From Actinomycetota bacterium (GTDB lineage: Bacteria; Actinomycetota; CADDZG01; WHSQ01), in NCBI GenBank assembly GCA_009377815.1, contig WHTI01000011.1, forward strand, positions 1 through 46,237: a stretch of DNA of 46,237 bases, in the 5' to 3' direction. Shown piece by piece: positions 1-46,237 of this stretch. The translations under genes were made by a program, and so were the position numbers. A model generated the notes under the pieces. That model was not told the origin of the DNA. It was given only the letters and a program-made list of their open reading frames with translations, and made no database searches. Positions within the stretch are counted from its first letter, which is position 1. Every line of letters starts with the position of its first letter.

Positions 1-1
1 G

Positions 2-796
2 ACCGCGGGGGAGCGGAGGCTCGGCCACAACGTCAACCTCGCCTACTTCGCCCAGCACCAGATCGAGGCGCTCGATCCCAAGAACCGGGTCATCGAGGAA
101 CTGTCCCGCGCGATCCCCCCCAAGATCGAGGTCAAGCCGCGCGATCTCCTCGGTCGTTTTCTCTTTTCCGGAGACGACACCGACAAGAAGGTCGCCGTTC
201 TCTCCGGTGGCGAGCGCACTCGACTTGCCCTCGCCAAGATGCTGGTAACGCCGGCCAACATGCTGTGCCTCGATGAGCCGACCAACCACCTCGACATCCA
301 GAGCCGCGACGTACTCGAGGATGCGCTCGTCGAGTATTCGGGCTCGATGCTCTTGATCACACACGACCGACACCTGATCCGCTCGGTCGCCGATCTCATC
401 TTCGAAGTTGTCGCCGGCAAGGTGAATGTGCACCACAGCGGCTACGAGGAATACCTTCGCACCCGGGAGCCGGAGATCCCAACCGCAGGACCGGCCACCG
501 CTGCCGCGGTACCGGAGGAGCCCGGGCTCTCGGCCAAGGAACGGCGCAAGCTCGCCGCCGAGCAGCGGGCCAAGACCAAGGTCTTCCGGGACAAGATCGC
601 CGGCATCGAGGCGAAACTCGACCGTCTCACCGCCGAGCAGTCCCGCATCGAAGGGGTCCTCGGCGATCCCGAGGCGTACACCCGCGGGGAGGACATCCCG
701 GCCCTCAGCCGGGACTACGAACAGGCCAAGAAGCGCATCGCGACCCTGGAAGCCGAATGGGAAGCCGCTTCCGGCGAACTAGAGGCTGCGGAATAG
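2..796 (+). CDS. ABC-F family ATP-binding protein, C-terminal part (5' end outside window)
   Basis: This is the 3' end of a gene whose reading frame is open from base 2. The 264 visible residues hold the second nucleotide-binding domain: an ABC signature LSGGERTRLALAKML, then Walker B LCLDEPTNHLD, then the H-loop region LLITHDRHL. The DEPTNHLD form and the absence of membrane segments are typical of ABC-F proteins, soluble twin-ATPase proteins that act on the ribosome (antibiotic resistance or translation factors) rather than as transporters. The last ~100 residues are charged and helical (KERRKLAAEQRAK and a heptad-like tail), matching the C-terminal coiled coil of Uup-type members. The first ATPase domain is off the window, so subfamily cannot be fixed. 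It ends 21 bp from the convergent MmgE/PrpD gene. Confidence 0.93.
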   Translation, partial: TAGERRLGHNVNLAYFAQHQIEALDPKNRVIEELSRAIPPKIEVKPRDLLGRFLFSGDDTDKKVAVLSGGERTRLALAKMLVTPANMLCLDEPTNHLDIQSRDVLEDALVEYSGSMLLITHDRHLIRSVADLIFEVVAGKVNVHHSGYEEYLRTREPEIPTAGPATAAAVPEEPGLSAKERRKLAAEQRAKTKVFRDKIAGIEAKLDRLTAEQSRIEGVLGDPEAYTRGEDIPALSRDYEQAKKRIATLEAEWEAASGELEAAE

Positions 797-817
797 CTTC
801 CCTCCCCCCTGAGTCGC

Positions 818-2215
818 CTACGAGTTAGGAGTGACCAACTCTTCTCGGAGGGCCTTCATGCTGTCGCAGCGCTCGAAGCCATGTACGAGTTCGATGATGG
901 TCAAGACCTGATCGTTATCGAGCACTCCCTCAACGTAGTCGCGGAATTTCTTGTCGAGTTCGTCGTCGGTCACTTCGAGGCCGTCGACGGGATCTCCCTT
1001 GGCATGGTTCGCGATGTAGGTCAGGGTCTTCCCTGTCCTGAGCGTCACCTCCATGCGGATCGGAGTGCCGATATCGCCCCTCGCTTCGATCCCGGGCTCG
1101 TAGAGCTTTGTTAGGGCCACGTCCTCGACGATCTCGATGCGGGCGGCCAGTTCTCGAACCGCCGGGTCTGCTATGCGATGACCGAGGAGCGATTCCGGTC
1201 CCAGGTCGTCGTAGATGAGGGAGGTCGCCATCAGGTAGGGCGCGCTACAGGAGGCAGCAACGGCGTTCGCATCGGCGTCGGTGTGATGTCCTATCACCGC
1301 GATGTCGTAGAGGGGATGGCTGACCGAGATGCTTGCAACGTCCTCCGCGGTCAACCCGTCTTCCCGTTTCAGCTTCTGCAACCCTTCGCGGGCCGGATGA
1401 GTCAGCTTGCAGCCGACGTAGGGCTTCAGGTAGTAGTCGAGGCACTCCCATACGTCACCGATATCTCTCGTGACCCGCTCGAGGTTGTTCGTTCCCCCGA
1501 GGGCATGAGCGAACCCTCCATCGCGCTCCAAGACGTCTGCGGGACCTTCGATCCCGGCCTGAGCCAACTCGACCGCGTAGATGCCGCTGGCCGCGGCTTG
1601 ACCCAAAGCGGCGGGTCTCCCAGAGGCGGACCACATGCCCACACCACCCACCGTTGCGGGGGCCAGGAGAGCGGCGTTTCCTATCGCGGCTTCCAACTGT
1701 TCGACGGACAAACCCCGGAGCTTGCCGATGGCTAAGGCCGTACCTATGGTGCCGACCGTTCCGTCCGTGTAGTGCCCGCGCGCCATGTGCTCCAGGCCGA
1801 TAGCGAAGTCGATCCGGAAGGAACACTCGGTGGCGGCCATCGCAGCAAGGATCACTTCCTCACCAGAACGGTCCTCGGCGATGCCAACCGTCAGAACGGC
1901 AGGGAGGAGGTTCTTTCCGGGATGGAACACCGATTTGTAGGAGCCTCCCGCGGAGTCGTTGCAATCCGCCCATGCTGCGTTGACGAACGCGGCATTCCTC
2001 AGCGACTGTGGGTTGGCCGCATCGCCCAGGGCGTACCGAACGTCTACGAAACCCTGCCCCGCGGCGAGGGTTCGGCCCAACTCCAGCCGACCTCCGAGGA
2101 TCGTGACGGCCAGGGACTCGAGGATGAGCTGCCTGCCCTCGTGGACGACGTCGGCTGGGAGGTCATCGAAGGTGACCTCGGTCATGAACTCCGCTAATTC
2201 TCTAGTTGTGCCCAT
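818..2215 (-). CDS. MmgE/PrpD family protein
   Basis: A 465-residue protein of the length and layout usual for the MmgE/PrpD family, which includes 2-methylcitrate dehydratase, cis-aconitate decarboxylase and iminodisuccinate epimerase. Seen: an N-terminal all-helical region with DVVHEGRQLILESLAVTILGG, the central glycine/alanine-rich segment GTIGTALAIGKLRGLS, and KPYVGCKLTHPAREGLQKLK, where the family keeps KPYP.C.. followed by His. The ATG at 2215 has a GGGAAG ribosome-binding site four bases upstream. Members act on hydroxylated or unsaturated di- and tricarboxylates, so a role in finishing a carboxylate intermediate of the local catabolic genes is possible, but the specific substrate is not readable. 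It is divergent from the broken alanine dehydrogenase gene. Confidence 0.9.
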   Translation of the reverse strand: MGTTRELAEFMTEVTFDDLPADVVHEGRQLILESLAVTILGGRLELGRTLAAGQGFVDVRYALGDAANPQSLRNAAFVNAAWADCNDSAGGSYKSVFHPGKNLLPAVLTVGIAEDRSGEEVILAAMAATECSFRIDFAIGLEHMARGHYTDGTVGTIGTALAIGKLRGLSVEQLEAAIGNAALLAPATVGGVGMWSASGRPAALGQAAASGIYAVELAQAGIEGPADVLERDGGFAHALGGTNNLERVTRDIGDVWECLDYYLKPYVGCKLTHPAREGLQKLKREDGLTAEDVASISVSHPLYDIAVIGHHTDADANAVAASCSAPYLMATSLIYDDLGPESLLGHRIADPAVRELAARIEIVEDVALTKLYEPGIEARGDIGTPIRMEVTLRTGKTLTYIANHAKGDPVDGLEVTDDELDKKFRDYVEGVLDNDQVLTIIELVHGFERCDSMKALREELVTPNS

Positions 2216-2296
2216 CCACTTCCCTAGTTAGGCTTTCGCTAGCGTAGATCACTAGTATCGCAGTTTCGGTCCCACGACAAGTAGTGAGATCGACTC

Positions 2297-3414
2297 GTGA
2301 GGGTCATCGGGGTGCCCCGAGAAGTGAAGGATCGTGAAGACCGGGTGGCTCTAACCCCGGCTGGAGCGCGCGAGCTGGTGTCCGAGGGTCACCAGGTGGT
2401 GGTGGAAAGGGGAGCCGGAGACGGTTCGAACTTCTACGACGACGAATACCGGTCGGCGGGGGCCGAGATAGTCGGCGAGGCCGAAAAGGTTTGGACCCGA
2501 GCCGAACTCGTCCTCAAGGTGAAGGAGCCGGTACCGGACGAGTACGGGTTCCTCCGAGACGGCCTGACGCTGTTCACCTACCTCCACCTGGCGGCGAATC
2601 GCCCCCTGACACTGGCCCTGGCAGAGTCCCGGACCACTGCGATCGCCTACGAAACCATCGTGGCTCGCGACGGGTCGCTTCCTCTCCTGACGCCGATGAG
2701 CGAGATGCGGGACGGATGGCGGCCATCATCAGTGCGGGTTTGCTGTTCCGGTCCAGCGGGGGGTCCGGGGTGCTCTTCCCTGGAGCCCCCGGCGTTCGTC
2801 GCGCGAGGGTTGTCGTGATCGGTGCGGGGGCAGCCGGGGTCAATGCCATGCGCGTGGCCCAAGGGCTCGAGGCGGAAGTCGTCGTCCTCGATAGGAACGT
2901 CGCTCGATTGCGAGAAGTGGACAGGATCTACCAGGGACGGGTCCAGACGCTCGCCTCCAACCACATGACCGTCGGGAAGGAGGTCGCTGATGCCGACGTG
3001 GTGATCGGAGCCGTTTTGGTCCCGGGAGCAGTCTCTCCGCGCGTTGTGGATCGCGAGACGATCGCAAGCATGAAGAAAGGCTCTGTCGTGGTTGATATCT
3101 CGATCGACCAGGGTGGGTGTTTCGAGACTTCTCGGATGACGACCCATTCGGACCCAACGTACGTTGAAGAGGGCATCCTTCACTACTGCGTAGGGAACAT
3201 GCCCGGAGCCGTACCGCAATCTTCGACCCACGCTCTTACCAACGCGACTTTGCCTTATGTCCAGGCACTGGCGGCGCGCGGCCTGAATGCCCTCCGCTCG
3301 GACGGTTGCTCGGCGGAGGGTCTCAACGTCTTCCGAGGCGTGGTAACGAACGAGTCCGTGGGGATCGCCCACGGACTCCCGTTCTTGGGGATCAAGGAGG
3401 CGCTCGCAAGCTAG
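2297..3414 (+). pseudogene. ald: Alanine dehydrogenase, interrupted by a one-base frameshift
   Basis: The GTG start at 2297 opens a frame encoding the N-terminal third of alanine dehydrogenase (IGVPREVKDREDRVALTPAG, EPVPDEYGFLRDGLTLFTYLHL), up to LLTPMSE at about 2704. The protein then continues in the -1 frame from about 2707 (AGRMAAIISAG), through the NAD-binding VVVIGAGAAGVNAM, to MPGAVPQSSTHALTNATLPY and a stop at 3412-3414. Joined, the two parts give about 372 residues, the normal family length, so one base is missing near 2705-2706 (GAG-AT-GCG). The enzyme interconverts L-alanine with pyruvate and ammonia using NAD. The rest of the reading frame is intact and conserved, so this is either a very recent mutation or a sequencing/assembly error. 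Nothing nearby looks like a programmed slippery site. Confidence 0.88.
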
Positions 3415-3530
3415 CTTGGGGTGCGAGTTGGCCATCTGCCGGCCGGGTAGCGACGCCCTTCCATCTTAAGGAGGTAGGGCTTACCCTTGGAGAGTCTTTT
3501 GACCTGCTCGAGGGGGAGGCTGGTACGGAA

Positions 3531-4013
3531 ATGTTACCAACAGGCCGTCAGTTACCGTTGTGGTTGCTAGCTTCCCCACTGATGGAGGGGCCGGTGACGG
3601 CACTCGAGCGAGGGCCCGTCGTCATTCACTTCTTCCCGCTGTCCTTCAGCGATGGGTGCCAGATCCAGAACCGGCGCTTCCAGCGAGCCTACCCAGACCT
3701 TGTCGCCATGGGCGCCGAAGTGTTCGGTATCAGCACAGACGCCCCAGAATTCCAAGCAGCGTTCTCCCAGATGCTTGGACTACCCTTCCCTTTGATCAGC
3801 GATCAAGACGGTCATGTCGCGTCGGCCTTCGGGGTCCTCCGAGACACGGAAACGGTGAGGGCGCATCGGGCGCTCTTCGTGATCGGGGTGGACAACTGGA
3901 TTATCGAAGCCTGGCAGTCTCCGAACGATCTCGAGGTCTTCCCCGACCCCGCGCTCGCGAAGAAAGCCCTTGAGTCGCGGGTTAGTGAATGGCCGACGCT
4001 CAAGGAAGTCTAG
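3531..4013 (+). CDS. Peroxiredoxin-like (AhpC/TSA family) protein
   Basis: About 160 residues with the thioredoxin fold of peroxiredoxins. Visible landmarks are GPVVIHFFPLSFSDGCQ, in which Cys43 is the peroxidatic cysteine in a P-x3-S-x2-C context, VFGISTDAPEF, and the conserved arginine in VRAHRALFVI. I see no second cysteine, so it looks like a 1-Cys BCP/AhpE-type enzyme that reduces peroxides. Start choice is uncertain. The frame is open back to 3306, but that overlaps the alanine dehydrogenase; ATG 3531 gives a family-length N terminus. A strong AAGGAGG lies at 3468-3474 with no in-frame ATG, GTG or TTG at the usual distance, so the true N terminus may be longer or altered. It lies on the same strand as the alanine dehydrogenase gene, 116 bp downstream. 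Confidence 0.8.
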   Translation: MLPTGRQLPLWLLASPLMEGPVTALERGPVVIHFFPLSFSDGCQIQNRRFQRAYPDLVAMGAEVFGISTDAPEFQAAFSQMLGLPFPLISDQDGHVASAFGVLRDTETVRAHRALFVIGVDNWIIEAWQSPNDLEVFPDPALAKKALESRVSEWPTLKEV

Positions 4014-4126
4014 GAATCGATGCCCACTGATCTTGGAACGCTTCCGTTAAGATAGGTAGGGACCAGGGTCAAGCTACTGAGTACCTTCTCCGCCCACAGG
4101 ATGGAAGTTAGTAGGGAGGACCGTAT

Positions 4127-4639
4127 TTGGACCAGATAGATCGTCAGATCACCGTCGGAGCTTCTGACATCCAGCTCCCTGATCCCCTGGATCTGCTCGC
4201 CTCATACGTCGATCTTGTGCGAGAGGATCTTGCTAAGGGTGAGATAGAGCGCGTGCTCAACTACCTGCGAACCATCTGTGTGATCGGAGCCCAGGTCGAG
4301 CAACAGCTCCGGCTCGGGATCGGTATCGGTCAGAACACGAGCAACGTCAAGCCGGCCGTCGCCGCTCAGACACGAAACCGGAGCGATAGTTCGGCTACCG
4401 GACTGGGCAGACCCCGGAGTCCCGAGTCTGCCGAACTCAGCCGCGCCATCCTCGAAGTACTTGGAGATCACTCTGGTCCGGTGACCCTTAAGGAGCTGAT
4501 GGAAGCTCTGGTCGAGCGGGGGGTACAGCTTCCCGGTCAGGGCAAAGCGGCCAATCTCATCGCCCATATGAACCGCATGTCCGAGATCGAGCGGGTCAAA
4601 CGAGGTCTCTACTCGTTAACCCGAGCCAGCGTCTCCTGA
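4127..4639 (+). CDS. Hypothetical protein with C-terminal winged-helix-like domain
   Basis: A 170-residue protein starting at TTG 4127, supported by GGGAGGA at 4114-4120 with six bases of spacing. The first ~80 residues are helical and acidic with no recognised motif. A Ser/Pro-rich linker (about 85-105) follows, then ~65 residues that look like a winged helix: ILEVLGDHSGPVTLKELMEA, GKAANLIAHMNRM and a wing-like RVKRGLYSLT end. Similar C-terminal modules occur in actinobacterial DNA-binding hypotheticals. The pattern suggests a DNA-binding or regulatory role, but no family name can be supported. It sits between the peroxiredoxin and the convergent 3-hydroxybutyryl-CoA dehydrogenase gene, in its own transcription unit. 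Confidence 0.75.
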   Translation: MDQIDRQITVGASDIQLPDPLDLLASYVDLVREDLAKGEIERVLNYLRTICVIGAQVEQQLRLGIGIGQNTSNVKPAVAAQTRNRSDSSATGLGRPRSPESAELSRAILEVLGDHSGPVTLKELMEALVERGVQLPGQGKAANLIAHMNRMSEIERVKRGLYSLTRASVS

Positions 4640-4650
4640 CCCCGGGACAC

Positions 4651-5505
4651 CTAGCCGTAGTCGTAGAAGCCTCTTCCTGCTTTCCGGCCGGTGAGGCCGG
4701 CCTGGACCATGCGCGAGAGGAGCGGCGGCGGCGAGTAGTGAGCCTCTCGGAACTCTTCGTAGAGGGACTCCGAAACCGCCATCACCGTGTCGAGTCCGAT
4801 GAGATCCGCCAAGGCCAGTGGCCCCATCGGATGTCTGCACCCTTCGATCATTCCTGTGTCGATGTCCTCGCTTGAGGCGAACCCTGACTCCACCATCCGT
4901 ATCGCCGACAGTAGGTAGGGGATCAGCAGAGCGTTGACCACGAAACCTGCCCGGTCCTGGCTTCTGATCACATTCTTTCCAAGGGTTTCCGATACGAACG
5001 CCTCCGCCCGACGGATGGTGGCTTCATCGGTCAACAGCGAAGGAACCAATTCGACGAGCGACATCACCGGCACCGGATTGAAGAAATGGATACCGATCAC
5101 GTTCCCGGGATTGGTGGTCTGAGCTGCAAGCTTCATGATCGGGATCGATGACGTGTTGGTCGCAAGGACGGTATCGGGGTCCGTGAGGACCTCGGCCAGT
5201 GTCGTGAAGAGCTCACGTTTACTGTTCTCTTCTTCGATGATCGCTTCGAAGATCATCGAAGCCGATACGAGGTGTTTCAGATCGGAAGAGAACGAGATCC
5301 TCGACATGATCTTCCCGGGGTCGCCTTCGAGTTTCCGCGCAGTGCGAGCGCGCTCTAGCGAGGCTCTGATCCGGTCCCGGCCAGACTCGAGTACCTCGAG
5401 GTCTTGATCCACTACGGCGACCTGAAGCCCCGCCCGCGCGCACACCTCGACGATCCCGGCCCCCATGGTTCCGCAGCCGATCACCCCTATGCTCTCGCCC
5501 GGCAT
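4651..5505 (-). CDS. 3-hydroxybutyryl-CoA dehydrogenase (3-hydroxyacyl-CoA dehydrogenase family)
   Basis: A 284-residue protein with the Rossmann NAD-binding motif GVIGCGTMGAGI at residues 7-18, the substrate/catalytic region ATNTSSIPI and HFFNPVPVMSLVELV, and the C-terminal dimerisation domain (RAGFVVNALLIPYL, HPMGPLALADLIGLD, ending GRKAGRGFYDY). This is the full length of the stand-alone enzymes (Hbd, FadB2, PaaH) that oxidise (S)-3-hydroxybutyryl-CoA or related acids to the 3-keto form with NAD(P). The ATG at 5505 has an AGGAGGA site. In this island it could act after glutaryl-CoA dehydrogenase and a crotonase encoded elsewhere. Its leader contains the left arm of the perfect inverted repeat at 5516-5553, so it is probably controlled together with the divergent gene at 5573. 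Confidence 0.92.
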   Translation of the reverse strand: MPGESIGVIGCGTMGAGIVEVCARAGLQVAVVDQDLEVLESGRDRIRASLERARTARKLEGDPGKIMSRISFSSDLKHLVSASMIFEAIIEEENSKRELFTTLAEVLTDPDTVLATNTSSIPIMKLAAQTTNPGNVIGIHFFNPVPVMSLVELVPSLLTDEATIRRAEAFVSETLGKNVIRSQDRAGFVVNALLIPYLLSAIRMVESGFASSEDIDTGMIEGCRHPMGPLALADLIGLDTVMAVSESLYEEFREAHYSPPPLLSRMVQAGLTGRKAGRGFYDYG

Positions 5506-5515
5506 ATTTGTCCTC

Positions 5516-5553
5516 CTACTGTTAGTTAGCTAACTCTTGCTAACTAACAGTAG
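5516..5553. promoter_or_regulatory. Perfect 15-bp inverted repeat, likely operator between divergent genes
   Basis: The arms CTACTGTTAGTTAGC (5516-5530) and GCTAACTAACAGTAG (5539-5553) are exact reverse complements around an 8-base spacer. Nested within is the 12-bp palindrome AGTTAGCTAACT (5524-5535). It fills most of the 67-bp gap between the minus-strand hydroxybutyryl-CoA dehydrogenase (start 5505) and the plus-strand SnoaL-like gene (start 5573). The TTAGC/GCTAA half-sites resemble those bound by MarR/SlyA-type dimers, but the regulator is not identified. As there is no T-run on either side, a terminator is unlikely. Confidence 0.7.
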
Positions 5554-5572
5554 TTGGTGATTAGATCGATGT

Positions 5573-6004
5573 ATGTCGGACCTGCAGGTTGTTAAAGGAT
5601 GGCTCGACTCGATCGATGCCCGAGAAGACGATTTCGCCAGATGGTTGGCGCCCGATGTTGCATGGTGGGCCCCGGGAGGCGCTGCTCAGGGAGCCGAGGA
5701 GGTCGCTGGATTCGTACGGGGCTTCATGGATGCCTTCCCGGATCTCGTCCACGTGATCCAGCGCAGCACGGTTATGGGCACGGTGGTTATCACCGAGATC
5801 GTCACCAGCGGCACGAACACAGGGCCGATCGCGAGCGCCGTGGGCCTGCTTCCTCCGACCGGAAGGACGATGTCCCTTCACTCCGTTGGCCTCTATGACG
5901 TGCAGGGCGGGGTGATCGTTGAAGGTCGCCTCTACTTCGACCAGGTCGAGATCACGAGTCAGTTGGATCTGGGGCCCGAGGTCATCCTCTCCTCGTATCA
6001 GTGA
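5573..6004 (+). CDS. SnoaL/NTF2-like fold protein (ester cyclase or dehydratase-like)
   Basis: A 143-residue protein with the cone-shaped NTF2/SnoaL pattern: an N-terminal helix (VVKGWLDSIDA), WLAPDVAWWAPGGAAQGAEEV, GFMDAFPDLVH, then a run of beta strands ending in VIVEGRLYFDQVEI. This superfamily covers polyketide cyclases, ketosteroid isomerases, dehydratases and orphan proteins, so the reaction cannot be assigned. ATG 5573 is 19 bases after the operator-like inverted repeat. Its stop overlaps the start of the next gene (GTGA, 6001-6004), so it is translationally coupled to the formamidase-family enzyme and probably acts in the same step or pathway. Confidence 0.82.
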   Translation: MSDLQVVKGWLDSIDAREDDFARWLAPDVAWWAPGGAAQGAEEVAGFVRGFMDAFPDLVHVIQRSTVMGTVVITEIVTSGTNTGPIASAVGLLPPTGRTMSLHSVGLYDVQGGVIVEGRLYFDQVEITSQLDLGPEVILSSYQ

Positions 6005-7038
6005 AGTCCCCGCACCACAATCGCTGGCATCCAGCGATCGAGCCGGCTCTGAGGACCTCACCCGGCCGGGTCGTCACTCTTCATGTGCCGGATGGAGCTT
6101 CCGGTCAAGTAACTGCGGATGCGATCAGGGCGGGCAAGCGCGACATTGATCTCGATAAGGTCCATCCACTCGTTGGTCCGATCTACGTCGAAGGTGTTCG
6201 CCCCGGAGACGTTCTTGAGGTCGAGATACTGCGGATAGGCACCCACGACTTCGGATGGACGGGGATCTTTCCAATGTCCGGAGGGCTCCTCAGCGACATG
6301 GTTGAAGAATCCGTCTTAGCCGGTTGGGATCTCTCGACGACTGGTGCCCGAACGGAGCTTCTTCCGGGCATCGAGGTTCCTCGGAGACCGAACGTCGGCG
6401 TCGTCGGGGTCGCTCCATCGCTGGAGCTGCTCGACGTCATCGCAGAACGTGAAGATCGCTTGTCTAAGGAAGGCGGTTGGATCCAGCGCCCATCGCCTGG
6501 GGGCGCGTTACCGGATAGCGAACCGTCTGCAAGCAAGGGTTTGCGCACGCTTGCGGCCCGGGAGATCGGTGGCAATCTAGACATACCCGAGCTCGGGGAA
6601 GGTTGCACCGTGTTGCTTCCCGTGCACGTTGACGGCGCGCTGTTTTCTCTGGGGGACGTGCATTTCAGTCAGGGCGACGGTGAATGTTTCGGTACCGGGA
6701 TCGAAACATCGGCCGAGATAGACGTGCGATTCCACGTTCGCCAGGACCCGACCTGGAAGGCGCCCTTCCCCGCTCTGATCTCGAAGCGGAAGCTTCAAGC
6801 CAACGAGAGGATCACGACGACCGGCCTGTCACTCGACGCGTATCAAGACGTAGGGATCGCGTTAAGAGAAGCGGTGTCTTCGATGATCGAATACCTCAAG
6901 GCCGAACAGGGCCTGTCTCTCCTTCAGGCGCAGCTCCTCATCAGTGTCTGCGCGTCGCTCAGCGTGAGCGTGGTCAACAATCCGCCATCGCCTGTCGTGA
7001 CGGCGAGCTTGCCGCTGGAGCTGTTTCGCCCGTCCTAG
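6001..7038 (+). CDS. Acetamidase/formamidase family amidohydrolase
   Basis: A 345-residue protein that starts at GTG 6001, overlapping the upstream stop by four bases. Family hallmarks are the N-terminal RWHPAIEPALR, GPIYVEGVRPGDVLEVEIL, PNVGVVGVAP, and HVDGALFSLGDVHFSQGDGE, which contains the family's signature acidic residues. FmdA/AmdA enzymes hydrolyse short amides (formamide, acetamide) to the acid plus ammonia. In this setting it could release ammonia or formate from an amide intermediate. The C-terminal third (LSLLQAQLLISVCASLSVSVV) is the usual end region of the family. Its TAG stop shares the CTAG tetranucleotide at 7035-7038 with the convergent SDR gene. Confidence 0.9.
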   Translation: MKSPHHNRWHPAIEPALRTSPGRVVTLHVPDGASGQVTADAIRAGKRDIDLDKVHPLVGPIYVEGVRPGDVLEVEILRIGTHDFGWTGIFPMSGGLLSDMVEESVLAGWDLSTTGARTELLPGIEVPRRPNVGVVGVAPSLELLDVIAEREDRLSKEGGWIQRPSPGGALPDSEPSASKGLRTLAAREIGGNLDIPELGEGCTVLLPVHVDGALFSLGDVHFSQGDGECFGTGIETSAEIDVRFHVRQDPTWKAPFPALISKRKLQANERITTTGLSLDAYQDVGIALREAVSSMIEYLKAEQGLSLLQAQLLISVCASLSVSVVNNPPSPVVTASLPLELFRPS

Positions 7039-7859
7039 AGATCCCCGCCTCCGGCGGTCTGAACCAATCCCCTGATGGCGAAGCCGCTGTCACAGGAGAT
7101 GATCGACCCAGTGATGGCCCTCGATCTTTGCGCCGACGCGAGCAGGACGTAGGGCCAGGTGAGGTCTTCAGTTGTCGGCACCTCGCCGAGCGGGATGTAC
7201 TGCTCGACTCCCGGGATCACCGACGGGACGCCGGCGGCATGCTCCAGGGTGTCGAGGCCCGACATCGAGGTTGCGGCCACGCCGGGCGCGACCCCGTTCA
7301 CCCTCACCTTGGGCGCCAGCTCAAAAGCCAGCTGCTTGATCACGCCAGCGATAGCGTGTTTAGACGATACGTAGAGCACGCCTCCACCGCCGGGATGGAA
7401 GCTCGAGTACGACCCCGTGAGGATCACGGATCCACCCGATGCCAGGAGGGCGGGTAGTGCGGCCTTAACCCCGAGCAGATAGCCCAAGACGTTTACGTCG
7501 TAGAGCTCGCGGAAGGCCGTGGAGATGCGTTCCGGTGGGATCTTCGCAAGAGGTGTATTGCGATCACCGATAGCGGCGTTCCCGATGAACGTGTCGAGCT
7601 TCCCGAACCGCTCGACGACATTTTCGACGATCGCCACGTTGTCTTCCCATGAGGTGACTGTTCCCGCCACGGTCATTACCTTGTCGCCGTGGGCTTCTCG
7701 GATCACTCGGAGCGCATCCTCGGAGCGATCGAGGATACCGACGCGGGCTCCCTCGGCAACGAATGTCTCAACGATCGCAGCACCGATTCCCGCAGCTCCT
7801 CCGGTCACCACTGCGGTCTGGCCTTCGAGCCACCCGGTCGGAGCACTTTGGGCGTTCAT
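7035..7859 (-). CDS. SDR oxidoreductase, cis-dihydrodiol dehydrogenase (BphB-like) type
   Basis: A 274-residue classical short-chain dehydrogenase: TGGAAGIG at residues 19-26 binds NAD, N123 lies in YDVNVLGYLLG, and the catalytic set is S150, Y163 and K167 in VLYVSSKHAI. The middle region (KLDTFIGNAAIGDR, INVxGY-type core, LAFELAPKVRVNGVAPG) reads like the BphB/HcaB subgroup that oxidises arene cis-dihydrodiols to catechols. That makes it a natural partner for the ring-hydroxylating dioxygenase at 17.8-19.7 kb, although it lies 10 kb away. ATG 7859 overlaps the stop of the isochorismatase-family gene by four bases, so the two are co-translated. Another 2-hydroxy or 3-hydroxy substrate is possible. 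Confidence 0.85.
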   Translation of the reverse strand: MNAQSAPTGWLEGQTAVVTGGAAGIGAAIVETFVAEGARVGILDRSEDALRVIREAHGDKVMTVAGTVTSWEDNVAIVENVVERFGKLDTFIGNAAIGDRNTPLAKIPPERISTAFRELYDVNVLGYLLGVKAALPALLASGGSVILTGSYSSFHPGGGGVLYVSSKHAIAGVIKQLAFELAPKVRVNGVAPGVAATSMSGLDTLEHAAGVPSVIPGVEQYIPLGEVPTTEDLTWPYVLLASAQRSRAITGSIISCDSGFAIRGLVQTAGGGDL

Positions 7860-8578
7860 CCTGCCTCTCCGGAGGCCCGACGTTCGGCGAGCCCAGAGAG
7901 ATAATGCCGGGCATCCTCACTGTTGATCACATCTCCATACTTGAACGAGATGTCGGCAAGCGATGCTTTATGAGCGCTTTCTCCGCGATCGAAGACGGCA
8001 TCCTCGATGACCCCGACCTTGTAGTTGTAGGAGAAAGCGTCCACGACCGTGGCTCTGACGCAACCGCTCGTGGTTCCGCCGCAGATCAGCAGCGTGTCGA
8101 TCCCTGCGTTGACGAGCGTCGAGGGCAGGCCTGTTCCGAAGAAGCCACTGGGCGCCGTCTTCTCAAAGAGGACCTCTCCATCCAATGGGGCGATCTCTTT
8201 CACTATCTCTGCCGACTCGCGATCCCATTCGGATGTTCTCTCGTTCTTGTCGCTCCAGCGCCCGAGTGAGGGCGTGTTCGGGCCCTTCTTGAAGCTGCGG
8301 GTGTAGAACACCGGCGTACCGGTGATCCTGGCGGTGGCGAGGAGGATCTTGATCTTCTCGACCGCGTCCCAGCCATCCTCGCCGCACGCATTTGGCCATG
8401 CCCGTACCGCGTCGAGGATCGGTTTCCGGGTGTGGCCCACGAATTCATAAGTCACATCCACGACGAGGAGAGCAGGACGGACGCCCAACCCGGACAAGGA
8501 GCCATAGCCTGAAGCGGCGAAGACCTGCCGGTCGCGCGTTGTGAGGATGTCGTACCAACTCGGTTCTTGGCCGCTCAT
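7856..8578 (-). CDS. Isochorismatase-family cysteine hydrolase (N-carbamoylsarcosine/maleamate amidase-like)
   Basis: Seen from the upstream GTG at 8620, the triad of this family is present: Asp55 in LLVVDVTYEF, Lys154 in FEKTAPSGFFGT and Cys187 in GGTTSGCVRATV. The GGTTSGCVRATV nucleophile region fits the amidase branch (N-carbamoylsarcosine amidase, maleamate amidase, ureidoacrylate hydrolase) rather than true isochorismatases. These enzymes cleave an amide or carbamoyl group with release of ammonia. Start choice: ATG 8578 has AAGGTGG just upstream; GTG 8620 would add 14 residues. The gene is first in a two-gene unit with the SDR, overlapping it by ATGA. It fits removal of a ring nitrogen after ring opening, but the substrate is unproven. 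Confidence 0.86.
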   Translation of the reverse strand: MSGQEPSWYDILTTRDRQVFAASGYGSLSGLGVRPALLVVDVTYEFVGHTRKPILDAVRAWPNACGEDGWDAVEKIKILLATARITGTPVFYTRSFKKGPNTPSLGRWSDKNERTSEWDRESAEIVKEIAPLDGEVLFEKTAPSGFFGTGLPSTLVNAGIDTLLICGGTTSGCVRATVVDAFSYNYKVGVIEDAVFDRGESAHKASLADISFKYGDVINSEDARHYLSGLAERRASGEAG

Positions 8579-8763
8579 CTCCCACCTTCGGCCGGCGACG
8601 GTTTCGTGCCGAACATACACAAGTGGTTGTGAGATAGCTAGAGAGGCGGGTAAAGTTAGAGAAAGCCCTGGTCAATTGAGCGGATTACATATTTACTTTC
8701 CCCACGGGGTTGCCATACTCCGAGTGGGGAGTCTCGGCGGAGTGTCAGATAAGGGGAATAGAC

Positions 8764-9588
8764 ATGATCATCTCCAAGACGGATGGACGTCTGATCCTCG
8801 TCCAGCAAGTGGATCACGCAGTCCTGGCCGCGGATCTGGCCTCACGGTGGGGCAATAAGGAGTTCACGACCCCGGAGCCGTTCGAGTCCGTCCGCCTTGC
8901 GGCCGAGAAGCACGACGCCGGCTGGGTGTCGCCTGACCGCGTCCCCCTGTTCGATGCCGAGGCGGGGAAGCCGCTCAGTTTCCTGGAGATAGACCTACGG
9001 AAGCATGCGGCGTTCTACGGAGCAGGGGTCAGCGAGGTCGAATCGATCGACATCTACGCTGCCATCCTCTGCTCGATGCACTGGACCGGGCTGTATCGGG
9101 GTCGCTGGGGCACGGCCTTCGGCATGCTCCAGAAGAACCTGGATGACGAGAAGAAGGCCTTCCTCTCCAACGTCGTGCGCGAGCAGGAGAAGCGATGGAT
9201 CGAGTTGAAGGATCGTCTCTGGGAACCGTCGGACTCCCGGCGTCTCTTCGAAAACAACATTTGGATCAACTACGAGCTACTGCAGGCGTGGGATGTCCTG
9301 TCTCTCTTCATCTGCATGCAGCTCGACGACGGCTTTGACCGCAGTCGCGTGATCTCGCCGGTTCCGACGGGTCGTGGTCAGGACACCGTCGAGCTGAAGG
9401 TCGTCCTGCTGGCGGCAACCAACGTGTTCGAGTTCGATCCTTTCCCGTTCTCGGGTGAGATCGAGGTGTCGGTCGAGGCCCGAGAGATTGAGGACCGCAT
9501 CTACGCCGGACTTGCCGACATTCAAGAAGCGTTAAGGGATGCTCCCGTCCGCACGATCAACGCGGTCCTTGTTCCGGCCAACCCCTAG
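8764..9588 (+). CDS. DUF3891 family protein
   Basis: A 274-residue protein starting at ATG 8764 behind AAGGGGA; the frame is open further upstream, but this start has the ribosome-binding site. It matches the DUF3891 pattern: MIISKTDGRLILVQQVDHA at the N terminus, a conserved AAEKHDAGWVSPD segment whose His-Asp could bind a metal, MHWTGLY, and ELLQAWDVLSLFICMQL near residue 180. The C-terminal third is predicted beta-rich. Family function is not established; members are soluble. Its stop shares CTAG (9585-9588) with the convergent aminotransferase gene. The ~140-bp leader (8621-8763) holds a TAGCTA box and a small hairpin (ACTCC/GGAGT, 8717-8732). Confidence 0.85.
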   Translation: MIISKTDGRLILVQQVDHAVLAADLASRWGNKEFTTPEPFESVRLAAEKHDAGWVSPDRVPLFDAEAGKPLSFLEIDLRKHAAFYGAGVSEVESIDIYAAILCSMHWTGLYRGRWGTAFGMLQKNLDDEKKAFLSNVVREQEKRWIELKDRLWEPSDSRRLFENNIWINYELLQAWDVLSLFICMQLDDGFDRSRVISPVPTGRGQDTVELKVVLLAATNVFEFDPFPFSGEIEVSVEAREIEDRIYAGLADIQEALRDAPVRTINAVLVPANP

Positions 9589-10970
9589 GACAGCTCGCCG
9601 GCTGCGATACCAAGCTCGACTGCGGCGAGGACTGCCTCGAGCTTGGTTACCAGCTCGTGGATCTCGTCGTTGGAGATCGTCATCGGGGGGATCACGTTGA
9701 TCGTGTTCCCCGAGACCACCATGAGGAGTCCGTTCCTTAGGCCCTCCGCGATGAGGAACGAACGGGCCGCAGCCTCATTCCTGAAGCGATCCGTGTGGAT
9801 GTTGTTGGGGACGATCTCGACCCCGAACATCAGACCTCTCTCACGAAGGTCGCCGATCACCGCAGATGATTCCTTCAGCTCCCGAAGGAGCTTGCCGAGC
9901 AGGGCGGCCTTATCGGGGATCGATGCCACGACGCCATCTCGCTCAAGCGTATCGATCGTCGCTAGGGCGGTGATGCAGCCCAGGGGTGTCGCCCCGAAGG
10001 TGTAGCCGTGGTTGAGGTAAGCCCCCGAAGTCTCGAATGCTTGATAGATGTGATCTGCCACGATCACCCCCGCGAGCGGATAGAAGCCAGCGGTCACGCC
10101 CTTCCCGAACGTGATGATGTCTGGGAGGATGCCCTCCTCCTGTTCGATGAGTTCCGATTCGAACCAATGACCTGTGCGTCCGAACGCGGTGATGACCTCG
10201 TCGAAGATCAACAGCATGCCGGCCTCGTTGCAGATCTCCCGTATCGCTCGCCAGTAACCCGAGGGTCCCGGGAAGACGCCTCCACCACCCATCGTCGGCT
10301 CGGCGATGAACGCTCCGATGTTGCTAGCATGGTGCCGTTCGATGAGGGTCGTTAGCTGCGCTGCACTCCGGCCTCCGTACCCTTCTGGATCGAGGTTGCC
10401 CGGTTCCCGGTACAGGTAGGGGGGCTCGATGTGAAGGAAGCCGTCCGGTAGAGGCGTCGCGAACTGCCGCCGCTCCGTGTTTCCGCTGGCCGCAGAAGTG
10501 ATCGCACTCGTCCCGTGGTACCCCTTCCAGCGAGCCACCACCTGCCTCTTCGCGGCCTCGCCCTTGATGCGGAAGTACTGGCGGGCGATCCGGATAGCCG
10601 TCTCGTTGGCGTCGGTCCCGTTCACTGCGAAGAAGACCTTGTTGAACCCCGGGGGCGCCAACCCGGAGATCTTCTCGGCGAGGCGGATGGCCGGCTCGTG
10701 AGGCAGGAAGGTAGACGGATTGGCTTGGAAGGTCCCCACGGCGCCGGCGATCGCCTTTGCCACCGCCGCATTTCCGTATCCGAGGGATGAGGTCGCCTGC
10801 GCTCCCGTCGCATCCAGGTACTTGCGCCCCTCGATATCAATTACGTAACTTCCGGACCCGCCGGTGATGATCGGGGAGGTCGAGGGGTCATCGAAATAGG
10901 TGTCCCCACGTCCGAAGATAGGCCACAGGTGTCGCTTGGCGGCCTCTCGCAGGGAGGCATGGTCGCTCAT
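9585..10970 (-). CDS. Class III (omega-)aminotransferase, PLP-dependent
   Basis: A 461-residue fold-type I aminotransferase. Visible features are VNGTDANETAIRIARQYF (phosphate/PLP cup), ARWKGYHGTS, GAFIAEPTMGGGG, LLIFDEVITAFGRTG with PLP-binding Asp257, and the Schiff-base lysine K290 in ITFGKGVTAGFYPL. The overall pattern is that of beta-alanine/taurine/6-aminohexanoate:pyruvate-type enzymes that move terminal amino groups. In a lactam or N-heterocycle pathway such an enzyme would turn an omega-amino acid (for example 5-aminovalerate or 6-aminohexanoate) into its semialdehyde, which the aldehyde dehydrogenase at 14866 could oxidise. The ATG has an AAAGGGGA site. The exact amino donor is not readable. 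Confidence 0.92.
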   Translation of the reverse strand: MSDHASLREAAKRHLWPIFGRGDTYFDDPSTSPIITGGSGSYVIDIEGRKYLDATGAQATSSLGYGNAAVAKAIAGAVGTFQANPSTFLPHEPAIRLAEKISGLAPPGFNKVFFAVNGTDANETAIRIARQYFRIKGEAAKRQVVARWKGYHGTSAITSAASGNTERRQFATPLPDGFLHIEPPYLYREPGNLDPEGYGGRSAAQLTTLIERHHASNIGAFIAEPTMGGGGVFPGPSGYWRAIREICNEAGMLLIFDEVITAFGRTGHWFESELIEQEEGILPDIITFGKGVTAGFYPLAGVIVADHIYQAFETSGAYLNHGYTFGATPLGCITALATIDTLERDGVVASIPDKAALLGKLLRELKESSAVIGDLRERGLMFGVEIVPNNIHTDRFRNEAAARSFLIAEGLRNGLLMVVSGNTINVIPPMTISNDEIHELVTKLEAVLAAVELGIAAGELS

Positions 10971-11144
10971 CGGGTCCCCTTTCTGGAGCTGGGGCTTGAG
11001 GTGCCCAGCTTGATCGGTAGCTAGAGAAAGTTATTGGCTAAGTATCCCCAACGGTGATAGTAAAGACAACCGGTAATACGCAACTAAGCGCCGGAACGGC
11101 CGGCGGGCGGATGAACGACGAGGGGCGAGAGGGACCAGAGGGTT

Positions 11145-12149
11145 GTGACTGACTCCAGCATCCGGCCTCCACTGATCAGCGCGGGGGTCTATCCCAGCTT
11201 CTCGTTCGCAGATCTGTATGAGCTTGCCGATCTGTTCGATGACTCCCGCATCGACACCCTCTGGGTCGGTGATTCTCATCTGATCTGGCGCGAGTGCTGG
11301 ACGACGATCACAGCTCTCGCCACGCGTACATCGTCTCTTCGGTTCGGTTCGTGTGTCAGCAACCCAATCAGTAGGCATGCTTCGGTAACGGCTTCGACGC
11401 TTGCAACGCTGCAGGAGCTGAGCGGCGGTCGGGTCCGGTTGGGCATAGGGGTGGGGGACTCGGCTCTGCGGATGACGTACGGCAGGGTGGCGAAACTCAA
11501 GGAACTGGAAACCGCGGTCGAGATGATCCGCGGCTTGCTGAGGGGTGAGGAATACGAGCACGACGGGAGCCCCCTAGCCCTAGCACGAGTGGCCCCAGGC
11601 ACGGAGATCTATGTCAGCGGAAGTGGCCCCAAGACCATGGCGATGGCGGGCAAGATCGGAGACGGAGCCATTGTCGTTCCGGGCTTGATCGCAGCCCGCG
11701 TCGAACAGGCCTTCGCTGCCGTTGCGACCGGCGCAGCCGAGTCGGGTCGCACGGAAGCGCCCCGGCGACTGCTGTGGATAGCGTTCGCTATGGATGTCGA
11801 CCGGAAGCGGGCGTTGGAAGCGGTGAGACCTTGGGTCGCCTCGGTTCTACGCCACCCTCTCCCGTTCGAGATCTCCGAAGAACTCAAGGAGATCAGGGCA
11901 GCGATCAGAGCGACCTACGACTTCACGCATCACATGGCTGGATCCGCAGGACACGCCTCAGCGGTCCCCGACCACATCGTCCAAGAGTTCGCGGTTGCCG
12001 GTGATCCCGACGAGGTCGGGGAGCTCATGGCCCGAGCGTGCGCTCTCGATGTCGATGAGGTTGCCTTCGTGTTGATGGGCGATGACCAGTTGGGCGCAGC
12101 CAGGTCCCTGGTATCTGCCCTGGCAACGTACGACGGGGTTCGCCCATGA
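11145..12149 (+). CDS. LLM-class flavin-dependent oxidoreductase
   Basis: A 334-residue luciferase-like TIM-barrel protein of the F420/FMN group: IDTLWVGDSHLIW near the N terminus, SNPISRHASVTASTLATLQELS and GGRVRLGIGVGDSALR, and ETAVEMIRGLLRGE. The family uses FMNH2 or F420H2 for monooxygenation or reduction, such as methylene-H4MPT reductase-like enzymes. It starts at GTG 11145 and opens a five-gene operon, overlapping the next gene by ATGA (12146-12149). A second, clearly related LLM enzyme lies at 16362-17393, convergent with the end of the same operon; both share WxGDSxxIWRE and a GD-rich loop. This pairing suggests related substrates. Cofactor choice cannot be decided by eye. Confidence 0.9.
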   Translation: MTDSSIRPPLISAGVYPSFSFADLYELADLFDDSRIDTLWVGDSHLIWRECWTTITALATRTSSLRFGSCVSNPISRHASVTASTLATLQELSGGRVRLGIGVGDSALRMTYGRVAKLKELETAVEMIRGLLRGEEYEHDGSPLALARVAPGTEIYVSGSGPKTMAMAGKIGDGAIVVPGLIAARVEQAFAAVATGAAESGRTEAPRRLLWIAFAMDVDRKRALEAVRPWVASVLRHPLPFEISEELKEIRAAIRATYDFTHHMAGSAGHASAVPDHIVQEFAVAGDPDEVGELMARACALDVDEVAFVLMGDDQLGAARSLVSALATYDGVRP

Positions 12150-13303
12150 CCGGCGGGCGCAGTGTTCTGATCGCCGACTGCACGCTTCGTGAAGGTGAAC
12201 AGCAGCCGGGCATCGTGCTCGATAGCGAAGCGAAGGTTCGGATCGGGGAACGCCTGGCCGACCTGGGGATCGTCAGAGCGGAGATCGGAACCCCTGCCGT
12301 TTCCGAGGGAGAACGCGCCGCGGTTGCTGCAGTCGTCAGGTCTGGGGCGATCGCCGAGACGGTGGTCGTCTGCCGGGCGAAGAAAGAGGACGTCGAGCTT
12401 GCTGCCGAGTGTGGCGTCTGGGGGGTCGTCGTCAGCAGTCCCGTCAGCCCATTCCAACTCGAGCACAAGCTCCATATGACGATCGAGCAGGTGATCGAGC
12501 GCGTCCTGGAAGTACACGAGCACGCGCGTACTTTGGGGCTCAAGACGTTCGCCAGCGCATACGACAGCTTCAGAACTCCCGAGGAGTCCCTGCGCCAGAT
12601 CTATGAGGCATTGGGAGATGCGGGCATGGTTGATGGTGTTCGGCTGGTCGATACCGTCGGCGTTGCGACGCCGGAGCGAGCGGCGGCTCTGGTCGCGTAC
12701 CTGGCCTCATTCGTCACGGTGCCGATCGAAGTTCACTTCCACGACGACTTTGGACTCGCGATGGCTAACGCAGTCGCATCGGTTGCCGCCGGGGCCGAGG
12801 TGTCGTCTTCGATAGCAGGCGTCGGGGAGCGCGCCGGAAACGTCGCGACCGAAGAGATCGCGGCGGCACTGCACTTCCGCCTGGGACTGGATACCGGTCT
12901 CCATATGAGTCGATTGGCCCCCGTGTGCCGGGATATCACGCGGGAGCTTGGCCTATCTGTGTCGCCAAACAAGGCTGTTTTCGGCCGCAACGCGTTCAGG
13001 CACGTCGCCGGTCTCACGGTCGGGGGCTTCCTCCACGATCCTCTGGTTGCGCAGCCCCTTCACGCCGAGGAACTGGGAGCTACCTCCGAGATCGCTCTCG
13101 GAAAGGTCTCCGGCAAGGACGCACTCGAGTTCGCCCTCAGACGGATCGGGATCGATCCCGCGGCCCTCGACCACGGCGCACTACTGGATGAAGTGAAGCG
13201 TACCTCGGAGGAGACTCGCAGGCTGGTGTCGGATTCCGAGCTGATCCGGATCGTTCGAAGGATGTCATCGGACCAAGGAGACAAGGAGAACCAGGATGCC
13301 TGA
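12146..13303 (+). CDS. Homocitrate/2-isopropylmalate synthase-like (HMGL-like) enzyme
   Basis: A 385-residue DRE-TIM metallolyase. DCTLREGEQQPGIVLDSEAK at residues 10-29 carries the metal-binding Asp and catalytic Arg, HFHDDFGLAMANAVA the metal-binding HxH, and GVGERAGNVATEE the family signature. The C-terminal subdomain (SPNKAVFGRNAFRHVAG, LGKVSGKDALEFAL) is that of NifV/homocitrate and citramalate-type synthases, without the long regulatory domain of LeuA. These enzymes condense acetyl-CoA or similar with a 2-oxo acid. In a catabolic operon with RidA, an enamidase homologue and aldehyde dehydrogenase, such a synthase is unexpected and may use a pathway-specific 2-oxo acid or run as an aldolase. 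It overlaps the upstream gene by 4 bases and the downstream gene by 8. Confidence 0.88.
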   Translation: MTGGRSVLIADCTLREGEQQPGIVLDSEAKVRIGERLADLGIVRAEIGTPAVSEGERAAVAAVVRSGAIAETVVVCRAKKEDVELAAECGVWGVVVSSPVSPFQLEHKLHMTIEQVIERVLEVHEHARTLGLKTFASAYDSFRTPEESLRQIYEALGDAGMVDGVRLVDTVGVATPERAAALVAYLASFVTVPIEVHFHDDFGLAMANAVASVAAGAEVSSSIAGVGERAGNVATEEIAAALHFRLGLDTGLHMSRLAPVCRDITRELGLSVSPNKAVFGRNAFRHVAGLTVGGFLHDPLVAQPLHAEELGATSEIALGKVSGKDALEFALRRIGIDPAALDHGALLDEVKRTSEETRRLVSDSELIRIVRRMSSDQGDKENQDA

Positions 13304-13694
13304 AGCGCGCGTCAAGAGGTTCAACGGAAACGGACTTGCGGCCCCAAAGGTTCCGTTGTCACATGGAGCTCTCGTTGATGGATGGTTGCACGTCGCAGGG
13401 ATGGTGGCTCGAGACAAGTCAGGACAGATCGTGGACGACGACGCCAAGCAAGCAACGATCATCTGCCTCGAGAACCTGATGGATGTTGTCTCCACGGCAG
13501 GTGGAACCAAGTCCGACGTGGTCAAGGTCAATGTCTACCTGAAGGATTTCGGTGACTATCCGGCGATGAACGCCGCTTTCGAAGAGTTCTTCGGGGGTGA
13601 CTACCCGACGAGGACGACCATCGAGTCGGGACTCGGACTCGGAGATGTCGAACTGGATGGGGTTGCCTTTATCGCCGACCCCGTCGTGCCGTGA
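13296..13694 (+). CDS. RidA (YjgF/YER057c/UK114) family protein, enamine/imine deaminase-like
   Basis: A 132-residue protein with the RidA pattern: KVPLSHGALVDGWLHVAGMV at the N terminus, a central helix, VVKVNVYLKDFGDYPAMNAAF, and YPTRTTIESGLGL, which contains the conserved arginine that binds the carboxylate of the substrate in active members. RidA hydrolyses reactive enamines/imines such as 2-aminoacrylate to 2-oxo acids and ammonia, as a trimer. The position directly before an enamidase-like gene (4-base overlap at 13691-13694) suggests a pathway-specific deaminase that handles an enamine released by ring opening. Its start, ATG 13296, lies inside the end of the synthase gene with AAGGAGA just upstream. 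Confidence 0.9.
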   Translation: MPEARVKRFNGNGLAAPKVPLSHGALVDGWLHVAGMVARDKSGQIVDDDAKQATIICLENLMDVVSTAGGTKSDVVKVNVYLKDFGDYPAMNAAFEEFFGGDYPTRTTIESGLGLGDVELDGVAFIADPVVP

Positions 13695-14863
13695 AACGGC
13701 CCGATCGGCTAGCCGTCACTCACGTCCGGCGGATCATTACCGGCGATCTCGATCACCCGGTCGCCGAGGGCAATGATGTCCTGATCGAGAACGGTGTCTT
13801 CAGCGAGATCGGATCTGAAGTGACGGACGCCGATGCGATCCTGGACGCAAAAGGTCTGGATCTGTGGCCGGGTCTGGTCGACTCCCATGTACATCCGATC
13901 GTTGGTGACGTAAGCGTGATGCCACACGGCTCCGGATGGGTCGGGGAGTACATGAACGGGGGCGTTACCCGCATGATCTCTGCGGGGGAGTTAACCATGC
14001 CGGGCCTGACGGACCCTTTGACCCCAGAGATGGTCGTCGACCTCGCGTGCGTCACAGCCAAGCTCTATCGTGGCACCGCGATGGGGCCCAAGATCCACGC
14101 GGGCACCCTGTTGCTCGTCCCTGGCCTCCAGCGGTCCGACTTCGAGCGGATAGCGAAGGCCGGCGGCGTTTGCGTCAAGTACATCTACTACCCGTTCGCC
14201 AACCCGGATCGTCAAGAACTCGACAACTACAGAGCCTGGGCCCACGGTGCCGGACTCAAGGTCAAACTTCACTGCGGTGGCACCTCGTACAGAGGAGGAA
14301 GCGTCACGGCAGACAGGGCGGTCTTCGAAGCGTCGGTGCCGGACATAGCCGGTCACCTGAACGGGGGGCCGATCCCGGTGACAGACGAGGATGCTCGGTT
14401 CATCGTGGAGTCCGGCGCTGCATTCGAGATCATCATGGGCGGCAATCTGCGCCTTGCGAGAGACATGGTCGCATGGGCGGACGCCGCAGGTCTGCTCGGG
14501 AGCCTCCTCTGCGGAACCGACACTCCCGGCGGAAGTGGAATCACACCGCGCGCTATGTTGCAACTGGTCGCGTTTCTTTCCGGGACCTGCAAGCTGCCCC
14601 CCTCGGTAGCCGTTGCGGCCGCGTCGGGAAATGTCACGAGGGCTCACGGCATCGAAGGAGGAACCATCGCGATCGGGCGCCCTGCCGACTTCCTGCTGGT
14701 TGGTGCCGTCAGAGGTTCCGGCGCCGCCACAGCGGAGGCATCCGTTGCGAGCGGTGAGATCCCAGGGATCGGAGCCGTTGTGATCAATGGTGAAGTCAGG
14801 GCGATCCCGGGGCGGCTCACCCCTCCGCCGGACGAGCTCCCGCAGATGACGGAAGTGAGGTAG
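13691..14863 (+). CDS. Enamidase-like amidohydrolase (copy 1)
   Basis: A 390-residue amidohydrolase-superfamily enzyme starting at GTG 13691, overlapping RidA by GTGA. The metal site is visible as GLVDSHVHP (HxH), KVKLHCGGTS, GHLNGGP and CGTDTPGGSGITPR (the terminal Asp). The layout from IITGDL through GVTRMISAGE, HLNGGPI, GTDTPGG and GEIPGIGAVVINGE follows enamidase of the Eubacterium barkeri nicotinate pathway, which hydrolyses 6-oxo-tetrahydronicotinate to 2-formylglutarate and ammonia (from family memory, not a search). It would therefore open a cyclic enamide. Copy 2 lies at 20322-21512. Adjacent RidA and aldehyde dehydrogenase genes fit removal of ammonia and oxidation of the aldehyde product. 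Confidence 0.83.
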   Translation: MKRPDRLAVTHVRRIITGDLDHPVAEGNDVLIENGVFSEIGSEVTDADAILDAKGLDLWPGLVDSHVHPIVGDVSVMPHGSGWVGEYMNGGVTRMISAGELTMPGLTDPLTPEMVVDLACVTAKLYRGTAMGPKIHAGTLLLVPGLQRSDFERIAKAGGVCVKYIYYPFANPDRQELDNYRAWAHGAGLKVKLHCGGTSYRGGSVTADRAVFEASVPDIAGHLNGGPIPVTDEDARFIVESGAAFEIIMGGNLRLARDMVAWADAAGLLGSLLCGTDTPGGSGITPRAMLQLVAFLSGTCKLPPSVAVAAASGNVTRAHGIEGGTIAIGRPADFLLVGAVRGSGAATAEASVASGEIPGIGAVVINGEVRAIPGRLTPPPDELPQMTEVR

Positions 14864-14865
14864 CT

Positions 14866-16365
14866 ATGTCCGTCCCATCGAGCGTTGCCCAAAGAGATGA
14901 CCACGTTAGATCGTGGGAAACGGTCACCGGAGGTCTCTCTCAATTCATCGGAGGAGAGTTCGTCGATGGAACGTCGGCCGACAGTGTCCCAGTGGTCGAT
15001 CCGTCGTCCGGCGATGTCATCGCATCTCTGAAGGGGGCCGGTCCTGGGGACGTTAGCGCGGCCATCGATGCCGCCGAACGGGCTCAGCCTGCGTGGAACA
15101 ACCTGGGCTTCTACGAGCGAGCGATGAGGATGCTGCGGCTCGCCGACGCCATCGAGGAGCGCCGCTCGGAACTTGCGGGACTAGACGCTGTCGATAGCGG
15201 GAATCCGGTTATCGCTATGGAGGACGACGTCCTTCTCGGACTGCGGCAGCTTCGCCAGATGGCCGGTATGGGGCTGGCCATCCGGGGTGAAACGTTTCCG
15301 ATGGAAGGCGGGGGGTTGCACTACACAAGCGTCGAGCCCTTTGGTGTTGTCGCCCGGATCGTGCCGTTCAACCACCCATCATTGTTCGCCATCACGAAGA
15401 TCGCTGCCCCCTTGATCGGCGGCAACACTGTTGTGATGAAACCAGCGGAGCAAACGTCGCTGACCAATCTATTCCTGGGCGAACTCTTCGCCGAGTACCT
15501 GCCCGAAGGTGTTGTGAACGTCGTTACCGGGGGAGCGCAGACGGGTGCGACGCTGATCGCGGATGAGAGGGTGAAGCGGATCGCGTTCATGGGCAGTGTT
15601 GAGACCGGGATGCGCATCCAGAGCGCAGCGGCACAGGTCGGTATCAAGTACGTAACCCTCGAGCTCGGCGGCAAGAATCCGATGATCGTGTTCCCAGATG
15701 CAGACGTGAGCGCCGCCTCCGTCGGTTGTGTCACCGGCATGAACCTGACGACGTGCCAGGGGCAGTCGTGCGGATCGAACTCTCGGATATTCGTGCACGA
15801 CGACATCTATGACGAATTCATGGACGGCCTGGTCGCGGAGCTCAAGGGCATCCGCTTGGGCGTGGCGTACAGCCGCGACACAGACATGGGCCCGGTGATC
15901 GATCGACGTCAGCTCGATCGGATCGCCGACTTCGTTAGCCATGGGCGCGACAGCGCAAGGATCGTTTACGAGGCCCCGGTGTCGGGCGATCTGCCCCAGG
16001 GCGGCTACTTCTCGGCTCCGACTGTCATCGACCAGATCGCCCCTAACGACAGACTGGCGGTGGACGAGATCTTCGGGCCGGTGATCTCGGTTTTCCGCTG
16101 GAAGGATGTTGAGGGAGTCGTTGCGGCGGCTAACGATGTCAGATATGGGCTGACCGCGAGCGTGTGGTCGAAGGATATCGACAGGGCGACCTCGATGGCC
16201 TCCCGACTTCAAGCCGGGTACGTGTGGATCAACGAGCACGGCCGCCACTACATAGGGACGCCATTCGGTGGCTACAAGGCCAGCGGGATCGGCGAGGAGG
16301 AGTCGTTCTCGGAGATCGAAAGCTTCCTACAACGCAAGTCCGTTCATATCCGTGTGAAGCCCTAG
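14866..16365 (+). CDS. NAD(P)-dependent aldehyde dehydrogenase
   Basis: A 499-residue member of the ALDH superfamily. Asn169 is in VPFNHPS, the general base Glu266 in VTLELGGKNP, and the nucleophile Cys302 in QGQSCGSNSR, with the C-terminal HYIGTPFGGYKASGIGEEES. All residues needed for catalysis are present. It is most like betaine-aldehyde/semialdehyde dehydrogenases that oxidise short amino- or carboxy-aldehydes. The ATG (14866) follows the enamidase stop by two bases, so it very probably oxidises the aldehyde produced in that operon (a formyl- or semialdehyde dicarboxylate), an inference from context. It is the last gene of the 11145-16365 operon, and its stop shares CTAG with the convergent LLM gene. 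Confidence 0.93.
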   Translation: MSVPSSVAQRDDHVRSWETVTGGLSQFIGGEFVDGTSADSVPVVDPSSGDVIASLKGAGPGDVSAAIDAAERAQPAWNNLGFYERAMRMLRLADAIEERRSELAGLDAVDSGNPVIAMEDDVLLGLRQLRQMAGMGLAIRGETFPMEGGGLHYTSVEPFGVVARIVPFNHPSLFAITKIAAPLIGGNTVVMKPAEQTSLTNLFLGELFAEYLPEGVVNVVTGGAQTGATLIADERVKRIAFMGSVETGMRIQSAAAQVGIKYVTLELGGKNPMIVFPDADVSAASVGCVTGMNLTTCQGQSCGSNSRIFVHDDIYDEFMDGLVAELKGIRLGVAYSRDTDMGPVIDRRQLDRIADFVSHGRDSARIVYEAPVSGDLPQGGYFSAPTVIDQIAPNDRLAVDEIFGPVISVFRWKDVEGVVAAANDVRYGLTASVWSKDIDRATSMASRLQAGYVWINEHGRHYIGTPFGGYKASGIGEEESFSEIESFLQRKSVHIRVKP

Positions 16366-17393
16366 GAGGTTGCCGAACCGGCAACCTCCGCATCGAAGAT
16401 ATGGGCGAAGGTTCGGATCGTTGCTGCTCTATCCCCTCCCGGTTCGGTGAACGGCACGATCGAGACCTGGTGAATCCCGCTTCCGGCCAGGTCCTTCAGC
16501 CTCTCGGTGCATTCATCTGCCGTGCCCGACAGCGAGAACATGTCCACCAAACGGTCGGGGACGAGGTCGGCATGATTAGCCGAGACATCCATGTGGTGGT
16601 AGTAGTCATATGTCTTCCGGATGTTCTCGATGTCTTCCATCAGTTCGGGCGCAAGCTCGAACGGCAACGGGCGGATCACGGCCCTCGCGACATGGGCCCT
16701 AACGAGGTCCCTGGCTGCCTTCCCATCGGCATCGATCGCGGTCGGCGTCCACAGCACGAGGTGGATGTCGTCCATGCTCCGCCCTGCTTCGGCAGCGCCT
16801 TCAGCTACCTTCTCGATCGCTGCCTGGATAAGCCCGGAGTGGGTGCCCACCAGAAGGATCACTCCGTCGGCGATCTTCCCCGCGAGCTTCAGGATCTTCG
16901 GCGCAGAGCATGCGATGTAGACGGGAACCTTCTGGGGAGAAGGCAGATATGCGAGCCGGTAGTCGAGGTCCGAGGTTGCTTCGGACACAGGTTCACCCCT
17001 GAATAGGGTCCGGAGGTCGGCGACCGTTGCCTCGAGATCTTTGAGTCTCATCGGTTTGAGACCCATCGTCCGGAGCGACGAGTCGCCAGTGCCGATCCCT
17101 AGGGCAGCTCGTCCTCCGGTCATCTCGGACAAGGTCGCCCACACGGATGCCAGAACCGAAGGATGCCGTGTGATCGCGTTCGTCACCCCCGTACCGAGGA
17201 TGACGTTCTCTGTGGCCTGGGCTACCGCCCCCATAGTGATGTAGACCTCGCGCCAGATGTTCTGGGAGTCCCCGAACCAGACATGTGAGTAGCCGAGCTC
17301 CTCGGCGAGAACGGAGAGTTCGACGATGCGCTTCACGGGTTCGATCGGGAAGAGCCCCACCGCACGAGTGAGACCCCTCTCCTCCGGACTCAT
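16362..17393 (-). CDS. LLM-class flavin-dependent oxidoreductase (paralogue of the 11145 gene)
   Basis: A 343-residue luciferase-like TIM-barrel protein. It shows ELGYSHVWFGDSQNIWRE, TNAITRHPSVLASVWATLSE, GGRAALGIGTGDSSLRTMG and DLEATVADLRTLFRGEPV, closely parallel to the LLM enzyme at 11145-12149, plus VPVYIACSAPKILKLAGK, common in F420-dependent 5,10-methylene-H4MPT-reductase-like proteins. The reaction is unknown. It is co-translated with the small gene upstream (ATGA overlap, 17390-17393). This unit is divergent from the ring-hydroxylating dioxygenase operon, so it may be co-regulated with it. Its stop codon shares CTAG 16362-16365 with the aldehyde dehydrogenase gene. Confidence 0.9.
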   Translation of the reverse strand: MSPEERGLTRAVGLFPIEPVKRIVELSVLAEELGYSHVWFGDSQNIWREVYITMGAVAQATENVILGTGVTNAITRHPSVLASVWATLSEMTGGRAALGIGTGDSSLRTMGLKPMRLKDLEATVADLRTLFRGEPVSEATSDLDYRLAYLPSPQKVPVYIACSAPKILKLAGKIADGVILLVGTHSGLIQAAIEKVAEGAAEAGRSMDDIHLVLWTPTAIDADGKAARDLVRAHVARAVIRPLPFELAPELMEDIENIRKTYDYYHHMDVSANHADLVPDRLVDMFSLSGTADECTERLKDLAGSGIHQVSIVPFTEPGGDRAATIRTFAHIFDAEVAGSATS

Positions 17394-17617
17394 AGCGGTC
17401 CGAACGGGGTCTCGAGGAACTTGGAGAACGTCTCGGGGGGCTGCCAGGAGATGCTCTCGAGCTCGAGGGAGTCGAGGAGGATCATGTGCCCGAGCCGAGG
17501 AGCTTCGATCATCAGCCGCTCCCCATTCCGCGTGTGGACCTTGGTGATCCTCACGGTAGCGAATTCGTTCGACACGGTGAACGGTTCACCGGCCTCTTCG
17601 AGATACTCGTCCTCCAC
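17390..17617 (-). CDS. Small conserved-looking protein of unknown function (dioxygenase-associated)
   Basis: About 75 residues from GTG 17617, which has AAGGGAG eight to nine bases upstream; a GTG at 17656 would add 13 residues. The core reads EPFTVSNEFATVRITKVHTR, then a LGHMILLDSLELESISWQ strand-rich middle and FSKFLETPFGPL at the end. No cysteines, membrane segment or known motif. From memory, similar short proteins are often found beside actinobacterial ring-hydroxylating dioxygenase genes and carry the doubtful label 'dihydrodiol dehydrogenase'; it is far too short to be one. It overlaps the LLM oxidoreductase start by four bases, so the two are made together. It could be an accessory or scaffold subunit. 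Confidence 0.7.
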   Translation of the reverse strand: MEDEYLEEAGEPFTVSNEFATVRITKVHTRNGERLMIEAPRLGHMILLDSLELESISWQPPETFSKFLETPFGPL

Positions 17618-17644
17618 GGAGACACACTCCCTTTCCAAAGGCAA

Positions 17645-17654
17645 GTTACGTAAC
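17645..17654. promoter_or_regulatory. Palindrome GTTACGTAAC, candidate operator
   Basis: A perfect 10-bp palindrome 28 bases upstream of the GTG (17617) of the small minus-strand gene. It has the same GTTA-N2-TAAC form as the sites at 5525-5534 and 17750-17759. The three sites all lie in promoter gaps, which suggests one shared regulator. It would overlap the start of the small gene only if the longer GTG 17656 start were used. Confidence 0.45.
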
Positions 17655-17708
17655 ACCTGACAAGATAGCCAACCCGGGTCTACCTTTCTAGCCCCTAGCT
17701 ATATCCCC

Positions 17709-17738
17709 TTGACCCACGGTCATGTCTACGCCTACTCT
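17709..17738 (+). promoter_or_regulatory. Candidate sigma70-type promoter for the dioxygenase operon
   Basis: TTGACC (17709-17714) and TACTCT (17733-17738) are separated by 18 bases, a fair match to -35 and TANNNT -10 boxes, 38 bases before the TTG start at 17776. The palindrome AGTTAAGTAACT immediately downstream would lie at about the transcription start, where a repressor would block RNA polymerase. This was assigned by eye only. Confidence 0.35.
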
Positions 17739-17748
17739 GCAGTCTGGG

Positions 17749-17760
17749 AGTTAAGTAACT
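17749..17760. promoter_or_regulatory. Inverted repeat AGTTA-AG-TAACT, candidate operator
   Basis: Two 5-base arms with a 2-base centre, 16 bases before the TTG start of the dioxygenase beta subunit and just downstream of the candidate -10 box. It matches the AGTTA-N2-TAACT core within the large inverted repeat at 5516-5553. This position is typical of a repressor site controlling the dioxygenase genes. Confidence 0.45.
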
Positions 17761-17775
17761 AGGGGGATTGCTAGC

Positions 17776-18282
17776 TTGATTACCAGAGACCTGCGCGACG
17801 ACCTGACGTCGGCGCTGTTCCACGAGGCCGAGCTTCTGGACGACGGCAAGGTGAAGGAATGGTTCGAGGGGCTCCTCACGAAGGAGATCGACTACCGGAT
17901 CCCCGTTCGGATCACGCGCGAACGGCTGAGCGGCCGCGGCTTCAGTGAGCATGCCTGGTTGATGAAGGAGAACTGGCACTCGTTGAGGCAGCGGGTCATG
18001 CGTCTCGACAGCGAGTATGCGTGGGCGGAGGATCCGGCCTCGAGGATCCGACACTTCGTGACCAACATCCGCCTCGAGGAGGGTGAGGGATCCGATCGGG
18101 TGACGGTGAAGTCGAACGTCCTTCTCTTCTGGAGCAGGCTCGATTCGACGGACTTCAAGCTTGTGTCGGGCGAACGCCACGACGAATGGGTCCGCGAGGA
18201 CGACACGTGGAAACTGGACGCTCGCACCGTGTACCTCGATCACACGACGCTGGTCACCCCGAACCTAGCCATCTTCATCTGA
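17776..18282 (+). CDS. Aromatic-ring-hydroxylating dioxygenase, beta subunit
   Basis: A 168-residue protein of the beta-subunit family (NTF2-like fold): AELLDDGKVKEWFEGLLTKE and IDYRIPVRITR at the N terminus, RHFVTNIRLEEGEGSDRVTV in the centre and WKLDARTVYLDHTTL near the end. The beta subunit has no metal site; it forms the alpha3beta3 hexamer and helps shape substrate fit. It starts at TTG 17776 behind AGGGGGA. The gene precedes alpha, the reverse of the common alpha-beta order but known in actinobacterial and benzoate-type clusters. The alpha gene follows after 11 bases with its own GGAGG site. No ferredoxin or reductase gene is seen beside it. Confidence 0.9.
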   Translation: MITRDLRDDLTSALFHEAELLDDGKVKEWFEGLLTKEIDYRIPVRITRERLSGRGFSEHAWLMKENWHSLRQRVMRLDSEYAWAEDPASRIRHFVTNIRLEEGEGSDRVTVKSNVLLFWSRLDSTDFKLVSGERHDEWVREDDTWKLDARTVYLDHTTLVTPNLAIFI

Positions 18283-18293
18283 ACGGAGGCCCG

Positions 18294-19661
18294 ATGAACC
18301 CTGAGGTGATCACGCTGCCCGAGTCGGTTAGGCGCATCCTCGATCAAGCGCAGGAATCGATCCCTCAGGGCCTCTTGCCGATCTCCGTCTTCAACGACCC
18401 GGACCTCCACAAGGTCGAGATGGAGCGGATCTTCGGTCATAACTGGGTGTTCATCGGACACGAGTCCGAGATCCCTCACCGCGGTGACTACGTCCTTCGG
18501 TACATCGGCGAGGACGCGTTCATCTTCATCAGGGATGAGAAGGGCCAGATCAGGGTCATGTGGGATAGCTGCCGTCACCGAGGCTCACAGATCTGCCGGG
18601 CCGAGAGCGGTAACGCATCCCACTTCCGCTGCCCGTACCACGGCTGGACCTACAAGAACACCGGCGAGTTGGTGGGTATGCCTGCTTACAAGGAGGCCTA
18701 CGGTGGATGGGATCGCTCACAGATCCGACTTCACGAGCCTGCTCAGGTCGACAGCCTCTACGGGTTGGTGTTCGCCTGCCTGGATCCGCTCACCCCGCCG
18801 CTGGACGAGTTCCTTGGGGGAGCGAAATGGTACATGGACTTCTATCACGGCCTCGGAGAGATGGAGGTGGTCGGGGAGCCGCATCGTTGGTCGGTTGATG
18901 CCAACTGGAAACTCGGCTGCGAGAACTTCGCCGGGGACGAGCATCACACGCTCTTCCTCCACCGGTCGATGTGGGAGGTCGGCGCCATCCAGGTGCCTCG
19001 TGACCGGATGTCCGACGGCTATCACGTCCAGATCGGAAACGGGCACACGATCGACATGGGGATGGGCCCCGACCCTGATGAATCCGGCATCGAGTACATG
19101 GATTACCCGAAGGAGATCACCGAGAAGTTCAAGACGGGACATCTCTCCAAAGACCAGCTTGCGCTCGCGCGGCAATCGGTCATCCACGTCGGGATCGTCG
19201 CTCCCAACTTCGCGCAGCTCCATCTTCCTCTGACGTCCGATGCCGAGAACATCCCGCCGATCCCCGTAAAGACGCTGCGCGTCTTCCAGCCCAAGGGACC
19301 GAACGAGATGGAGGTCTGGAGCTGGTGCGTCGTGTGGAAGGGCGTATCGGAGGAGTTCAAGGAACTGTCCCATCGGGTGCTCATGTCAACCTTCAGCCCC
19401 TCTGGGATCTTCGAGCAAGACGACGTCGTTCCGTGGCTCAGCATCACCAAGGCGGCGGGCAGCGGTTTCGCTCGCCTCAAGCAACCGCTCCTCAACTACC
19501 AGATGGGCATGGAAGGCGTTGGCGTGTCGAAGCCCGTCCCAGATTGGGCGGGACCGGGCACCGCTTACTCCCCTCGGTTCGAGGAAGGTAACCAGCGGTC
19601 CTTCTGGTCGAAATGGCTCAGGGACATGCTGGTCGAGCCGAGCAAAGTCTCTACCCCTTAG
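18294..19661 (+). CDS. Aromatic-ring-hydroxylating dioxygenase, alpha (Rieske) subunit
   Basis: A 455-residue alpha subunit. The Rieske [2Fe-2S] ligands are Cys93/His95 in DSCRHRGSQIC and Cys113/His116 in RCPYHGWTY. The bridging Asp215 and iron ligands His218 and His223 lie in ENFAGDEHHTLFLH, and the third ligand probably lies in GIFEQDD. The usual GDxYH has His in place of Tyr here, with all ligands kept. The enzyme adds O2 to an arene to give a cis-dihydrodiol, with electrons from a ferredoxin/reductase that must be encoded elsewhere. Pairing with the BphB-like SDR at 7035 is suggested. Substrate type (biphenyl, phenylpropionate, benzoate or a heteroarene) cannot be decided. Confidence 0.94.
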   Translation: MNPEVITLPESVRRILDQAQESIPQGLLPISVFNDPDLHKVEMERIFGHNWVFIGHESEIPHRGDYVLRYIGEDAFIFIRDEKGQIRVMWDSCRHRGSQICRAESGNASHFRCPYHGWTYKNTGELVGMPAYKEAYGGWDRSQIRLHEPAQVDSLYGLVFACLDPLTPPLDEFLGGAKWYMDFYHGLGEMEVVGEPHRWSVDANWKLGCENFAGDEHHTLFLHRSMWEVGAIQVPRDRMSDGYHVQIGNGHTIDMGMGPDPDESGIEYMDYPKEITEKFKTGHLSKDQLALARQSVIHVGIVAPNFAQLHLPLTSDAENIPPIPVKTLRVFQPKGPNEMEVWSWCVVWKGVSEEFKELSHRVLMSTFSPSGIFEQDDVVPWLSITKAAGSGFARLKQPLLNYQMGMEGVGVSKPVPDWAGPGTAYSPRFEEGNQRSFWSKWLRDMLVEPSKVSTP

Positions 19662-19672
19662 GAGCGGACCCC

Positions 19673-20262
19673 TTGGAGATCGTTAACTCGTTCACTGTCC
19701 CTGCGTCCATAGGCGAGGCCTGGGACCTGTTCCTCGACGTCGACCGGATCGTGGTGTGCATGCCGGGGGCGGAACTCGTGGAGAAGCTTCCCAACGACGC
19801 CTTCCTCGGGAAGGTGAGCGTGAAGTTGGGTCCCATCGCGATGTCGTTCAAGGGCGAGGCCAGGTTCGTGGGGGTCGATGAGGCAGCGCGTGTTGTACGT
19901 CTGCACGCGAAGGGGAAGGAGCTCAAGGGTCGGGGTTCCGCCGAGGCGACGGTGACCACAAGGATGCGGGAAGAGGAGGGTGGGACGTCGGTGGAGGTAA
20001 CCGCCGATCTTCAACTGTCCGGTTCGGTAGCCCAGTTCGGGAGAGGGGTCATCGGAGACGTTTCGTCAAAACTGGTGGATCAGTTCGCCGGCTGTCTGGC
20101 GGCAACTCTGGGAGGCACGGAGGCCGAGCGGAGTCTGCGGTGGCAGCAAGCACGGCTCCCGTGTCCGGACTCAAGCTGATGCTTGCAGGCATCGTGGGCG
20201 CTCTCAAGAGGCTCTTCCGCCGGTCTCCAACGCCGAACGATCCAGCCGGATCGGCTTCGTAG
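19673..20262 (+). pseudogene. CoxG-like SRPBCC protein, frameshifted near its 3' end
   Basis: TTG 19673, eight bases after AGGAG, starts an SRPBCC/CoxG-type protein: FTVPASIGEAWDLFLDVDRI, CMPGAELVEK, KVSVKLGPIAMSFKGEARF, KGKELKGRGSAEATVT and ADLQLSGSVAQFGRGVIGDV. In its own frame it stops at 20179 after an unlike tail. The typical CoxG C terminus is present in the -1 frame: a linker (ESAVAASTAPVSG) and then the amphipathic LKLMLAGIVGALKRLFRR, ending at 20262. One base is therefore missing between about 20117 and 20131. CoxG proteins serve CO-dehydrogenase-type molybdenum hydroxylases, the tail serving membrane/quinone contact. This copy sits in the dioxygenase operon, 6 kb from the CoxMSL-like genes. 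If the shift is real the product is soluble and tail-less. Confidence 0.82.
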
Positions 20263-20321
20263 CAAACCCAGAGTCTCGAACGGTCGGATGAGCCGAGACG
20301 TCCGAGGATTCGCGTACCAAC

Positions 20322-21512
20322 TCATCGACCCCCGTCCCCCGGACCCACGATCGACGCAAGCCTGTTTGGTGGGGGCGTTTGTTCGCTCCGACCCCTGATC
20401 ACGGGTTTCCCGTCCACCAACACCATGCTGATCCCGGGCAGGTCCCCGAGTGCGAAGCAATCGAGAGCATCGGTAGCCCGGGACCCTTGGATGGGGCCCA
20501 GCAGGACGATGTCGGCTCTAGCTCCGACGGCGAGAGAGCCTCCCTCGATCCGGTGAGCGCGTGCCGTGTTGAATGTGGCTGCCGAGACCGAAGCCTCCGG
20601 ACTCAAGTCGCAGATCGAGGACAGAAAGCACATGTTGCGCAGCATCCCTCGGGGGATCACCCCGGTGCCCCCAGGCGTATCCGTTCCCAGGGTGAGTTGG
20701 TCGAGTCTGCCGATATCGGTCAGATGCTCGACGACGATCTTGGTCGCCCGGTAGTTCATCGAGCTGCACACTTCGATACCTGCTTCGGGAAGGTCATCGA
20801 TCGAACGGATGATCTCTTCGTCTGGCATCGGTATCGGGCCACCGGAGACATGAGCGACGACATCCGGACCAACGGCCGCCATCACATCGTGCCCGGCGAC
20901 CCGGCTAGACCCCGAGCGCGACACTCCACCCGAGTGGATCTTCACCACTAGGTTGCGTTCCCGAGCCCAGCGGACATAGGTCTGCGCCTCGGACCAGTCT
21001 GCCTTCCCCCAGTCGAAGAATATGAACTTAAGGTGCTGTAGGCTGATCTCTACCATCTCGTCGAAATGGCTCTCCTTCATACCCGGGACGAGCAGCACGG
21101 TTCCGCAGTGCATCTGGGCACCACCGGGTTCGACGCGACCGGTTGTCTCACGAGACACTCGAGCGAGGGCGATCACCAACTCCGGTGTTAGATCCTCAAA
21201 GGGCAGGCCGGGCACATGCAGTTCTGCAGCCGACACCATCTGGGTGGTGCCCCCGTGAAGGTAGTTCCGGGACCAACCGATGGTGTTCTGGGCCGGGGTC
21301 CAGTCACCGAACGTTGGGTGCACGTGGCCGTCGATCAGGCCGGGGATCGCGGTCAGACCGTTCGCGTCGATCACCATGTCGGGCGTGGAAAGGTCTCCTC
21401 CGATCCCTGTGACGACCCCATCCTCGATACAGATAGTCGTGTCGCGCGACGTCCCTACGGAAGGGTCTCCCGGAACGACCAGACCTACATTCGTGACAAG
21501 GACGGAGGACAT
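20322..21512 (-). CDS. Enamidase-like amidohydrolase (copy 2)
   Basis: About 396 residues (two more from GTG 21518; ATG 21512 has AGGTG close upstream). The metal-site landmarks are GLIDGHVHPTFGD, NLVVKIHSGGVS, AHVSGGPIPMPDEE and LGTDTPGGTGVIPRGMLRNM. The C-terminal DLPGISMVLVDGKPV and TPPPNR match the end of Eubacterium barkeri enamidase very well by memory, better than copy 1. The predicted role is hydrolysis of a cyclic enamide or enamine ring with loss of ammonia. It stands alone on the minus strand, convergent with the CoxG-like gene and divergent from the importer operon, so both sides of the 21519-21856 gap may be controlled together. Two copies imply two ring-opening substrates or stereo-specific steps. 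Confidence 0.85.
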   Translation of the reverse strand: MSSVLVTNVGLVVPGDPSVGTSRDTTICIEDGVVTGIGGDLSTPDMVIDANGLTAIPGLIDGHVHPTFGDWTPAQNTIGWSRNYLHGGTTQMVSAAELHVPGLPFEDLTPELVIALARVSRETTGRVEPGGAQMHCGTVLLVPGMKESHFDEMVEISLQHLKFIFFDWGKADWSEAQTYVRWARERNLVVKIHSGGVSRSGSSRVAGHDVMAAVGPDVVAHVSGGPIPMPDEEIIRSIDDLPEAGIEVCSSMNYRATKIVVEHLTDIGRLDQLTLGTDTPGGTGVIPRGMLRNMCFLSSICDLSPEASVSAATFNTARAHRIEGGSLAVGARADIVLLGPIQGSRATDALDCFALGDLPGISMVLVDGKPVIRGRSEQTPPPNRLASIVGPGDGGR

Positions 21513-21518
21513 GATCAC

Positions 21519-21856
21519 CTATCTGATGTCGAGGACTCAACTTATCTAACTATTCCTCACAAAGTGCAAGATACGCAAGTGCTTTAGCTATCGCAGATCC
21601 GGTTGGGGGCCTTTCGTTCGCGTGGATCGCCCGCATGCGGTGGAGAATCCTATTGACACGCGGCCAAAGCTACGCTTTGCTTCTCGGGTATTGGGTAGCT
21701 GGAGGGGAAGCTAACGAATCGGGGGCCTTTCGTCGAGACCGGACGATCACCTCATCGGTAGGAACGATGATGATCTCGGATCGAGGAGGGGGTACCGGGC
21801 TTTGGCAACCTCCCAGTTTTACGAGCCGGTTACCGGCTCCCGGAGGGAGGAAAGAG
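21519..21856. other. 338-bp divergent control region with direct repeat and leader hairpin
   Basis: This gap lies between the minus-strand enamidase-like gene and the plus-strand binding-protein gene, and I see no gene in it. It holds a one-mismatch version of the AGTTA-N2-TAACT palindrome (21540-21551), a TAGCTA box (21585-21590), a TTGACA at 21653-21658 and a 13-bp direct repeat GGGGGCCTTTCGT (21605-21617 and 21721-21733). A perfect hairpin GAGCCGG-TTA-CCGGCTC (21823-21839) lies just before the ribosome-binding site. GGTACCGG at 21791-21798 could alternatively pair with CCGGTTACC, so the leader may fold in two ways. Confidence 0.5.
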
Positions 21857-23119
21857 ATGGGGAGATTGGCATTCCGTCGGGTGCTGGGGATCGCGTTGGT
21901 CGCGTCCTTGCTTGCCGTCGCGTGTGGAGGGGACGACCCGGAATCTGGCAACGCCGATGGTGGTGACGCTGGATCTACCGAACCGATAATCATCGGTGCT
22001 GCCATCGCAGAACAGGGGTGGCTGAACGCCTACGACGGTCCCAACAAGGTGTCGTTGGAATTGGCGATCGACCAGATCAACGAAGAGGGCGGCATCCTTG
22101 GCCGCCAGCTAGAGGTCGTGTATGCGGACACGAAGTCCGAGCCCGACCAGGTTGCGAACGCCGCGATCAGTGTGATCGAGCAGGGCGCGATGATCGGGGT
22201 GGAGTCGTGCGACTTCGACCTCGGAGCTCCCGCCGCTATCGAATTCTCTAACAAAGGGATTGTTAACTTCTCTGTGTGTGCGAGTTCGGTGGTCTTTGGG
22301 CCTCAGGGCATCGGTCCGCTAGCCTTCTCGAGCGGTAACTCTGCTGCCGGCTACGCCGCGGCGATCTCCGAGTGGGCGTACCAAGAGAAGGGCTGGACCG
22401 ACGCCTACATACTCGAGGACACGGTTCTCGACTACACCCACGAGATGTGCGACAGCTTCAAGAGGAGCTGGGAGGGTCAGGGAGGCACCATCGTCGGAGA
22501 GGACACCTTCCAGCAGGGCGATGAGTCAGTCGACGCGCAGATCGGGCGCATCAAGGCGCTGCCGGAGGAGCCCGACGCGATCAGGCTTTGCAGCGTCGTT
22601 CCGGGACTGGGCGCAGTGATCCGGCAGATCCGTTCCGCCGGCATCACGTCCCCGATCCTCGCCGGGTCGGAGTCGGACGGCACCTACTGGCACGAAGGGG
22701 TTCCGAACCTCAAGGACTTCTACTACACCGCTTCCGGCTCGATCTTCGGAGACGACGAGAATGCGGACATCAACGAGTTCTTTGCGAGCATCGAAGAAGC
22801 GACCGGTGAGCCGGCTGCAGATGCGGTCTCGACGGGCGGCTACATGCTCATCCAGGCGCTCAAGATTGCGGCCGAGAGGGCTGGATCCATCGAGGGTACG
22901 GCAGTCGCCGCCGAGCTAGAGAAGTTCTCAAATGAGCCTCTTCTGATCGGTGGGACCACCTACACGAGTGAGTTCCATGTTCCGCTCTGTCGTGCTCCTG
23001 CGATCCTCGAAGCCTCGGCTCCTGGAGAGGTTGCTTTCGTCACCCGCTTCCAGCAAGAGACGGTGCCTCTGCCGGAAGGCGTCGGTGGTGGGGACTATCT
23101 CTGTTCGTCGGAAGGCTAG
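21857..23119 (+). CDS. ABC transporter substrate-binding lipoprotein (branched-chain amino acid/amide type)
   Basis: A 420-residue type I periplasmic-binding-fold lipoprotein. ATG 21857 follows GGGAGGAAAG; the frame is open further upstream, but this start gives a proper signal: FRRVLGIALVASLLAVACGG, with the lipid-attachment Cys after LAVA and an acidic/glycine linker after it. The mature part follows LivJ/UrtA/AmiC-type proteins: IIIGAAIAEQGWLNAYDG, KVSLELAIDQINEEGGILGR, QLEVVYADTKS. It has six cysteines besides the lipid one (in CDFD, VCASS, EMCDS, RLCSV, PLCRA, YLCSS), enough for three disulfides. It would capture the compound degraded by the downstream operon. The transporter genes follow after 46 bp. 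Confidence 0.92.
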   Translation: MGRLAFRRVLGIALVASLLAVACGGDDPESGNADGGDAGSTEPIIIGAAIAEQGWLNAYDGPNKVSLELAIDQINEEGGILGRQLEVVYADTKSEPDQVANAAISVIEQGAMIGVESCDFDLGAPAAIEFSNKGIVNFSVCASSVVFGPQGIGPLAFSSGNSAAGYAAAISEWAYQEKGWTDAYILEDTVLDYTHEMCDSFKRSWEGQGGTIVGEDTFQQGDESVDAQIGRIKALPEEPDAIRLCSVVPGLGAVIRQIRSAGITSPILAGSESDGTYWHEGVPNLKDFYYTASGSIFGDDENADINEFFASIEEATGEPAADAVSTGGYMLIQALKIAAERAGSIEGTAVAAELEKFSNEPLLIGGTTYTSEFHVPLCRAPAILEASAPGEVAFVTRFQQETVPLPEGVGGGDYLCSSEG

Positions 23120-23165
23120 CTTCATCAGTTGAGTTATTGGTAGGGCTTTTGCCGAAAGGAAGCGG

Positions 23166-23900
23166 ATGTCGTCCAGTTTCATCGCTCGTGGTGTGCACGT
23201 CGACTTCGACGGTATCAAGGCTCTGGACGACGTTGATGTTGAGCTGCGCGAAAGGGAAGTACTCGGGCTCATAGGTCCGAACGGTGCAGGGAAGACCACT
23301 TTGGTCAACGTCCTGTCCGGCTTCCAGCGGCTCGATGAGGGTTCGATGCAGTTGAACGGAGCGAACGTGACGGGCTGGTCGCCCTACCGACTGGCCCGTC
23401 GCGGTCTCGCTCGTACATTCCAGGGCGCTCGACTATTCAAAGGACTCTCGGTCTTTGAGAACGTTGAGGTCGGCGCCCTGGGAGTTGGGGTTGGCCGCCG
23501 TGAAGCAAAGGCTCGGGCAGAATCACTTCTCTCCCTTCTCGGGCTCTACGGACAGGCGGACATGCCGGCAGATTCGCTGGCATATGGGGGCCAGCGTCGT
23601 CTCGAGATAGCGAGAGCGCTGGCCCTCAGACCTCAGTTCCTGTTGCTCGATGAACCCGCGGCTGGATTGAGCGAGCTAGAGAGCGACGAGATGATGAGCG
23701 CCATCCTCGACTTCAAGAAGGATTCCGACTGCGGTGTGCTGATCATCGAGCACGACATGCGCGTGATCATGAGCCTGTGCGATCGCGTTCATGTTCTCAA
23801 TTACGGCAAGACGATCAAAGTGGGAACACCCGCCGAAGTCAGGGCCGACGAGGGAGTCCTAACCGCTTACCTGGGCGTCGGGGGGAACCAGGATGCTTAG
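23166..23900 (+). CDS. Branched-chain-type ABC importer, ATP-binding protein (LivG-like)
   Basis: A 244-residue ATPase with Walker A GPNGAGKTTL, signature YGGQRRLEIARAL, Walker B LLLDEPAAGL, and the LivG-specific FQGARLFKGLSVFENVEVGA after the Q-loop. It hydrolyses ATP as one half of the importer motor; the partner is the LivF-like protein, whose start overlaps this gene by eight bases (23893-23900). The ATG is preceded by GAAAGGAAG. In the usual operon the permeases come first; here the order is binding protein, G, F, H, M. Confidence 0.93.
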   Translation: MSSSFIARGVHVDFDGIKALDDVDVELREREVLGLIGPNGAGKTTLVNVLSGFQRLDEGSMQLNGANVTGWSPYRLARRGLARTFQGARLFKGLSVFENVEVGALGVGVGRREAKARAESLLSLLGLYGQADMPADSLAYGGQRRLEIARALALRPQFLLLDEPAAGLSELESDEMMSAILDFKKDSDCGVLIIEHDMRVIMSLCDRVHVLNYGKTIKVGTPAEVRADEGVLTAYLGVGGNQDA

Positions 23901-24633
23901 TCTCACCGGCATCTTCGTCAACTATGGGCACGTCGCGGCCGTGCGAGGCGTGTCTCTAGAGGTGAATGAAGGAGAGGTCGTCGGGCTCATCGGGCCCAAC
24001 GGGGCGGGAAAGACGACCCTGCTCTCGGCGATCGCCGGAGTGATCCGCCCGGAGCGTGGAGACATCCAACTCCTCGGAGAGACCCTCCTCGGCAAAGCGC
24101 CCGAGAAGATCGTTCCGATGGGCATCTCCCTCGTCCCCGAGGGTCGAGAGATCTTCGGAACGTTGACGGTTGAGGAGAATCTCCGGTTGGGCGCGACCAT
24201 CAGGCGCCGAGACCCGGAGGTTGCGGGCGACATCGAGTCGATGATGGAACGATTCCCGATCCTCGGAAAGTACCGCGGCACCCATGCCGGAGCGTTGTCG
24301 GGAGGGGAGCAACAGCAACTGGCGATCGCACGTGCTCTTCTGGCAAACCCGAAGCTCCTACTGCTCGATGAGCCATCACTGGGCCTGGCCCCCAAGCTGG
24401 TTGACCAGGTCTTCGACATCGTGGGGCAACTCAAGGAAGACGGAGTAACGGTCCTACTGGTTGAGCAGAACGCTCGCCGGACCCTCGAATTCGCCGACCG
24501 CACGTACGTATTGCGAAGTGGGGAGATCCGTCTGTCTGGGACGAAGAAGGAACTTTCTTCGATGGACAACGCCGATTTTGAGCACGCGTTCCTCGGGTTC
24601 CATCGTGGCGAGAGACAGGGAGAGTCCCGTTGA
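23893..24633 (+). CDS. Branched-chain-type ABC importer, ATP-binding protein (LivF-like)
   Basis: A 246-residue ATPase with GPNGAGKTTLL, the LivF-like SLVPEGREIFGTLTVEENL, signature LSGGEQQQLAIARALL and Walker B LLLDEPSLGLAP. Together with the LivG-like protein it forms the heterodimeric motor of a five-component importer for hydrophobic amino acids, amides, urea or aromatic acids. It starts at ATG 23893 within the previous gene and overlaps the next gene by TTGA (24630-24633), which implies coupled translation. No residues needed for ATP hydrolysis are missing. Confidence 0.94.
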   Translation: MLSLTGIFVNYGHVAAVRGVSLEVNEGEVVGLIGPNGAGKTTLLSAIAGVIRPERGDIQLLGETLLGKAPEKIVPMGISLVPEGREIFGTLTVEENLRLGATIRRRDPEVAGDIESMMERFPILGKYRGTHAGALSGGEQQQLAIARALLANPKLLLLDEPSLGLAPKLVDQVFDIVGQLKEDGVTVLLVEQNARRTLEFADRTYVLRSGEIRLSGTKKELSSMDNADFEHAFLGFHRGERQGESR

Positions 24634-25514
24634 GAACGGTCATCCAGAGCGCGATCGACATCCTGAGTCTCGGAAGCCTCTACGCCCTGCTGGCTCTTGG
24701 TGTTGCTCTCGTGTTCGGGATCATGAGATTCATCAACTTCGCTCACGGGGAGCTACTCATGGTGGGGGGGTACTCGCTCTTCCTCGCACGCGAATTGCCC
24801 TTCGTCTTCATGATCCTGGTCTGCATCGCCACGGTGGTGCTCACGGCTCTGCTCTTCGAACGGGTTGCATTCCGTCCGATCAGAGGAGCCAACCCTGCTA
24901 CCCAGCTGGTGACTTCGTTCGCCCTCAGCTTCTTGTTGCAGAACCTGGCGATGCTCACCCTTGGCCCACGAGCCAAGTCCGTCGGGCTGCCGACGGTCCT
25001 CACAGAGCAGTTCACGGTCGGGGGTCTGCGGATCGCGAAGCTCGATATCTTGACCGTTGTGCTGGGCGTCGTCTTGATGGCGTCCCTGGGTTTCTTCCTC
25101 AAGAGGTCAACGCTTGGGGTTCAGATGCGAGCGTCCGCCGAGAACTTCGAAATGGCTCGACTGGTCGGGGTCAAGGCAAATACCGTGATCGCCTCGGCTT
25201 TTGCTATCAGTGGACTGCTGGCCGCTTCGGCGGCGATCATCCTCGTTGCAAAGACCGGCACGATCACTCCTGGTCTTGGACTCAAGCCCGTCGTCATCGC
25301 ATTCGTCGCCACCATCATGGGTGGCCTGGGCAGCCTCTCTGGAGCCGCTCTCGGCGGATTCGTGCTGAGTTTCCTGTCGGTGACCCTTCAGACCCTCTTG
25401 CCGCTTGACCTCCGACCGTTCCGCGACGCTTTCGTCTTCGGATCCGTCGTACTGATCTTCCTGCTGAGGCCCCAAGGGCTGATCGTCGTGCGCAGCATCA
25501 AGGAACGAGTATGA
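24630..25514 (+). CDS. Branched-chain-type ABC importer, permease (LivH-like)
   Basis: A 294-residue inner-membrane permease starting at TTG 24630. Its N terminus (SLGSLYALLALGVALVFGIM, then RFINFAHGELLMVGGY) is the classic LivH motif. Several hydrophobic spans follow, including PATQLVTSFALSFLLQNLAM and the cytoplasmic coupling loop (MRASAENFEMARLVGVK), which contacts the ATPases. It pairs with the LivM-like permease, overlapping its start by ATGA at 25511-25514. Substrate range is set mainly by the binding protein, so none can be named. Confidence 0.93.
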   Translation: MRTVIQSAIDILSLGSLYALLALGVALVFGIMRFINFAHGELLMVGGYSLFLARELPFVFMILVCIATVVLTALLFERVAFRPIRGANPATQLVTSFALSFLLQNLAMLTLGPRAKSVGLPTVLTEQFTVGGLRIAKLDILTVVLGVVLMASLGFFLKRSTLGVQMRASAENFEMARLVGVKANTVIASAFAISGLLAASAAIILVAKTGTITPGLGLKPVVIAFVATIMGGLGSLSGAALGGFVLSFLSVTLQTLLPLDLRPFRDAFVFGSVVLIFLLRPQGLIVVRSIKERV

Positions 25515-26608
25515 AGCACTCGAATTCACCCTTGCTTAGTTGGATAGGTCGTCGGGTGTGGCCGCTCGTCGCTTTGATCGTGCCCCTCGGAGCGATCGCT
25601 CTTTTCGGAGGAACCGGCTCGATCGTCTTCCAGCGTGAAGTGACCACGATGATGATGTACATGGTGGTTGTCGTCGGTTACTACATCTTCGTCGGCAACT
25701 CCGGAGTAACATCCTTCGGGCACATCAGTTTCATGATCATCGGCGCGTACACGGCCGCCCTGTTGACGCTCACCGTCCAGCAGAAGATCATCCTGCTGCC
25801 CGACCTTCCCTCGTTCTTGGCGGACGTCCACTTCGGTTTCGTCGGCGGCGCGCTCTTGGGGGCGGTGGTTGCGGCAGTCTTCGCCGCGGTGATCGCGCTG
25901 CCGATCAATCGTTTGACGGGGATCTCCTTGTCGCTGGCGATGTTTGCGATCCTTCTGACCGTCAACGTGATCGTCAGTCACTGGACATCGGTGACTCGCG
26001 GAGTCACGTCTATGTTCGGGGTTCCTCAATCGACAACCCTGGGGTCTGCGTTCGTGTTTGCAAGTATCACTATCGTGGCGGCCTGGATGTTTCAGTGGAC
26101 GCGGGTCGGTTTGAGGATGAGAGCGGCACGAGAGGATGAGCCGGCGGCTCGAGCCGTTGGCATCAGCATCCCTCGTGACCGCGCTATCGCCTTCATCCTC
26201 AGTGGTTTCTTCGTGGGTCTGGGCGGAGCGCTCTTCGCACAGTTCCTTGGGGCGTTCAACTCCGACACGTTCTATATCTCGACCACACTTCTCACGATAG
26301 CGATGCTCGTCATCGGGGGGTTCAAGAGTCTTTCCGGAGCAGTGGTGGGGACGGTTTTCGTCTCCGCTCTCGATGCGGGTCTCCGCAGGATGGAGGATGG
26401 GTTTGCACTAGGGCCGCTCGAAGTCGGCTCTCGTCCCGGTCTATCCGCCGTTGGGCTCGCTCTCTGCATGCTGCTGGTGTTGGTCTTCCGCTCTGAGGGT
26501 TTAACCGGCTCCCGCGAGATCCCCTCGCTGTGGCGGCTTCGGCGAAACGAAACCCCGCCGGCGGACACGCTGCCAGCACCTGCAACCGATCGAAAGGATG
26601 TTTCATGA
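25511..26608 (+). CDS. Branched-chain-type ABC importer, permease (LivM-like)
   Basis: A 365-residue membrane permease with ~8-10 hydrophobic spans. Landmarks are YYIFVGNSGVTSFGHISFM (the LivM G.SLGH motif), the coupling loop RMRAAREDEPAARAVGI, SGFFVGLGGALFAQFLGAF and LVIGGFKSLSGAVVG. The last ~30 residues are a polar, Arg/Pro-rich cytoplasmic tail. It completes the five-part importer. Its stop overlaps the start of the molybdenum hydroxylase FAD subunit (ATGA, 26605-26608), directly coupling uptake to the first catabolic enzyme. Confidence 0.92.
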   Translation: MKHSNSPLLSWIGRRVWPLVALIVPLGAIALFGGTGSIVFQREVTTMMMYMVVVVGYYIFVGNSGVTSFGHISFMIIGAYTAALLTLTVQQKIILLPDLPSFLADVHFGFVGGALLGAVVAAVFAAVIALPINRLTGISLSLAMFAILLTVNVIVSHWTSVTRGVTSMFGVPQSTTLGSAFVFASITIVAAWMFQWTRVGLRMRAAREDEPAARAVGISIPRDRAIAFILSGFFVGLGGALFAQFLGAFNSDTFYISTTLLTIAMLVIGGFKSLSGAVVGTVFVSALDAGLRRMEDGFALGPLEVGSRPGLSAVGLALCMLLVLVFRSEGLTGSREIPSLWRLRRNETPPADTLPAPATDRKDVS

Positions 26609-27477
26609 AGCCCGCGCGCTTCGAGTACCTCGCCCCGACATCTGTCGAGGAGGCGGTGTCCCTCCTGGTCGAAGGGGGTGAGGACGCGAAGCTGCTTGCG
26701 GGGGGCCAGAGCCTCGTTCCGCTGATGAACCTTCGCCTCGCCCAGCCTAGTGTCCTTATCGACCTGAACAAGGTCGAAGGAATCTCGTCGATCACCGAGT
26801 CCGAGGATGCGGTGGTCATCGGATCGATGGCGCGACACCGGGCCGTTGCGGAATCGGAGGTGGTGCGGAGATTTCTACCGCTGCTGGCCGAGTCCGCGGG
26901 GCACATCGGCTACCCGGCGATCCGTGCTCGGGGAACCATCGGAGGAAGCATCGCTCACGCGGATCCTGTATCCGAGTTCCCTTGCGCGTGCCTCTGCCTC
27001 CACGCCGAGTTCGTCCTCACCGGCCCCGCAGGGACGAGGCAGGTCAGGGCAGAAGATTTCTTCGTCTCATATCTAACAACCGCGCTTAGCCCCGACGAGA
27101 TCCTCACAGAGGTGCGTTTCCCCAAGCCCTCTCCCGGTCTCGGGTGGGGATTCCTTGAACTGGCGAGAAAGACAGGTGACTTCGCGCTGGCGGCGGTCGC
27201 CGCCACGGTCGCGTTGTCGCCCGATGGCACCTGTTCTGAGGCCTCCATCGCGGTCGCCGGAGGCGGCGATAGGCCCCTACGGATGGTCGAGGCGGAGACG
27301 ATGCTGAAGGGAAACCAGGGTGACGACGTCATCGCCCGGGCGGCGACGGCGGCTGCGACCTCGTCGAATCCTCCTTCGGACATCCATTCAAGCGGTGACT
27401 TCCGACGACAGATGATCGAGGTTCTGACCAGACGAGTGCTCACGGCGGCGTGGGGCAACGCACGGAGGGGTGAATGA
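26605..27477 (+). CDS. Molybdenum hydroxylase, FAD-binding medium subunit (CoxM/CutM-like)
   Basis: A 290-residue subunit of the xanthine-oxidase family. The FAD site shows AKLLAGGQSLVPLMNLRLA near residue 33 and the AxxGTIGGSIAHADP motif (RARGTIGGSIAHADP) near 110; the C-terminal CO-dehydrogenase flavoprotein domain follows. It passes electrons from the [2Fe-2S] small subunit to the final acceptor. The ATG at 26605 overlaps the importer permease, and the frame's earlier open stretch is not used because it lies inside that gene. It overlaps the small subunit gene by ATGA (27474-27477). The M-S-L gene order is that of CoxMSL operons. Confidence 0.93.
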   Translation: MKPARFEYLAPTSVEEAVSLLVEGGEDAKLLAGGQSLVPLMNLRLAQPSVLIDLNKVEGISSITESEDAVVIGSMARHRAVAESEVVRRFLPLLAESAGHIGYPAIRARGTIGGSIAHADPVSEFPCACLCLHAEFVLTGPAGTRQVRAEDFFVSYLTTALSPDEILTEVRFPKPSPGLGWGFLELARKTGDFALAAVAATVALSPDGTCSEASIAVAGGGDRPLRMVEAETMLKGNQGDDVIARAATAAATSSNPPSDIHSSGDFRRQMIEVLTRRVLTAAWGNARRGE

Positions 27478-27965
27478 GCAACACATCCGAGGTAAGGATT
27501 CAGATAAACGGCGAGGTTTTCGAGAGGCATGTCGAACCTCGCAAACTCTTGAGCGACTTCATCCGAGAGGATGCGGCGCTCACCGGGACGCACGTCGGAT
27601 GCGAGCACGGCGCCTGTGGCGCCTGCACCGTATTGCTCGACGGCGAACCTGTGCGTTCGTGCCTGATGTTTGCGGCACAGGCTGACGGGATGGTGCTCGA
27701 GACCGTCGAGTCGTTGGCGTCTACGCCGGCGAACCTTCACCCCATCCAGGAGGCATTCTGGGAGAAGCATGGCCTCCAGTGCGGCTTCTGTACCCCGGGG
27801 ATGTTGCTCACAACGAAGGCTTTGCTCGAGAAGAATCCAGATCCTTCCGAGGACGAGATCCGTCAAGCGATCGCCGGCAACATCTGCCGGTGCACAGGTT
27901 ACGTGTTCATAGTCGATGCGATCAAAGACGCTGCGGCGCGATGCTCGAGTGAGGGGGATCGATGA
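27474..27965 (+). CDS. Molybdenum hydroxylase, [2Fe-2S] small subunit (CoxS/CutS-like)
   Basis: A 163-residue iron-sulfur subunit with both clusters complete: plant-type ferredoxin ligands Cys43, Cys48, Cys51 and Cys63 (GCEHGACGACTVLLDG...RSC), and the helical-bundle cluster Cys103, Cys106, Cys138 and Cys140 (QCGFCTPGM and NICRCTGY). It relays electrons from the molybdenum centre in the large subunit to FAD in the medium subunit. No N-terminal signal is visible, so the complex is cytoplasmic. It overlaps the large-subunit gene by four bases at 27962-27965. Confidence 0.95.
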   Translation: MSNTSEVRIQINGEVFERHVEPRKLLSDFIREDAALTGTHVGCEHGACGACTVLLDGEPVRSCLMFAAQADGMVLETVESLASTPANLHPIQEAFWEKHGLQCGFCTPGMLLTTKALLEKNPDPSEDEIRQAIAGNICRCTGYVFIVDAIKDAAARCSSEGDR

Positions 27966-30325
27966 CGCAATCGCTGGCCCCCCGTTTGCTCGGCGCGAAG
28001 GTAAAGAGGGTCGAAGATCCGCGCTTCCTACTTGGCAAGGCTCGGTACATAGACGACATGGTGCGTCCCGGGATGCTCCATGCGGCTTTCTTACGTTCTC
28101 CGATTCCGCACGGCAACGTCAGATCCGTAGATGTCGGACCGGCACTTGCGATGGAGAGGGTACGCGCGGCTCTGACCGGGAGGGACATAGCAACCAAGGT
28201 CAAGCCCATCGTTTGCGACTCGACGTTCGAGGGGTTCAAGAGCTCCAACTATCACGCGATCGCTCTCGACAAGGTCAGGTACGTGGGAGAGGCGCTCGCG
28301 ATAGTGGCGGCGGATACCCGGTACATCGCGGAGGACGCCATCGAGATGATCGAGTTCGATATCGACGAACTTGGGCCAGTCGCCTCGATCGCTGCAGCTA
28401 CGCGTGAGGGAGCACCTCTGCTTCACGAGCATTGGGGAGACAACTTCTTCATCGAGGATCTTCTGGAAGCAGGAGATGTGGAGTCCGCGTTCCGCGACGC
28501 TCACGGAGTCTTCGAGATCAACGTATCCAATCAACGGCACTCGGGCATCCCTCTCGAAACCAGGGGAGTGATCGCAGAGTTCGATTCCGACGGTGTCCTC
28601 ACCATGTGGAGCGCCACGCAGATCCCCCACATGGTCCGCACGGGAATGGCAGATTGCCTGGAAGTGCCAGAACACAAGATCAGGGTGATCGCCCCGGACG
28701 TTGGTGGTGGTTTCGGTCCCAAGGGCCATCTCTTTCCTGAGGAGCTCGCGGTGTGTCAGCTCGCCATCGAAACCGGTCGTCCGATCAAGTGGATCGAGGA
28801 CCGGCGCGAGCACATGCTGTCAACGTTCCACGCTCGGGAGCACTATCACCGTGTCAAGGTCGCCTATACGGAAGAAGGAGTCGTAACCGCTCTCGACGCA
28901 ACCATCGAGGTCGATTGTGGGGCGTACTCGATCTATCCGTGGACGGCCGCAATGGACGTGGAGATGGGGCTCGTGATGCTTCCTGGCCCGTACAAGATCC
29001 GAAACTTCCGGTGTGAAGCCCAGAGCGTGGCCACGAACAAGTGTCCCTTCGGCGCGTATCGCGGAGTAGCGCGAACCGCGGTCTGCTTCTCGATCGAACG
29101 CATCATGGATCAGGTCGCCAACAAGGTTGGGTTGGACCCGGTCGAGGTCCGTCGCCGCAACTTGATCCGCTCTGATGAGTTTCCCTACATGTCGATCACC
29201 GGCATGGAGTACGACTCAGGAAGCCTCATCGAGTCGCTCGACAAGGTATGTGACGAGGCCGACTACAAAGCGATGAGGCAGTTCCAGGAGGAGGCTCGTA
29301 GCGAGGGGCGGATGGTAGGCATCGGTGTGTCTGTTTTCACCGAACAGACCGCGCCGCCTGCCGACAAGGGCCTGCCACTCAACTTCAGCTGGGATGCAGC
29401 AACGGTTCGAATGGATCCATCTGGCAAGGTCGTCGTCCAAGTCGGAACGCATTCGCACGGCCAAGGCCATGAGACGACCCTGGCGCAGATCGTCGCCGAC
29501 GAGCTCGAGCTTCCACTTGCGGACGTGCGCATCGCTTTCGGTGACACCGAGTCCACGCCCAACGGCATTGGTACCTTCGCCAGCAGGTCCGCCGTCGTTG
29601 CGGGATCGGCCTCGTACCTAGCGGCCGTTTCCGTCAAGGAGAACCTGACAGAACGAGCTGCCCATCTCCTCGAGGCAAGTGTGGAGGATGTGGAGGTAAA
29701 GGCGGGACGCATCTCCGTCAAGGGGGCGCCGGAGCAGAGTGTTTCGATTGCGGAAGTTGCCCGTATCTCCTATCACCATCCAGAACTGCTCGATCCTTCG
29801 ATGGAGCCGCTCCTCGAGGCGGTCGCGACCTACAACGCGGGACCCGGAACGTACGCGAACTCGGCCCAGATCGCACTGATCGAGGTCGATGCGGAGACCG
29901 GCAAGTTCAAGATCCTGCGATATCTCGTGGTCGAGGACTGCGGACAGATGATCAATCCAACGATCGTCGATGGGCAGGTCCACGGGGGCATCGCTCAGGG
30001 ACTGGGCGGGGCCCTCTTCGAGGAATTGATCTACGACGATGAGGGACAGCTCCTGACCACGACCTTTCTCGACTACCTGATGCCGGGAGCGACCGATATC
30101 CCCAACATCGAGGTCTCTCACCTGGTCACCCCCTCGGCCTTCGTGCCGAACGGGATCAAGGGTATGGGCGAAGGGGGCGCGGTGGCGCCCGGGGCGGTTC
30201 TTGCCTGCGCCATCGAGGATGCGATCAAGCCTATCGGAGAGGTATTCGTCGATCGGACCCCATTGACGCCGGAGAGGGTGGTGCGATTCATCGAAGCGGC
30301 ATCCTCCGGCGGAGGGGTCGAGTGA
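27962..30325 (+). CDS. Molybdenum hydroxylase, large catalytic subunit (CoxL-family, AYRG type)
   Basis: A 787-residue molybdopterin-cytosine-dinucleotide-type subunit. VIAPDVGGGFGPKG near residue 245 and GIKGMGEGGAVAPGAV, with catalytic Glu737, are intact. The active-site loop is AYRGVAR at 365-371, not the AYxCSFR of true CO dehydrogenase, so it lacks the cysteine that holds copper. It belongs with 'form II' homologues, which include hydroxylases of purines, nicotinate, quinoline, isoquinoline and aldehydes. It would insert water-derived oxygen next to a ring nitrogen or oxidise an aldehyde. GTGA at 30322-30325 couples it to HyuA, suggesting its lactam/imide-like product is the hydantoinase substrate. 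Confidence 0.93.
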   Translation: MTQSLAPRLLGAKVKRVEDPRFLLGKARYIDDMVRPGMLHAAFLRSPIPHGNVRSVDVGPALAMERVRAALTGRDIATKVKPIVCDSTFEGFKSSNYHAIALDKVRYVGEALAIVAADTRYIAEDAIEMIEFDIDELGPVASIAAATREGAPLLHEHWGDNFFIEDLLEAGDVESAFRDAHGVFEINVSNQRHSGIPLETRGVIAEFDSDGVLTMWSATQIPHMVRTGMADCLEVPEHKIRVIAPDVGGGFGPKGHLFPEELAVCQLAIETGRPIKWIEDRREHMLSTFHAREHYHRVKVAYTEEGVVTALDATIEVDCGAYSIYPWTAAMDVEMGLVMLPGPYKIRNFRCEAQSVATNKCPFGAYRGVARTAVCFSIERIMDQVANKVGLDPVEVRRRNLIRSDEFPYMSITGMEYDSGSLIESLDKVCDEADYKAMRQFQEEARSEGRMVGIGVSVFTEQTAPPADKGLPLNFSWDAATVRMDPSGKVVVQVGTHSHGQGHETTLAQIVADELELPLADVRIAFGDTESTPNGIGTFASRSAVVAGSASYLAAVSVKENLTERAAHLLEASVEDVEVKAGRISVKGAPEQSVSIAEVARISYHHPELLDPSMEPLLEAVATYNAGPGTYANSAQIALIEVDAETGKFKILRYLVVEDCGQMINPTIVDGQVHGGIAQGLGGALFEELIYDDEGQLLTTTFLDYLMPGATDIPNIEVSHLVTPSAFVPNGIKGMGEGGAVAPGAVLACAIEDAIKPIGEVFVDRTPLTPERVVRFIEAASSGGGVE

Positions 30326-32397
30326 GTGAGGCGAGATACGCGGTCGGCGTGGACGTCGGGGGGACGTTCACAGACCTCGTTGCCCTCACCGCCGACGGCC
30401 GCACCCTCGTGGCCAAGGTTCCGTCGACTCCCGGAGATCAGTCTGTCGGTGTAGTCAACGGACTGCAGGACCTCGCCGGACGGGAGAAGCTTGATCTACC
30501 GGAGTTCTTGGGCTCCTGTGGGTATCTGGTCCATGGGACCACGGTGGCCACCAACATCATGTTGGAGTTCAACGGCGCCAGAACCGGAGTCATCACCACC
30601 AAAGGCTTCCGGGACATCATCGACATCCGGCGGAACTACAAAGAGACGGACTTCGACATCCGCCTCCCACCCCCCACCCCCATCGCTCCTCGACGCGTCA
30701 GGAAAGCGGTTGAGGAGAGGGTGGACTACGCCGGTGGCGTGCTTATCCCACTGAACGAGGACGATGTTGCTCGTGCCGTCGATGAACTGAAGACCTTCGA
30801 CATCGAAAGCGTCGCGGTTTGTTACCTGTTCTCTTTCCTCAACCCTTCTCACGAACTCCGCACGCGGGAGATCATCCTGGAGATCGATCCGACGATGCAC
30901 GTCTCGTTGTCACATGAGGTTCTGCCTCGGGTTCGAGAGTTCGAACGGTTCAGCACGACCCTGGTGGACGCCTATGTCACGCCGGGTCTGAGCCGGTACC
31001 TGCATCAACTCGAAGACAAGCTGCGTGGATTGAACTTCTCAGGTGACCTCTTCGTGATGGCCGCCAATGGAGGCATGGTGTCGGTCGAGCAGGGATCGCG
31101 GCAGGGAGTGCAGCTCGTCCTCAGTGGCCCTGCGGGAGGGATCGTTGCCGGGGTCGAGGTAGGCAAGATCACCGGTATCAAGGACATCATCACTATCGAC
31201 ATGGGGGGCACCAGCTTCGATACGTGCTTGATCAGTGACTGGACCCCAACCGTCGCCGGAGACTCCTGGCTCAGCAGGTACAGGATCGCGATCCCCACCC
31301 TCGACATCCATCCGATCGGCGCGGGTGGCGGAAGTATCGCCTCGGTCGACGAAGCCGGGCGACTCCGGGTTGGTCCCGAGTCTGCGGGGGCGATCCCCGG
31401 TCCCGCTTGCTACGGGCGCGGCGGACATCTGCCCGCGGTGACCGACGCAGACGTCTGTCTGGGCTTGATCGGGACGTCCTCCTTCTTGGGCGGAGCGATG
31501 AAGCTCGATCGGGATGCGGCCCTCGAGGCGGTGGAGACCCACGTCGCCAAGGGCCTTGGTCTCGATGTGACCGAGGCCGCCGCCGGCATCGTACGGATGG
31601 TCAACAACAACATGGCGAATGGGATCCGCGAGGTGTCGATGAAGCGAGGGCACGATCCTCGTGACTTTGCCCTTGTCGCCTTTGGGGGAGCGGGGCCGGT
31701 CCATGCCGGGCGCCTCGCCGAGCAGCTCGGGGTCCAGACGGTGCTTATCCCGCGGGGGCAGGCATCGGTCTTGTCTGCTTTCGGCGACGTGCTGTCGGAC
31801 GTTCGTATCTCGAAGGCGCGCGGCTTCTACGCACGGAGCTCGAGGGTTGACGTCGCCGAGCTCAACCGCTTACTCGAGGCGACGGTGGCCGACGCGATGG
31901 CGGAGATAGAGGGCATCAGCGTGGAGGGAACCCGCATCGACGTGTCGTTCGAGATGCATTACAAGCTTCAGACCCACGAGATCATGGTTCCCGCAGACGC
32001 CGAGGGCGGCCACATGACTGAGGCCGGCTTCGCCGCGACGCTCGATCGTTTCCATGACATCCACGAACGCCTGTACACGTTCAAGAAGCCTGGGCAAGAG
32101 GTCGAGCTCCTGGGCATCCAAGTGGATCTCTGGGGCTTACGAACGAGGCCATCGATCTCCACGGGAGCAACGTCATCCAACGAGGACCCCTATGTCGGTA
32201 CCAGGGCCGTGTACTTCGAGGAACTTGGTGGGTTCAAAGACGACACTCCCGTCGTGGCCGGGCTCCGCCTTGAGGTCGGGGCGGGGATCCACGGTCCGGC
32301 CATCGTCGAGGAGCCACATACGACCATCGTCGTCGCACCGAGCATGTCTCTGTCGGTCACCGATGAGCTCGTCTACACACTGGCGGTGGAGGTATGA
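30322..32397 (+). CDS. Hydantoinase/oxoprolinase family, A subunit (HyuA-like)
   Basis: A 691-residue protein beginning GTG 30322. It has the ASKHA-type ATP site: VGVDVGGTFTDLVAL at residues 8-22, LVHGTTVATNIMLE, LSGPAGGIVAGVEVGK and DIITIDMGGTSFDTCLI. These parts match the ATP-binding subunit of N-methylhydantoinase, 5-oxoprolinase, caprolactamase and acetone/acetophenone carboxylases, which activate a carbonyl oxygen by phosphorylation and then cleave a lactam/imide or add carboxylate. The last ~180 residues are the usual C-terminal domain. It overlaps the short HyuB-like gene by ATGA. Lactam or cyclic imide hydrolysis is the best guess from context. Confidence 0.93.
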   Translation: MSEARYAVGVDVGGTFTDLVALTADGRTLVAKVPSTPGDQSVGVVNGLQDLAGREKLDLPEFLGSCGYLVHGTTVATNIMLEFNGARTGVITTKGFRDIIDIRRNYKETDFDIRLPPPTPIAPRRVRKAVEERVDYAGGVLIPLNEDDVARAVDELKTFDIESVAVCYLFSFLNPSHELRTREIILEIDPTMHVSLSHEVLPRVREFERFSTTLVDAYVTPGLSRYLHQLEDKLRGLNFSGDLFVMAANGGMVSVEQGSRQGVQLVLSGPAGGIVAGVEVGKITGIKDIITIDMGGTSFDTCLISDWTPTVAGDSWLSRYRIAIPTLDIHPIGAGGGSIASVDEAGRLRVGPESAGAIPGPACYGRGGHLPAVTDADVCLGLIGTSSFLGGAMKLDRDAALEAVETHVAKGLGLDVTEAAAGIVRMVNNNMANGIREVSMKRGHDPRDFALVAFGGAGPVHAGRLAEQLGVQTVLIPRGQASVLSAFGDVLSDVRISKARGFYARSSRVDVAELNRLLEATVADAMAEIEGISVEGTRIDVSFEMHYKLQTHEIMVPADAEGGHMTEAGFAATLDRFHDIHERLYTFKKPGQEVELLGIQVDLWGLRTRPSISTGATSSNEDPYVGTRAVYFEELGGFKDDTPVVAGLRLEVGAGIHGPAIVEEPHTTIVVAPSMSLSVTDELVYTLAVEV

Positions 32398-33488
32398 GGT
32401 CCGATCTGCCCTACTTCAAGAACGCGCTCTACACCTCGTTGCTCGACGCCCACCGGCATCTCTACAAGGTGTTGCAGTCTCATGGCCTCGGAGACCGGAC
32501 GCATCTGTCGGTCGATGTCGTGAACAAAGAGGGACGCGTCGAGGTTTCGTCGGTCGCTACAGAGTTGAGCAATGCTCGAGCTGTGGTCGCCTCGATCCAG
32601 AATGCGGTTCCGCCCCTTGAGCCCGGCGACGTCGTTGTCACCAACGATCCGTACTCTGGTTCCCAGCATCTCCAGGATCATTGGATCGTGGCCCCGGTTG
32701 CGAAGGGGACAGCGGCCGGTGGCTACATCAGTGTGCATGCGCACCTTGCCGATGTAGGCGGTCGCAACCTTGGGAATCTTTATCCGGGGGCCAGGGACAT
32801 CTGGCAGGAAGGCGTGCGAACGACCCCGGTCAGACTGTTCCGCAAAGGCGAACTCGACCGAGATGTCCTTGAGCTCATCAAGTTGAACAGCCGCATGCCG
32901 CTCGTCATGGAGAACGACCTGAGAGAGATGGCAACAACCGCGAGCGAACTCGCCTCTCAGGTGGGAGCATCGGATCCGTCCCTATTGGCAGATCTGCGAT
33001 CGCAGTCGAAGGGTGTGTTCGCCCGACCGTTCGATGGCGCCGAGGGCCGAACTACGACCAAACGAGGGACGATCCACTCGTGCCAGGGCTCGGACGCAAC
33101 CGTAGTTCTTGAGACGAGGGTTGAGAATGGGGCTTTGGTCGTCGACCTCACCGGGTCGTCGGATCAGGCAGAGCCGGGGTTCTTCAACTCCACTATCGCA
33201 AACACGCAGTCGTTCCTCGCCGATGTGCTTGCCAATCGTCTCTCGGGGGTCTTCTCGTCGGATGTCCTCGAGGCGCTCGATGTGAGAGCAGCCGAGGCCT
33301 CGGTGCTCAATTGCAGTTTCCCGCTTCCGGTGGGCTGGTCTCCCTACGGGCCCAGAAAGGTGGTCACGTCTCTCTTCCAGAGCGCGTTACGCGAGCTGGG
33401 GATCGGCGAGGACTACCAGGTCTTTGAAAGTGACTGGAGACCACCCGTTCACATCGAGGGCTGTCGGGAGACCGAGTGCCCTTTCTGA
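32394..33488 (+). CDS. Short HyuB-like protein (hydantoinase B/oxoprolinase family, lacks C-terminal third)
   Basis: A 364-residue protein clearly related to HyuB but divergent and short. It shares VTNDPYSGSQHLQDHW, HAHLADVGG, YPGARDIWQEGVRTTPVRLF, and DLTGSSDQAEPGFFN with the two full-length HyuB proteins downstream (584 and 581 residues), in the same order, and then stops after about 360 residues. There is no trace of the missing ~200-residue part in another frame between here and the next start at 33505, so this looks like a stable short form rather than a fresh truncation. It is coupled to HyuA by ATGA. It may be a third subunit, as in multi-subunit carboxylases of this superfamily. Confidence 0.85.
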   Translation: MRSDLPYFKNALYTSLLDAHRHLYKVLQSHGLGDRTHLSVDVVNKEGRVEVSSVATELSNARAVVASIQNAVPPLEPGDVVVTNDPYSGSQHLQDHWIVAPVAKGTAAGGYISVHAHLADVGGRNLGNLYPGARDIWQEGVRTTPVRLFRKGELDRDVLELIKLNSRMPLVMENDLREMATTASELASQVGASDPSLLADLRSQSKGVFARPFDGAEGRTTTKRGTIHSCQGSDATVVLETRVENGALVVDLTGSSDQAEPGFFNSTIANTQSFLADVLANRLSGVFSSDVLEALDVRAAEASVLNCSFPLPVGWSPYGPRKVVTSLFQSALRELGIGEDYQVFESDWRPPVHIEGCRETECPF

Positions 33489-33504
33489 GCGTCAACGGAG
33501 GATC

Positions 33505-35259
33505 ATGAAAAAGCAGGTCGATGCGATCACCAAGCAGGTGATCGCCGACTCGCTCGAAGCGATCTGTCGAGAGATGAGCAGGGTGGTAGAGCGAACATCG
33601 GTCCATCCGCTGTTCCAAGAGCTGCACGACTACTCGACCGGGATCTTCTACTTCGACGGCACCGAGGTGCATCTCGTAGCGAGAGCAACAGCTTTGCCTG
33701 CTCATATCTTCGGGTCCTTGTTGGCGGTGCGAGCGCTCGTCGAAGAGTTCGCCGGCGACATCAACGATGGGGACATGTTCCTCCTGAACGACCCGTACTA
33801 CGGAGGGAGCCATCAAGCCGACTTCACGATGATGCGAGCCGTTAGCTTGGACGACAGAAGCATGATCTTCCCCTCGGTTAGAGCCCACATGTCGGACTTC
33901 GGCGGTGTGGTTCCGGGGGGATACAACCCCGACGCTAGAGATATCTGGCAGGAGGGTTACCGGATCCCTCCGGTCCGGCTACACGAGGCTGGCGAACTCC
34001 GCTCAGACGTATGGAACCTCGTGCTTGCCAACTCCAGGCTGGGCGACACCTTCGAGGGAGACATGCTTGCCATCGTCGGGGGATGCAACGTTGGGGCGCG
34101 CGAGGTCGGCCGGCTGATCGAGAAGTACGAGCCCCAAGGGGTAGCCAACGGGATCACCTACATCCTCAACTACGCAGCCGAACGTTTCCGGGCAGAGGTC
34201 TCCCGGTGGCCGGATGGCGTGTACACGGGGGAACGGTTCCTCGATCACGACTCGGCGGGCAACCGCGACCTGAAAGTGGCAGCCGCCGTGACCGTCGATG
34301 GGGACCGGTTGAGCATCGATCTCAGTGGTTCTTCTCCTCAATCACCCGGATACATCAGCAGCGTCCCCGGGACCACCATTTCGAATGCGATGTTGTCGGT
34401 GTGCGTGGTGCTTCCGGACGACATCCCACCGAACTCGGGGGCGTTGAGCCAGATCGAAGTCATCGCCCCCGAGGGCTCGGTCGTGAATCCACTCGCTCCC
34501 GCTCCAGTGATGTTCAGCACTACGGCGATCGGTTACGAGGTTGCGGATGCAGTAATGAAGGCGTTCGAGGGGATCGCTCCTGAGCGAGTGGGAGAACCCG
34601 GCCTTGGATTCTGCCTATGCACGACGTTCGGCAAGGACGCTCGCTTCGACGACGACCTGTACTTCACTCTCGACTTCGGGAGCAGTCTTGTTTCGGCCGG
34701 TGGCGCGTACGGGACCGATGGTTGGGGAGCGTGGCCCGCATCCGTGTCGGCCTTGGTTCTGGCCAACGTCGAGATGCAGGAACTCCAGTACCCCCTTACC
34801 TTCGATATCTACGAATACGCCGACAACGCGTGTGGAGCGGGCAGGTGGCGAGGAGTTCCCGGTTTCTTCATGCAACGAAGCGTCGGAGGGCAGCACCCCG
34901 CGTACGTGAACCTTACCGAAGAGGGTGACCGGCATCCGATGCCGGGCTACGTGGGTGGGCACGCGGGGGCCAGTAGCTACGCGATCCTTCGTCCCGGGAC
35001 CGATCGCGCCGAACGCATCACGGAGTCGGTGGCCGAGGCAGAGCTCATGCCCGGTGAATCGCTGCTCACATTCAAGGGCGGAGGCGGTGGTTGGGGGTCG
35101 CCCCTCGAGCGGGAGCCGGCGTTGGTGAGAGACGACGTGCTCGACGGATACGTGAGCGTTGAGATCGCTCGTGACGTTTACGGAGTGGTGCTGATCGCAG
35201 ACAGTGATGGGAAGCTCGAGGTCGATGGGCAAGGCACAGAGGCGCTGAGGTCGGCGTGA
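33505..35259 (+). CDS. Hydantoinase/oxoprolinase family, B subunit (HyuB-like), tandem copy 1
   Basis: A 584-residue full-length HyuB from ATG 33505, with ACGGAGG upstream (16 bases after the short HyuB-like stop). Motifs are VLVARATALPAHIFGS-like core, LLNDPYYGGSHQADFTM, RAHMSDFGGVVPGGYNPDAR, DIWQEGYRIPPVRLHEAGEL, HDSAGNRDLKVA, PLAPAPVMFSTTAIGYEVAD and the glycine-rich C terminus FKGGGGGWGSPLEREP. HyuB performs the hydrolysis or carboxyl-transfer half of the ATP-dependent reaction together with HyuA. It is followed by a close paralogue with a four-base overlap (35256-35259). Confidence 0.94.
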   Translation: MKKQVDAITKQVIADSLEAICREMSRVVERTSVHPLFQELHDYSTGIFYFDGTEVHLVARATALPAHIFGSLLAVRALVEEFAGDINDGDMFLLNDPYYGGSHQADFTMMRAVSLDDRSMIFPSVRAHMSDFGGVVPGGYNPDARDIWQEGYRIPPVRLHEAGELRSDVWNLVLANSRLGDTFEGDMLAIVGGCNVGAREVGRLIEKYEPQGVANGITYILNYAAERFRAEVSRWPDGVYTGERFLDHDSAGNRDLKVAAAVTVDGDRLSIDLSGSSPQSPGYISSVPGTTISNAMLSVCVVLPDDIPPNSGALSQIEVIAPEGSVVNPLAPAPVMFSTTAIGYEVADAVMKAFEGIAPERVGEPGLGFCLCTTFGKDARFDDDLYFTLDFGSSLVSAGGAYGTDGWGAWPASVSALVLANVEMQELQYPLTFDIYEYADNACGAGRWRGVPGFFMQRSVGGQHPAYVNLTEEGDRHPMPGYVGGHAGASSYAILRPGTDRAERITESVAEAELMPGESLLTFKGGGGGWGSPLEREPALVRDDVLDGYVSVEIARDVYGVVLIADSDGKLEVDGQGTEALRSA

Positions 35260-37001
35260 TAAGCGCGATTACCAAACAAGTGATCGCCGACTCACTCGAG
35301 GCTATCTCTCGAGAGATGAGCCGGGTGGTGGAACGAACCGCCGTTCATCCTCTCTTTCAGGAAGTCCACGACTACTCGACTGGGATCTTCCTCTTCGATG
35401 GGACCGAGGTCAGCCTTGTGGCGCGAGCAACGGCGCTTCCCGCGCACATCTTCGGATCGTTGCTTGCTGTTCAAGCCCTAGTAGATGTCTTCGAGGGGGA
35501 TATGAACGACGGGGACGTATTCCTCCTGAACGATCCATACCTAGGCGGGAGCCACCAAGCGGACTTCACGATGATGAGGGTCGTGCGGCTGAGCGACTCC
35601 TCGATGGTTTTCCCCTCAGTTCGGGCCCACATGTCGGACTTCGGCGGCGTGGTACCGGGCGGCTACAACCCCGATGCCCGTGATGTCTGGCAGGAGGGCT
35701 ACAGGATCCCGCCGATCCGGCTTTACGAGAAGGGTGAGTTGAGGGAAGAGATCTGGGATCTCATTCTCGCGAACACCCGCCTAGGCGAGACTCTGAAAGG
35801 AGACCTCCTAGCGATCGTCGGTGGATGCAACGTCGGCGGGCGCGAGATCACCAGGTTGATCGACAAGTACAGCGCAGATGGTGTGCACCAAGGGATGAGT
35901 TACATCCTCGAGTACGCGGCGGCACGTTTCAGAACCGAGGTGTCCCGCTGGCCAGATGGTGTGTACCGAGGCGAGCGCATCCTGGACCACGACTCTGCCG
36001 GTAATCGAGATCTGAAGGTCGCAGCCAAGGTAACCGTAGCCGGAGACCGCCTGACCATCGACTTGTCAGGCTCTTCACCGCAGTCTCCCGGCTACGTCAG
36101 CAGCGTGCCTGGGACCTCGATCTCGAACGCGCTCCTACCCGTCCTCGCCGTTCTGCCCGATGACATCCCTCCAAATTCCGGGATCTTGAACCAAGTCGAG
36201 GTCATCGCTCCTGAAGGATCGGTCGTCAACCCCCTGGCTCCGGCGCCTGTGATGTTCAGCACGACCGCCATCGGATACGAGGTGGCCGACGCGGTGATGA
36301 AAGCTTTCGAAGGCATCACTCCCGAACGGGTGGGAGAAGTAGGGCTCGGCTACTGCTTGTGCACGACGTTCGGCAAGGACTCGAGGTTTGATGACGAGCT
36401 GTACTTCACCATCGAGTACGGGAATGCGATGTGCTCGGCCGGCGGCACTTCGGGCACCGACGGCTGGGGCGCCTGGCCGGCGACCGTTTCCGCCTTGATC
36501 ATGGCCACCATCGAGACCCAGGAGTTGCAGTTCCCGATGTTCTACGAGACCTACGAGTACGCAGATGGATCCTGCGGCGCCGGACGCTGGCGCGGTGTGC
36601 CGAGTTTCGTCATGCGCCGGACGGTGGCCGGGGACCATCCCGCGTTCGTGAATCTGACCCAAGAGGGTGCCAGGAACCCGCTGCCCGGCTACGTTGGTGG
36701 TGCGCCGGGCGCCACGAGTTATGCGGTGCTTCGGCCCGGGACTCCAGAAGAAGAGGTGATCACTGAGTCCGTCGCCGAGGCCGAGCTTCGTCCCGGAGAG
36801 ACCCTCTTCACCTTCAAGGGAGGCGGTGGTGGATGGGGTTCTCCACAAGAGCGAGATCCCGAGGCGGTGCTCGAGGACGTGTTTGATTCGTATGTGTCGC
36901 CCGAGGAGGCCAAGGAGCTGTACAAGGTCGCTCTCCGTGAGGGTGAGACTGGGCGCCTCGAGGTCGATGAGAGAGCCACCCAGGGTCTTCGGAGCGCCTA
37001 G
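35256..37001 (+). CDS. Hydantoinase/oxoprolinase family, B subunit (HyuB-like), tandem copy 2
   Basis: A 581-residue paralogue of the previous gene, alignable almost without gaps over its full length (ITKQVIADSLEAISREMSRV, LNDPYLGGSHQADFTMMR, FKGGGGGWGSPQERDP). The nucleotide sequences differ widely at third positions, so the duplication is not recent. Differences cluster in the stretch 180-220 residues in and in the segment around YETYEYADGSCGAG. Two full B subunits with one A subunit suggest either alternative complexes of different specificity or a heteromeric B pair. GTG 35256 overlaps copy 1. The stop shares CTAG (36998-37001) with the convergent reductase gene, so this is the last gene of the 21857-37001 run. 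Confidence 0.94.
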   Translation: MISAITKQVIADSLEAISREMSRVVERTAVHPLFQEVHDYSTGIFLFDGTEVSLVARATALPAHIFGSLLAVQALVDVFEGDMNDGDVFLLNDPYLGGSHQADFTMMRVVRLSDSSMVFPSVRAHMSDFGGVVPGGYNPDARDVWQEGYRIPPIRLYEKGELREEIWDLILANTRLGETLKGDLLAIVGGCNVGGREITRLIDKYSADGVHQGMSYILEYAAARFRTEVSRWPDGVYRGERILDHDSAGNRDLKVAAKVTVAGDRLTIDLSGSSPQSPGYVSSVPGTSISNALLPVLAVLPDDIPPNSGILNQVEVIAPEGSVVNPLAPAPVMFSTTAIGYEVADAVMKAFEGITPERVGEVGLGYCLCTTFGKDSRFDDELYFTIEYGNAMCSAGGTSGTDGWGAWPATVSALIMATIETQELQFPMFYETYEYADGSCGAGRWRGVPSFVMRRTVAGDHPAFVNLTQEGARNPLPGYVGGAPGATSYAVLRPGTPEEEVITESVAEAELRPGETLFTFKGGGGGWGSPQERDPEAVLEDVFDSYVSPEEAKELYKVALREGETGRLEVDERATQGLRSA

Positions 37002-39031
37002 AGAGAGCGCCCCAGTTCTTCGCCTTCGTAGATGACCGCCGGTAAACGCCTCGGCGCCAGCGCGTCGCCCAATCGGTAAACGGTGGAAGTACCACCTGAG
37101 AGGTTCTTGAAGAGACCGTCGTTCGGCAGGCGCAGAAGGGACAGGACGAGGGTCGTCACCTCGCGGACCTCTTTCTTGCTCCCAGTCCATATATCCGAGA
37201 TGACGATCGAATCGGCGAGCACCTCGTCGATGAAGGTCTGCGGGGTGAGAGTCACGCCTAGGCGCATCAGACGTGGGAAAAGGTGCGAGGCCTCGAGGGT
37301 TCGGAGGAGGTCCTCACCCACAGCGGTTCGGGGACTTATCACTTCGACCGAAACTCCCGCTTGGCCGAGGATCTCCGCAAGCCCAAGAGGCAGGTACTCG
37401 CCCGACTCATCGATGATAACGACCCGGGTGCCGAGGGACTCCGGGTCGCCCAGCGCTCGGCGGCACGCGGTGGTGACATCGATAACGTGCCCCTGGTCGA
37501 TCCCCGGAACCGACAAGACGCCGGGACGGAACGGGGTGTAACCCGACATGTCGTAGTGGGAGCCGGTGGCACAGACGATCACGCCCGGCGAGTGTTCCTC
37601 TACAAGGCTAGGCGTCGCCTCCGTGGACAACTCGACTTTTACGCCCGAGATGCGCATCAATCGTTCGAGGTCCCCGATAGCGATATCCCACTCCGACCGA
37701 CTCGGCAGTCTCTTCAAGATATCGAGATGTCCACCCAGGACCGACTCCCGCTCGAGCAAGGTGACGTAGTGACCTCTCTTCGCGGCGGTCGACGCTGCGC
37801 GCATTCCGGCCGGCCCTCCGCCGATGATCACTATCGACTTTCGGTCACCTTCCGAAACCACGTCCAGGGTTCCCTCGCCCCAACGTTCTTCCCGACCGAG
37901 GATCGGGTTGACCGCGCACGTGATCTCCTTCTGATCGAAGAGACGCCCGAGACATTCGTTAGCGCCCACGCAGTGGATATGTTCGTCCTTTCGACCTCCC
38001 CTCGCCTTGGCGACGAGAAAGGGATCGGCCAGGTGTGCCCGAGTCATGGCGACCATGTCCGCCGATCCTTCGCTCAGGATCCTCTCGGCCATGTCTAGTT
38101 CGGTGATGCGTCCGACGATGAAGACGGGGGCCCGGTCACCCACCACTGCCTTGGCGCGCTTGCCGAACGGGACCATGAACCCATGTTCGACGGCCATCGA
38201 ACCCGACGACAGATGCAACGTGTGGTAGCCGCCGCCGGCGATACTGAAGTAGTCGAATAGTCCACTCGAAGCGAAGATCTCAAGCTGCTCCTCGGTCTGT
38301 TCTCCGGTGATCCCGACATCGCCCATGAAGTCGTCGAACGACAGACGTAAGCCGACGACGATCTTGTCACCGACGATCCTCCTTACTTCCTGGGTGACCT
38401 CGAGGACCAATCGGCATCGGTTCGCAACCGAGCCCCCGTAGGCATCGTCTCTCTGGTTGTAGGCCGGGCTTAGGAACTGCCCCAATAGATAGGAGTGGGC
38501 CGCGTGGATCTCGACCCCGTCGAGACCGGACGTCAGCACGTTTCCGGCGGATTCGCCGTACCGGTGAGCCATGTCCTGCATGTGAGCCTGATCCATCACC
38601 ATGGGGACCTCTTCGTGGATGAACGAAGGGATGGGAGAGGCCCCCCACACCGGGTGCCAGTTGTCGATCCCGGTCATCCCCTTGTCGTGGACTCCGGGGG
38701 CGTAGAGCTGAACGAACATCTTTGCGTCGTCTTCGTGGACCGCATCGGCCAGCTTGGCGTATTGCGGGATGGAGCGGCGGTCCCAGGCGCTGCAACCGGC
38801 TTGGAACGAGCCGTCCGCATAGGGATGGGCGCCCTGTTGCTCGGTGACCATCAGAGCGACTCCACCGCGAGCTCGCTCGCGGTAGTAGGCGATGTGCCGG
38901 TCACTTAGGACGTGATCCCGGCCGTAGAGGGTCGTAAGGGCGGTCATCATGATCCGGTTCCGCACCTCTAAGGGGCCGATCTGGAGCGGCTGCCACACCA
39001 GGGACAGTTCGCTTCCCGACGCACCGACCAT
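36998..39031 (-). CDS. Old-yellow-enzyme/FAD fusion oxidoreductase (2,4-dienoyl-CoA reductase/TMADH type)
   Basis: A 677-residue protein with an N-terminal FMN TIM-barrel (EVRNRIMMTALTTLYGR, GLDGVEIHAAHSYLLGQFLS, the barrel motif VANRCRLVLEVTQEV) and a C-terminal FAD/NAD(P) domain (SIVIIGGGPAGMRAASTAAK, YVTLLERESVLGGHLDILK). In this family four cysteines between them bind [4Fe-4S]; here they read C354, A357, C360 and C372 (HCVGANECLGRLF...ITC), so the second ligand is Ala. Members reduce enoyl/dienoyl bonds or oxidatively demethylate amines. Beside lactam and heterocycle enzymes it may reduce an unsaturated ring. It is convergent with the HyuB operon and divergent from the glutaryl-CoA dehydrogenase operon. 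Confidence 0.9.
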   Translation of the reverse strand: MVGASGSELSLVWQPLQIGPLEVRNRIMMTALTTLYGRDHVLSDRHIAYYRERARGGVALMVTEQQGAHPYADGSFQAGCSAWDRRSIPQYAKLADAVHEDDAKMFVQLYAPGVHDKGMTGIDNWHPVWGASPIPSFIHEEVPMVMDQAHMQDMAHRYGESAGNVLTSGLDGVEIHAAHSYLLGQFLSPAYNQRDDAYGGSVANRCRLVLEVTQEVRRIVGDKIVVGLRLSFDDFMGDVGITGEQTEEQLEIFASSGLFDYFSIAGGGYHTLHLSSGSMAVEHGFMVPFGKRAKAVVGDRAPVFIVGRITELDMAERILSEGSADMVAMTRAHLADPFLVAKARGGRKDEHIHCVGANECLGRLFDQKEITCAVNPILGREERWGEGTLDVVSEGDRKSIVIIGGGPAGMRAASTAAKRGHYVTLLERESVLGGHLDILKRLPSRSEWDIAIGDLERLMRISGVKVELSTEATPSLVEEHSPGVIVCATGSHYDMSGYTPFRPGVLSVPGIDQGHVIDVTTACRRALGDPESLGTRVVIIDESGEYLPLGLAEILGQAGVSVEVISPRTAVGEDLLRTLEASHLFPRLMRLGVTLTPQTFIDEVLADSIVISDIWTGSKKEVREVTTLVLSLLRLPNDGLFKNLSGGTSTVYRLGDALAPRRLPAVIYEGEELGRSL

Positions 39032-39229
39032 GGATCTCCTCTCGGACTCCCGACGATCACCAGTCTCGTCGCTGAGGTGATGCTAAGCGGGGGGGAGGGC
39101 AATGTTCACCCCCATTCGGGTAGCTAGCTATTAACGAGTTTGCTATGTTGACGAAGTAGCTCCAGACTTAACTAGTAGCGTGAATGGGCGCCCCGCCAGA
39201 AGAGCGCCCCCGACGATCGGGGTCTCGGT
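39032..39229. promoter_or_regulatory. Divergent promoter region with TAGCTAGCTA palindrome
   Basis: This 198-bp gap separates the minus-strand flavin reductase and the plus-strand glutaryl-CoA dehydrogenase operon. It contains the 10-bp palindrome TAGCTAGCTA (39121-39130) in an AT-richer stretch, TTGCTATG, and a possible -35 TTGACG starting near 39150. The exact start sites cannot be read, and no small gene is seen. The palindrome lies about 90-110 bases from both starts. Confidence 0.4.
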
Positions 39230-40429
39230 TTGTCCGCTGTTGTGGAGGATGTGAAGGATCTAGCGCGCCCCCTGGCCCCCGAGGACTTGTTAGAGATCTC
39301 CTCTCTGCTATCCCTTGAAGAGGCTGCGATCCGGGACTCGGTTCGCAGGTACGCCGAGAGGGAACTGGCGCCGGGGATCGCCGAGCATTTCGAAGCCGGT
39401 ACGTTCCCCAAAGAGATCTCCAGATCGCTCGGAGACCTCGGACTTCTCGGCATGCACCTCGAGGGATACGGGTGCGCCGGACTCAACGCCGTTTCTTATG
39501 GCCTCGCCTGCTTGGAACTCGAGGCGATCGATAGCGGCTTCCGCTCCTTCGTTTCGGTTCAGGGTTCCCTCGCCATGTTCCCGATCTGGAAGTACGGAAG
39601 TGAGGACCAGAAGGAGGAGTGGCTCCCGAAGATGGCGGCAGGTGAGGCGATCGGATGTTTCGGGCTCACCGAAACAGACGCCGGCAGCGATCCCTCGGGG
39701 ATGAGGACAACCGCCAAACGTTCGGGTCCCGATTGGGTCCTCAATGGTTCCAAGATGTGGATCACGAACGGTGGGATAGCGGACGTTGCCATCGTCTGGG
39801 CGAAGACGGAGGACGGCCTGAAGGGGTTCATCGTTCCAACCGACACGCCGGGGTTCTCGACCACGGATGTTGCGAAGAAACTCTCGCTCAGAGCGTCTGT
39901 GACCTCGGAACTGATCATGGACGACTGCAGGATCCCCGAGAGCCTGCGACTACCCGACGCCAAAGGGCTTCGCGCCCCGCTCTCTTGTCTGAACGAGGCG
40001 CGGTTCGGAATCATCTGGGGAGTGATGGGGGCTGCCAGGTCATGCTTTACCACCGCCCTCGACTACACGGGGAGCCGCCGGCAGTTCGACAAGCCGATCG
40101 CTTCGTTCCAACTTACCCAGGAGCGATTGGTCCAGATCGCGGTTGAGTTGCACAAGGGAACCCTCCTGGCCTTACACCTCGGTCGGGTGAAGGACGAGAG
40201 CGGCTTGCCTCCAGCGATGGTCTCTTTCGGAAAACTCAACAACGTTGCCGAAGCTCTGAAGATCGCCCGTAGTGCCCGCGGCCTTCTCGGGGCCAACGGC
40301 ATCACGCTCGAGTATCCGATCCTGCGTCACATGAACAACCTTGAGTCCGTCTACACCTACGAAGGCACCAACGAGATCCACACCTTGATCGTGGGAGAGG
40401 CGCTGACCGGGATACCGGCATACAGGTGA
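39230..40429 (+). CDS. Glutaryl-CoA dehydrogenase-like acyl-CoA dehydrogenase
   Basis: A 399-residue acyl-CoA dehydrogenase whose details follow glutaryl-CoA dehydrogenase rather than general family members: EGYGCAGLNAVSYGLACLE, IDSGFRSFVSVQGSLAM with Arg105 at the position that binds the glutaryl carboxylate, FGLTETDAGSDPSGM, MWITNGGIADVAIVWAK, FSLRAS-like LSLRASVTSELIMDD, and catalytic Glu378 in TYEGTNEIHTLI. The reaction is oxidation plus decarboxylation of glutaryl-CoA to crotonyl-CoA with FAD and electron transfer flavoprotein. The start is TTG 39230; GTG codons 9-12 bases later are alternatives. The stop overlaps E1alpha by GTGA, linking it to a 2-oxoacid dehydrogenase. Confidence 0.9.
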   Translation: MSAVVEDVKDLARPLAPEDLLEISSLLSLEEAAIRDSVRRYAERELAPGIAEHFEAGTFPKEISRSLGDLGLLGMHLEGYGCAGLNAVSYGLACLELEAIDSGFRSFVSVQGSLAMFPIWKYGSEDQKEEWLPKMAAGEAIGCFGLTETDAGSDPSGMRTTAKRSGPDWVLNGSKMWITNGGIADVAIVWAKTEDGLKGFIVPTDTPGFSTTDVAKKLSLRASVTSELIMDDCRIPESLRLPDAKGLRAPLSCLNEARFGIIWGVMGAARSCFTTALDYTGSRRQFDKPIASFQLTQERLVQIAVELHKGTLLALHLGRVKDESGLPPAMVSFGKLNNVAEALKIARSARGLLGANGITLEYPILRHMNNLESVYTYEGTNEIHTLIVGEALTGIPAYR

Positions 40430-41514
40430 AGGGTTCTGCGCATGTCTTCGATCAGGGTTCCCTTTCCGGGGATCCGTTATCGATCCTCGACCAGGCTGGC
40501 CGGCTCGTCGCCGGTTACGAAGTCGACGGCGACGATCTGAGACGACTGTACGAGTCGATGGTTTGGATAAGGACGTACGACCGCAAGGCGACCGCCATGC
40601 AACTACAAGGACGGCTCGCTACCTACTCACCCTTCTTCGGTCAGGAGGCCTGTCAGATCGGCAGTGTTGCCGCGCTGGCCGATGGTGACTGGCTCGCGGG
40701 TACCTATAGGGACGCAGGGGCGATGTGGTTCCGGGGCTACTCATGGGAGCGTCTGTTCCTCGGCAGGACCGGAGACGAGCGAGGCGGTCAACCGGCTGAG
40801 GATGTAACGGTGATGCCACCTTCGATCACAGTAGGTGGCCACATGGTCCACGCGGTTGGATTGTCGTGGGCCGAGAAGATGAAGGGTTCCGGCAAGATCG
40901 CCTTAACCATGTTCGGCGAAGGAGCTACCTCGGAAGGAGACTTCCACGAGGCCATGAACTTCGCCGGCGTCTTTCACACTCCAACCGTCTTCTTCTGCCA
41001 GAACAATCAATACGCGATCTCCGCTCCGCGCGAGATCCAAACGGCCTCGGACTCGATCGCCCAGAAAGCGCTGGCCTACGGCATGGTGGGCTACCTGGTC
41101 AACGGTAACGACGTTCTCGCAGTTAGGGAGGTGACTGCGGCCGCTGCCGAACGGGCCAGGAACGGCGACGGCCCCTCCCTGATCGAAGCGATCACCTACC
41201 GCAGGGGGCCGCACACGACCGCCGACGACCCCACTAAATACCGAACCAGCCAGGAAGAAGATCTGTGGACCGAGCGCGACCCACTCGAGCGCGTTCGCGC
41301 CTATCTGGCCGACGCGGGCCTATGGGATGAGCCGTGGCAGACGGAACTCGAGGAGGCGGCTGGGGTAGCGGTCGAGACAGCCGTTGGCGCCGCCGAAGCA
41401 CTACCGAAGCTCGACGCAGGGAACTTCTTCGATGCGGTCTTCGAGAATCCCAACCCAACCCTGTCCGATGAGAAGGCGGCCGCCGCCCGCCGCCTCGAGT
41501 TGGGAGAAGCGTGA
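40426..41514 (+). CDS. 2-oxoacid dehydrogenase E1 component, alpha subunit
   Basis: A 362-residue thiamine-diphosphate E1alpha of the branched-chain/pyruvate type: FFGQEACQIGSVAALADGDW, TYRDAGAMWFRGY, GGHMVHAVGLSWAEK, and the TPP motif FGEGATSEGDFHEAMNFAG...QNN. The motif normally starts GDG; here Glu165 replaces the magnesium-binding Asp. The region YRRGPHTTADDP is the loop that carries phosphorylation sites in mitochondrial relatives. With E1beta it decarboxylates a 2-oxo acid and reductively acylates E2. GTG 40426 overlaps glutaryl-CoA dehydrogenase, and its stop overlaps E1beta (41511-41514), so all four proteins are probably made in step. Confidence 0.93.
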   Translation: MKGSAHVFDQGSLSGDPLSILDQAGRLVAGYEVDGDDLRRLYESMVWIRTYDRKATAMQLQGRLATYSPFFGQEACQIGSVAALADGDWLAGTYRDAGAMWFRGYSWERLFLGRTGDERGGQPAEDVTVMPPSITVGGHMVHAVGLSWAEKMKGSGKIALTMFGEGATSEGDFHEAMNFAGVFHTPTVFFCQNNQYAISAPREIQTASDSIAQKALAYGMVGYLVNGNDVLAVREVTAAAAERARNGDGPSLIEAITYRRGPHTTADDPTKYRTSQEEDLWTERDPLERVRAYLADAGLWDEPWQTELEEAAGVAVETAVGAAEALPKLDAGNFFDAVFENPNPTLSDEKAAAARRLELGEA

Positions 41515-42491
41515 GCGGGGTAAACATGGCGCGGGCGCTGAACGATGGGCTCCGGCTCGCTCTCTCCGGTGACGAACGTGTGTTGTTGATGGGGGAGGAC
41601 GTCGGACGGGCCGGTGGTGTCTTCCGGATCTCCGACAAACTCCGTGGAGAGTTCGGTGAAGAACGTGTCATCGACGCCCCAGTTGCCGAATCGGGCATCG
41701 TCGGAGTCGCCTTCGGCATGGCGGTGGCCGGCATGCGTCCGATCGTCGAGCTTCAGTTCATGGGCTTCTCGTATCCGGCGTACGACCAGATCATCAGTCA
41801 CGTCTCACGTATCAGACATCGGTCGCGTCATAGGTTCACAGCCCCCATGGTCATTCGCATCCCATACGGGGGCGGGATCGGCGCGGCCGAGCACCACAGC
41901 GAATCGATGGAGAGTATCTACCTCCACATCCCTGGTCTCAAGGTGGTGGTCCCCTCGACCCCGGTCGATGCCAAGGGGCTGTTGCTCGCCGCGGTCGAGG
42001 ATCCCGATCCCGTGGTGTTCCTGGAACCGATCCGCTCTTACAGGTCGATCACCGAAGTAGTGCCGGGCGACTACTACACGACCCCGATAGGGGAGGCTGC
42101 GGTGCGGCGTGAAGGGACCGACGTCACGCTCATCAGCTATGGCGCCATGATGCGCGAAACGCTCGGCGCTGCAGATGTCCTCGAAGGAAGGGGGATCTCA
42201 GCCGAGGTGATCGACCTCCGGAGCCTCGTGCCACTCGACGTCGACACCATCGTTGCCTCCGTAATCAAGACGGGTCGGGTGGCGGTGGTGCACGAGGCTC
42301 CAAGGACCGGTGGCTTCGGCGGCGAGATCGCTGCCATCGTTCAAGAGAAGGCGTTCTTCTCGCTCGAGATGCCGGTGTTGCGCGTGACGGGATGGGACTC
42401 GGTGTTCCCTCTCAAGCGTTCGGAACGCCTCTACCTGCCGAACGTTGCCGGCATCGCCGAAGAGGTTCAGACCAGATTGTTTGAGGGATAG
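41511..42491 (+). CDS. 2-oxoacid dehydrogenase E1 component, beta subunit
   Basis: A 326-residue E1beta: MGEDVGRAGGVFRIS, VIDAPVAESGIVGVAFGMAV, VELQFMGFSYPAYDQIISHV, YGGGIGAAEHHSESME, the EP..LYR-like VFLEPIRSYRS, and the C-terminal transketolase domain with VVHEAPRTGGFGGEIAA. The pattern matches the branched-chain 2-oxoacid dehydrogenase group more than pyruvate dehydrogenase. The GTG at 41511 lies within the end of E1alpha. The E2 gene follows after two bases. Confidence 0.94.
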   Translation: MSGVNMARALNDGLRLALSGDERVLLMGEDVGRAGGVFRISDKLRGEFGEERVIDAPVAESGIVGVAFGMAVAGMRPIVELQFMGFSYPAYDQIISHVSRIRHRSRHRFTAPMVIRIPYGGGIGAAEHHSESMESIYLHIPGLKVVVPSTPVDAKGLLLAAVEDPDPVVFLEPIRSYRSITEVVPGDYYTTPIGEAAVRREGTDVTLISYGAMMRETLGAADVLEGRGISAEVIDLRSLVPLDVDTIVASVIKTGRVAVVHEAPRTGGFGGEIAAIVQEKAFFSLEMPVLRVTGWDSVFPLKRSERLYLPNVAGIAEEVQTRLFEG

Positions 42492-42493
42492 GG

Positions 42494-43714
42494 ATGGCGT
42501 TCGAGTTCAAGATGCCCGACATAGGGGAGGGGCTCGCTGATGGCGAGGTCGTTCGCTGGGTCATCGAGGTGGGAGACGTCGTGGAGCAGGACGCCTCGCT
42601 CGTGGAGGTTGAGACCGATAAGGCCGTGATGGTGATCCCGGCCCCTCGGGCCGGCGTCCTTCTGTTCCGTGGTGGCGATGAGGGATCGATCGTCAAGGTT
42701 GGTGAGCTTCTCGCCGTGATCGGCGAAGCCGACGAACAGTGGCCCGCCGAGGCGCAAGCTGCGACCGTACCGACGGTGCTGGCCCCCGAGGAGGAGCAAG
42801 GTCGCCCGATCGTGGGCACGCTCGAAGAGGCGGCCCCATCGAGATCCTCCAGCTCGTCTCCACCGACCCCCTCGCTTCCCACTCGTGGCCGCCAGCTCGC
42901 TTCGCCTCCGACTCGCAAACACGCGAAGAATCTCGGTGTTAACCTCGCAGCAGTGAGGGGCACGGGGCCCGGAGGGCGCGTGTTGCGCACCGACATCGAT
43001 GCCCATCTGAGTGGTTCCACCGTCCCCGTGGAAGACACCCACACGCGGTTGAGCGGACGGCGTCGTGCGATCTCGGAGCACCTTTCGAGATCCTGGCGTG
43101 AGATCCCTCACGTCACCGCGTTCGAATCAGTCCGAGCCGAGGGTCTGATGGCAGCGCGGAGGGTGCTGGCCGAACGACTCGGCGAACAGGTCCCGATCGA
43201 AGCATTGCTGATCCGAGCGGTCCTTCCCGTTCTGGCTGCGATGCCCGAGTTCAACTCATGCATCGAAGGTGAGACGGTGACCAGACGCGGGGCGTACAAC
43301 ATCGGAGTCTCGGTTGACACGCCGGAGGGACTGGTCGTCCCGGTGATCCACAACGCGGTTGCCAAAGATGTGCGGAGACTGTCTTTCGAGATCCTCTCCT
43401 TGGCAGAGAAGGCCAAAGCCAGAAAGCTCGAGCGCGCGGATCAGGAGGGCCTGACCTTTACCGTGTCGAACATCGGGGCCATAGGCGGCGGAAACTACGG
43501 CACTCCGATCATCCCGTTCGGGACGGCAGCCATCCTGTCCGTGGGACGGGCCGAGAAATCGGCGGTTGTAGAGAACGACTGCTTGGTGGTCGGACTGACC
43601 ATGCCGCTCTCGTTGTCCTACGACCACCGGCTGATCGATGGTGGAACCGGACGACGGTTCCTCGCTCAACTCCGCAAGAACCTCGAGGAGCCCCTTTACT
43701 TCCTCGCGTCCTGA
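42494..43714 (+). CDS. Dihydrolipoamide acyltransferase (E2) of a 2-oxoacid dehydrogenase complex
   Basis: A 406-residue E2 with one lipoyl domain (lipoyl-Lys43 in VEVETDKAVMVIPAP), a Pro/Ser/Thr-rich linker (about 85-140), a peripheral-subunit-binding domain (TRKHAKNLGVNLAAVRGTGP...GGRVLRTDI), and a catalytic domain with the active-site His378 and Asp382 in SYDHRLIDGG. It transfers an acyl group from lipoate to CoA. No E3 (dihydrolipoamide dehydrogenase) gene is present; a shared one is expected elsewhere. Since the operon starts with a glutaryl-CoA dehydrogenase homologue, the acyl group may be glutaryl, from 2-oxoadipate. The 3' end overlaps the convergent gene at 43696 by 19 bases. Confidence 0.94.
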   Translation: MAFEFKMPDIGEGLADGEVVRWVIEVGDVVEQDASLVEVETDKAVMVIPAPRAGVLLFRGGDEGSIVKVGELLAVIGEADEQWPAEAQAATVPTVLAPEEEQGRPIVGTLEEAAPSRSSSSSPPTPSLPTRGRQLASPPTRKHAKNLGVNLAAVRGTGPGGRVLRTDIDAHLSGSTVPVEDTHTRLSGRRRAISEHLSRSWREIPHVTAFESVRAEGLMAARRVLAERLGEQVPIEALLIRAVLPVLAAMPEFNSCIEGETVTRRGAYNIGVSVDTPEGLVVPVIHNAVAKDVRRLSFEILSLAEKAKARKLERADQEGLTFTVSNIGAIGGGNYGTPIIPFGTAAILSVGRAEKSAVVENDCLVVGLTMPLSLSYDHRLIDGGTGRRFLAQLRKNLEEPLYFLAS

Positions 43715-44499
43715 GCGGAGACCATCTGCTGCTCGGCCGCTTCTTCGTCGGAGCAGAAGATGCAGATCGGGAAGAACGTGATGGCCTTGTCGAACTCGAA
43801 CATTACGAACGCGGTGTTGAACACCAGACGGCGAACGTTCTCCCATGCGATCGTCTCGAGCTGGTGGGGATACGATTTGGCGGCCTCTAGGACACTCACC
43901 CAGTAGGCGAGCAAGGTGAGCATGAGGGACTTCTCGGGAACATCCGAGCGTTCGAGGATGTCTCTCATCTGCTCGAGGCTCGACCGCCCGGAGCCATCAT
44001 CCCTACCCCCGGAGGTGACCAGAGCCTCATCGGCGAACTGCTCCATGGCTACTTCGCAGAGGTGGGAGATCATCCCGTAGTCCTGGATGCCGCCGGTGCG
44101 CCACAAGAGGTTCTGAGCTTCGCTCCATTCCCCGTACGACCGGACGTGCCGCGACTGGAAGTCCTCTCCGTCGAGGTAGACGGTGACTTCAGATTCGATG
44201 GTCATCGCGGGATCGGCGAGCCTTGTCTGGGATTCTTCGTAACACTTGAATCCCTCGGACTCGAGCCGCATCTCGGTGATCCCAGGGGCTGTCTCATCGC
44301 AGACCAGTAGGCCCTGAGACTCGAGGTCGCGGATGCGACGGCCGTCCATAGAGACCCTTCCTCGGGGCAGCCCTGCGTGAACAAGGAAGTCGCCTTCCAG
44401 CGTCTGGACGATCAGGAAATCCTGGGTGCGGGCAGGCGGCACGTTCCAGTGAGCCTCGACCAGAAGCTTCAGTAGGAGGAATTCGTCCCTCGAGCTCAT
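43696..44499 (-). CDS. Hypothetical protein with N-terminal winged-helix-like region
   Basis: About 267 residues from ATG 44499, which has GGAG a few bases upstream; the frame stays open to 44649, but that stretch has no good start site. I do not recognise a named family. The first ~95 residues look like a winged helix: RDEFLLLKLLVEAHWN, GRRIRDLESQGLLVCDE, then MRLESEGFKCYEE, where such domains place the wing. The rest is helical (MRDILERSDVPEKSLMLTLL, ENVRRLVFNTAFVMFEFD) with five cysteines, three of them near the C terminus (ICIFC). It could be a transcription factor sensing a metabolite or redox state, and is the best regulator candidate in the window, but no target is shown. Confidence 0.72.
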   Translation of the reverse strand: MSSRDEFLLLKLLVEAHWNVPPARTQDFLIVQTLEGDFLVHAGLPRGRVSMDGRRIRDLESQGLLVCDETAPGITEMRLESEGFKCYEESQTRLADPAMTIESEVTVYLDGEDFQSRHVRSYGEWSEAQNLLWRTGGIQDYGMISHLCEVAMEQFADEALVTSGGRDDGSGRSSLEQMRDILERSDVPEKSLMLTLLAYWVSVLEAAKSYPHQLETIAWENVRRLVFNTAFVMFEFDKAITFFPICIFCSDEEAAEQQMVSAQDARK

Positions 44500-44890
44500 C
44501 TCATCTCCATCGCCGCACAGGTTAAGAGGTCGATGATGGCAGAGCATCGGTTTGATAGCAATAGGTACGAGCGAGTTAGCTAGCAGGTATGAGTGACGAT
44601 CGCCTTCCCCTATGGCCTGTAGAGGTATTGCTAGAGAACTAGTTTGCAAGTTAGGTTAGGGCGTGCTTGAAGGCCATTTCCGTAGCAGAAGGACTTCGCC
44701 CCGCCTCTTGCCTCTTGCCGGAGAGTGGGACCGAAGATCAGCCGACCACGACTTTTCCCCCCAGGAACGTGGTTGGCCCGTCGGGCTGGCGGAGGGGTGA
44801 CCAAGGTCCTCCTGCGCCAGCCTCGGCCCTATGACCTTGCGGACTGATTGCACCCTTACGTAATGACTTTCTCTGGGAACTCTGCGCTTG
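44500..44890. other. 391-bp gap with TAGCTA box and a strong hairpin; no supported gene
   Basis: The left part is AT-richer and contains AGTTAGCTAGCA with TAGCTA at 44577-44582, about 80 bases upstream of the minus-strand start at 44499. Further on, GGCTGGCG-GAGG (44784-44795) can pair with CCTC/CGCCAGCC (ending 44822) to form a hairpin of 12 pairs interrupted by a small bulge. There is no T-run after it. A minus-strand reading frame of ~115 codons crosses the gap but has no protein-like features. Confidence 0.4.
44784..44822. other. Hairpin-forming inverted repeat upstream of the lipoprotein gene
   Basis: The arms GGCTGGCG plus GAGG and CCTC plus CGCCAGCC, separated by a ~12-base loop, can form a GC-rich stem with one small bulge. 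It is about 70 bases before the lipoprotein start. No poly-T tract follows on either strand, so an intrinsic terminator is not supported. It may be a leader structure or a chance repeat. Confidence 0.35.
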
Positions 44891-45394
44891 ATGAGGCCCG
44901 GGAACATCTTCGTCTTGGGGTCCGTGAAACGTACTGCGCTTGTCTTACTCGCTATGGCCGTCATTCTCAGTGCATGCGGAACCACTGACACTCCGTCGAG
45001 CAAACGCGACGAGGGTCAGACCCAGGGCCAGAGCGCCGCGGAGGCCAAGGAAGCACGTGCCGAGCAGGGCCGTCAGGCACGTAAGAAACTTCGCGAAGCT
45101 CGGCTTGAAACAGCCCGCGAGCGTCGGAAGGCCCGTCAAGTTCGTCTTGCCCGTCAACGTCGCCGCGAGCGACTAAAGGAACAGAGAGAGAAGGAGAGAG
45201 ACGAAGCTGCCGCGTTGGCCGCCTCTACCTCCAACTGCACTGATGGTTATGACCCCTGCCTAACCCCGGCGCCCGACTACGACTGCGCTGGAGGAGGTGA
45301 CGATGGCCCCAAGTACACGGGATGCGTGACTGTGACCGGGTCAGATCCTTACGATCTCGACTCCGATGGAGATGGGGCGGGATGTGAGAGTTAG
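44891..45394 (+). CDS. Lipoprotein with basic coiled coil and Excalibur calcium-binding domain
   Basis: About 167 residues; ATG 44891 or GTG 44924 (VKRTALVL) could be the start. The signal peptide ends in the lipobox ILSAC, so the protein is probably anchored on the outer face of the membrane. Residues ~50-115 are an Arg/Lys/Glu/Ala-rich, uninterrupted helix (EAKEARAEQGRQARKK, RRRERLKEQREKERDE), likely a rod or nucleic-acid/peptidoglycan-facing coiled coil. The C terminus is an Excalibur domain: CTDGYDPCLTPAPDYDC, then YTGCVTV and the calcium loop DLDSDGDGAGCE, with paired cysteines. Excalibur domains occur on surface proteins and nucleases of Gram-positive bacteria. The function here is unknown. 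Confidence 0.85.
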   Translation: MRPGNIFVLGSVKRTALVLLAMAVILSACGTTDTPSSKRDEGQTQGQSAAEAKEARAEQGRQARKKLREARLETARERRKARQVRLARQRRRERLKEQREKERDEAAALAASTSNCTDGYDPCLTPAPDYDCAGGGDDGPKYTGCVTVTGSDPYDLDSDGDGAGCES

Positions 45395-45426
45395 ACGGCG
45401 GCCATGGTTCAGGCCAAGGAAGAGAG

Positions 45427-46237
45427 CTAGGGCCGAGAAGCGCCTACTCGAGTAGGATGGTGGGAATCGTGCCCCCGAGTTCCCCCAGGCGGAGGGACCC
45501 TCAAGAGGAGCAGGGTCGCGAGCACGCAGCAGCCGGCGGCGGCCCAGCCCGAGGCGGCGATGCCCCCGGCAGAGTAGATCGGCTGCGCGACCAGGGCTCC
45601 GATCACGCGGCCCATGCAGAAGAGGACCGCGAGTAGAGACAGGAAGCGATCGCGCGATTCGGTGGCGAGTTCGCTCACCAGCGGGATCGTCGAGCAGATC
45701 GTGATCTCGAACGACACCAGCCACGTGATGACCACGACGATCGCGATCGCGATGGTTCCGCCGACGATGCCGAGCGCGGCGTAGGAGACGGCCGATACGA
45801 GCAGGCCCAGCAGGACCATGCGGTGGAGGCCGACGCGGTCGGCGATCCACGCGGTCAGTGCCTCGCCGATCAGCTCCGCCCCCACCACGACGATCGTGAA
45901 GACGCCGATCGCAGCGACCGTCAGGCCCAGCGACTCCTCGAGCCACTGGCCGTAGACGATGAAGACGATCTCGGCGGCGATGCTGAACAGCAGGGTCACC
46001 GCGAGGATCGTGATCCGGGAGGCGGTCATCTCGAGCGGTTTCTTGATCCGGTGCGTGGGCCGGTCGTTGTCGAACCCGCTATAGATCGCGATCGTTCCGA
46101 TCACGGCCATGGCCGAGATCAGGATGAACGGCGCCCTCCAGGAGGTCGCGGCGATCAGGAAGCCCGAGACCGGGACGGTGACGAGCAAGGCGGTGGACCA
46201 GGTGAGCTCGGTGATCCCGAGGACCCGGCCCCTGCGC
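45427..46237 (-). CDS. MFS transporter, C-terminal part (5' end outside window)
   Basis: The frame is open to the window edge on the minus strand and encodes at least 269 residues with about eight hydrophobic spans, such as ILAVTLLFSIAAEIVFIVYG, AIAIVVVITWLVSF and AAGCCVLATLLLL. The loop IADRVGLHRMVLLGLLVSA resembles the MFS motif-A repeat (G-x3-D-R-x-G-R) between the third and fourth spans of a half-barrel. It looks like an efflux-type permease, but without its N-terminal half the subfamily and substrate are open. It is convergent with the lipoprotein gene, 32 bp apart. Confidence 0.88.
   Translation of the reverse strand, partial: RRGRVLGITELTWSTALLVTVPVSGFLIAATSWRAPFILISAMAVIGTIAIYSGFDNDRPTHRIKKPLEMTASRITILAVTLLFSIAAEIVFIVYGQWLEESLGLTVAAIGVFTIVVVGAELIGEALTAWIADRVGLHRMVLLGLLVSAVSYAALGIVGGTIAIAIVVVITWLVSFEITICSTIPLVSELATESRDRFLSLLAVLFCMGRVIGALVAQPIYSAGGIAASGWAAAGCCVLATLLLLRVPPPGGTRGHDSHHPTRVGASRP

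Follow-up and report, generated by a model that had tools for sequence, protein, structure and literature searches.

What reaction do two enamidase-like amidohydrolases catalyse in an Actinomycetota bacterium, and which of the genes around them act with them? Both lie in a 46,237-nucleotide stretch of DNA (WHTI01000011.1; hereafter referred to as the window). Copy 1 (390 amino acids; 13691..14863, plus strand) is the fourth of five plus-strand genes that overlap or abut one another. The operon begins with a luciferase-like oxidoreductase (LLM1; Mer/TIGR03842-like, PF00296 174 bits; 11145..12149), upstream of the RidA and copy 1 genes at which the first-pass annotation had started. It continues with a DRE-TIM acyltransferase resembling homocitrate and isopropylmalate synthases (PF00682 and HCS_D2; 12146..13303), a RutC-like RidA-family protein (PF01042; 13296..13694), copy 1 and an aldehyde dehydrogenase (ALDH; PF00171, 464 bits; 14866..16365). 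The start of the DRE-TIM gene overlaps the end of LLM1 by 4 nt, and the RidA gene overlaps the DRE-TIM gene by 8 nt and copy 1 by 4 nt. The coupling of copy 1 to RidA described earlier was borne out, with the GTG start codon of copy 1 placed inside the 4-nt overlap (GTGA), as was the spacing to ALDH, whose ATG (14866) lies 2 nt past the copy 1 stop (14863). We infer that the five genes encode a short catabolic segment.

A second luciferase-like gene, LLM2 (16362..17393, minus strand), is convergent to the operon; its PDB match to Mer and its position in the LLM tree (both described below) place it in the subfamily of LLMs adjacent to enamidase-like genes in Chloroflexota. After it lie plus-strand genes for the beta subunit (17776..18282; PRK10069, 146.9 bits against a cut-off of 145) and alpha subunit (18294..19661; PF00355 and PF00848; start uncertain) of a Rieske ring-hydroxylating dioxygenase and for a CoxG-like SRPBCC protein (19640..20179; PF06240; start uncertain). 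Then comes copy 2 on the minus strand (about 396 amino acids; 20322..21518). Beyond copy 2 are a branched-chain-type ABC transporter, an XDH-family trio of FAD, 2Fe-2S and molybdopterin subunits (26530..30325, plus strand; assigned from gene order and reading of the translations), and HyuA/HyuB genes. The window carries many unrelated catabolic genes. By composition, both amidohydrolase copies are in the genome's own DNA: the tetranucleotide correlation with the other contigs of the window genome (G000) is 0.979, which makes a misbinned contig unlikely.

The enamidase-like character of both copies, proposed in the first-pass annotation, was confirmed. When compared with all PDB sequences (phmmer, E ≤ 1e-5), each had Eubacterium barkeri enamidase (EC 3.5.2.18; 2VUN) as its sole match, with E values of 1e-59 for copy 1 and 2.6e-71 for copy 2. 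The AlphaFold2 model of copy 1 (pLDDT 89.8) matched 2vun with a TM-score of 0.91, against at most 0.68 (query-normalised) for the other amidohydrolases among those listed. The imidazolonepropionase model TIGR01224 gave 28.6 and 40.6 bits for the copies (cut-off 298), and the dihydroorotase NCBIfam models gave under 30 bits. The sole PDB match, the fit of the model and these scores far below the cut-offs thus place the copies with neither imidazolonepropionase nor dihydroorotase, the outcome that would have spoken against the first-pass annotation, and kinship with enamidase in both fold and sequence is supported. The copies share with 2VUN the fold, the length, the HxH, two His and Asp, and the GGP and SxxGxS segments, but are about one-third identical to it. 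As for the landmarks by which they had been recognised, the GGP loop stands, whereas copy 2 ends in DLPGI rather than DIPGI, and GTDTPGG is typical of the clade described below, the corresponding enamidase motif being GNDAPSG.

We collected about 160 family members from genome contigs, plasmids and whole genomes. In the trees, clade A contains E. barkeri enamidase together with proteins from many aerobic Proteobacteria and some Actinomycetota; clade B includes proteins from a Thermomicrobium roseum plasmid, Mesorhizobium and Agrobacterium vitis; and clade C comprises both window copies, the protein of locus L085, six alphaproteobacterial proteins and two from Chloroflexota. The separation of clade C is backed by SH-aLRT values of 97 to 99.9, and trees in which the window copies are made to part from the other clade C members and join A or B fail the AU test (p 4e-9 and 1e-10, respectively); the copies do not group with enamidase and the proteins linked to 6-hydroxynicotinate reductase. 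Copy 2 is 53% identical to L184 and 49% to L085. Copy 1 is a long branch whose position inside clade C is only approximate, and L226, counted here as clade C or basal, has an uncertain basal position. Copies 1 and 2 thus belong to a distinct subfamily of enamidase-like amidohydrolases. In a search of 24 genomes, no other member of the organism's class had the family, and in the phylum 14 of 397 genomes had it, so the genes look acquired.

The active site of clade C combines retained and altered positions. In 8/8 clade C members tested, the metal ligands comprise HxH, a His on each of beta5 and beta6, and an Asp on beta8 (in copy 1, HxH, H194, H222 and D277). To this extent the copies retain the enamidase metal ligands; the beta4 position does not conform. 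Enamidase Glu164, which we take from superfamily knowledge to be the bridging metal ligand in 2VUN, is Glu in 17/17 clade A proteins, Lys in 16/16 of clade B and replaced in 8/8 of clade C. In the amidohydrolase superfamily, the beta4 bridge is either Glu or carboxylated Lys. All eight clade C proteins have a Lys near this position, one residue earlier, where the alignment register may be shifted by one to two residues; in the copy 1 model, K163 lies inside strand beta4. Arg78 and Arg107, the Arg of PRQ and of PGRP in enamidase, are found in 16/17 clade A and 16/16 clade B proteins but in 0/8 of clade C, and they probably contact the substrate and may bind its carboxylate. The first-pass annotation had missed the separate clade and these changes at beta4 and the two Arg, as well as the recurrent LLM partner described below. 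Sharing the enamidase fold need not mean sharing its reaction: KpiC, an enamidase relative (28% identical), is reported to be a 3,4-dihydroxypyridine dioxygenase (PMC7356986). That the copies are likewise amidohydrolase-fold oxygenases that split a dihydroxypyridine oxidatively is very improbable, as their hydrolase metal ligands are complete.

Clade A enamidases have a characteristic neighbourhood. Within about 9 kb, across 27 non-redundant loci, 6-hydroxynicotinate reductase is encoded at 16, AA_synth at 20 and UPF0280 at 17; the reductase gene adjoins the enamidase gene in Sulfitobacter, Bradyrhizobium, Roseobacter, Comamonadaceae and Actinomycetota. None of the three lies beside the window copies. 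Neither 6-hydroxynicotinate reductase (controls positive, E 1e-191) nor AA_synth (control genomes strongly positive) was found in the window genome, which is 96.6% complete, in agreement with the earlier statement that the other nicotinate genes are missing. The accompanying view of enamidase as an anaerobic enzyme, with the window as its aerobic variant, fails: the route through 6-oxo-1,4,5,6-tetrahydronicotinate (THON) is known from Azorhizobium caulinodans, named as aerobic in PMC3511419, and from Bradyrhizobiaceae SG-6C (PMC3511419, PMC9304392). This literature and the clade A neighbourhoods rule out aerobic use of enamidase as a novelty; many aerobes carry a true enamidase together with 6-hydroxynicotinate reductase, and the window copies fall outside the clade of these enamidases.

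Could the copies nevertheless be true enamidases acting on THON, which enamidase hydrolyses to 2-formylglutarate, with the other nicotinate steps supplied by unlinked or unrecognised genes? Their closest solved structure is enamidase, and the XDH-family trio, 5 kb from copy 2, recalls the pairing of an XDH-type hydroxylase with enamidase in the aerobic THON route. That route, however, uses 6-hydroxynicotinate reductase, with UPF0280 and AA_synth. With reductase and AA_synth missing from a nearly complete genome, with Glu164, Arg78 and Arg107 altered throughout the clade C proteins tested, and with clades A and B rejected by the AU tests, we regard this explanation as quite improbable. Clade C copies at L085, L184, L185, L186 and L187 likewise have XDH-family genes as neighbours. 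Clade B resembles the window copies in its beta4 Lys, in lacking 6-hydroxynicotinate reductase (0/20 loci) and, at some loci, in its Rieske dioxygenase genes, but it retains both Arg, has AA_synth near 16/20 loci and shows no LLM pairing. AA_synth adjoins enamidase genes in both clades A and B. The idea that RidA takes the structural place of AA_synth was rejected: the only structures matched by an AA_synth model (pLDDT 88.7) are those of DUF1185 (3byq and 2qtp), with no match to a RidA fold.

The partner that recurs beside clade C is an LLM, not RidA or ALDH, which among the loci examined adjoin an intact clade C copy in this genome only. At two Chloroflexota loci (L187 and L188), the enamidase-like gene has a same-strand LLM gene as its immediate neighbour, and at L188 the two form a lone pair amid RNA-repair and other unrelated genes. 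The pairing is also present at L227, which is cut off at a contig end, and at L226, where the order is enamidase-like gene, LLM, short LLM, RidA and second enamidase-like gene. L226, from Chloroflexota, repeats the window's LLM, RidA and enamidase-like set; its second, RidA-coupled enamidase-like protein has lost the HxH and Asp ligands. Counted by hand, LLM pairing occurs at 5/12 clade C or basal loci versus 0/45 others (Fisher p 2e-4, with lineages that are partly dependent). The LLM is not obligatory, because the alphaproteobacterial clade C loci L085, L180, L182, L184 and L185 have no such LLM nearby. An LLM neighbour at L079 was discounted as a further case, since it is of a different LLM subfamily and its genome encodes 65 LLMs.

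An LLM tree was built with the LLM sets of the window genome (n=16), G841 (n=14) and G954 (n=8), excluding a few very short fragments. LLM2 is sister to the LLMs of L187, L188 and L227 (SH-aLRT 96); this group joins LLM1 and an LLM from a Variovorax plasmid (95), and the L226 LLM joins one level further up (98). Enamidase-like genes of clade C or its base thus pair repeatedly with one LLM subfamily, which is a new finding. This recurrence bears on a more prosaic explanation, namely that the copies are ordinary expanded paralogues of broad specificity whose neighbours gathered by chance in a xenobiotic-degradation island. The many unrelated catabolic genes of the window would fit such an origin, as would the family's absence from other genomes of the class, which suggests acquisition. 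The overlapping gene starts and the enrichment of LLM pairing argue against it, and we consider it improbable.

Both LLMs resemble F420 enzymes. The nearest PDB entry to LLM1 is the F420-dependent methylene-H4MPT reductase (Mer) 1z69 (E 9e-27), and LLM2 is nearest to Mer 8qq8/1z69 (E 4e-41), although its best scores remain below the family cut-offs (TIGR03842, 202/295; PRK02271, 195/276). The Variovorax plasmid LLM lies in a cluster with npdG, cofGHDCE, RidA and a hydantoinase-like amidohydrolase; the last was rejected as enamidase-like (16 bits only). Kinship with Mer and the context of the LLM clade point to F420 as the probable cofactor, short of proof. Literature searches on F420 with RidA and an amidohydrolase, and on SAR202 with an amidohydrolase, returned nothing useful.

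RidA brings in another comparison. Its nearest PDB entry is RutC (3v4d, E 4e-18); it is 39% identical to E. coli RutC and retains the PxR Arg, but scores below the RutC equivalog cut-off (TIGR03610, 71/169 bits). As in the Rut pathway (RutA LLM, RutB isochorismatase, RutC RidA), the window brings together an LLM, an amide hydrolase and a RutC-like RidA. An oxidative route of the Rut or trigonelline type could therefore be envisaged, in which the LLM would be an FMN/O2 monooxygenase that breaks or hydroxylates the ring. The amidohydrolase would then cut the amide thereby released, leaving the last steps to RidA and ALDH, which would act in a RutC- and RutE-like manner. RutA and TgnA are both LLMs, an isochorismatase-family gene (RutB family) is present at 7856-8620, and the Rieske dioxygenase genes are close by. 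The window LLMs, however, are Mer-like rather than RutA-like: they score near Mer/TIGR03842, they match F420 enzymes best in the PDB, and RutA falls outside the LLM1/LLM2 clade. The hydrolase is moreover of the enamidase family, and ALDH stands in place of the RutE reductase. On balance this oxidative route seems unlikely. For a reductive role of the LLM there is a precedent in the F420-dependent LLM that reduces picrate, an aromatic ring, with F420H2 (PMC8498797); the window LLMs share the LLM fold with such hydride transferases, and their cofactor is a prediction.

We tentatively favour a route for an N-heterocycle other than nicotinate, in which an F420-type LLM, an enamidase-like protein, RidA and ALDH act together; its cofactor, substrate, step order and individual reactions are all predicted. 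By analogy with the nicotinate route, where XDH-type hydroxylation is followed by ring reduction and enamidase, the XDH-family trio may first hydroxylate the ring to a lactam. The LLM, presumed to use F420, would reduce the heteroaromatic lactam to a cyclic enamide, and copy 1 or 2 would open the ring by hydrolysis. The substrate of the copies is most likely not 6-oxo-tetrahydronicotinate but another cyclic (en)amide. The RutC-like RidA could then hydrolyse the resulting enamine or imine, giving ammonia and an aldehyde that ALDH could oxidise; no NCBIfam equivalog cut-off was reached by ALDH. Neither the DRE-TIM gene nor the Rieske dioxygenase has a firm place within the proposed route; the DRE-TIM protein is nearest to homocitrate synthase 6ktq (E 5e-50) and falls under all NCBIfam equivalog cut-offs. 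A bolder version is speculative and somewhat unlikely: that an F420H2-dependent LLM replaced ferredoxin-linked 6-hydroxynicotinate reductase. Reductive ring opening would then be a modular pathway, spread among Actinomycetota and Chloroflexota and made up of molybdo-hydroxylase, F420 ring reductase, enamidase-like protein, RidA and ALDH. Overall, the original interpretation of the locus is partly supported.

The PDB sequences searched here yielded a single solved enamidase, whereas most of the large wider family has yet to be characterised. The aerobic enamidase route was already known; what is new here is the LLM pairing. The subfamily revealed by the window differs in its beta4 metal position, lacks two otherwise conserved Arg and has a recurrent LLM partner, and the pairing suggests a variant breakdown of nitrogen-containing rings. 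Being a compact unit, the LLM and enamidase-like pair lends itself to tests of N-heterocycle breakdown. Should the LLM prove F420-dependent, F420 would have a further ring-reducing role besides the one known for picrate.

Genes of the enamidase family are constantly adjoined by AA_synth (DUF1185) and UPF0280 (loci L111, L130, L131, L132, L109, L106 and others), and in much of clade B, the AA_synth-linked group, AA_synth lies directly 5' of the enamidase-family gene. In a Chloroflexota locus at clade C or its base (L226, 3718-8061), luciferase-like oxidoreductases (LLMs) and RidA are flanked by two enamidase-like genes. The RidA-coupled one encodes a protein in which metal ligands are lost and which may be a non-catalytic partner. 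A second Chloroflexota locus (L188, 12758-16736) carries a lone cassette of LLM and enamidase-like genes, adjoined by a Hen1/Pnkp RNA-repair pair. On a plasmid of Variovorax PBL-E5 (L231, 6429-16988), genes for an LLM, RidA, an amidohydrolase and a carbon-nitrogen hydrolase accompany a complete F420 biosynthesis set.

In the window, HyuA and a further HyuB-like gene are followed by two adjacent, highly alike HyuB genes (33424-37001). Upstream, acetamidase/formamidase and isochorismatase-family genes (6001-8620) could provide extra amide hydrolysis steps.

Follow-up and report, generated by a model that had tools for sequence, protein, structure and literature searches.

The window, by which we mean the whole 46,237-nucleotide stretch of Actinomycetota DNA analysed here, carries a run of twelve same-strand genes (gene calls re-derived from the sequence; Table 1). 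In order, they encode a substrate-binding lipoprotein (SBP) and four further components of a Liv-type importer, the three subunits of a CoxMSL-type molybdenum hydroxylase, and a lactamase module made up of HyuA, a short HyuB and two full HyuB proteins. This gene order had been read from the open reading frames in the original prediction, and Pfam confirms all twelve families. The junction counts claimed there were likewise reproduced from the coordinates, which give spacings of +46, -8, seven of -4, +16 and -4 bp in order, i.e. 4-bp overlaps at eight of the eleven junctions, one 8-bp overlap and two gaps. The 16-bp gap after the short HyuB follows from an in-frame ATG at 33505 as the start of HyuB1.

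Table 1. Genes of the run and its two immediate neighbours, with Pfam evidence
Feature	Coordinates	Strand	Evidence
Amidohydrolase	20322-21518	-	Amidohydro_1 E 7e-13
SBP, branched-chain amino acid/amide type	21857-23119	+	Peripla_BP_6 E 2e-43
LivG-type ATPase	23166-23900	+	ABC_tran E 2e-31 with BCA_ABC_TP_C
LivF-type ATPase	23893-24633	+	ABC_tran E 3e-33
LivH-type permease, TTG start	24630-25514	+	BPD_transp_2 E 6e-35
LivM-type permease	25511-26608	+	BPD_transp_2 E 7e-29
CoxM-type FAD subunit	26605-27477	+	FAD_binding_5 E 2e-48, CO_deh_flav_C E 2e-17
CoxS-type 2x[2Fe-2S] subunit	27474-27965	+	Fer2_2 E 2e-33, Fer2 E 7e-09
CoxL-type molybdenum-cofactor subunit	27962-30325	+	MoCoBD_2 E 2e-87, MoCoBD_1 E 7e-77
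HyuA, ATP-binding (kinase) subunit, GTG start	30322-32397	+	Hydantoinase_A E 4e-91
Short HyuB, 364 aa	32394-33488	+	Hydantoinase_B profile positions 8-344 of 519
Full HyuB1	33505-35259	+	Hydantoinase_B 1-519/519, E 2e-127 (scanned from 33481)
Full HyuB2, GTG start	35256-37001	+	Hydantoinase_B E 8e-130
OYE/2,4-dienoyl-CoA-reductase-type flavoenzyme	36998-39031	-	Oxidored_FMN E 1e-62

Third-position GC is 0.69-0.77 across all twelve genes, and a purine-rich stretch precedes most of the starts. Pattern scans of the run gave two promoter-like sites (2.9 expected from shuffles) and seven terminator-like sites (9.4 expected). Four-base overlaps also occur elsewhere in the window (12146/12149, 13691/13694, 40426/40429 and 41511/41514), so those in the run represent ordinary operon packing in this DNA. 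The amidohydrolase gene is transcribed away from the run, with 338 bp of intergenic DNA in between; its product matches imidazolonepropionase and other amidohydrolases weakly, in every case well under the curated cut-offs, and is possibly a member of the run's regulon. At the other border, the convergent OYE-type gene closes the run with a 4-bp overlap with HyuB2 at the stops and, being on the opposite strand, lies outside it. This product scored 561 bits with the mycofactocin OYE 2 model (cut-off 793), and its assignment as an N-methylproline demethylase was rejected, the identity to an HpbA-annotated gene being 28%. Acquisition of the run by horizontal transfer was also rejected, its tetranucleotide profile correlating at 0.97-0.98 with stretches of its own genome's contigs C207, C52 and C271 and at 0.94 with C43 and C234; the test is a weak one, since a stretch of a related genome likewise reaches 0.94. 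For the 16S of the source genome, the ten best plasmid-borne matches listed are all actinobacterial (best 84.5% identity over 96%), with a further record in the 90-95% identity band over an unspecified length; the genome probably represents a deep actinobacterial lineage.

The importer and the molybdenum hydroxylase

The Liv-type set is complete, with five Pfam-confirmed components (the LivKHMGF gene set and its domains). Branched-chain amino acid uptake was rejected, as the corresponding LivH model (131, cut-off 379) and binding-protein model (50, cut-off 477) scored far under their cut-offs. The sole strong SBP paralogue in the same genome (E 5e-68) lies beside HyuAB on contig C331, in an HyuA-HyuB-SBP-LivGFHM run with no Cox match within the 20 kb examined. 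Importer and lactamase alone can thus form a unit, which favours a reverse order of reactions: a lactam, hydantoin or imide would be imported and opened by HyuAB first, and the molybdenum enzyme would later oxidise an aldehyde or a ring product. We consider this order unlikely.

The three Cox proteins have the make-up of the xanthine dehydrogenase family (FAD_binding_5, CO_deh_flav_C, Fer2, Fer2_2, Ald_Xan_dh_C, MoCoBD_1 and MoCoBD_2, all above cut-off). The best solved match of CoxL is quinoline 2-oxidoreductase, which scores 624 bits where the top CO dehydrogenase reaches 537, and the alignment with QorL (1t3q) covers 774 residues, including the AYRGV and GMGE segments. Near the C-terminus, GMGEGG of the window CoxL aligns with GMGES of QorL; we take the Glu of this segment to be the catalytic Glu. 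To our knowledge, no lactamase accompanies Qor. In form I CO dehydrogenases the active-site loop has the motif AYxCSFR; the loop of the window CoxL reads AYRGVAR, without Cys, and the CO dehydrogenase model scored 574 bits (cut-off 991), and on these grounds CO oxidation was set aside.

That the closest solved structure is an N-heterocycle hydroxylase argues against the reverse order. In its favour, each of the three Cox subunits scores highest in NCBIfam with a glyceraldehyde dehydrogenase model, though under cut-off, which leaves room for an aldehyde substrate. In the tree, the window CoxL sits on an end branch of 0.71 without well-supported neighbours; its nearest relative by identity is from Thermomicrobium roseum (44.6%).

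The lactamase module

The HyuA translation carries DVGGTFTD, DMGGT and GAIPGP, corresponding to the three ATP motifs DxGGTxTD, DxGGT and GxxPGP printed for the A subunits of ATP-dependent lactamases and hydantoinases (PMC8453981, in excerpt). HyuB1 and HyuB2 keep all four CapB-type metal ligands (Asp41, His99, Asp102 and His124), while the short HyuB keeps three (the His99, Asp102 and His124 equivalents) and has His in the presumed Asp41 column; the first three columns come from an alignment with CapB, and the Asp41 column is a reading of the conserved D in an alignment without CapB. The lengths of HyuA, HyuB1 and HyuB2 (691, 584 and 581 aa) match those given for known hydrolases of the Hyd branch (690-696 and 581-583 aa; PMC8453981, in excerpt), and Pfam revealed no gamma-like gene in the run. 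Hyd-branch clusters are described as holding just two genes, A and B (PMC5214803, in excerpt), a pattern from which the run departs by addition, with one A and three B-type genes. Caprolactamase CapAB shares domain make-up, subunit lengths and the ATP and metal motifs with the window proteins but is encoded B-A as one pair, as stated in the PMC8453981 excerpt, whereas the window order is A-short B-B-B; the scores with the CapA and CapB NCBIfam equivalog models, 626.5 and 340.4 bits, are under the cut-off of 1000 each.

The odd part of the run is this lactamase, with a divergent short HyuB plus an old HyuB duplication. On sequence comparison (76% identity, dN 0.18, dS 1.89), HyuB2 is an old tandem duplicate of HyuB1, and the two are probably alternative or heteromeric beta subunits. 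No relative of HyuB1 at E 1e-120 or better was found in any of 395 further genomes sampled from the phylum. The short HyuB aligns with the first two thirds of the Hydantoinase_B profile only and is the sole one of its form among the 19 HyuB matches in the source organism's class. A recently broken gene was set aside as an explanation, though not disproved; third-position GC is normal (0.72) and the start overlaps by 4 bp. We regard the short HyuB as a probable accessory, beta-like subunit that has been stably retained. Neither it nor HyuA matched any anti-phage model. Its structure prediction, built from four sequences, had a pLDDT of 45.

A small protein beside an A/B core also recalls, in size only, the 34-kDa epsilon subunit of the ketone carboxylase Apc (PMC5214803, in excerpt), and the Hyu set might then be an Apc-type machine with the short HyuB as an extra subunit, not a lactamase. 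We find this highly improbable: the subunit lengths are those of hydrolases, Pfam finds neither a gamma subunit nor a second ATP-binding subunit among the twelve gene products, HyuA reached at most 342.5 bits with an Apc model (cut-off 1500), and the short HyuB matched just the caprolactamase B model of NCBIfam.

Recurrence of module pairings and related systems

Following the suggestion of the original prediction that the same gene order be sought elsewhere, we searched the class, a phylum sample and plasmids for homologues of the run. No second copy of the twelve-gene set was found, but pairs of its modules recur: CoxL-HyuA, HyuAB-SBP-LivGFHM and, on plasmids, Liv-type importer genes near CoxMSL. 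Of the 16 HyuA matches in the class, window included, 4 have CoxL immediately upstream on the same strand, against roughly 0.03 expected from gene counts, and three of these four belong to one orthologous group. The other 12 have no CoxL match alongside, although two of their contigs (G003:C62 and G023:C44) end just upstream. Similarly, most of the 58 CoxL matches are without an adjacent HyuA, and among 19 named genome loci of CoxL relatives, with flanks of unequal length, HyuAB appears at one only, about 4 kb away on the opposite strand. Modules standing apart in related genomes, without synteny, had been named beforehand as evidence against a joint function, and this is in part what was found. 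It would also be expected if three unrelated functions shared one transcript; with pairwise associations recurring across lineages and the junctions tightly overlapped, we judge that explanation very unlikely.

In three genomes, one copy being in the source genome and the others in two related genomes, a cluster designated type-B has the order CoxMSL-HyuA-HyuB, followed by a CoA-ligase-fold gene, presumably FdrA-like, and AllG, of the oxamate carbamoyltransferase subunit family. The copy in the source genome could be a binning error, given the higher GC of C43 and C234 (0.665-0.667 against about 0.61), though the same cluster stands in the two relatives. On plasmids, CoxL-HyuA adjacency was seen in 4 of 1789 records matching a joined CoxL and HyuA query, three of them Roseobacter plasmids. 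On the Rhodococcus plasmid with this adjacency, CoxL and HyuA each read as two pieces in tblastn and the locus may be broken; these rows are absent from the trees and are not counted among separate origins. In the CoxL tree as well as in the HyuA tree, the versions from the window, the type-B clusters and the Roseobacter plasmids are placed in separate clades, which suggests separate origins of the pairing. The recurring Cox-then-Hyu gene order speaks against the reverse order of reactions, though reaction order need not mirror gene order. Conversely, the window HyuA belongs to a five-row tree set (99/97) with HyuBA of Azoarcus and Paracoccus that adjoin permeases annotated for cytosine, purines or allantoin, a hint that cyclic ureides may be taken up intact.

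The AllG-family gene of the type-B clusters fits carbamoyl intermediates, and so a route in which the molybdenum enzyme would oxidise or desulfurise an imidazole, pyrimidine or thiohydantoin and HyuAB would open the hydantoin-like ring to an N-carbamoyl compound. The window also has a RutB/biuret-hydrolase-like isochorismatase and a RutC-like RidA, both under cut-off. The ergothioneine route involves a molybdenum desulfurase; our literature search on it found no relevant paper. We assume that the phenyl-hydantoinase of the E. coli xdh region is of the ATP-independent amidohydrolase type. By description, E. coli xdhABC-ygeW-ygeX-ygeY-ygeZ-yqeA is comparable in that molybdenum hydroxylase genes cluster with genes named carbamoyl transferase, phenyl-hydantoinase and carbamate kinase (PMC2276186, in excerpt). 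Nevertheless, the cyclic ureide route seems quite unlikely, as Pfam finds no AllFGH or carbamoylase gene in the run and the type-B CoxL and HyuA belong to other clades than those of the window.

Three Roseobacter plasmid clusters combine Liv-type importer genes, a molybdenum hydroxylase, HyuA and HyuB within 18 kb (importer genes in full at L064 and L065, the L092 stretch ending at the binding protein), with 4-bp overlaps between the molybdenum subunit, HyuA and HyuB, and a gene annotated 6-hydroxynicotinate reductase nearby. They differ from the run in a molybdenum subunit that is 26-27% identical and fused to the FeS domain, in an importer on the opposite strand, in extra reductase, Rieske and UPF0280 genes, and in a single HyuB. 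In T. roseum, a single record, CoxMSL lies beside an ABC importer of another type and PxpABC; the latter is an unrelated type of ATP-dependent lactamase, described as differing from CapAB (PMC8453981, in excerpt). In several other clusters, CoxS and CoxL are separated by a lactonase-like protein.

In anaerobic indoleacetate (iaa) degradation, the step ahead of the opening of 2-oxoindoleacetate probably uses a molybdenum hydroxylase. The original remark that no described pathway was known is too strong as it stands, since opening of the 2-oxoindoleacetate ring by a HyuAB-type enzyme has already been proposed in print (PMC8453981 and PMC5214803, both in excerpt). The Aromatoleum enzyme is the HyuAB-family IaaCE, with ATP-dependent opening of an oxidised N-heterocycle proposed; the cluster is induced, uptake involves the binding protein IaaM, and the iaaD product is described as truncated and without function. 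The cluster also encodes a CoA ligase, a mutase, a CoA transferase and a benzylmalonyl-CoA dehydrogenase. By gene content the window does not match this pathway: of the 38 window proteins scanned with Pfam, the only one resembling any of these enzymes is an acyl-CoA dehydrogenase (39230), whose gene adjoins 2-oxoacid dehydrogenase genes. In the open-licence literature searched, we found no paper describing the set of molybdenum hydroxylase and HyuAB modules; the accessible part of PMC4809877 has gene names in an sRNA target table only.

A proposed route for N-heterocycle catabolism

Gene content, gene order, intact ATP and metal motifs and recurring pairings are the observations on which an interpretation of the run can build. 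With moderate confidence, we interpret it as a dedicated catabolic operon whose products would import an N-heterocycle, oxidise it next to the ring nitrogen and open the ring with ATP; the steps, their order and the substrate class we infer. The Liv-type importer would take up a small N-heterocycle, and CoxMSL would insert a water-derived oxygen at a carbon adjacent to the ring nitrogen, giving a lactam, imide or cyclic ureide. HyuA would then phosphorylate the lactim oxygen with ATP, after which the HyuB metal site would hydrolyse the ring open.

In favour of the N-heterocycle operon are the tight packing between divergent and convergent neighbours, the Qor-like CoxL, the HyuA motifs together with the CapB-type ligands in both full HyuBs, the CoxL-HyuA adjacency seen in separate clades, the T. 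roseum cluster, and the C331 run with its SBP paralogue. Against it, most CoxL relatives have no lactamase of the HyuAB family in view, the full set is a single case with the T. roseum parallel in one record, and CoxL has no well-supported tree neighbours and glyceraldehyde dehydrogenase as best NCBIfam model. Of the uptake-hydroxylate-hydrolyse route originally predicted, therefore, the three modules are real and their pairs recur, while the complete set stands alone.

More tentatively, and with less than even confidence, Qor-like molybdenum hydroxylases might form the constant part of a whole family of catabolic operons, with the ring-opening hydrolase being exchangeable: HyuAB in the window, type-B and Roseobacter clusters, PxpABC in T. 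roseum and the lactonase-like protein in several others. The window lactamase would then be built from four genes, one for a kinase and three for B proteins of unequal form, the short one keeping most of the metal site.

Similar module pairings are known in other bacteria, and the window set, with its extra lactamase subunits, is a variation on these. If the proposed route is true, a molybdenum hydroxylase adjoining an ATP-dependent lactamase would be a marker of N-heterocycle catabolism in uncultured bacteria, and genes now annotated 'CO dehydrogenase' and 'hydantoinase' would become testable pairs. Furthermore, a lactamase with unequal B subunits would offer a handle on the role of the second half of HyuB.

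Gene content and packing of the run

The families assigned in the original prediction to the twelve plus-strand genes of the run are borne out, in the order SBP (a binding lipoprotein), LivG, LivF, LivH, LivM, CoxM, CoxS, CoxL, HyuA, a short HyuB, HyuB1 and HyuB2. Its junctions also hold: overlaps of 4 bp at eight of the eleven, one overlap of 8 bp, and gaps of 46 and 16 bp, the latter given by an ATG start of HyuB1 at 33505. Third-position GC is of coding type in each gene, and the run is bounded by a divergent amidohydrolase gene before its start and a convergent flavoenzyme gene at its end. Since four-base overlaps occur at other places in the window too, they represent ordinary operon packing; the run is a real, tightly packed operon.

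Features of the window and of related loci (L-numbers, fetched loci; G-numbers, the 24 class genomes, G000 being the window's own)
Feature	Location	Strand	Content
Overlapping frames	window 2297-3414		173-aa frame with an alanine dehydrogenase N-terminal domain, overlapped by a second frame; a broken gene, a frameshift or an assembly error may account for this
Formamidase region	window 6001-8620		Formamidase-like gene opposite an SDR gene and a RutB/biuret-hydrolase-like isochorismatase gene; formamidase and isochorismatase matches below curated NCBIfam cut-offs
Another catabolic operon	window 11145-16365	+	Packed LLM flavin/F420 oxidoreductase, LeuA/homocitrate-synthase-like, RutC-like RidA, amidohydrolase and aldehyde dehydrogenase genes
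Upstream neighbours	window 18186-20179		Rieske ring-hydroxylating oxygenase, then CoxG-like protein; immediately upstream of the run
Twelve-gene run	window 21857-37001	+	SBP to HyuB2
Type-B cluster, G000:C43	L039:171-12241		AMP-binding gene upstream; AllH
Type-B cluster, G001:C194	L066:4746-16748		AMP-binding gene upstream
Type-B cluster, G003:C146	L067:3716-15202		
Roseobacter plasmid cluster	L064:160-17974		Also two "amino acid synthesis" family genes and UPF0280, as in L065 and L092
Thermomicrobium roseum plasmid	L090:8609-19384		CoxMSL, ABC importer, PxpB, PxpC, PxpA

The molybdenum hydroxylase and the lactamase subunits

CoxL contains both molybdenum-cofactor domains and a GMGE segment whose Glu is presumably catalytic. 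Quinoline 2-oxidoreductase ranked first, at 624 bits, among 42 distinct PDB matches, against 537 bits and lower for CO dehydrogenases. The loop that bears the active-site Cys in form I CO dehydrogenase reads AYRGVAR in this protein. Every curated enzyme model scores below its cut-off and so names no substrate; the best of these, glyceraldehyde dehydrogenase alpha (684 versus 790), makes aldehyde oxidation a conceivable alternative role for this enzyme. CoxL-type genes, counted as MoCoBD_2 matches, number 14 in the window's genome (contigs listed: C160, C207, C52, C271, C43, C234 and C349) and 0 to 6 in the 23 other class genomes.

The ATP-dependent ring opening of our preferred reading would fall to HyuA and HyuB. 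The solved structure nearest to HyuA is caprolactamase chain A (6yra_A, listed under 5-oxoprolinase), followed by N-methylhydantoinase, and the family-listed ATP motifs are retained. HyuB1 and HyuB2 both retain the metal-ligand positions at which mutation abolishes caprolactamase activity. They are 76% identical, and a dS of 1.89, near saturation, with a dN of 0.18 marks the duplication as old; both full copies look constrained.

The short HyuB, an open frame of 373 aa, aligns to positions 8-344 of the 519-position Hydantoinase_B profile. It retains equivalents of the caprolactamase CapB ligands His99, Asp102 and His124, has His at what we read as the Asp41 column, and lacks the remaining part, to which CapB numbering assigns nine of the 15 pocket residues listed in an excerpt of PMC8453981. 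Frames below 450 aa account for only three of the 19 class matches to Hydantoinase_B, the short HyuB among them. The other two both come from G013, one of 437 aa covering profile positions 80-519 and one of 242 aa covering 1-117 and lying where a contig ends, and may be pieces of a single gene. Across the phylum sample, the six other matches at E <=1e-25 (31-35% identity) have frames of at least 521 aa.

Recurrence of the pairings

HyuA matches number 16, in nine of the 24 class genomes. In four cases, the window's included, the gene immediately upstream on the same strand is a CoxL match; with 58 CoxL matches and a density near one gene per kilobase, about 0.03 such adjacencies would be expected by chance. 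The three type-B clusters among the four group together in both trees, which reduces the count to two events. The original prediction stands in part. Against it, 12 of the 16 HyuA matches have no CoxL match alongside, including G003:C62 and G023:C44, which have almost no upstream sequence. All three type-B loci have the order CoxM-CoxS-CoxL-HyuA-HyuB, then an FdrA-like gene (Pfam: CoA-ligase and CoA-binding) and AllG, and the cluster suggests a cyclic ureide route with carbamoyl phosphate as end product.

A joined CoxL and HyuA query matched 1789 of 72,556 plasmid records, four of them with at least 80% query coverage at one place: Rhodococcus sp. ZPP, whose CoxL and HyuA genes read in pieces, two Pseudosulfitobacter records and Sagittula stellata. 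The last three, all Roseobacter clusters, share a gene annotated as 6-hydroxynicotinate reductase, a molybdenum hydroxylase, HyuA and HyuB; Liv-type importer genes are full in two, and the third stretch ends at the binding protein. They resemble a nicotinate-type pathway that includes an ATP-dependent lactamase. Trees were built from 45 CoxL and 21 HyuA rows, with L064 and L065 as the Roseobacter records. The type-B versions make up one 100/100 clade and the Roseobacter versions another, with the window rows outside both, so the CoxL-HyuA adjacency probably arose three times; a single ancient origin followed by numerous losses is also conceivable.

By identity, the closest CoxL (44.6%) comes from the T. 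roseum plasmid; two others are higher in bits. There the molybdenum hydroxylase genes neighbour those of a lactamase of 5-oxoprolinase type, which is unlike CapAB according to an excerpt of PMC8453981; in a non-systematic survey of the other fetched loci, no PxpABC was seen beside CoxL. In L088, L089 and L094, CoxMSL has Liv-type importer genes nearby, with HyuAB not in view, and HyuAB was in view at only one of 19 named CoxL loci (L009, opposite strand). Several proteobacterial clusters carry a lactonase-like gene between CoxS and CoxL: six of the 16 named genome loci compared, out of 19 fetched (L011, L013, L014, L015, L016, L025), plus L089 and L095, where it is annotated as N-acyl homoserine lactonase family.

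Contig C331 of the window's genome carries HyuA-HyuB-SBP-LivG-LivF-LivH-LivM, with no Cox match within the 20 kb examined; its SBP is the sole strong paralogue of the window's binding protein in that genome (E 5e-68; next 2e-12). As the CoxL-HyuA and HyuAB-importer pairings each exist apart, the window run looks like their union. A second copy of the twelve-gene order, which the original prediction suggested looking for, was not found in the genomes and plasmids searched. No HyuB1 relatives at E <=1e-120 were present in 395 other phylum-sample genomes, and CoxL above 45% identity was found neither in 99 other related genomes (matches at E <=1e-180 only), nor in a peptide-pattern scan of genome contigs, nor among the plasmid matches listed; the set has thus been seen once, in an assembly fragmented into 485 contigs.

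Known systems and proposed route

Excerpts of PMC8453981 report that hydantoinase-like IaaCE is proposed to hydrolyse the 2-oxoindoleacetate ring with ATP, and that its cluster is induced by indoleacetate. In part of PMC5214803, 2-oxoindoleacetyl-CoA gamma-lactamases form a cluster inside the hydrolase branch, and part of PMC8360864 describes the iaaD product as truncated and non-functional and IaaM as a binding protein. Judged by gene letters alone, iaaC and iaaE may flank iaaD, which would give it a position like that of the short HyuB between HyuA and HyuB1. Clustering of a molybdenum hydroxylase with a hydantoinase has an older example in the E. coli xdhABC region, for which an excerpt of PMC2276186 tabulates genes called phenyl-hydantoinase, carbamoyl transferase and carbamate kinase. 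Our literature search found no published description of a molybdenum hydroxylase with HyuAB; the E. coli hydantoinase is presumably of a different type.

Our best reading of the run, which we favour by a little, is import, hydroxylation and ATP-dependent ring opening: the importer would take up a compound that the molybdenum hydroxylase would hydroxylate and HyuA/HyuB would then open. For specialists, the interest lies in the unequal HyuB set of the window and in the hint that different lactamases have become attached to similar molybdenum hydroxylases.
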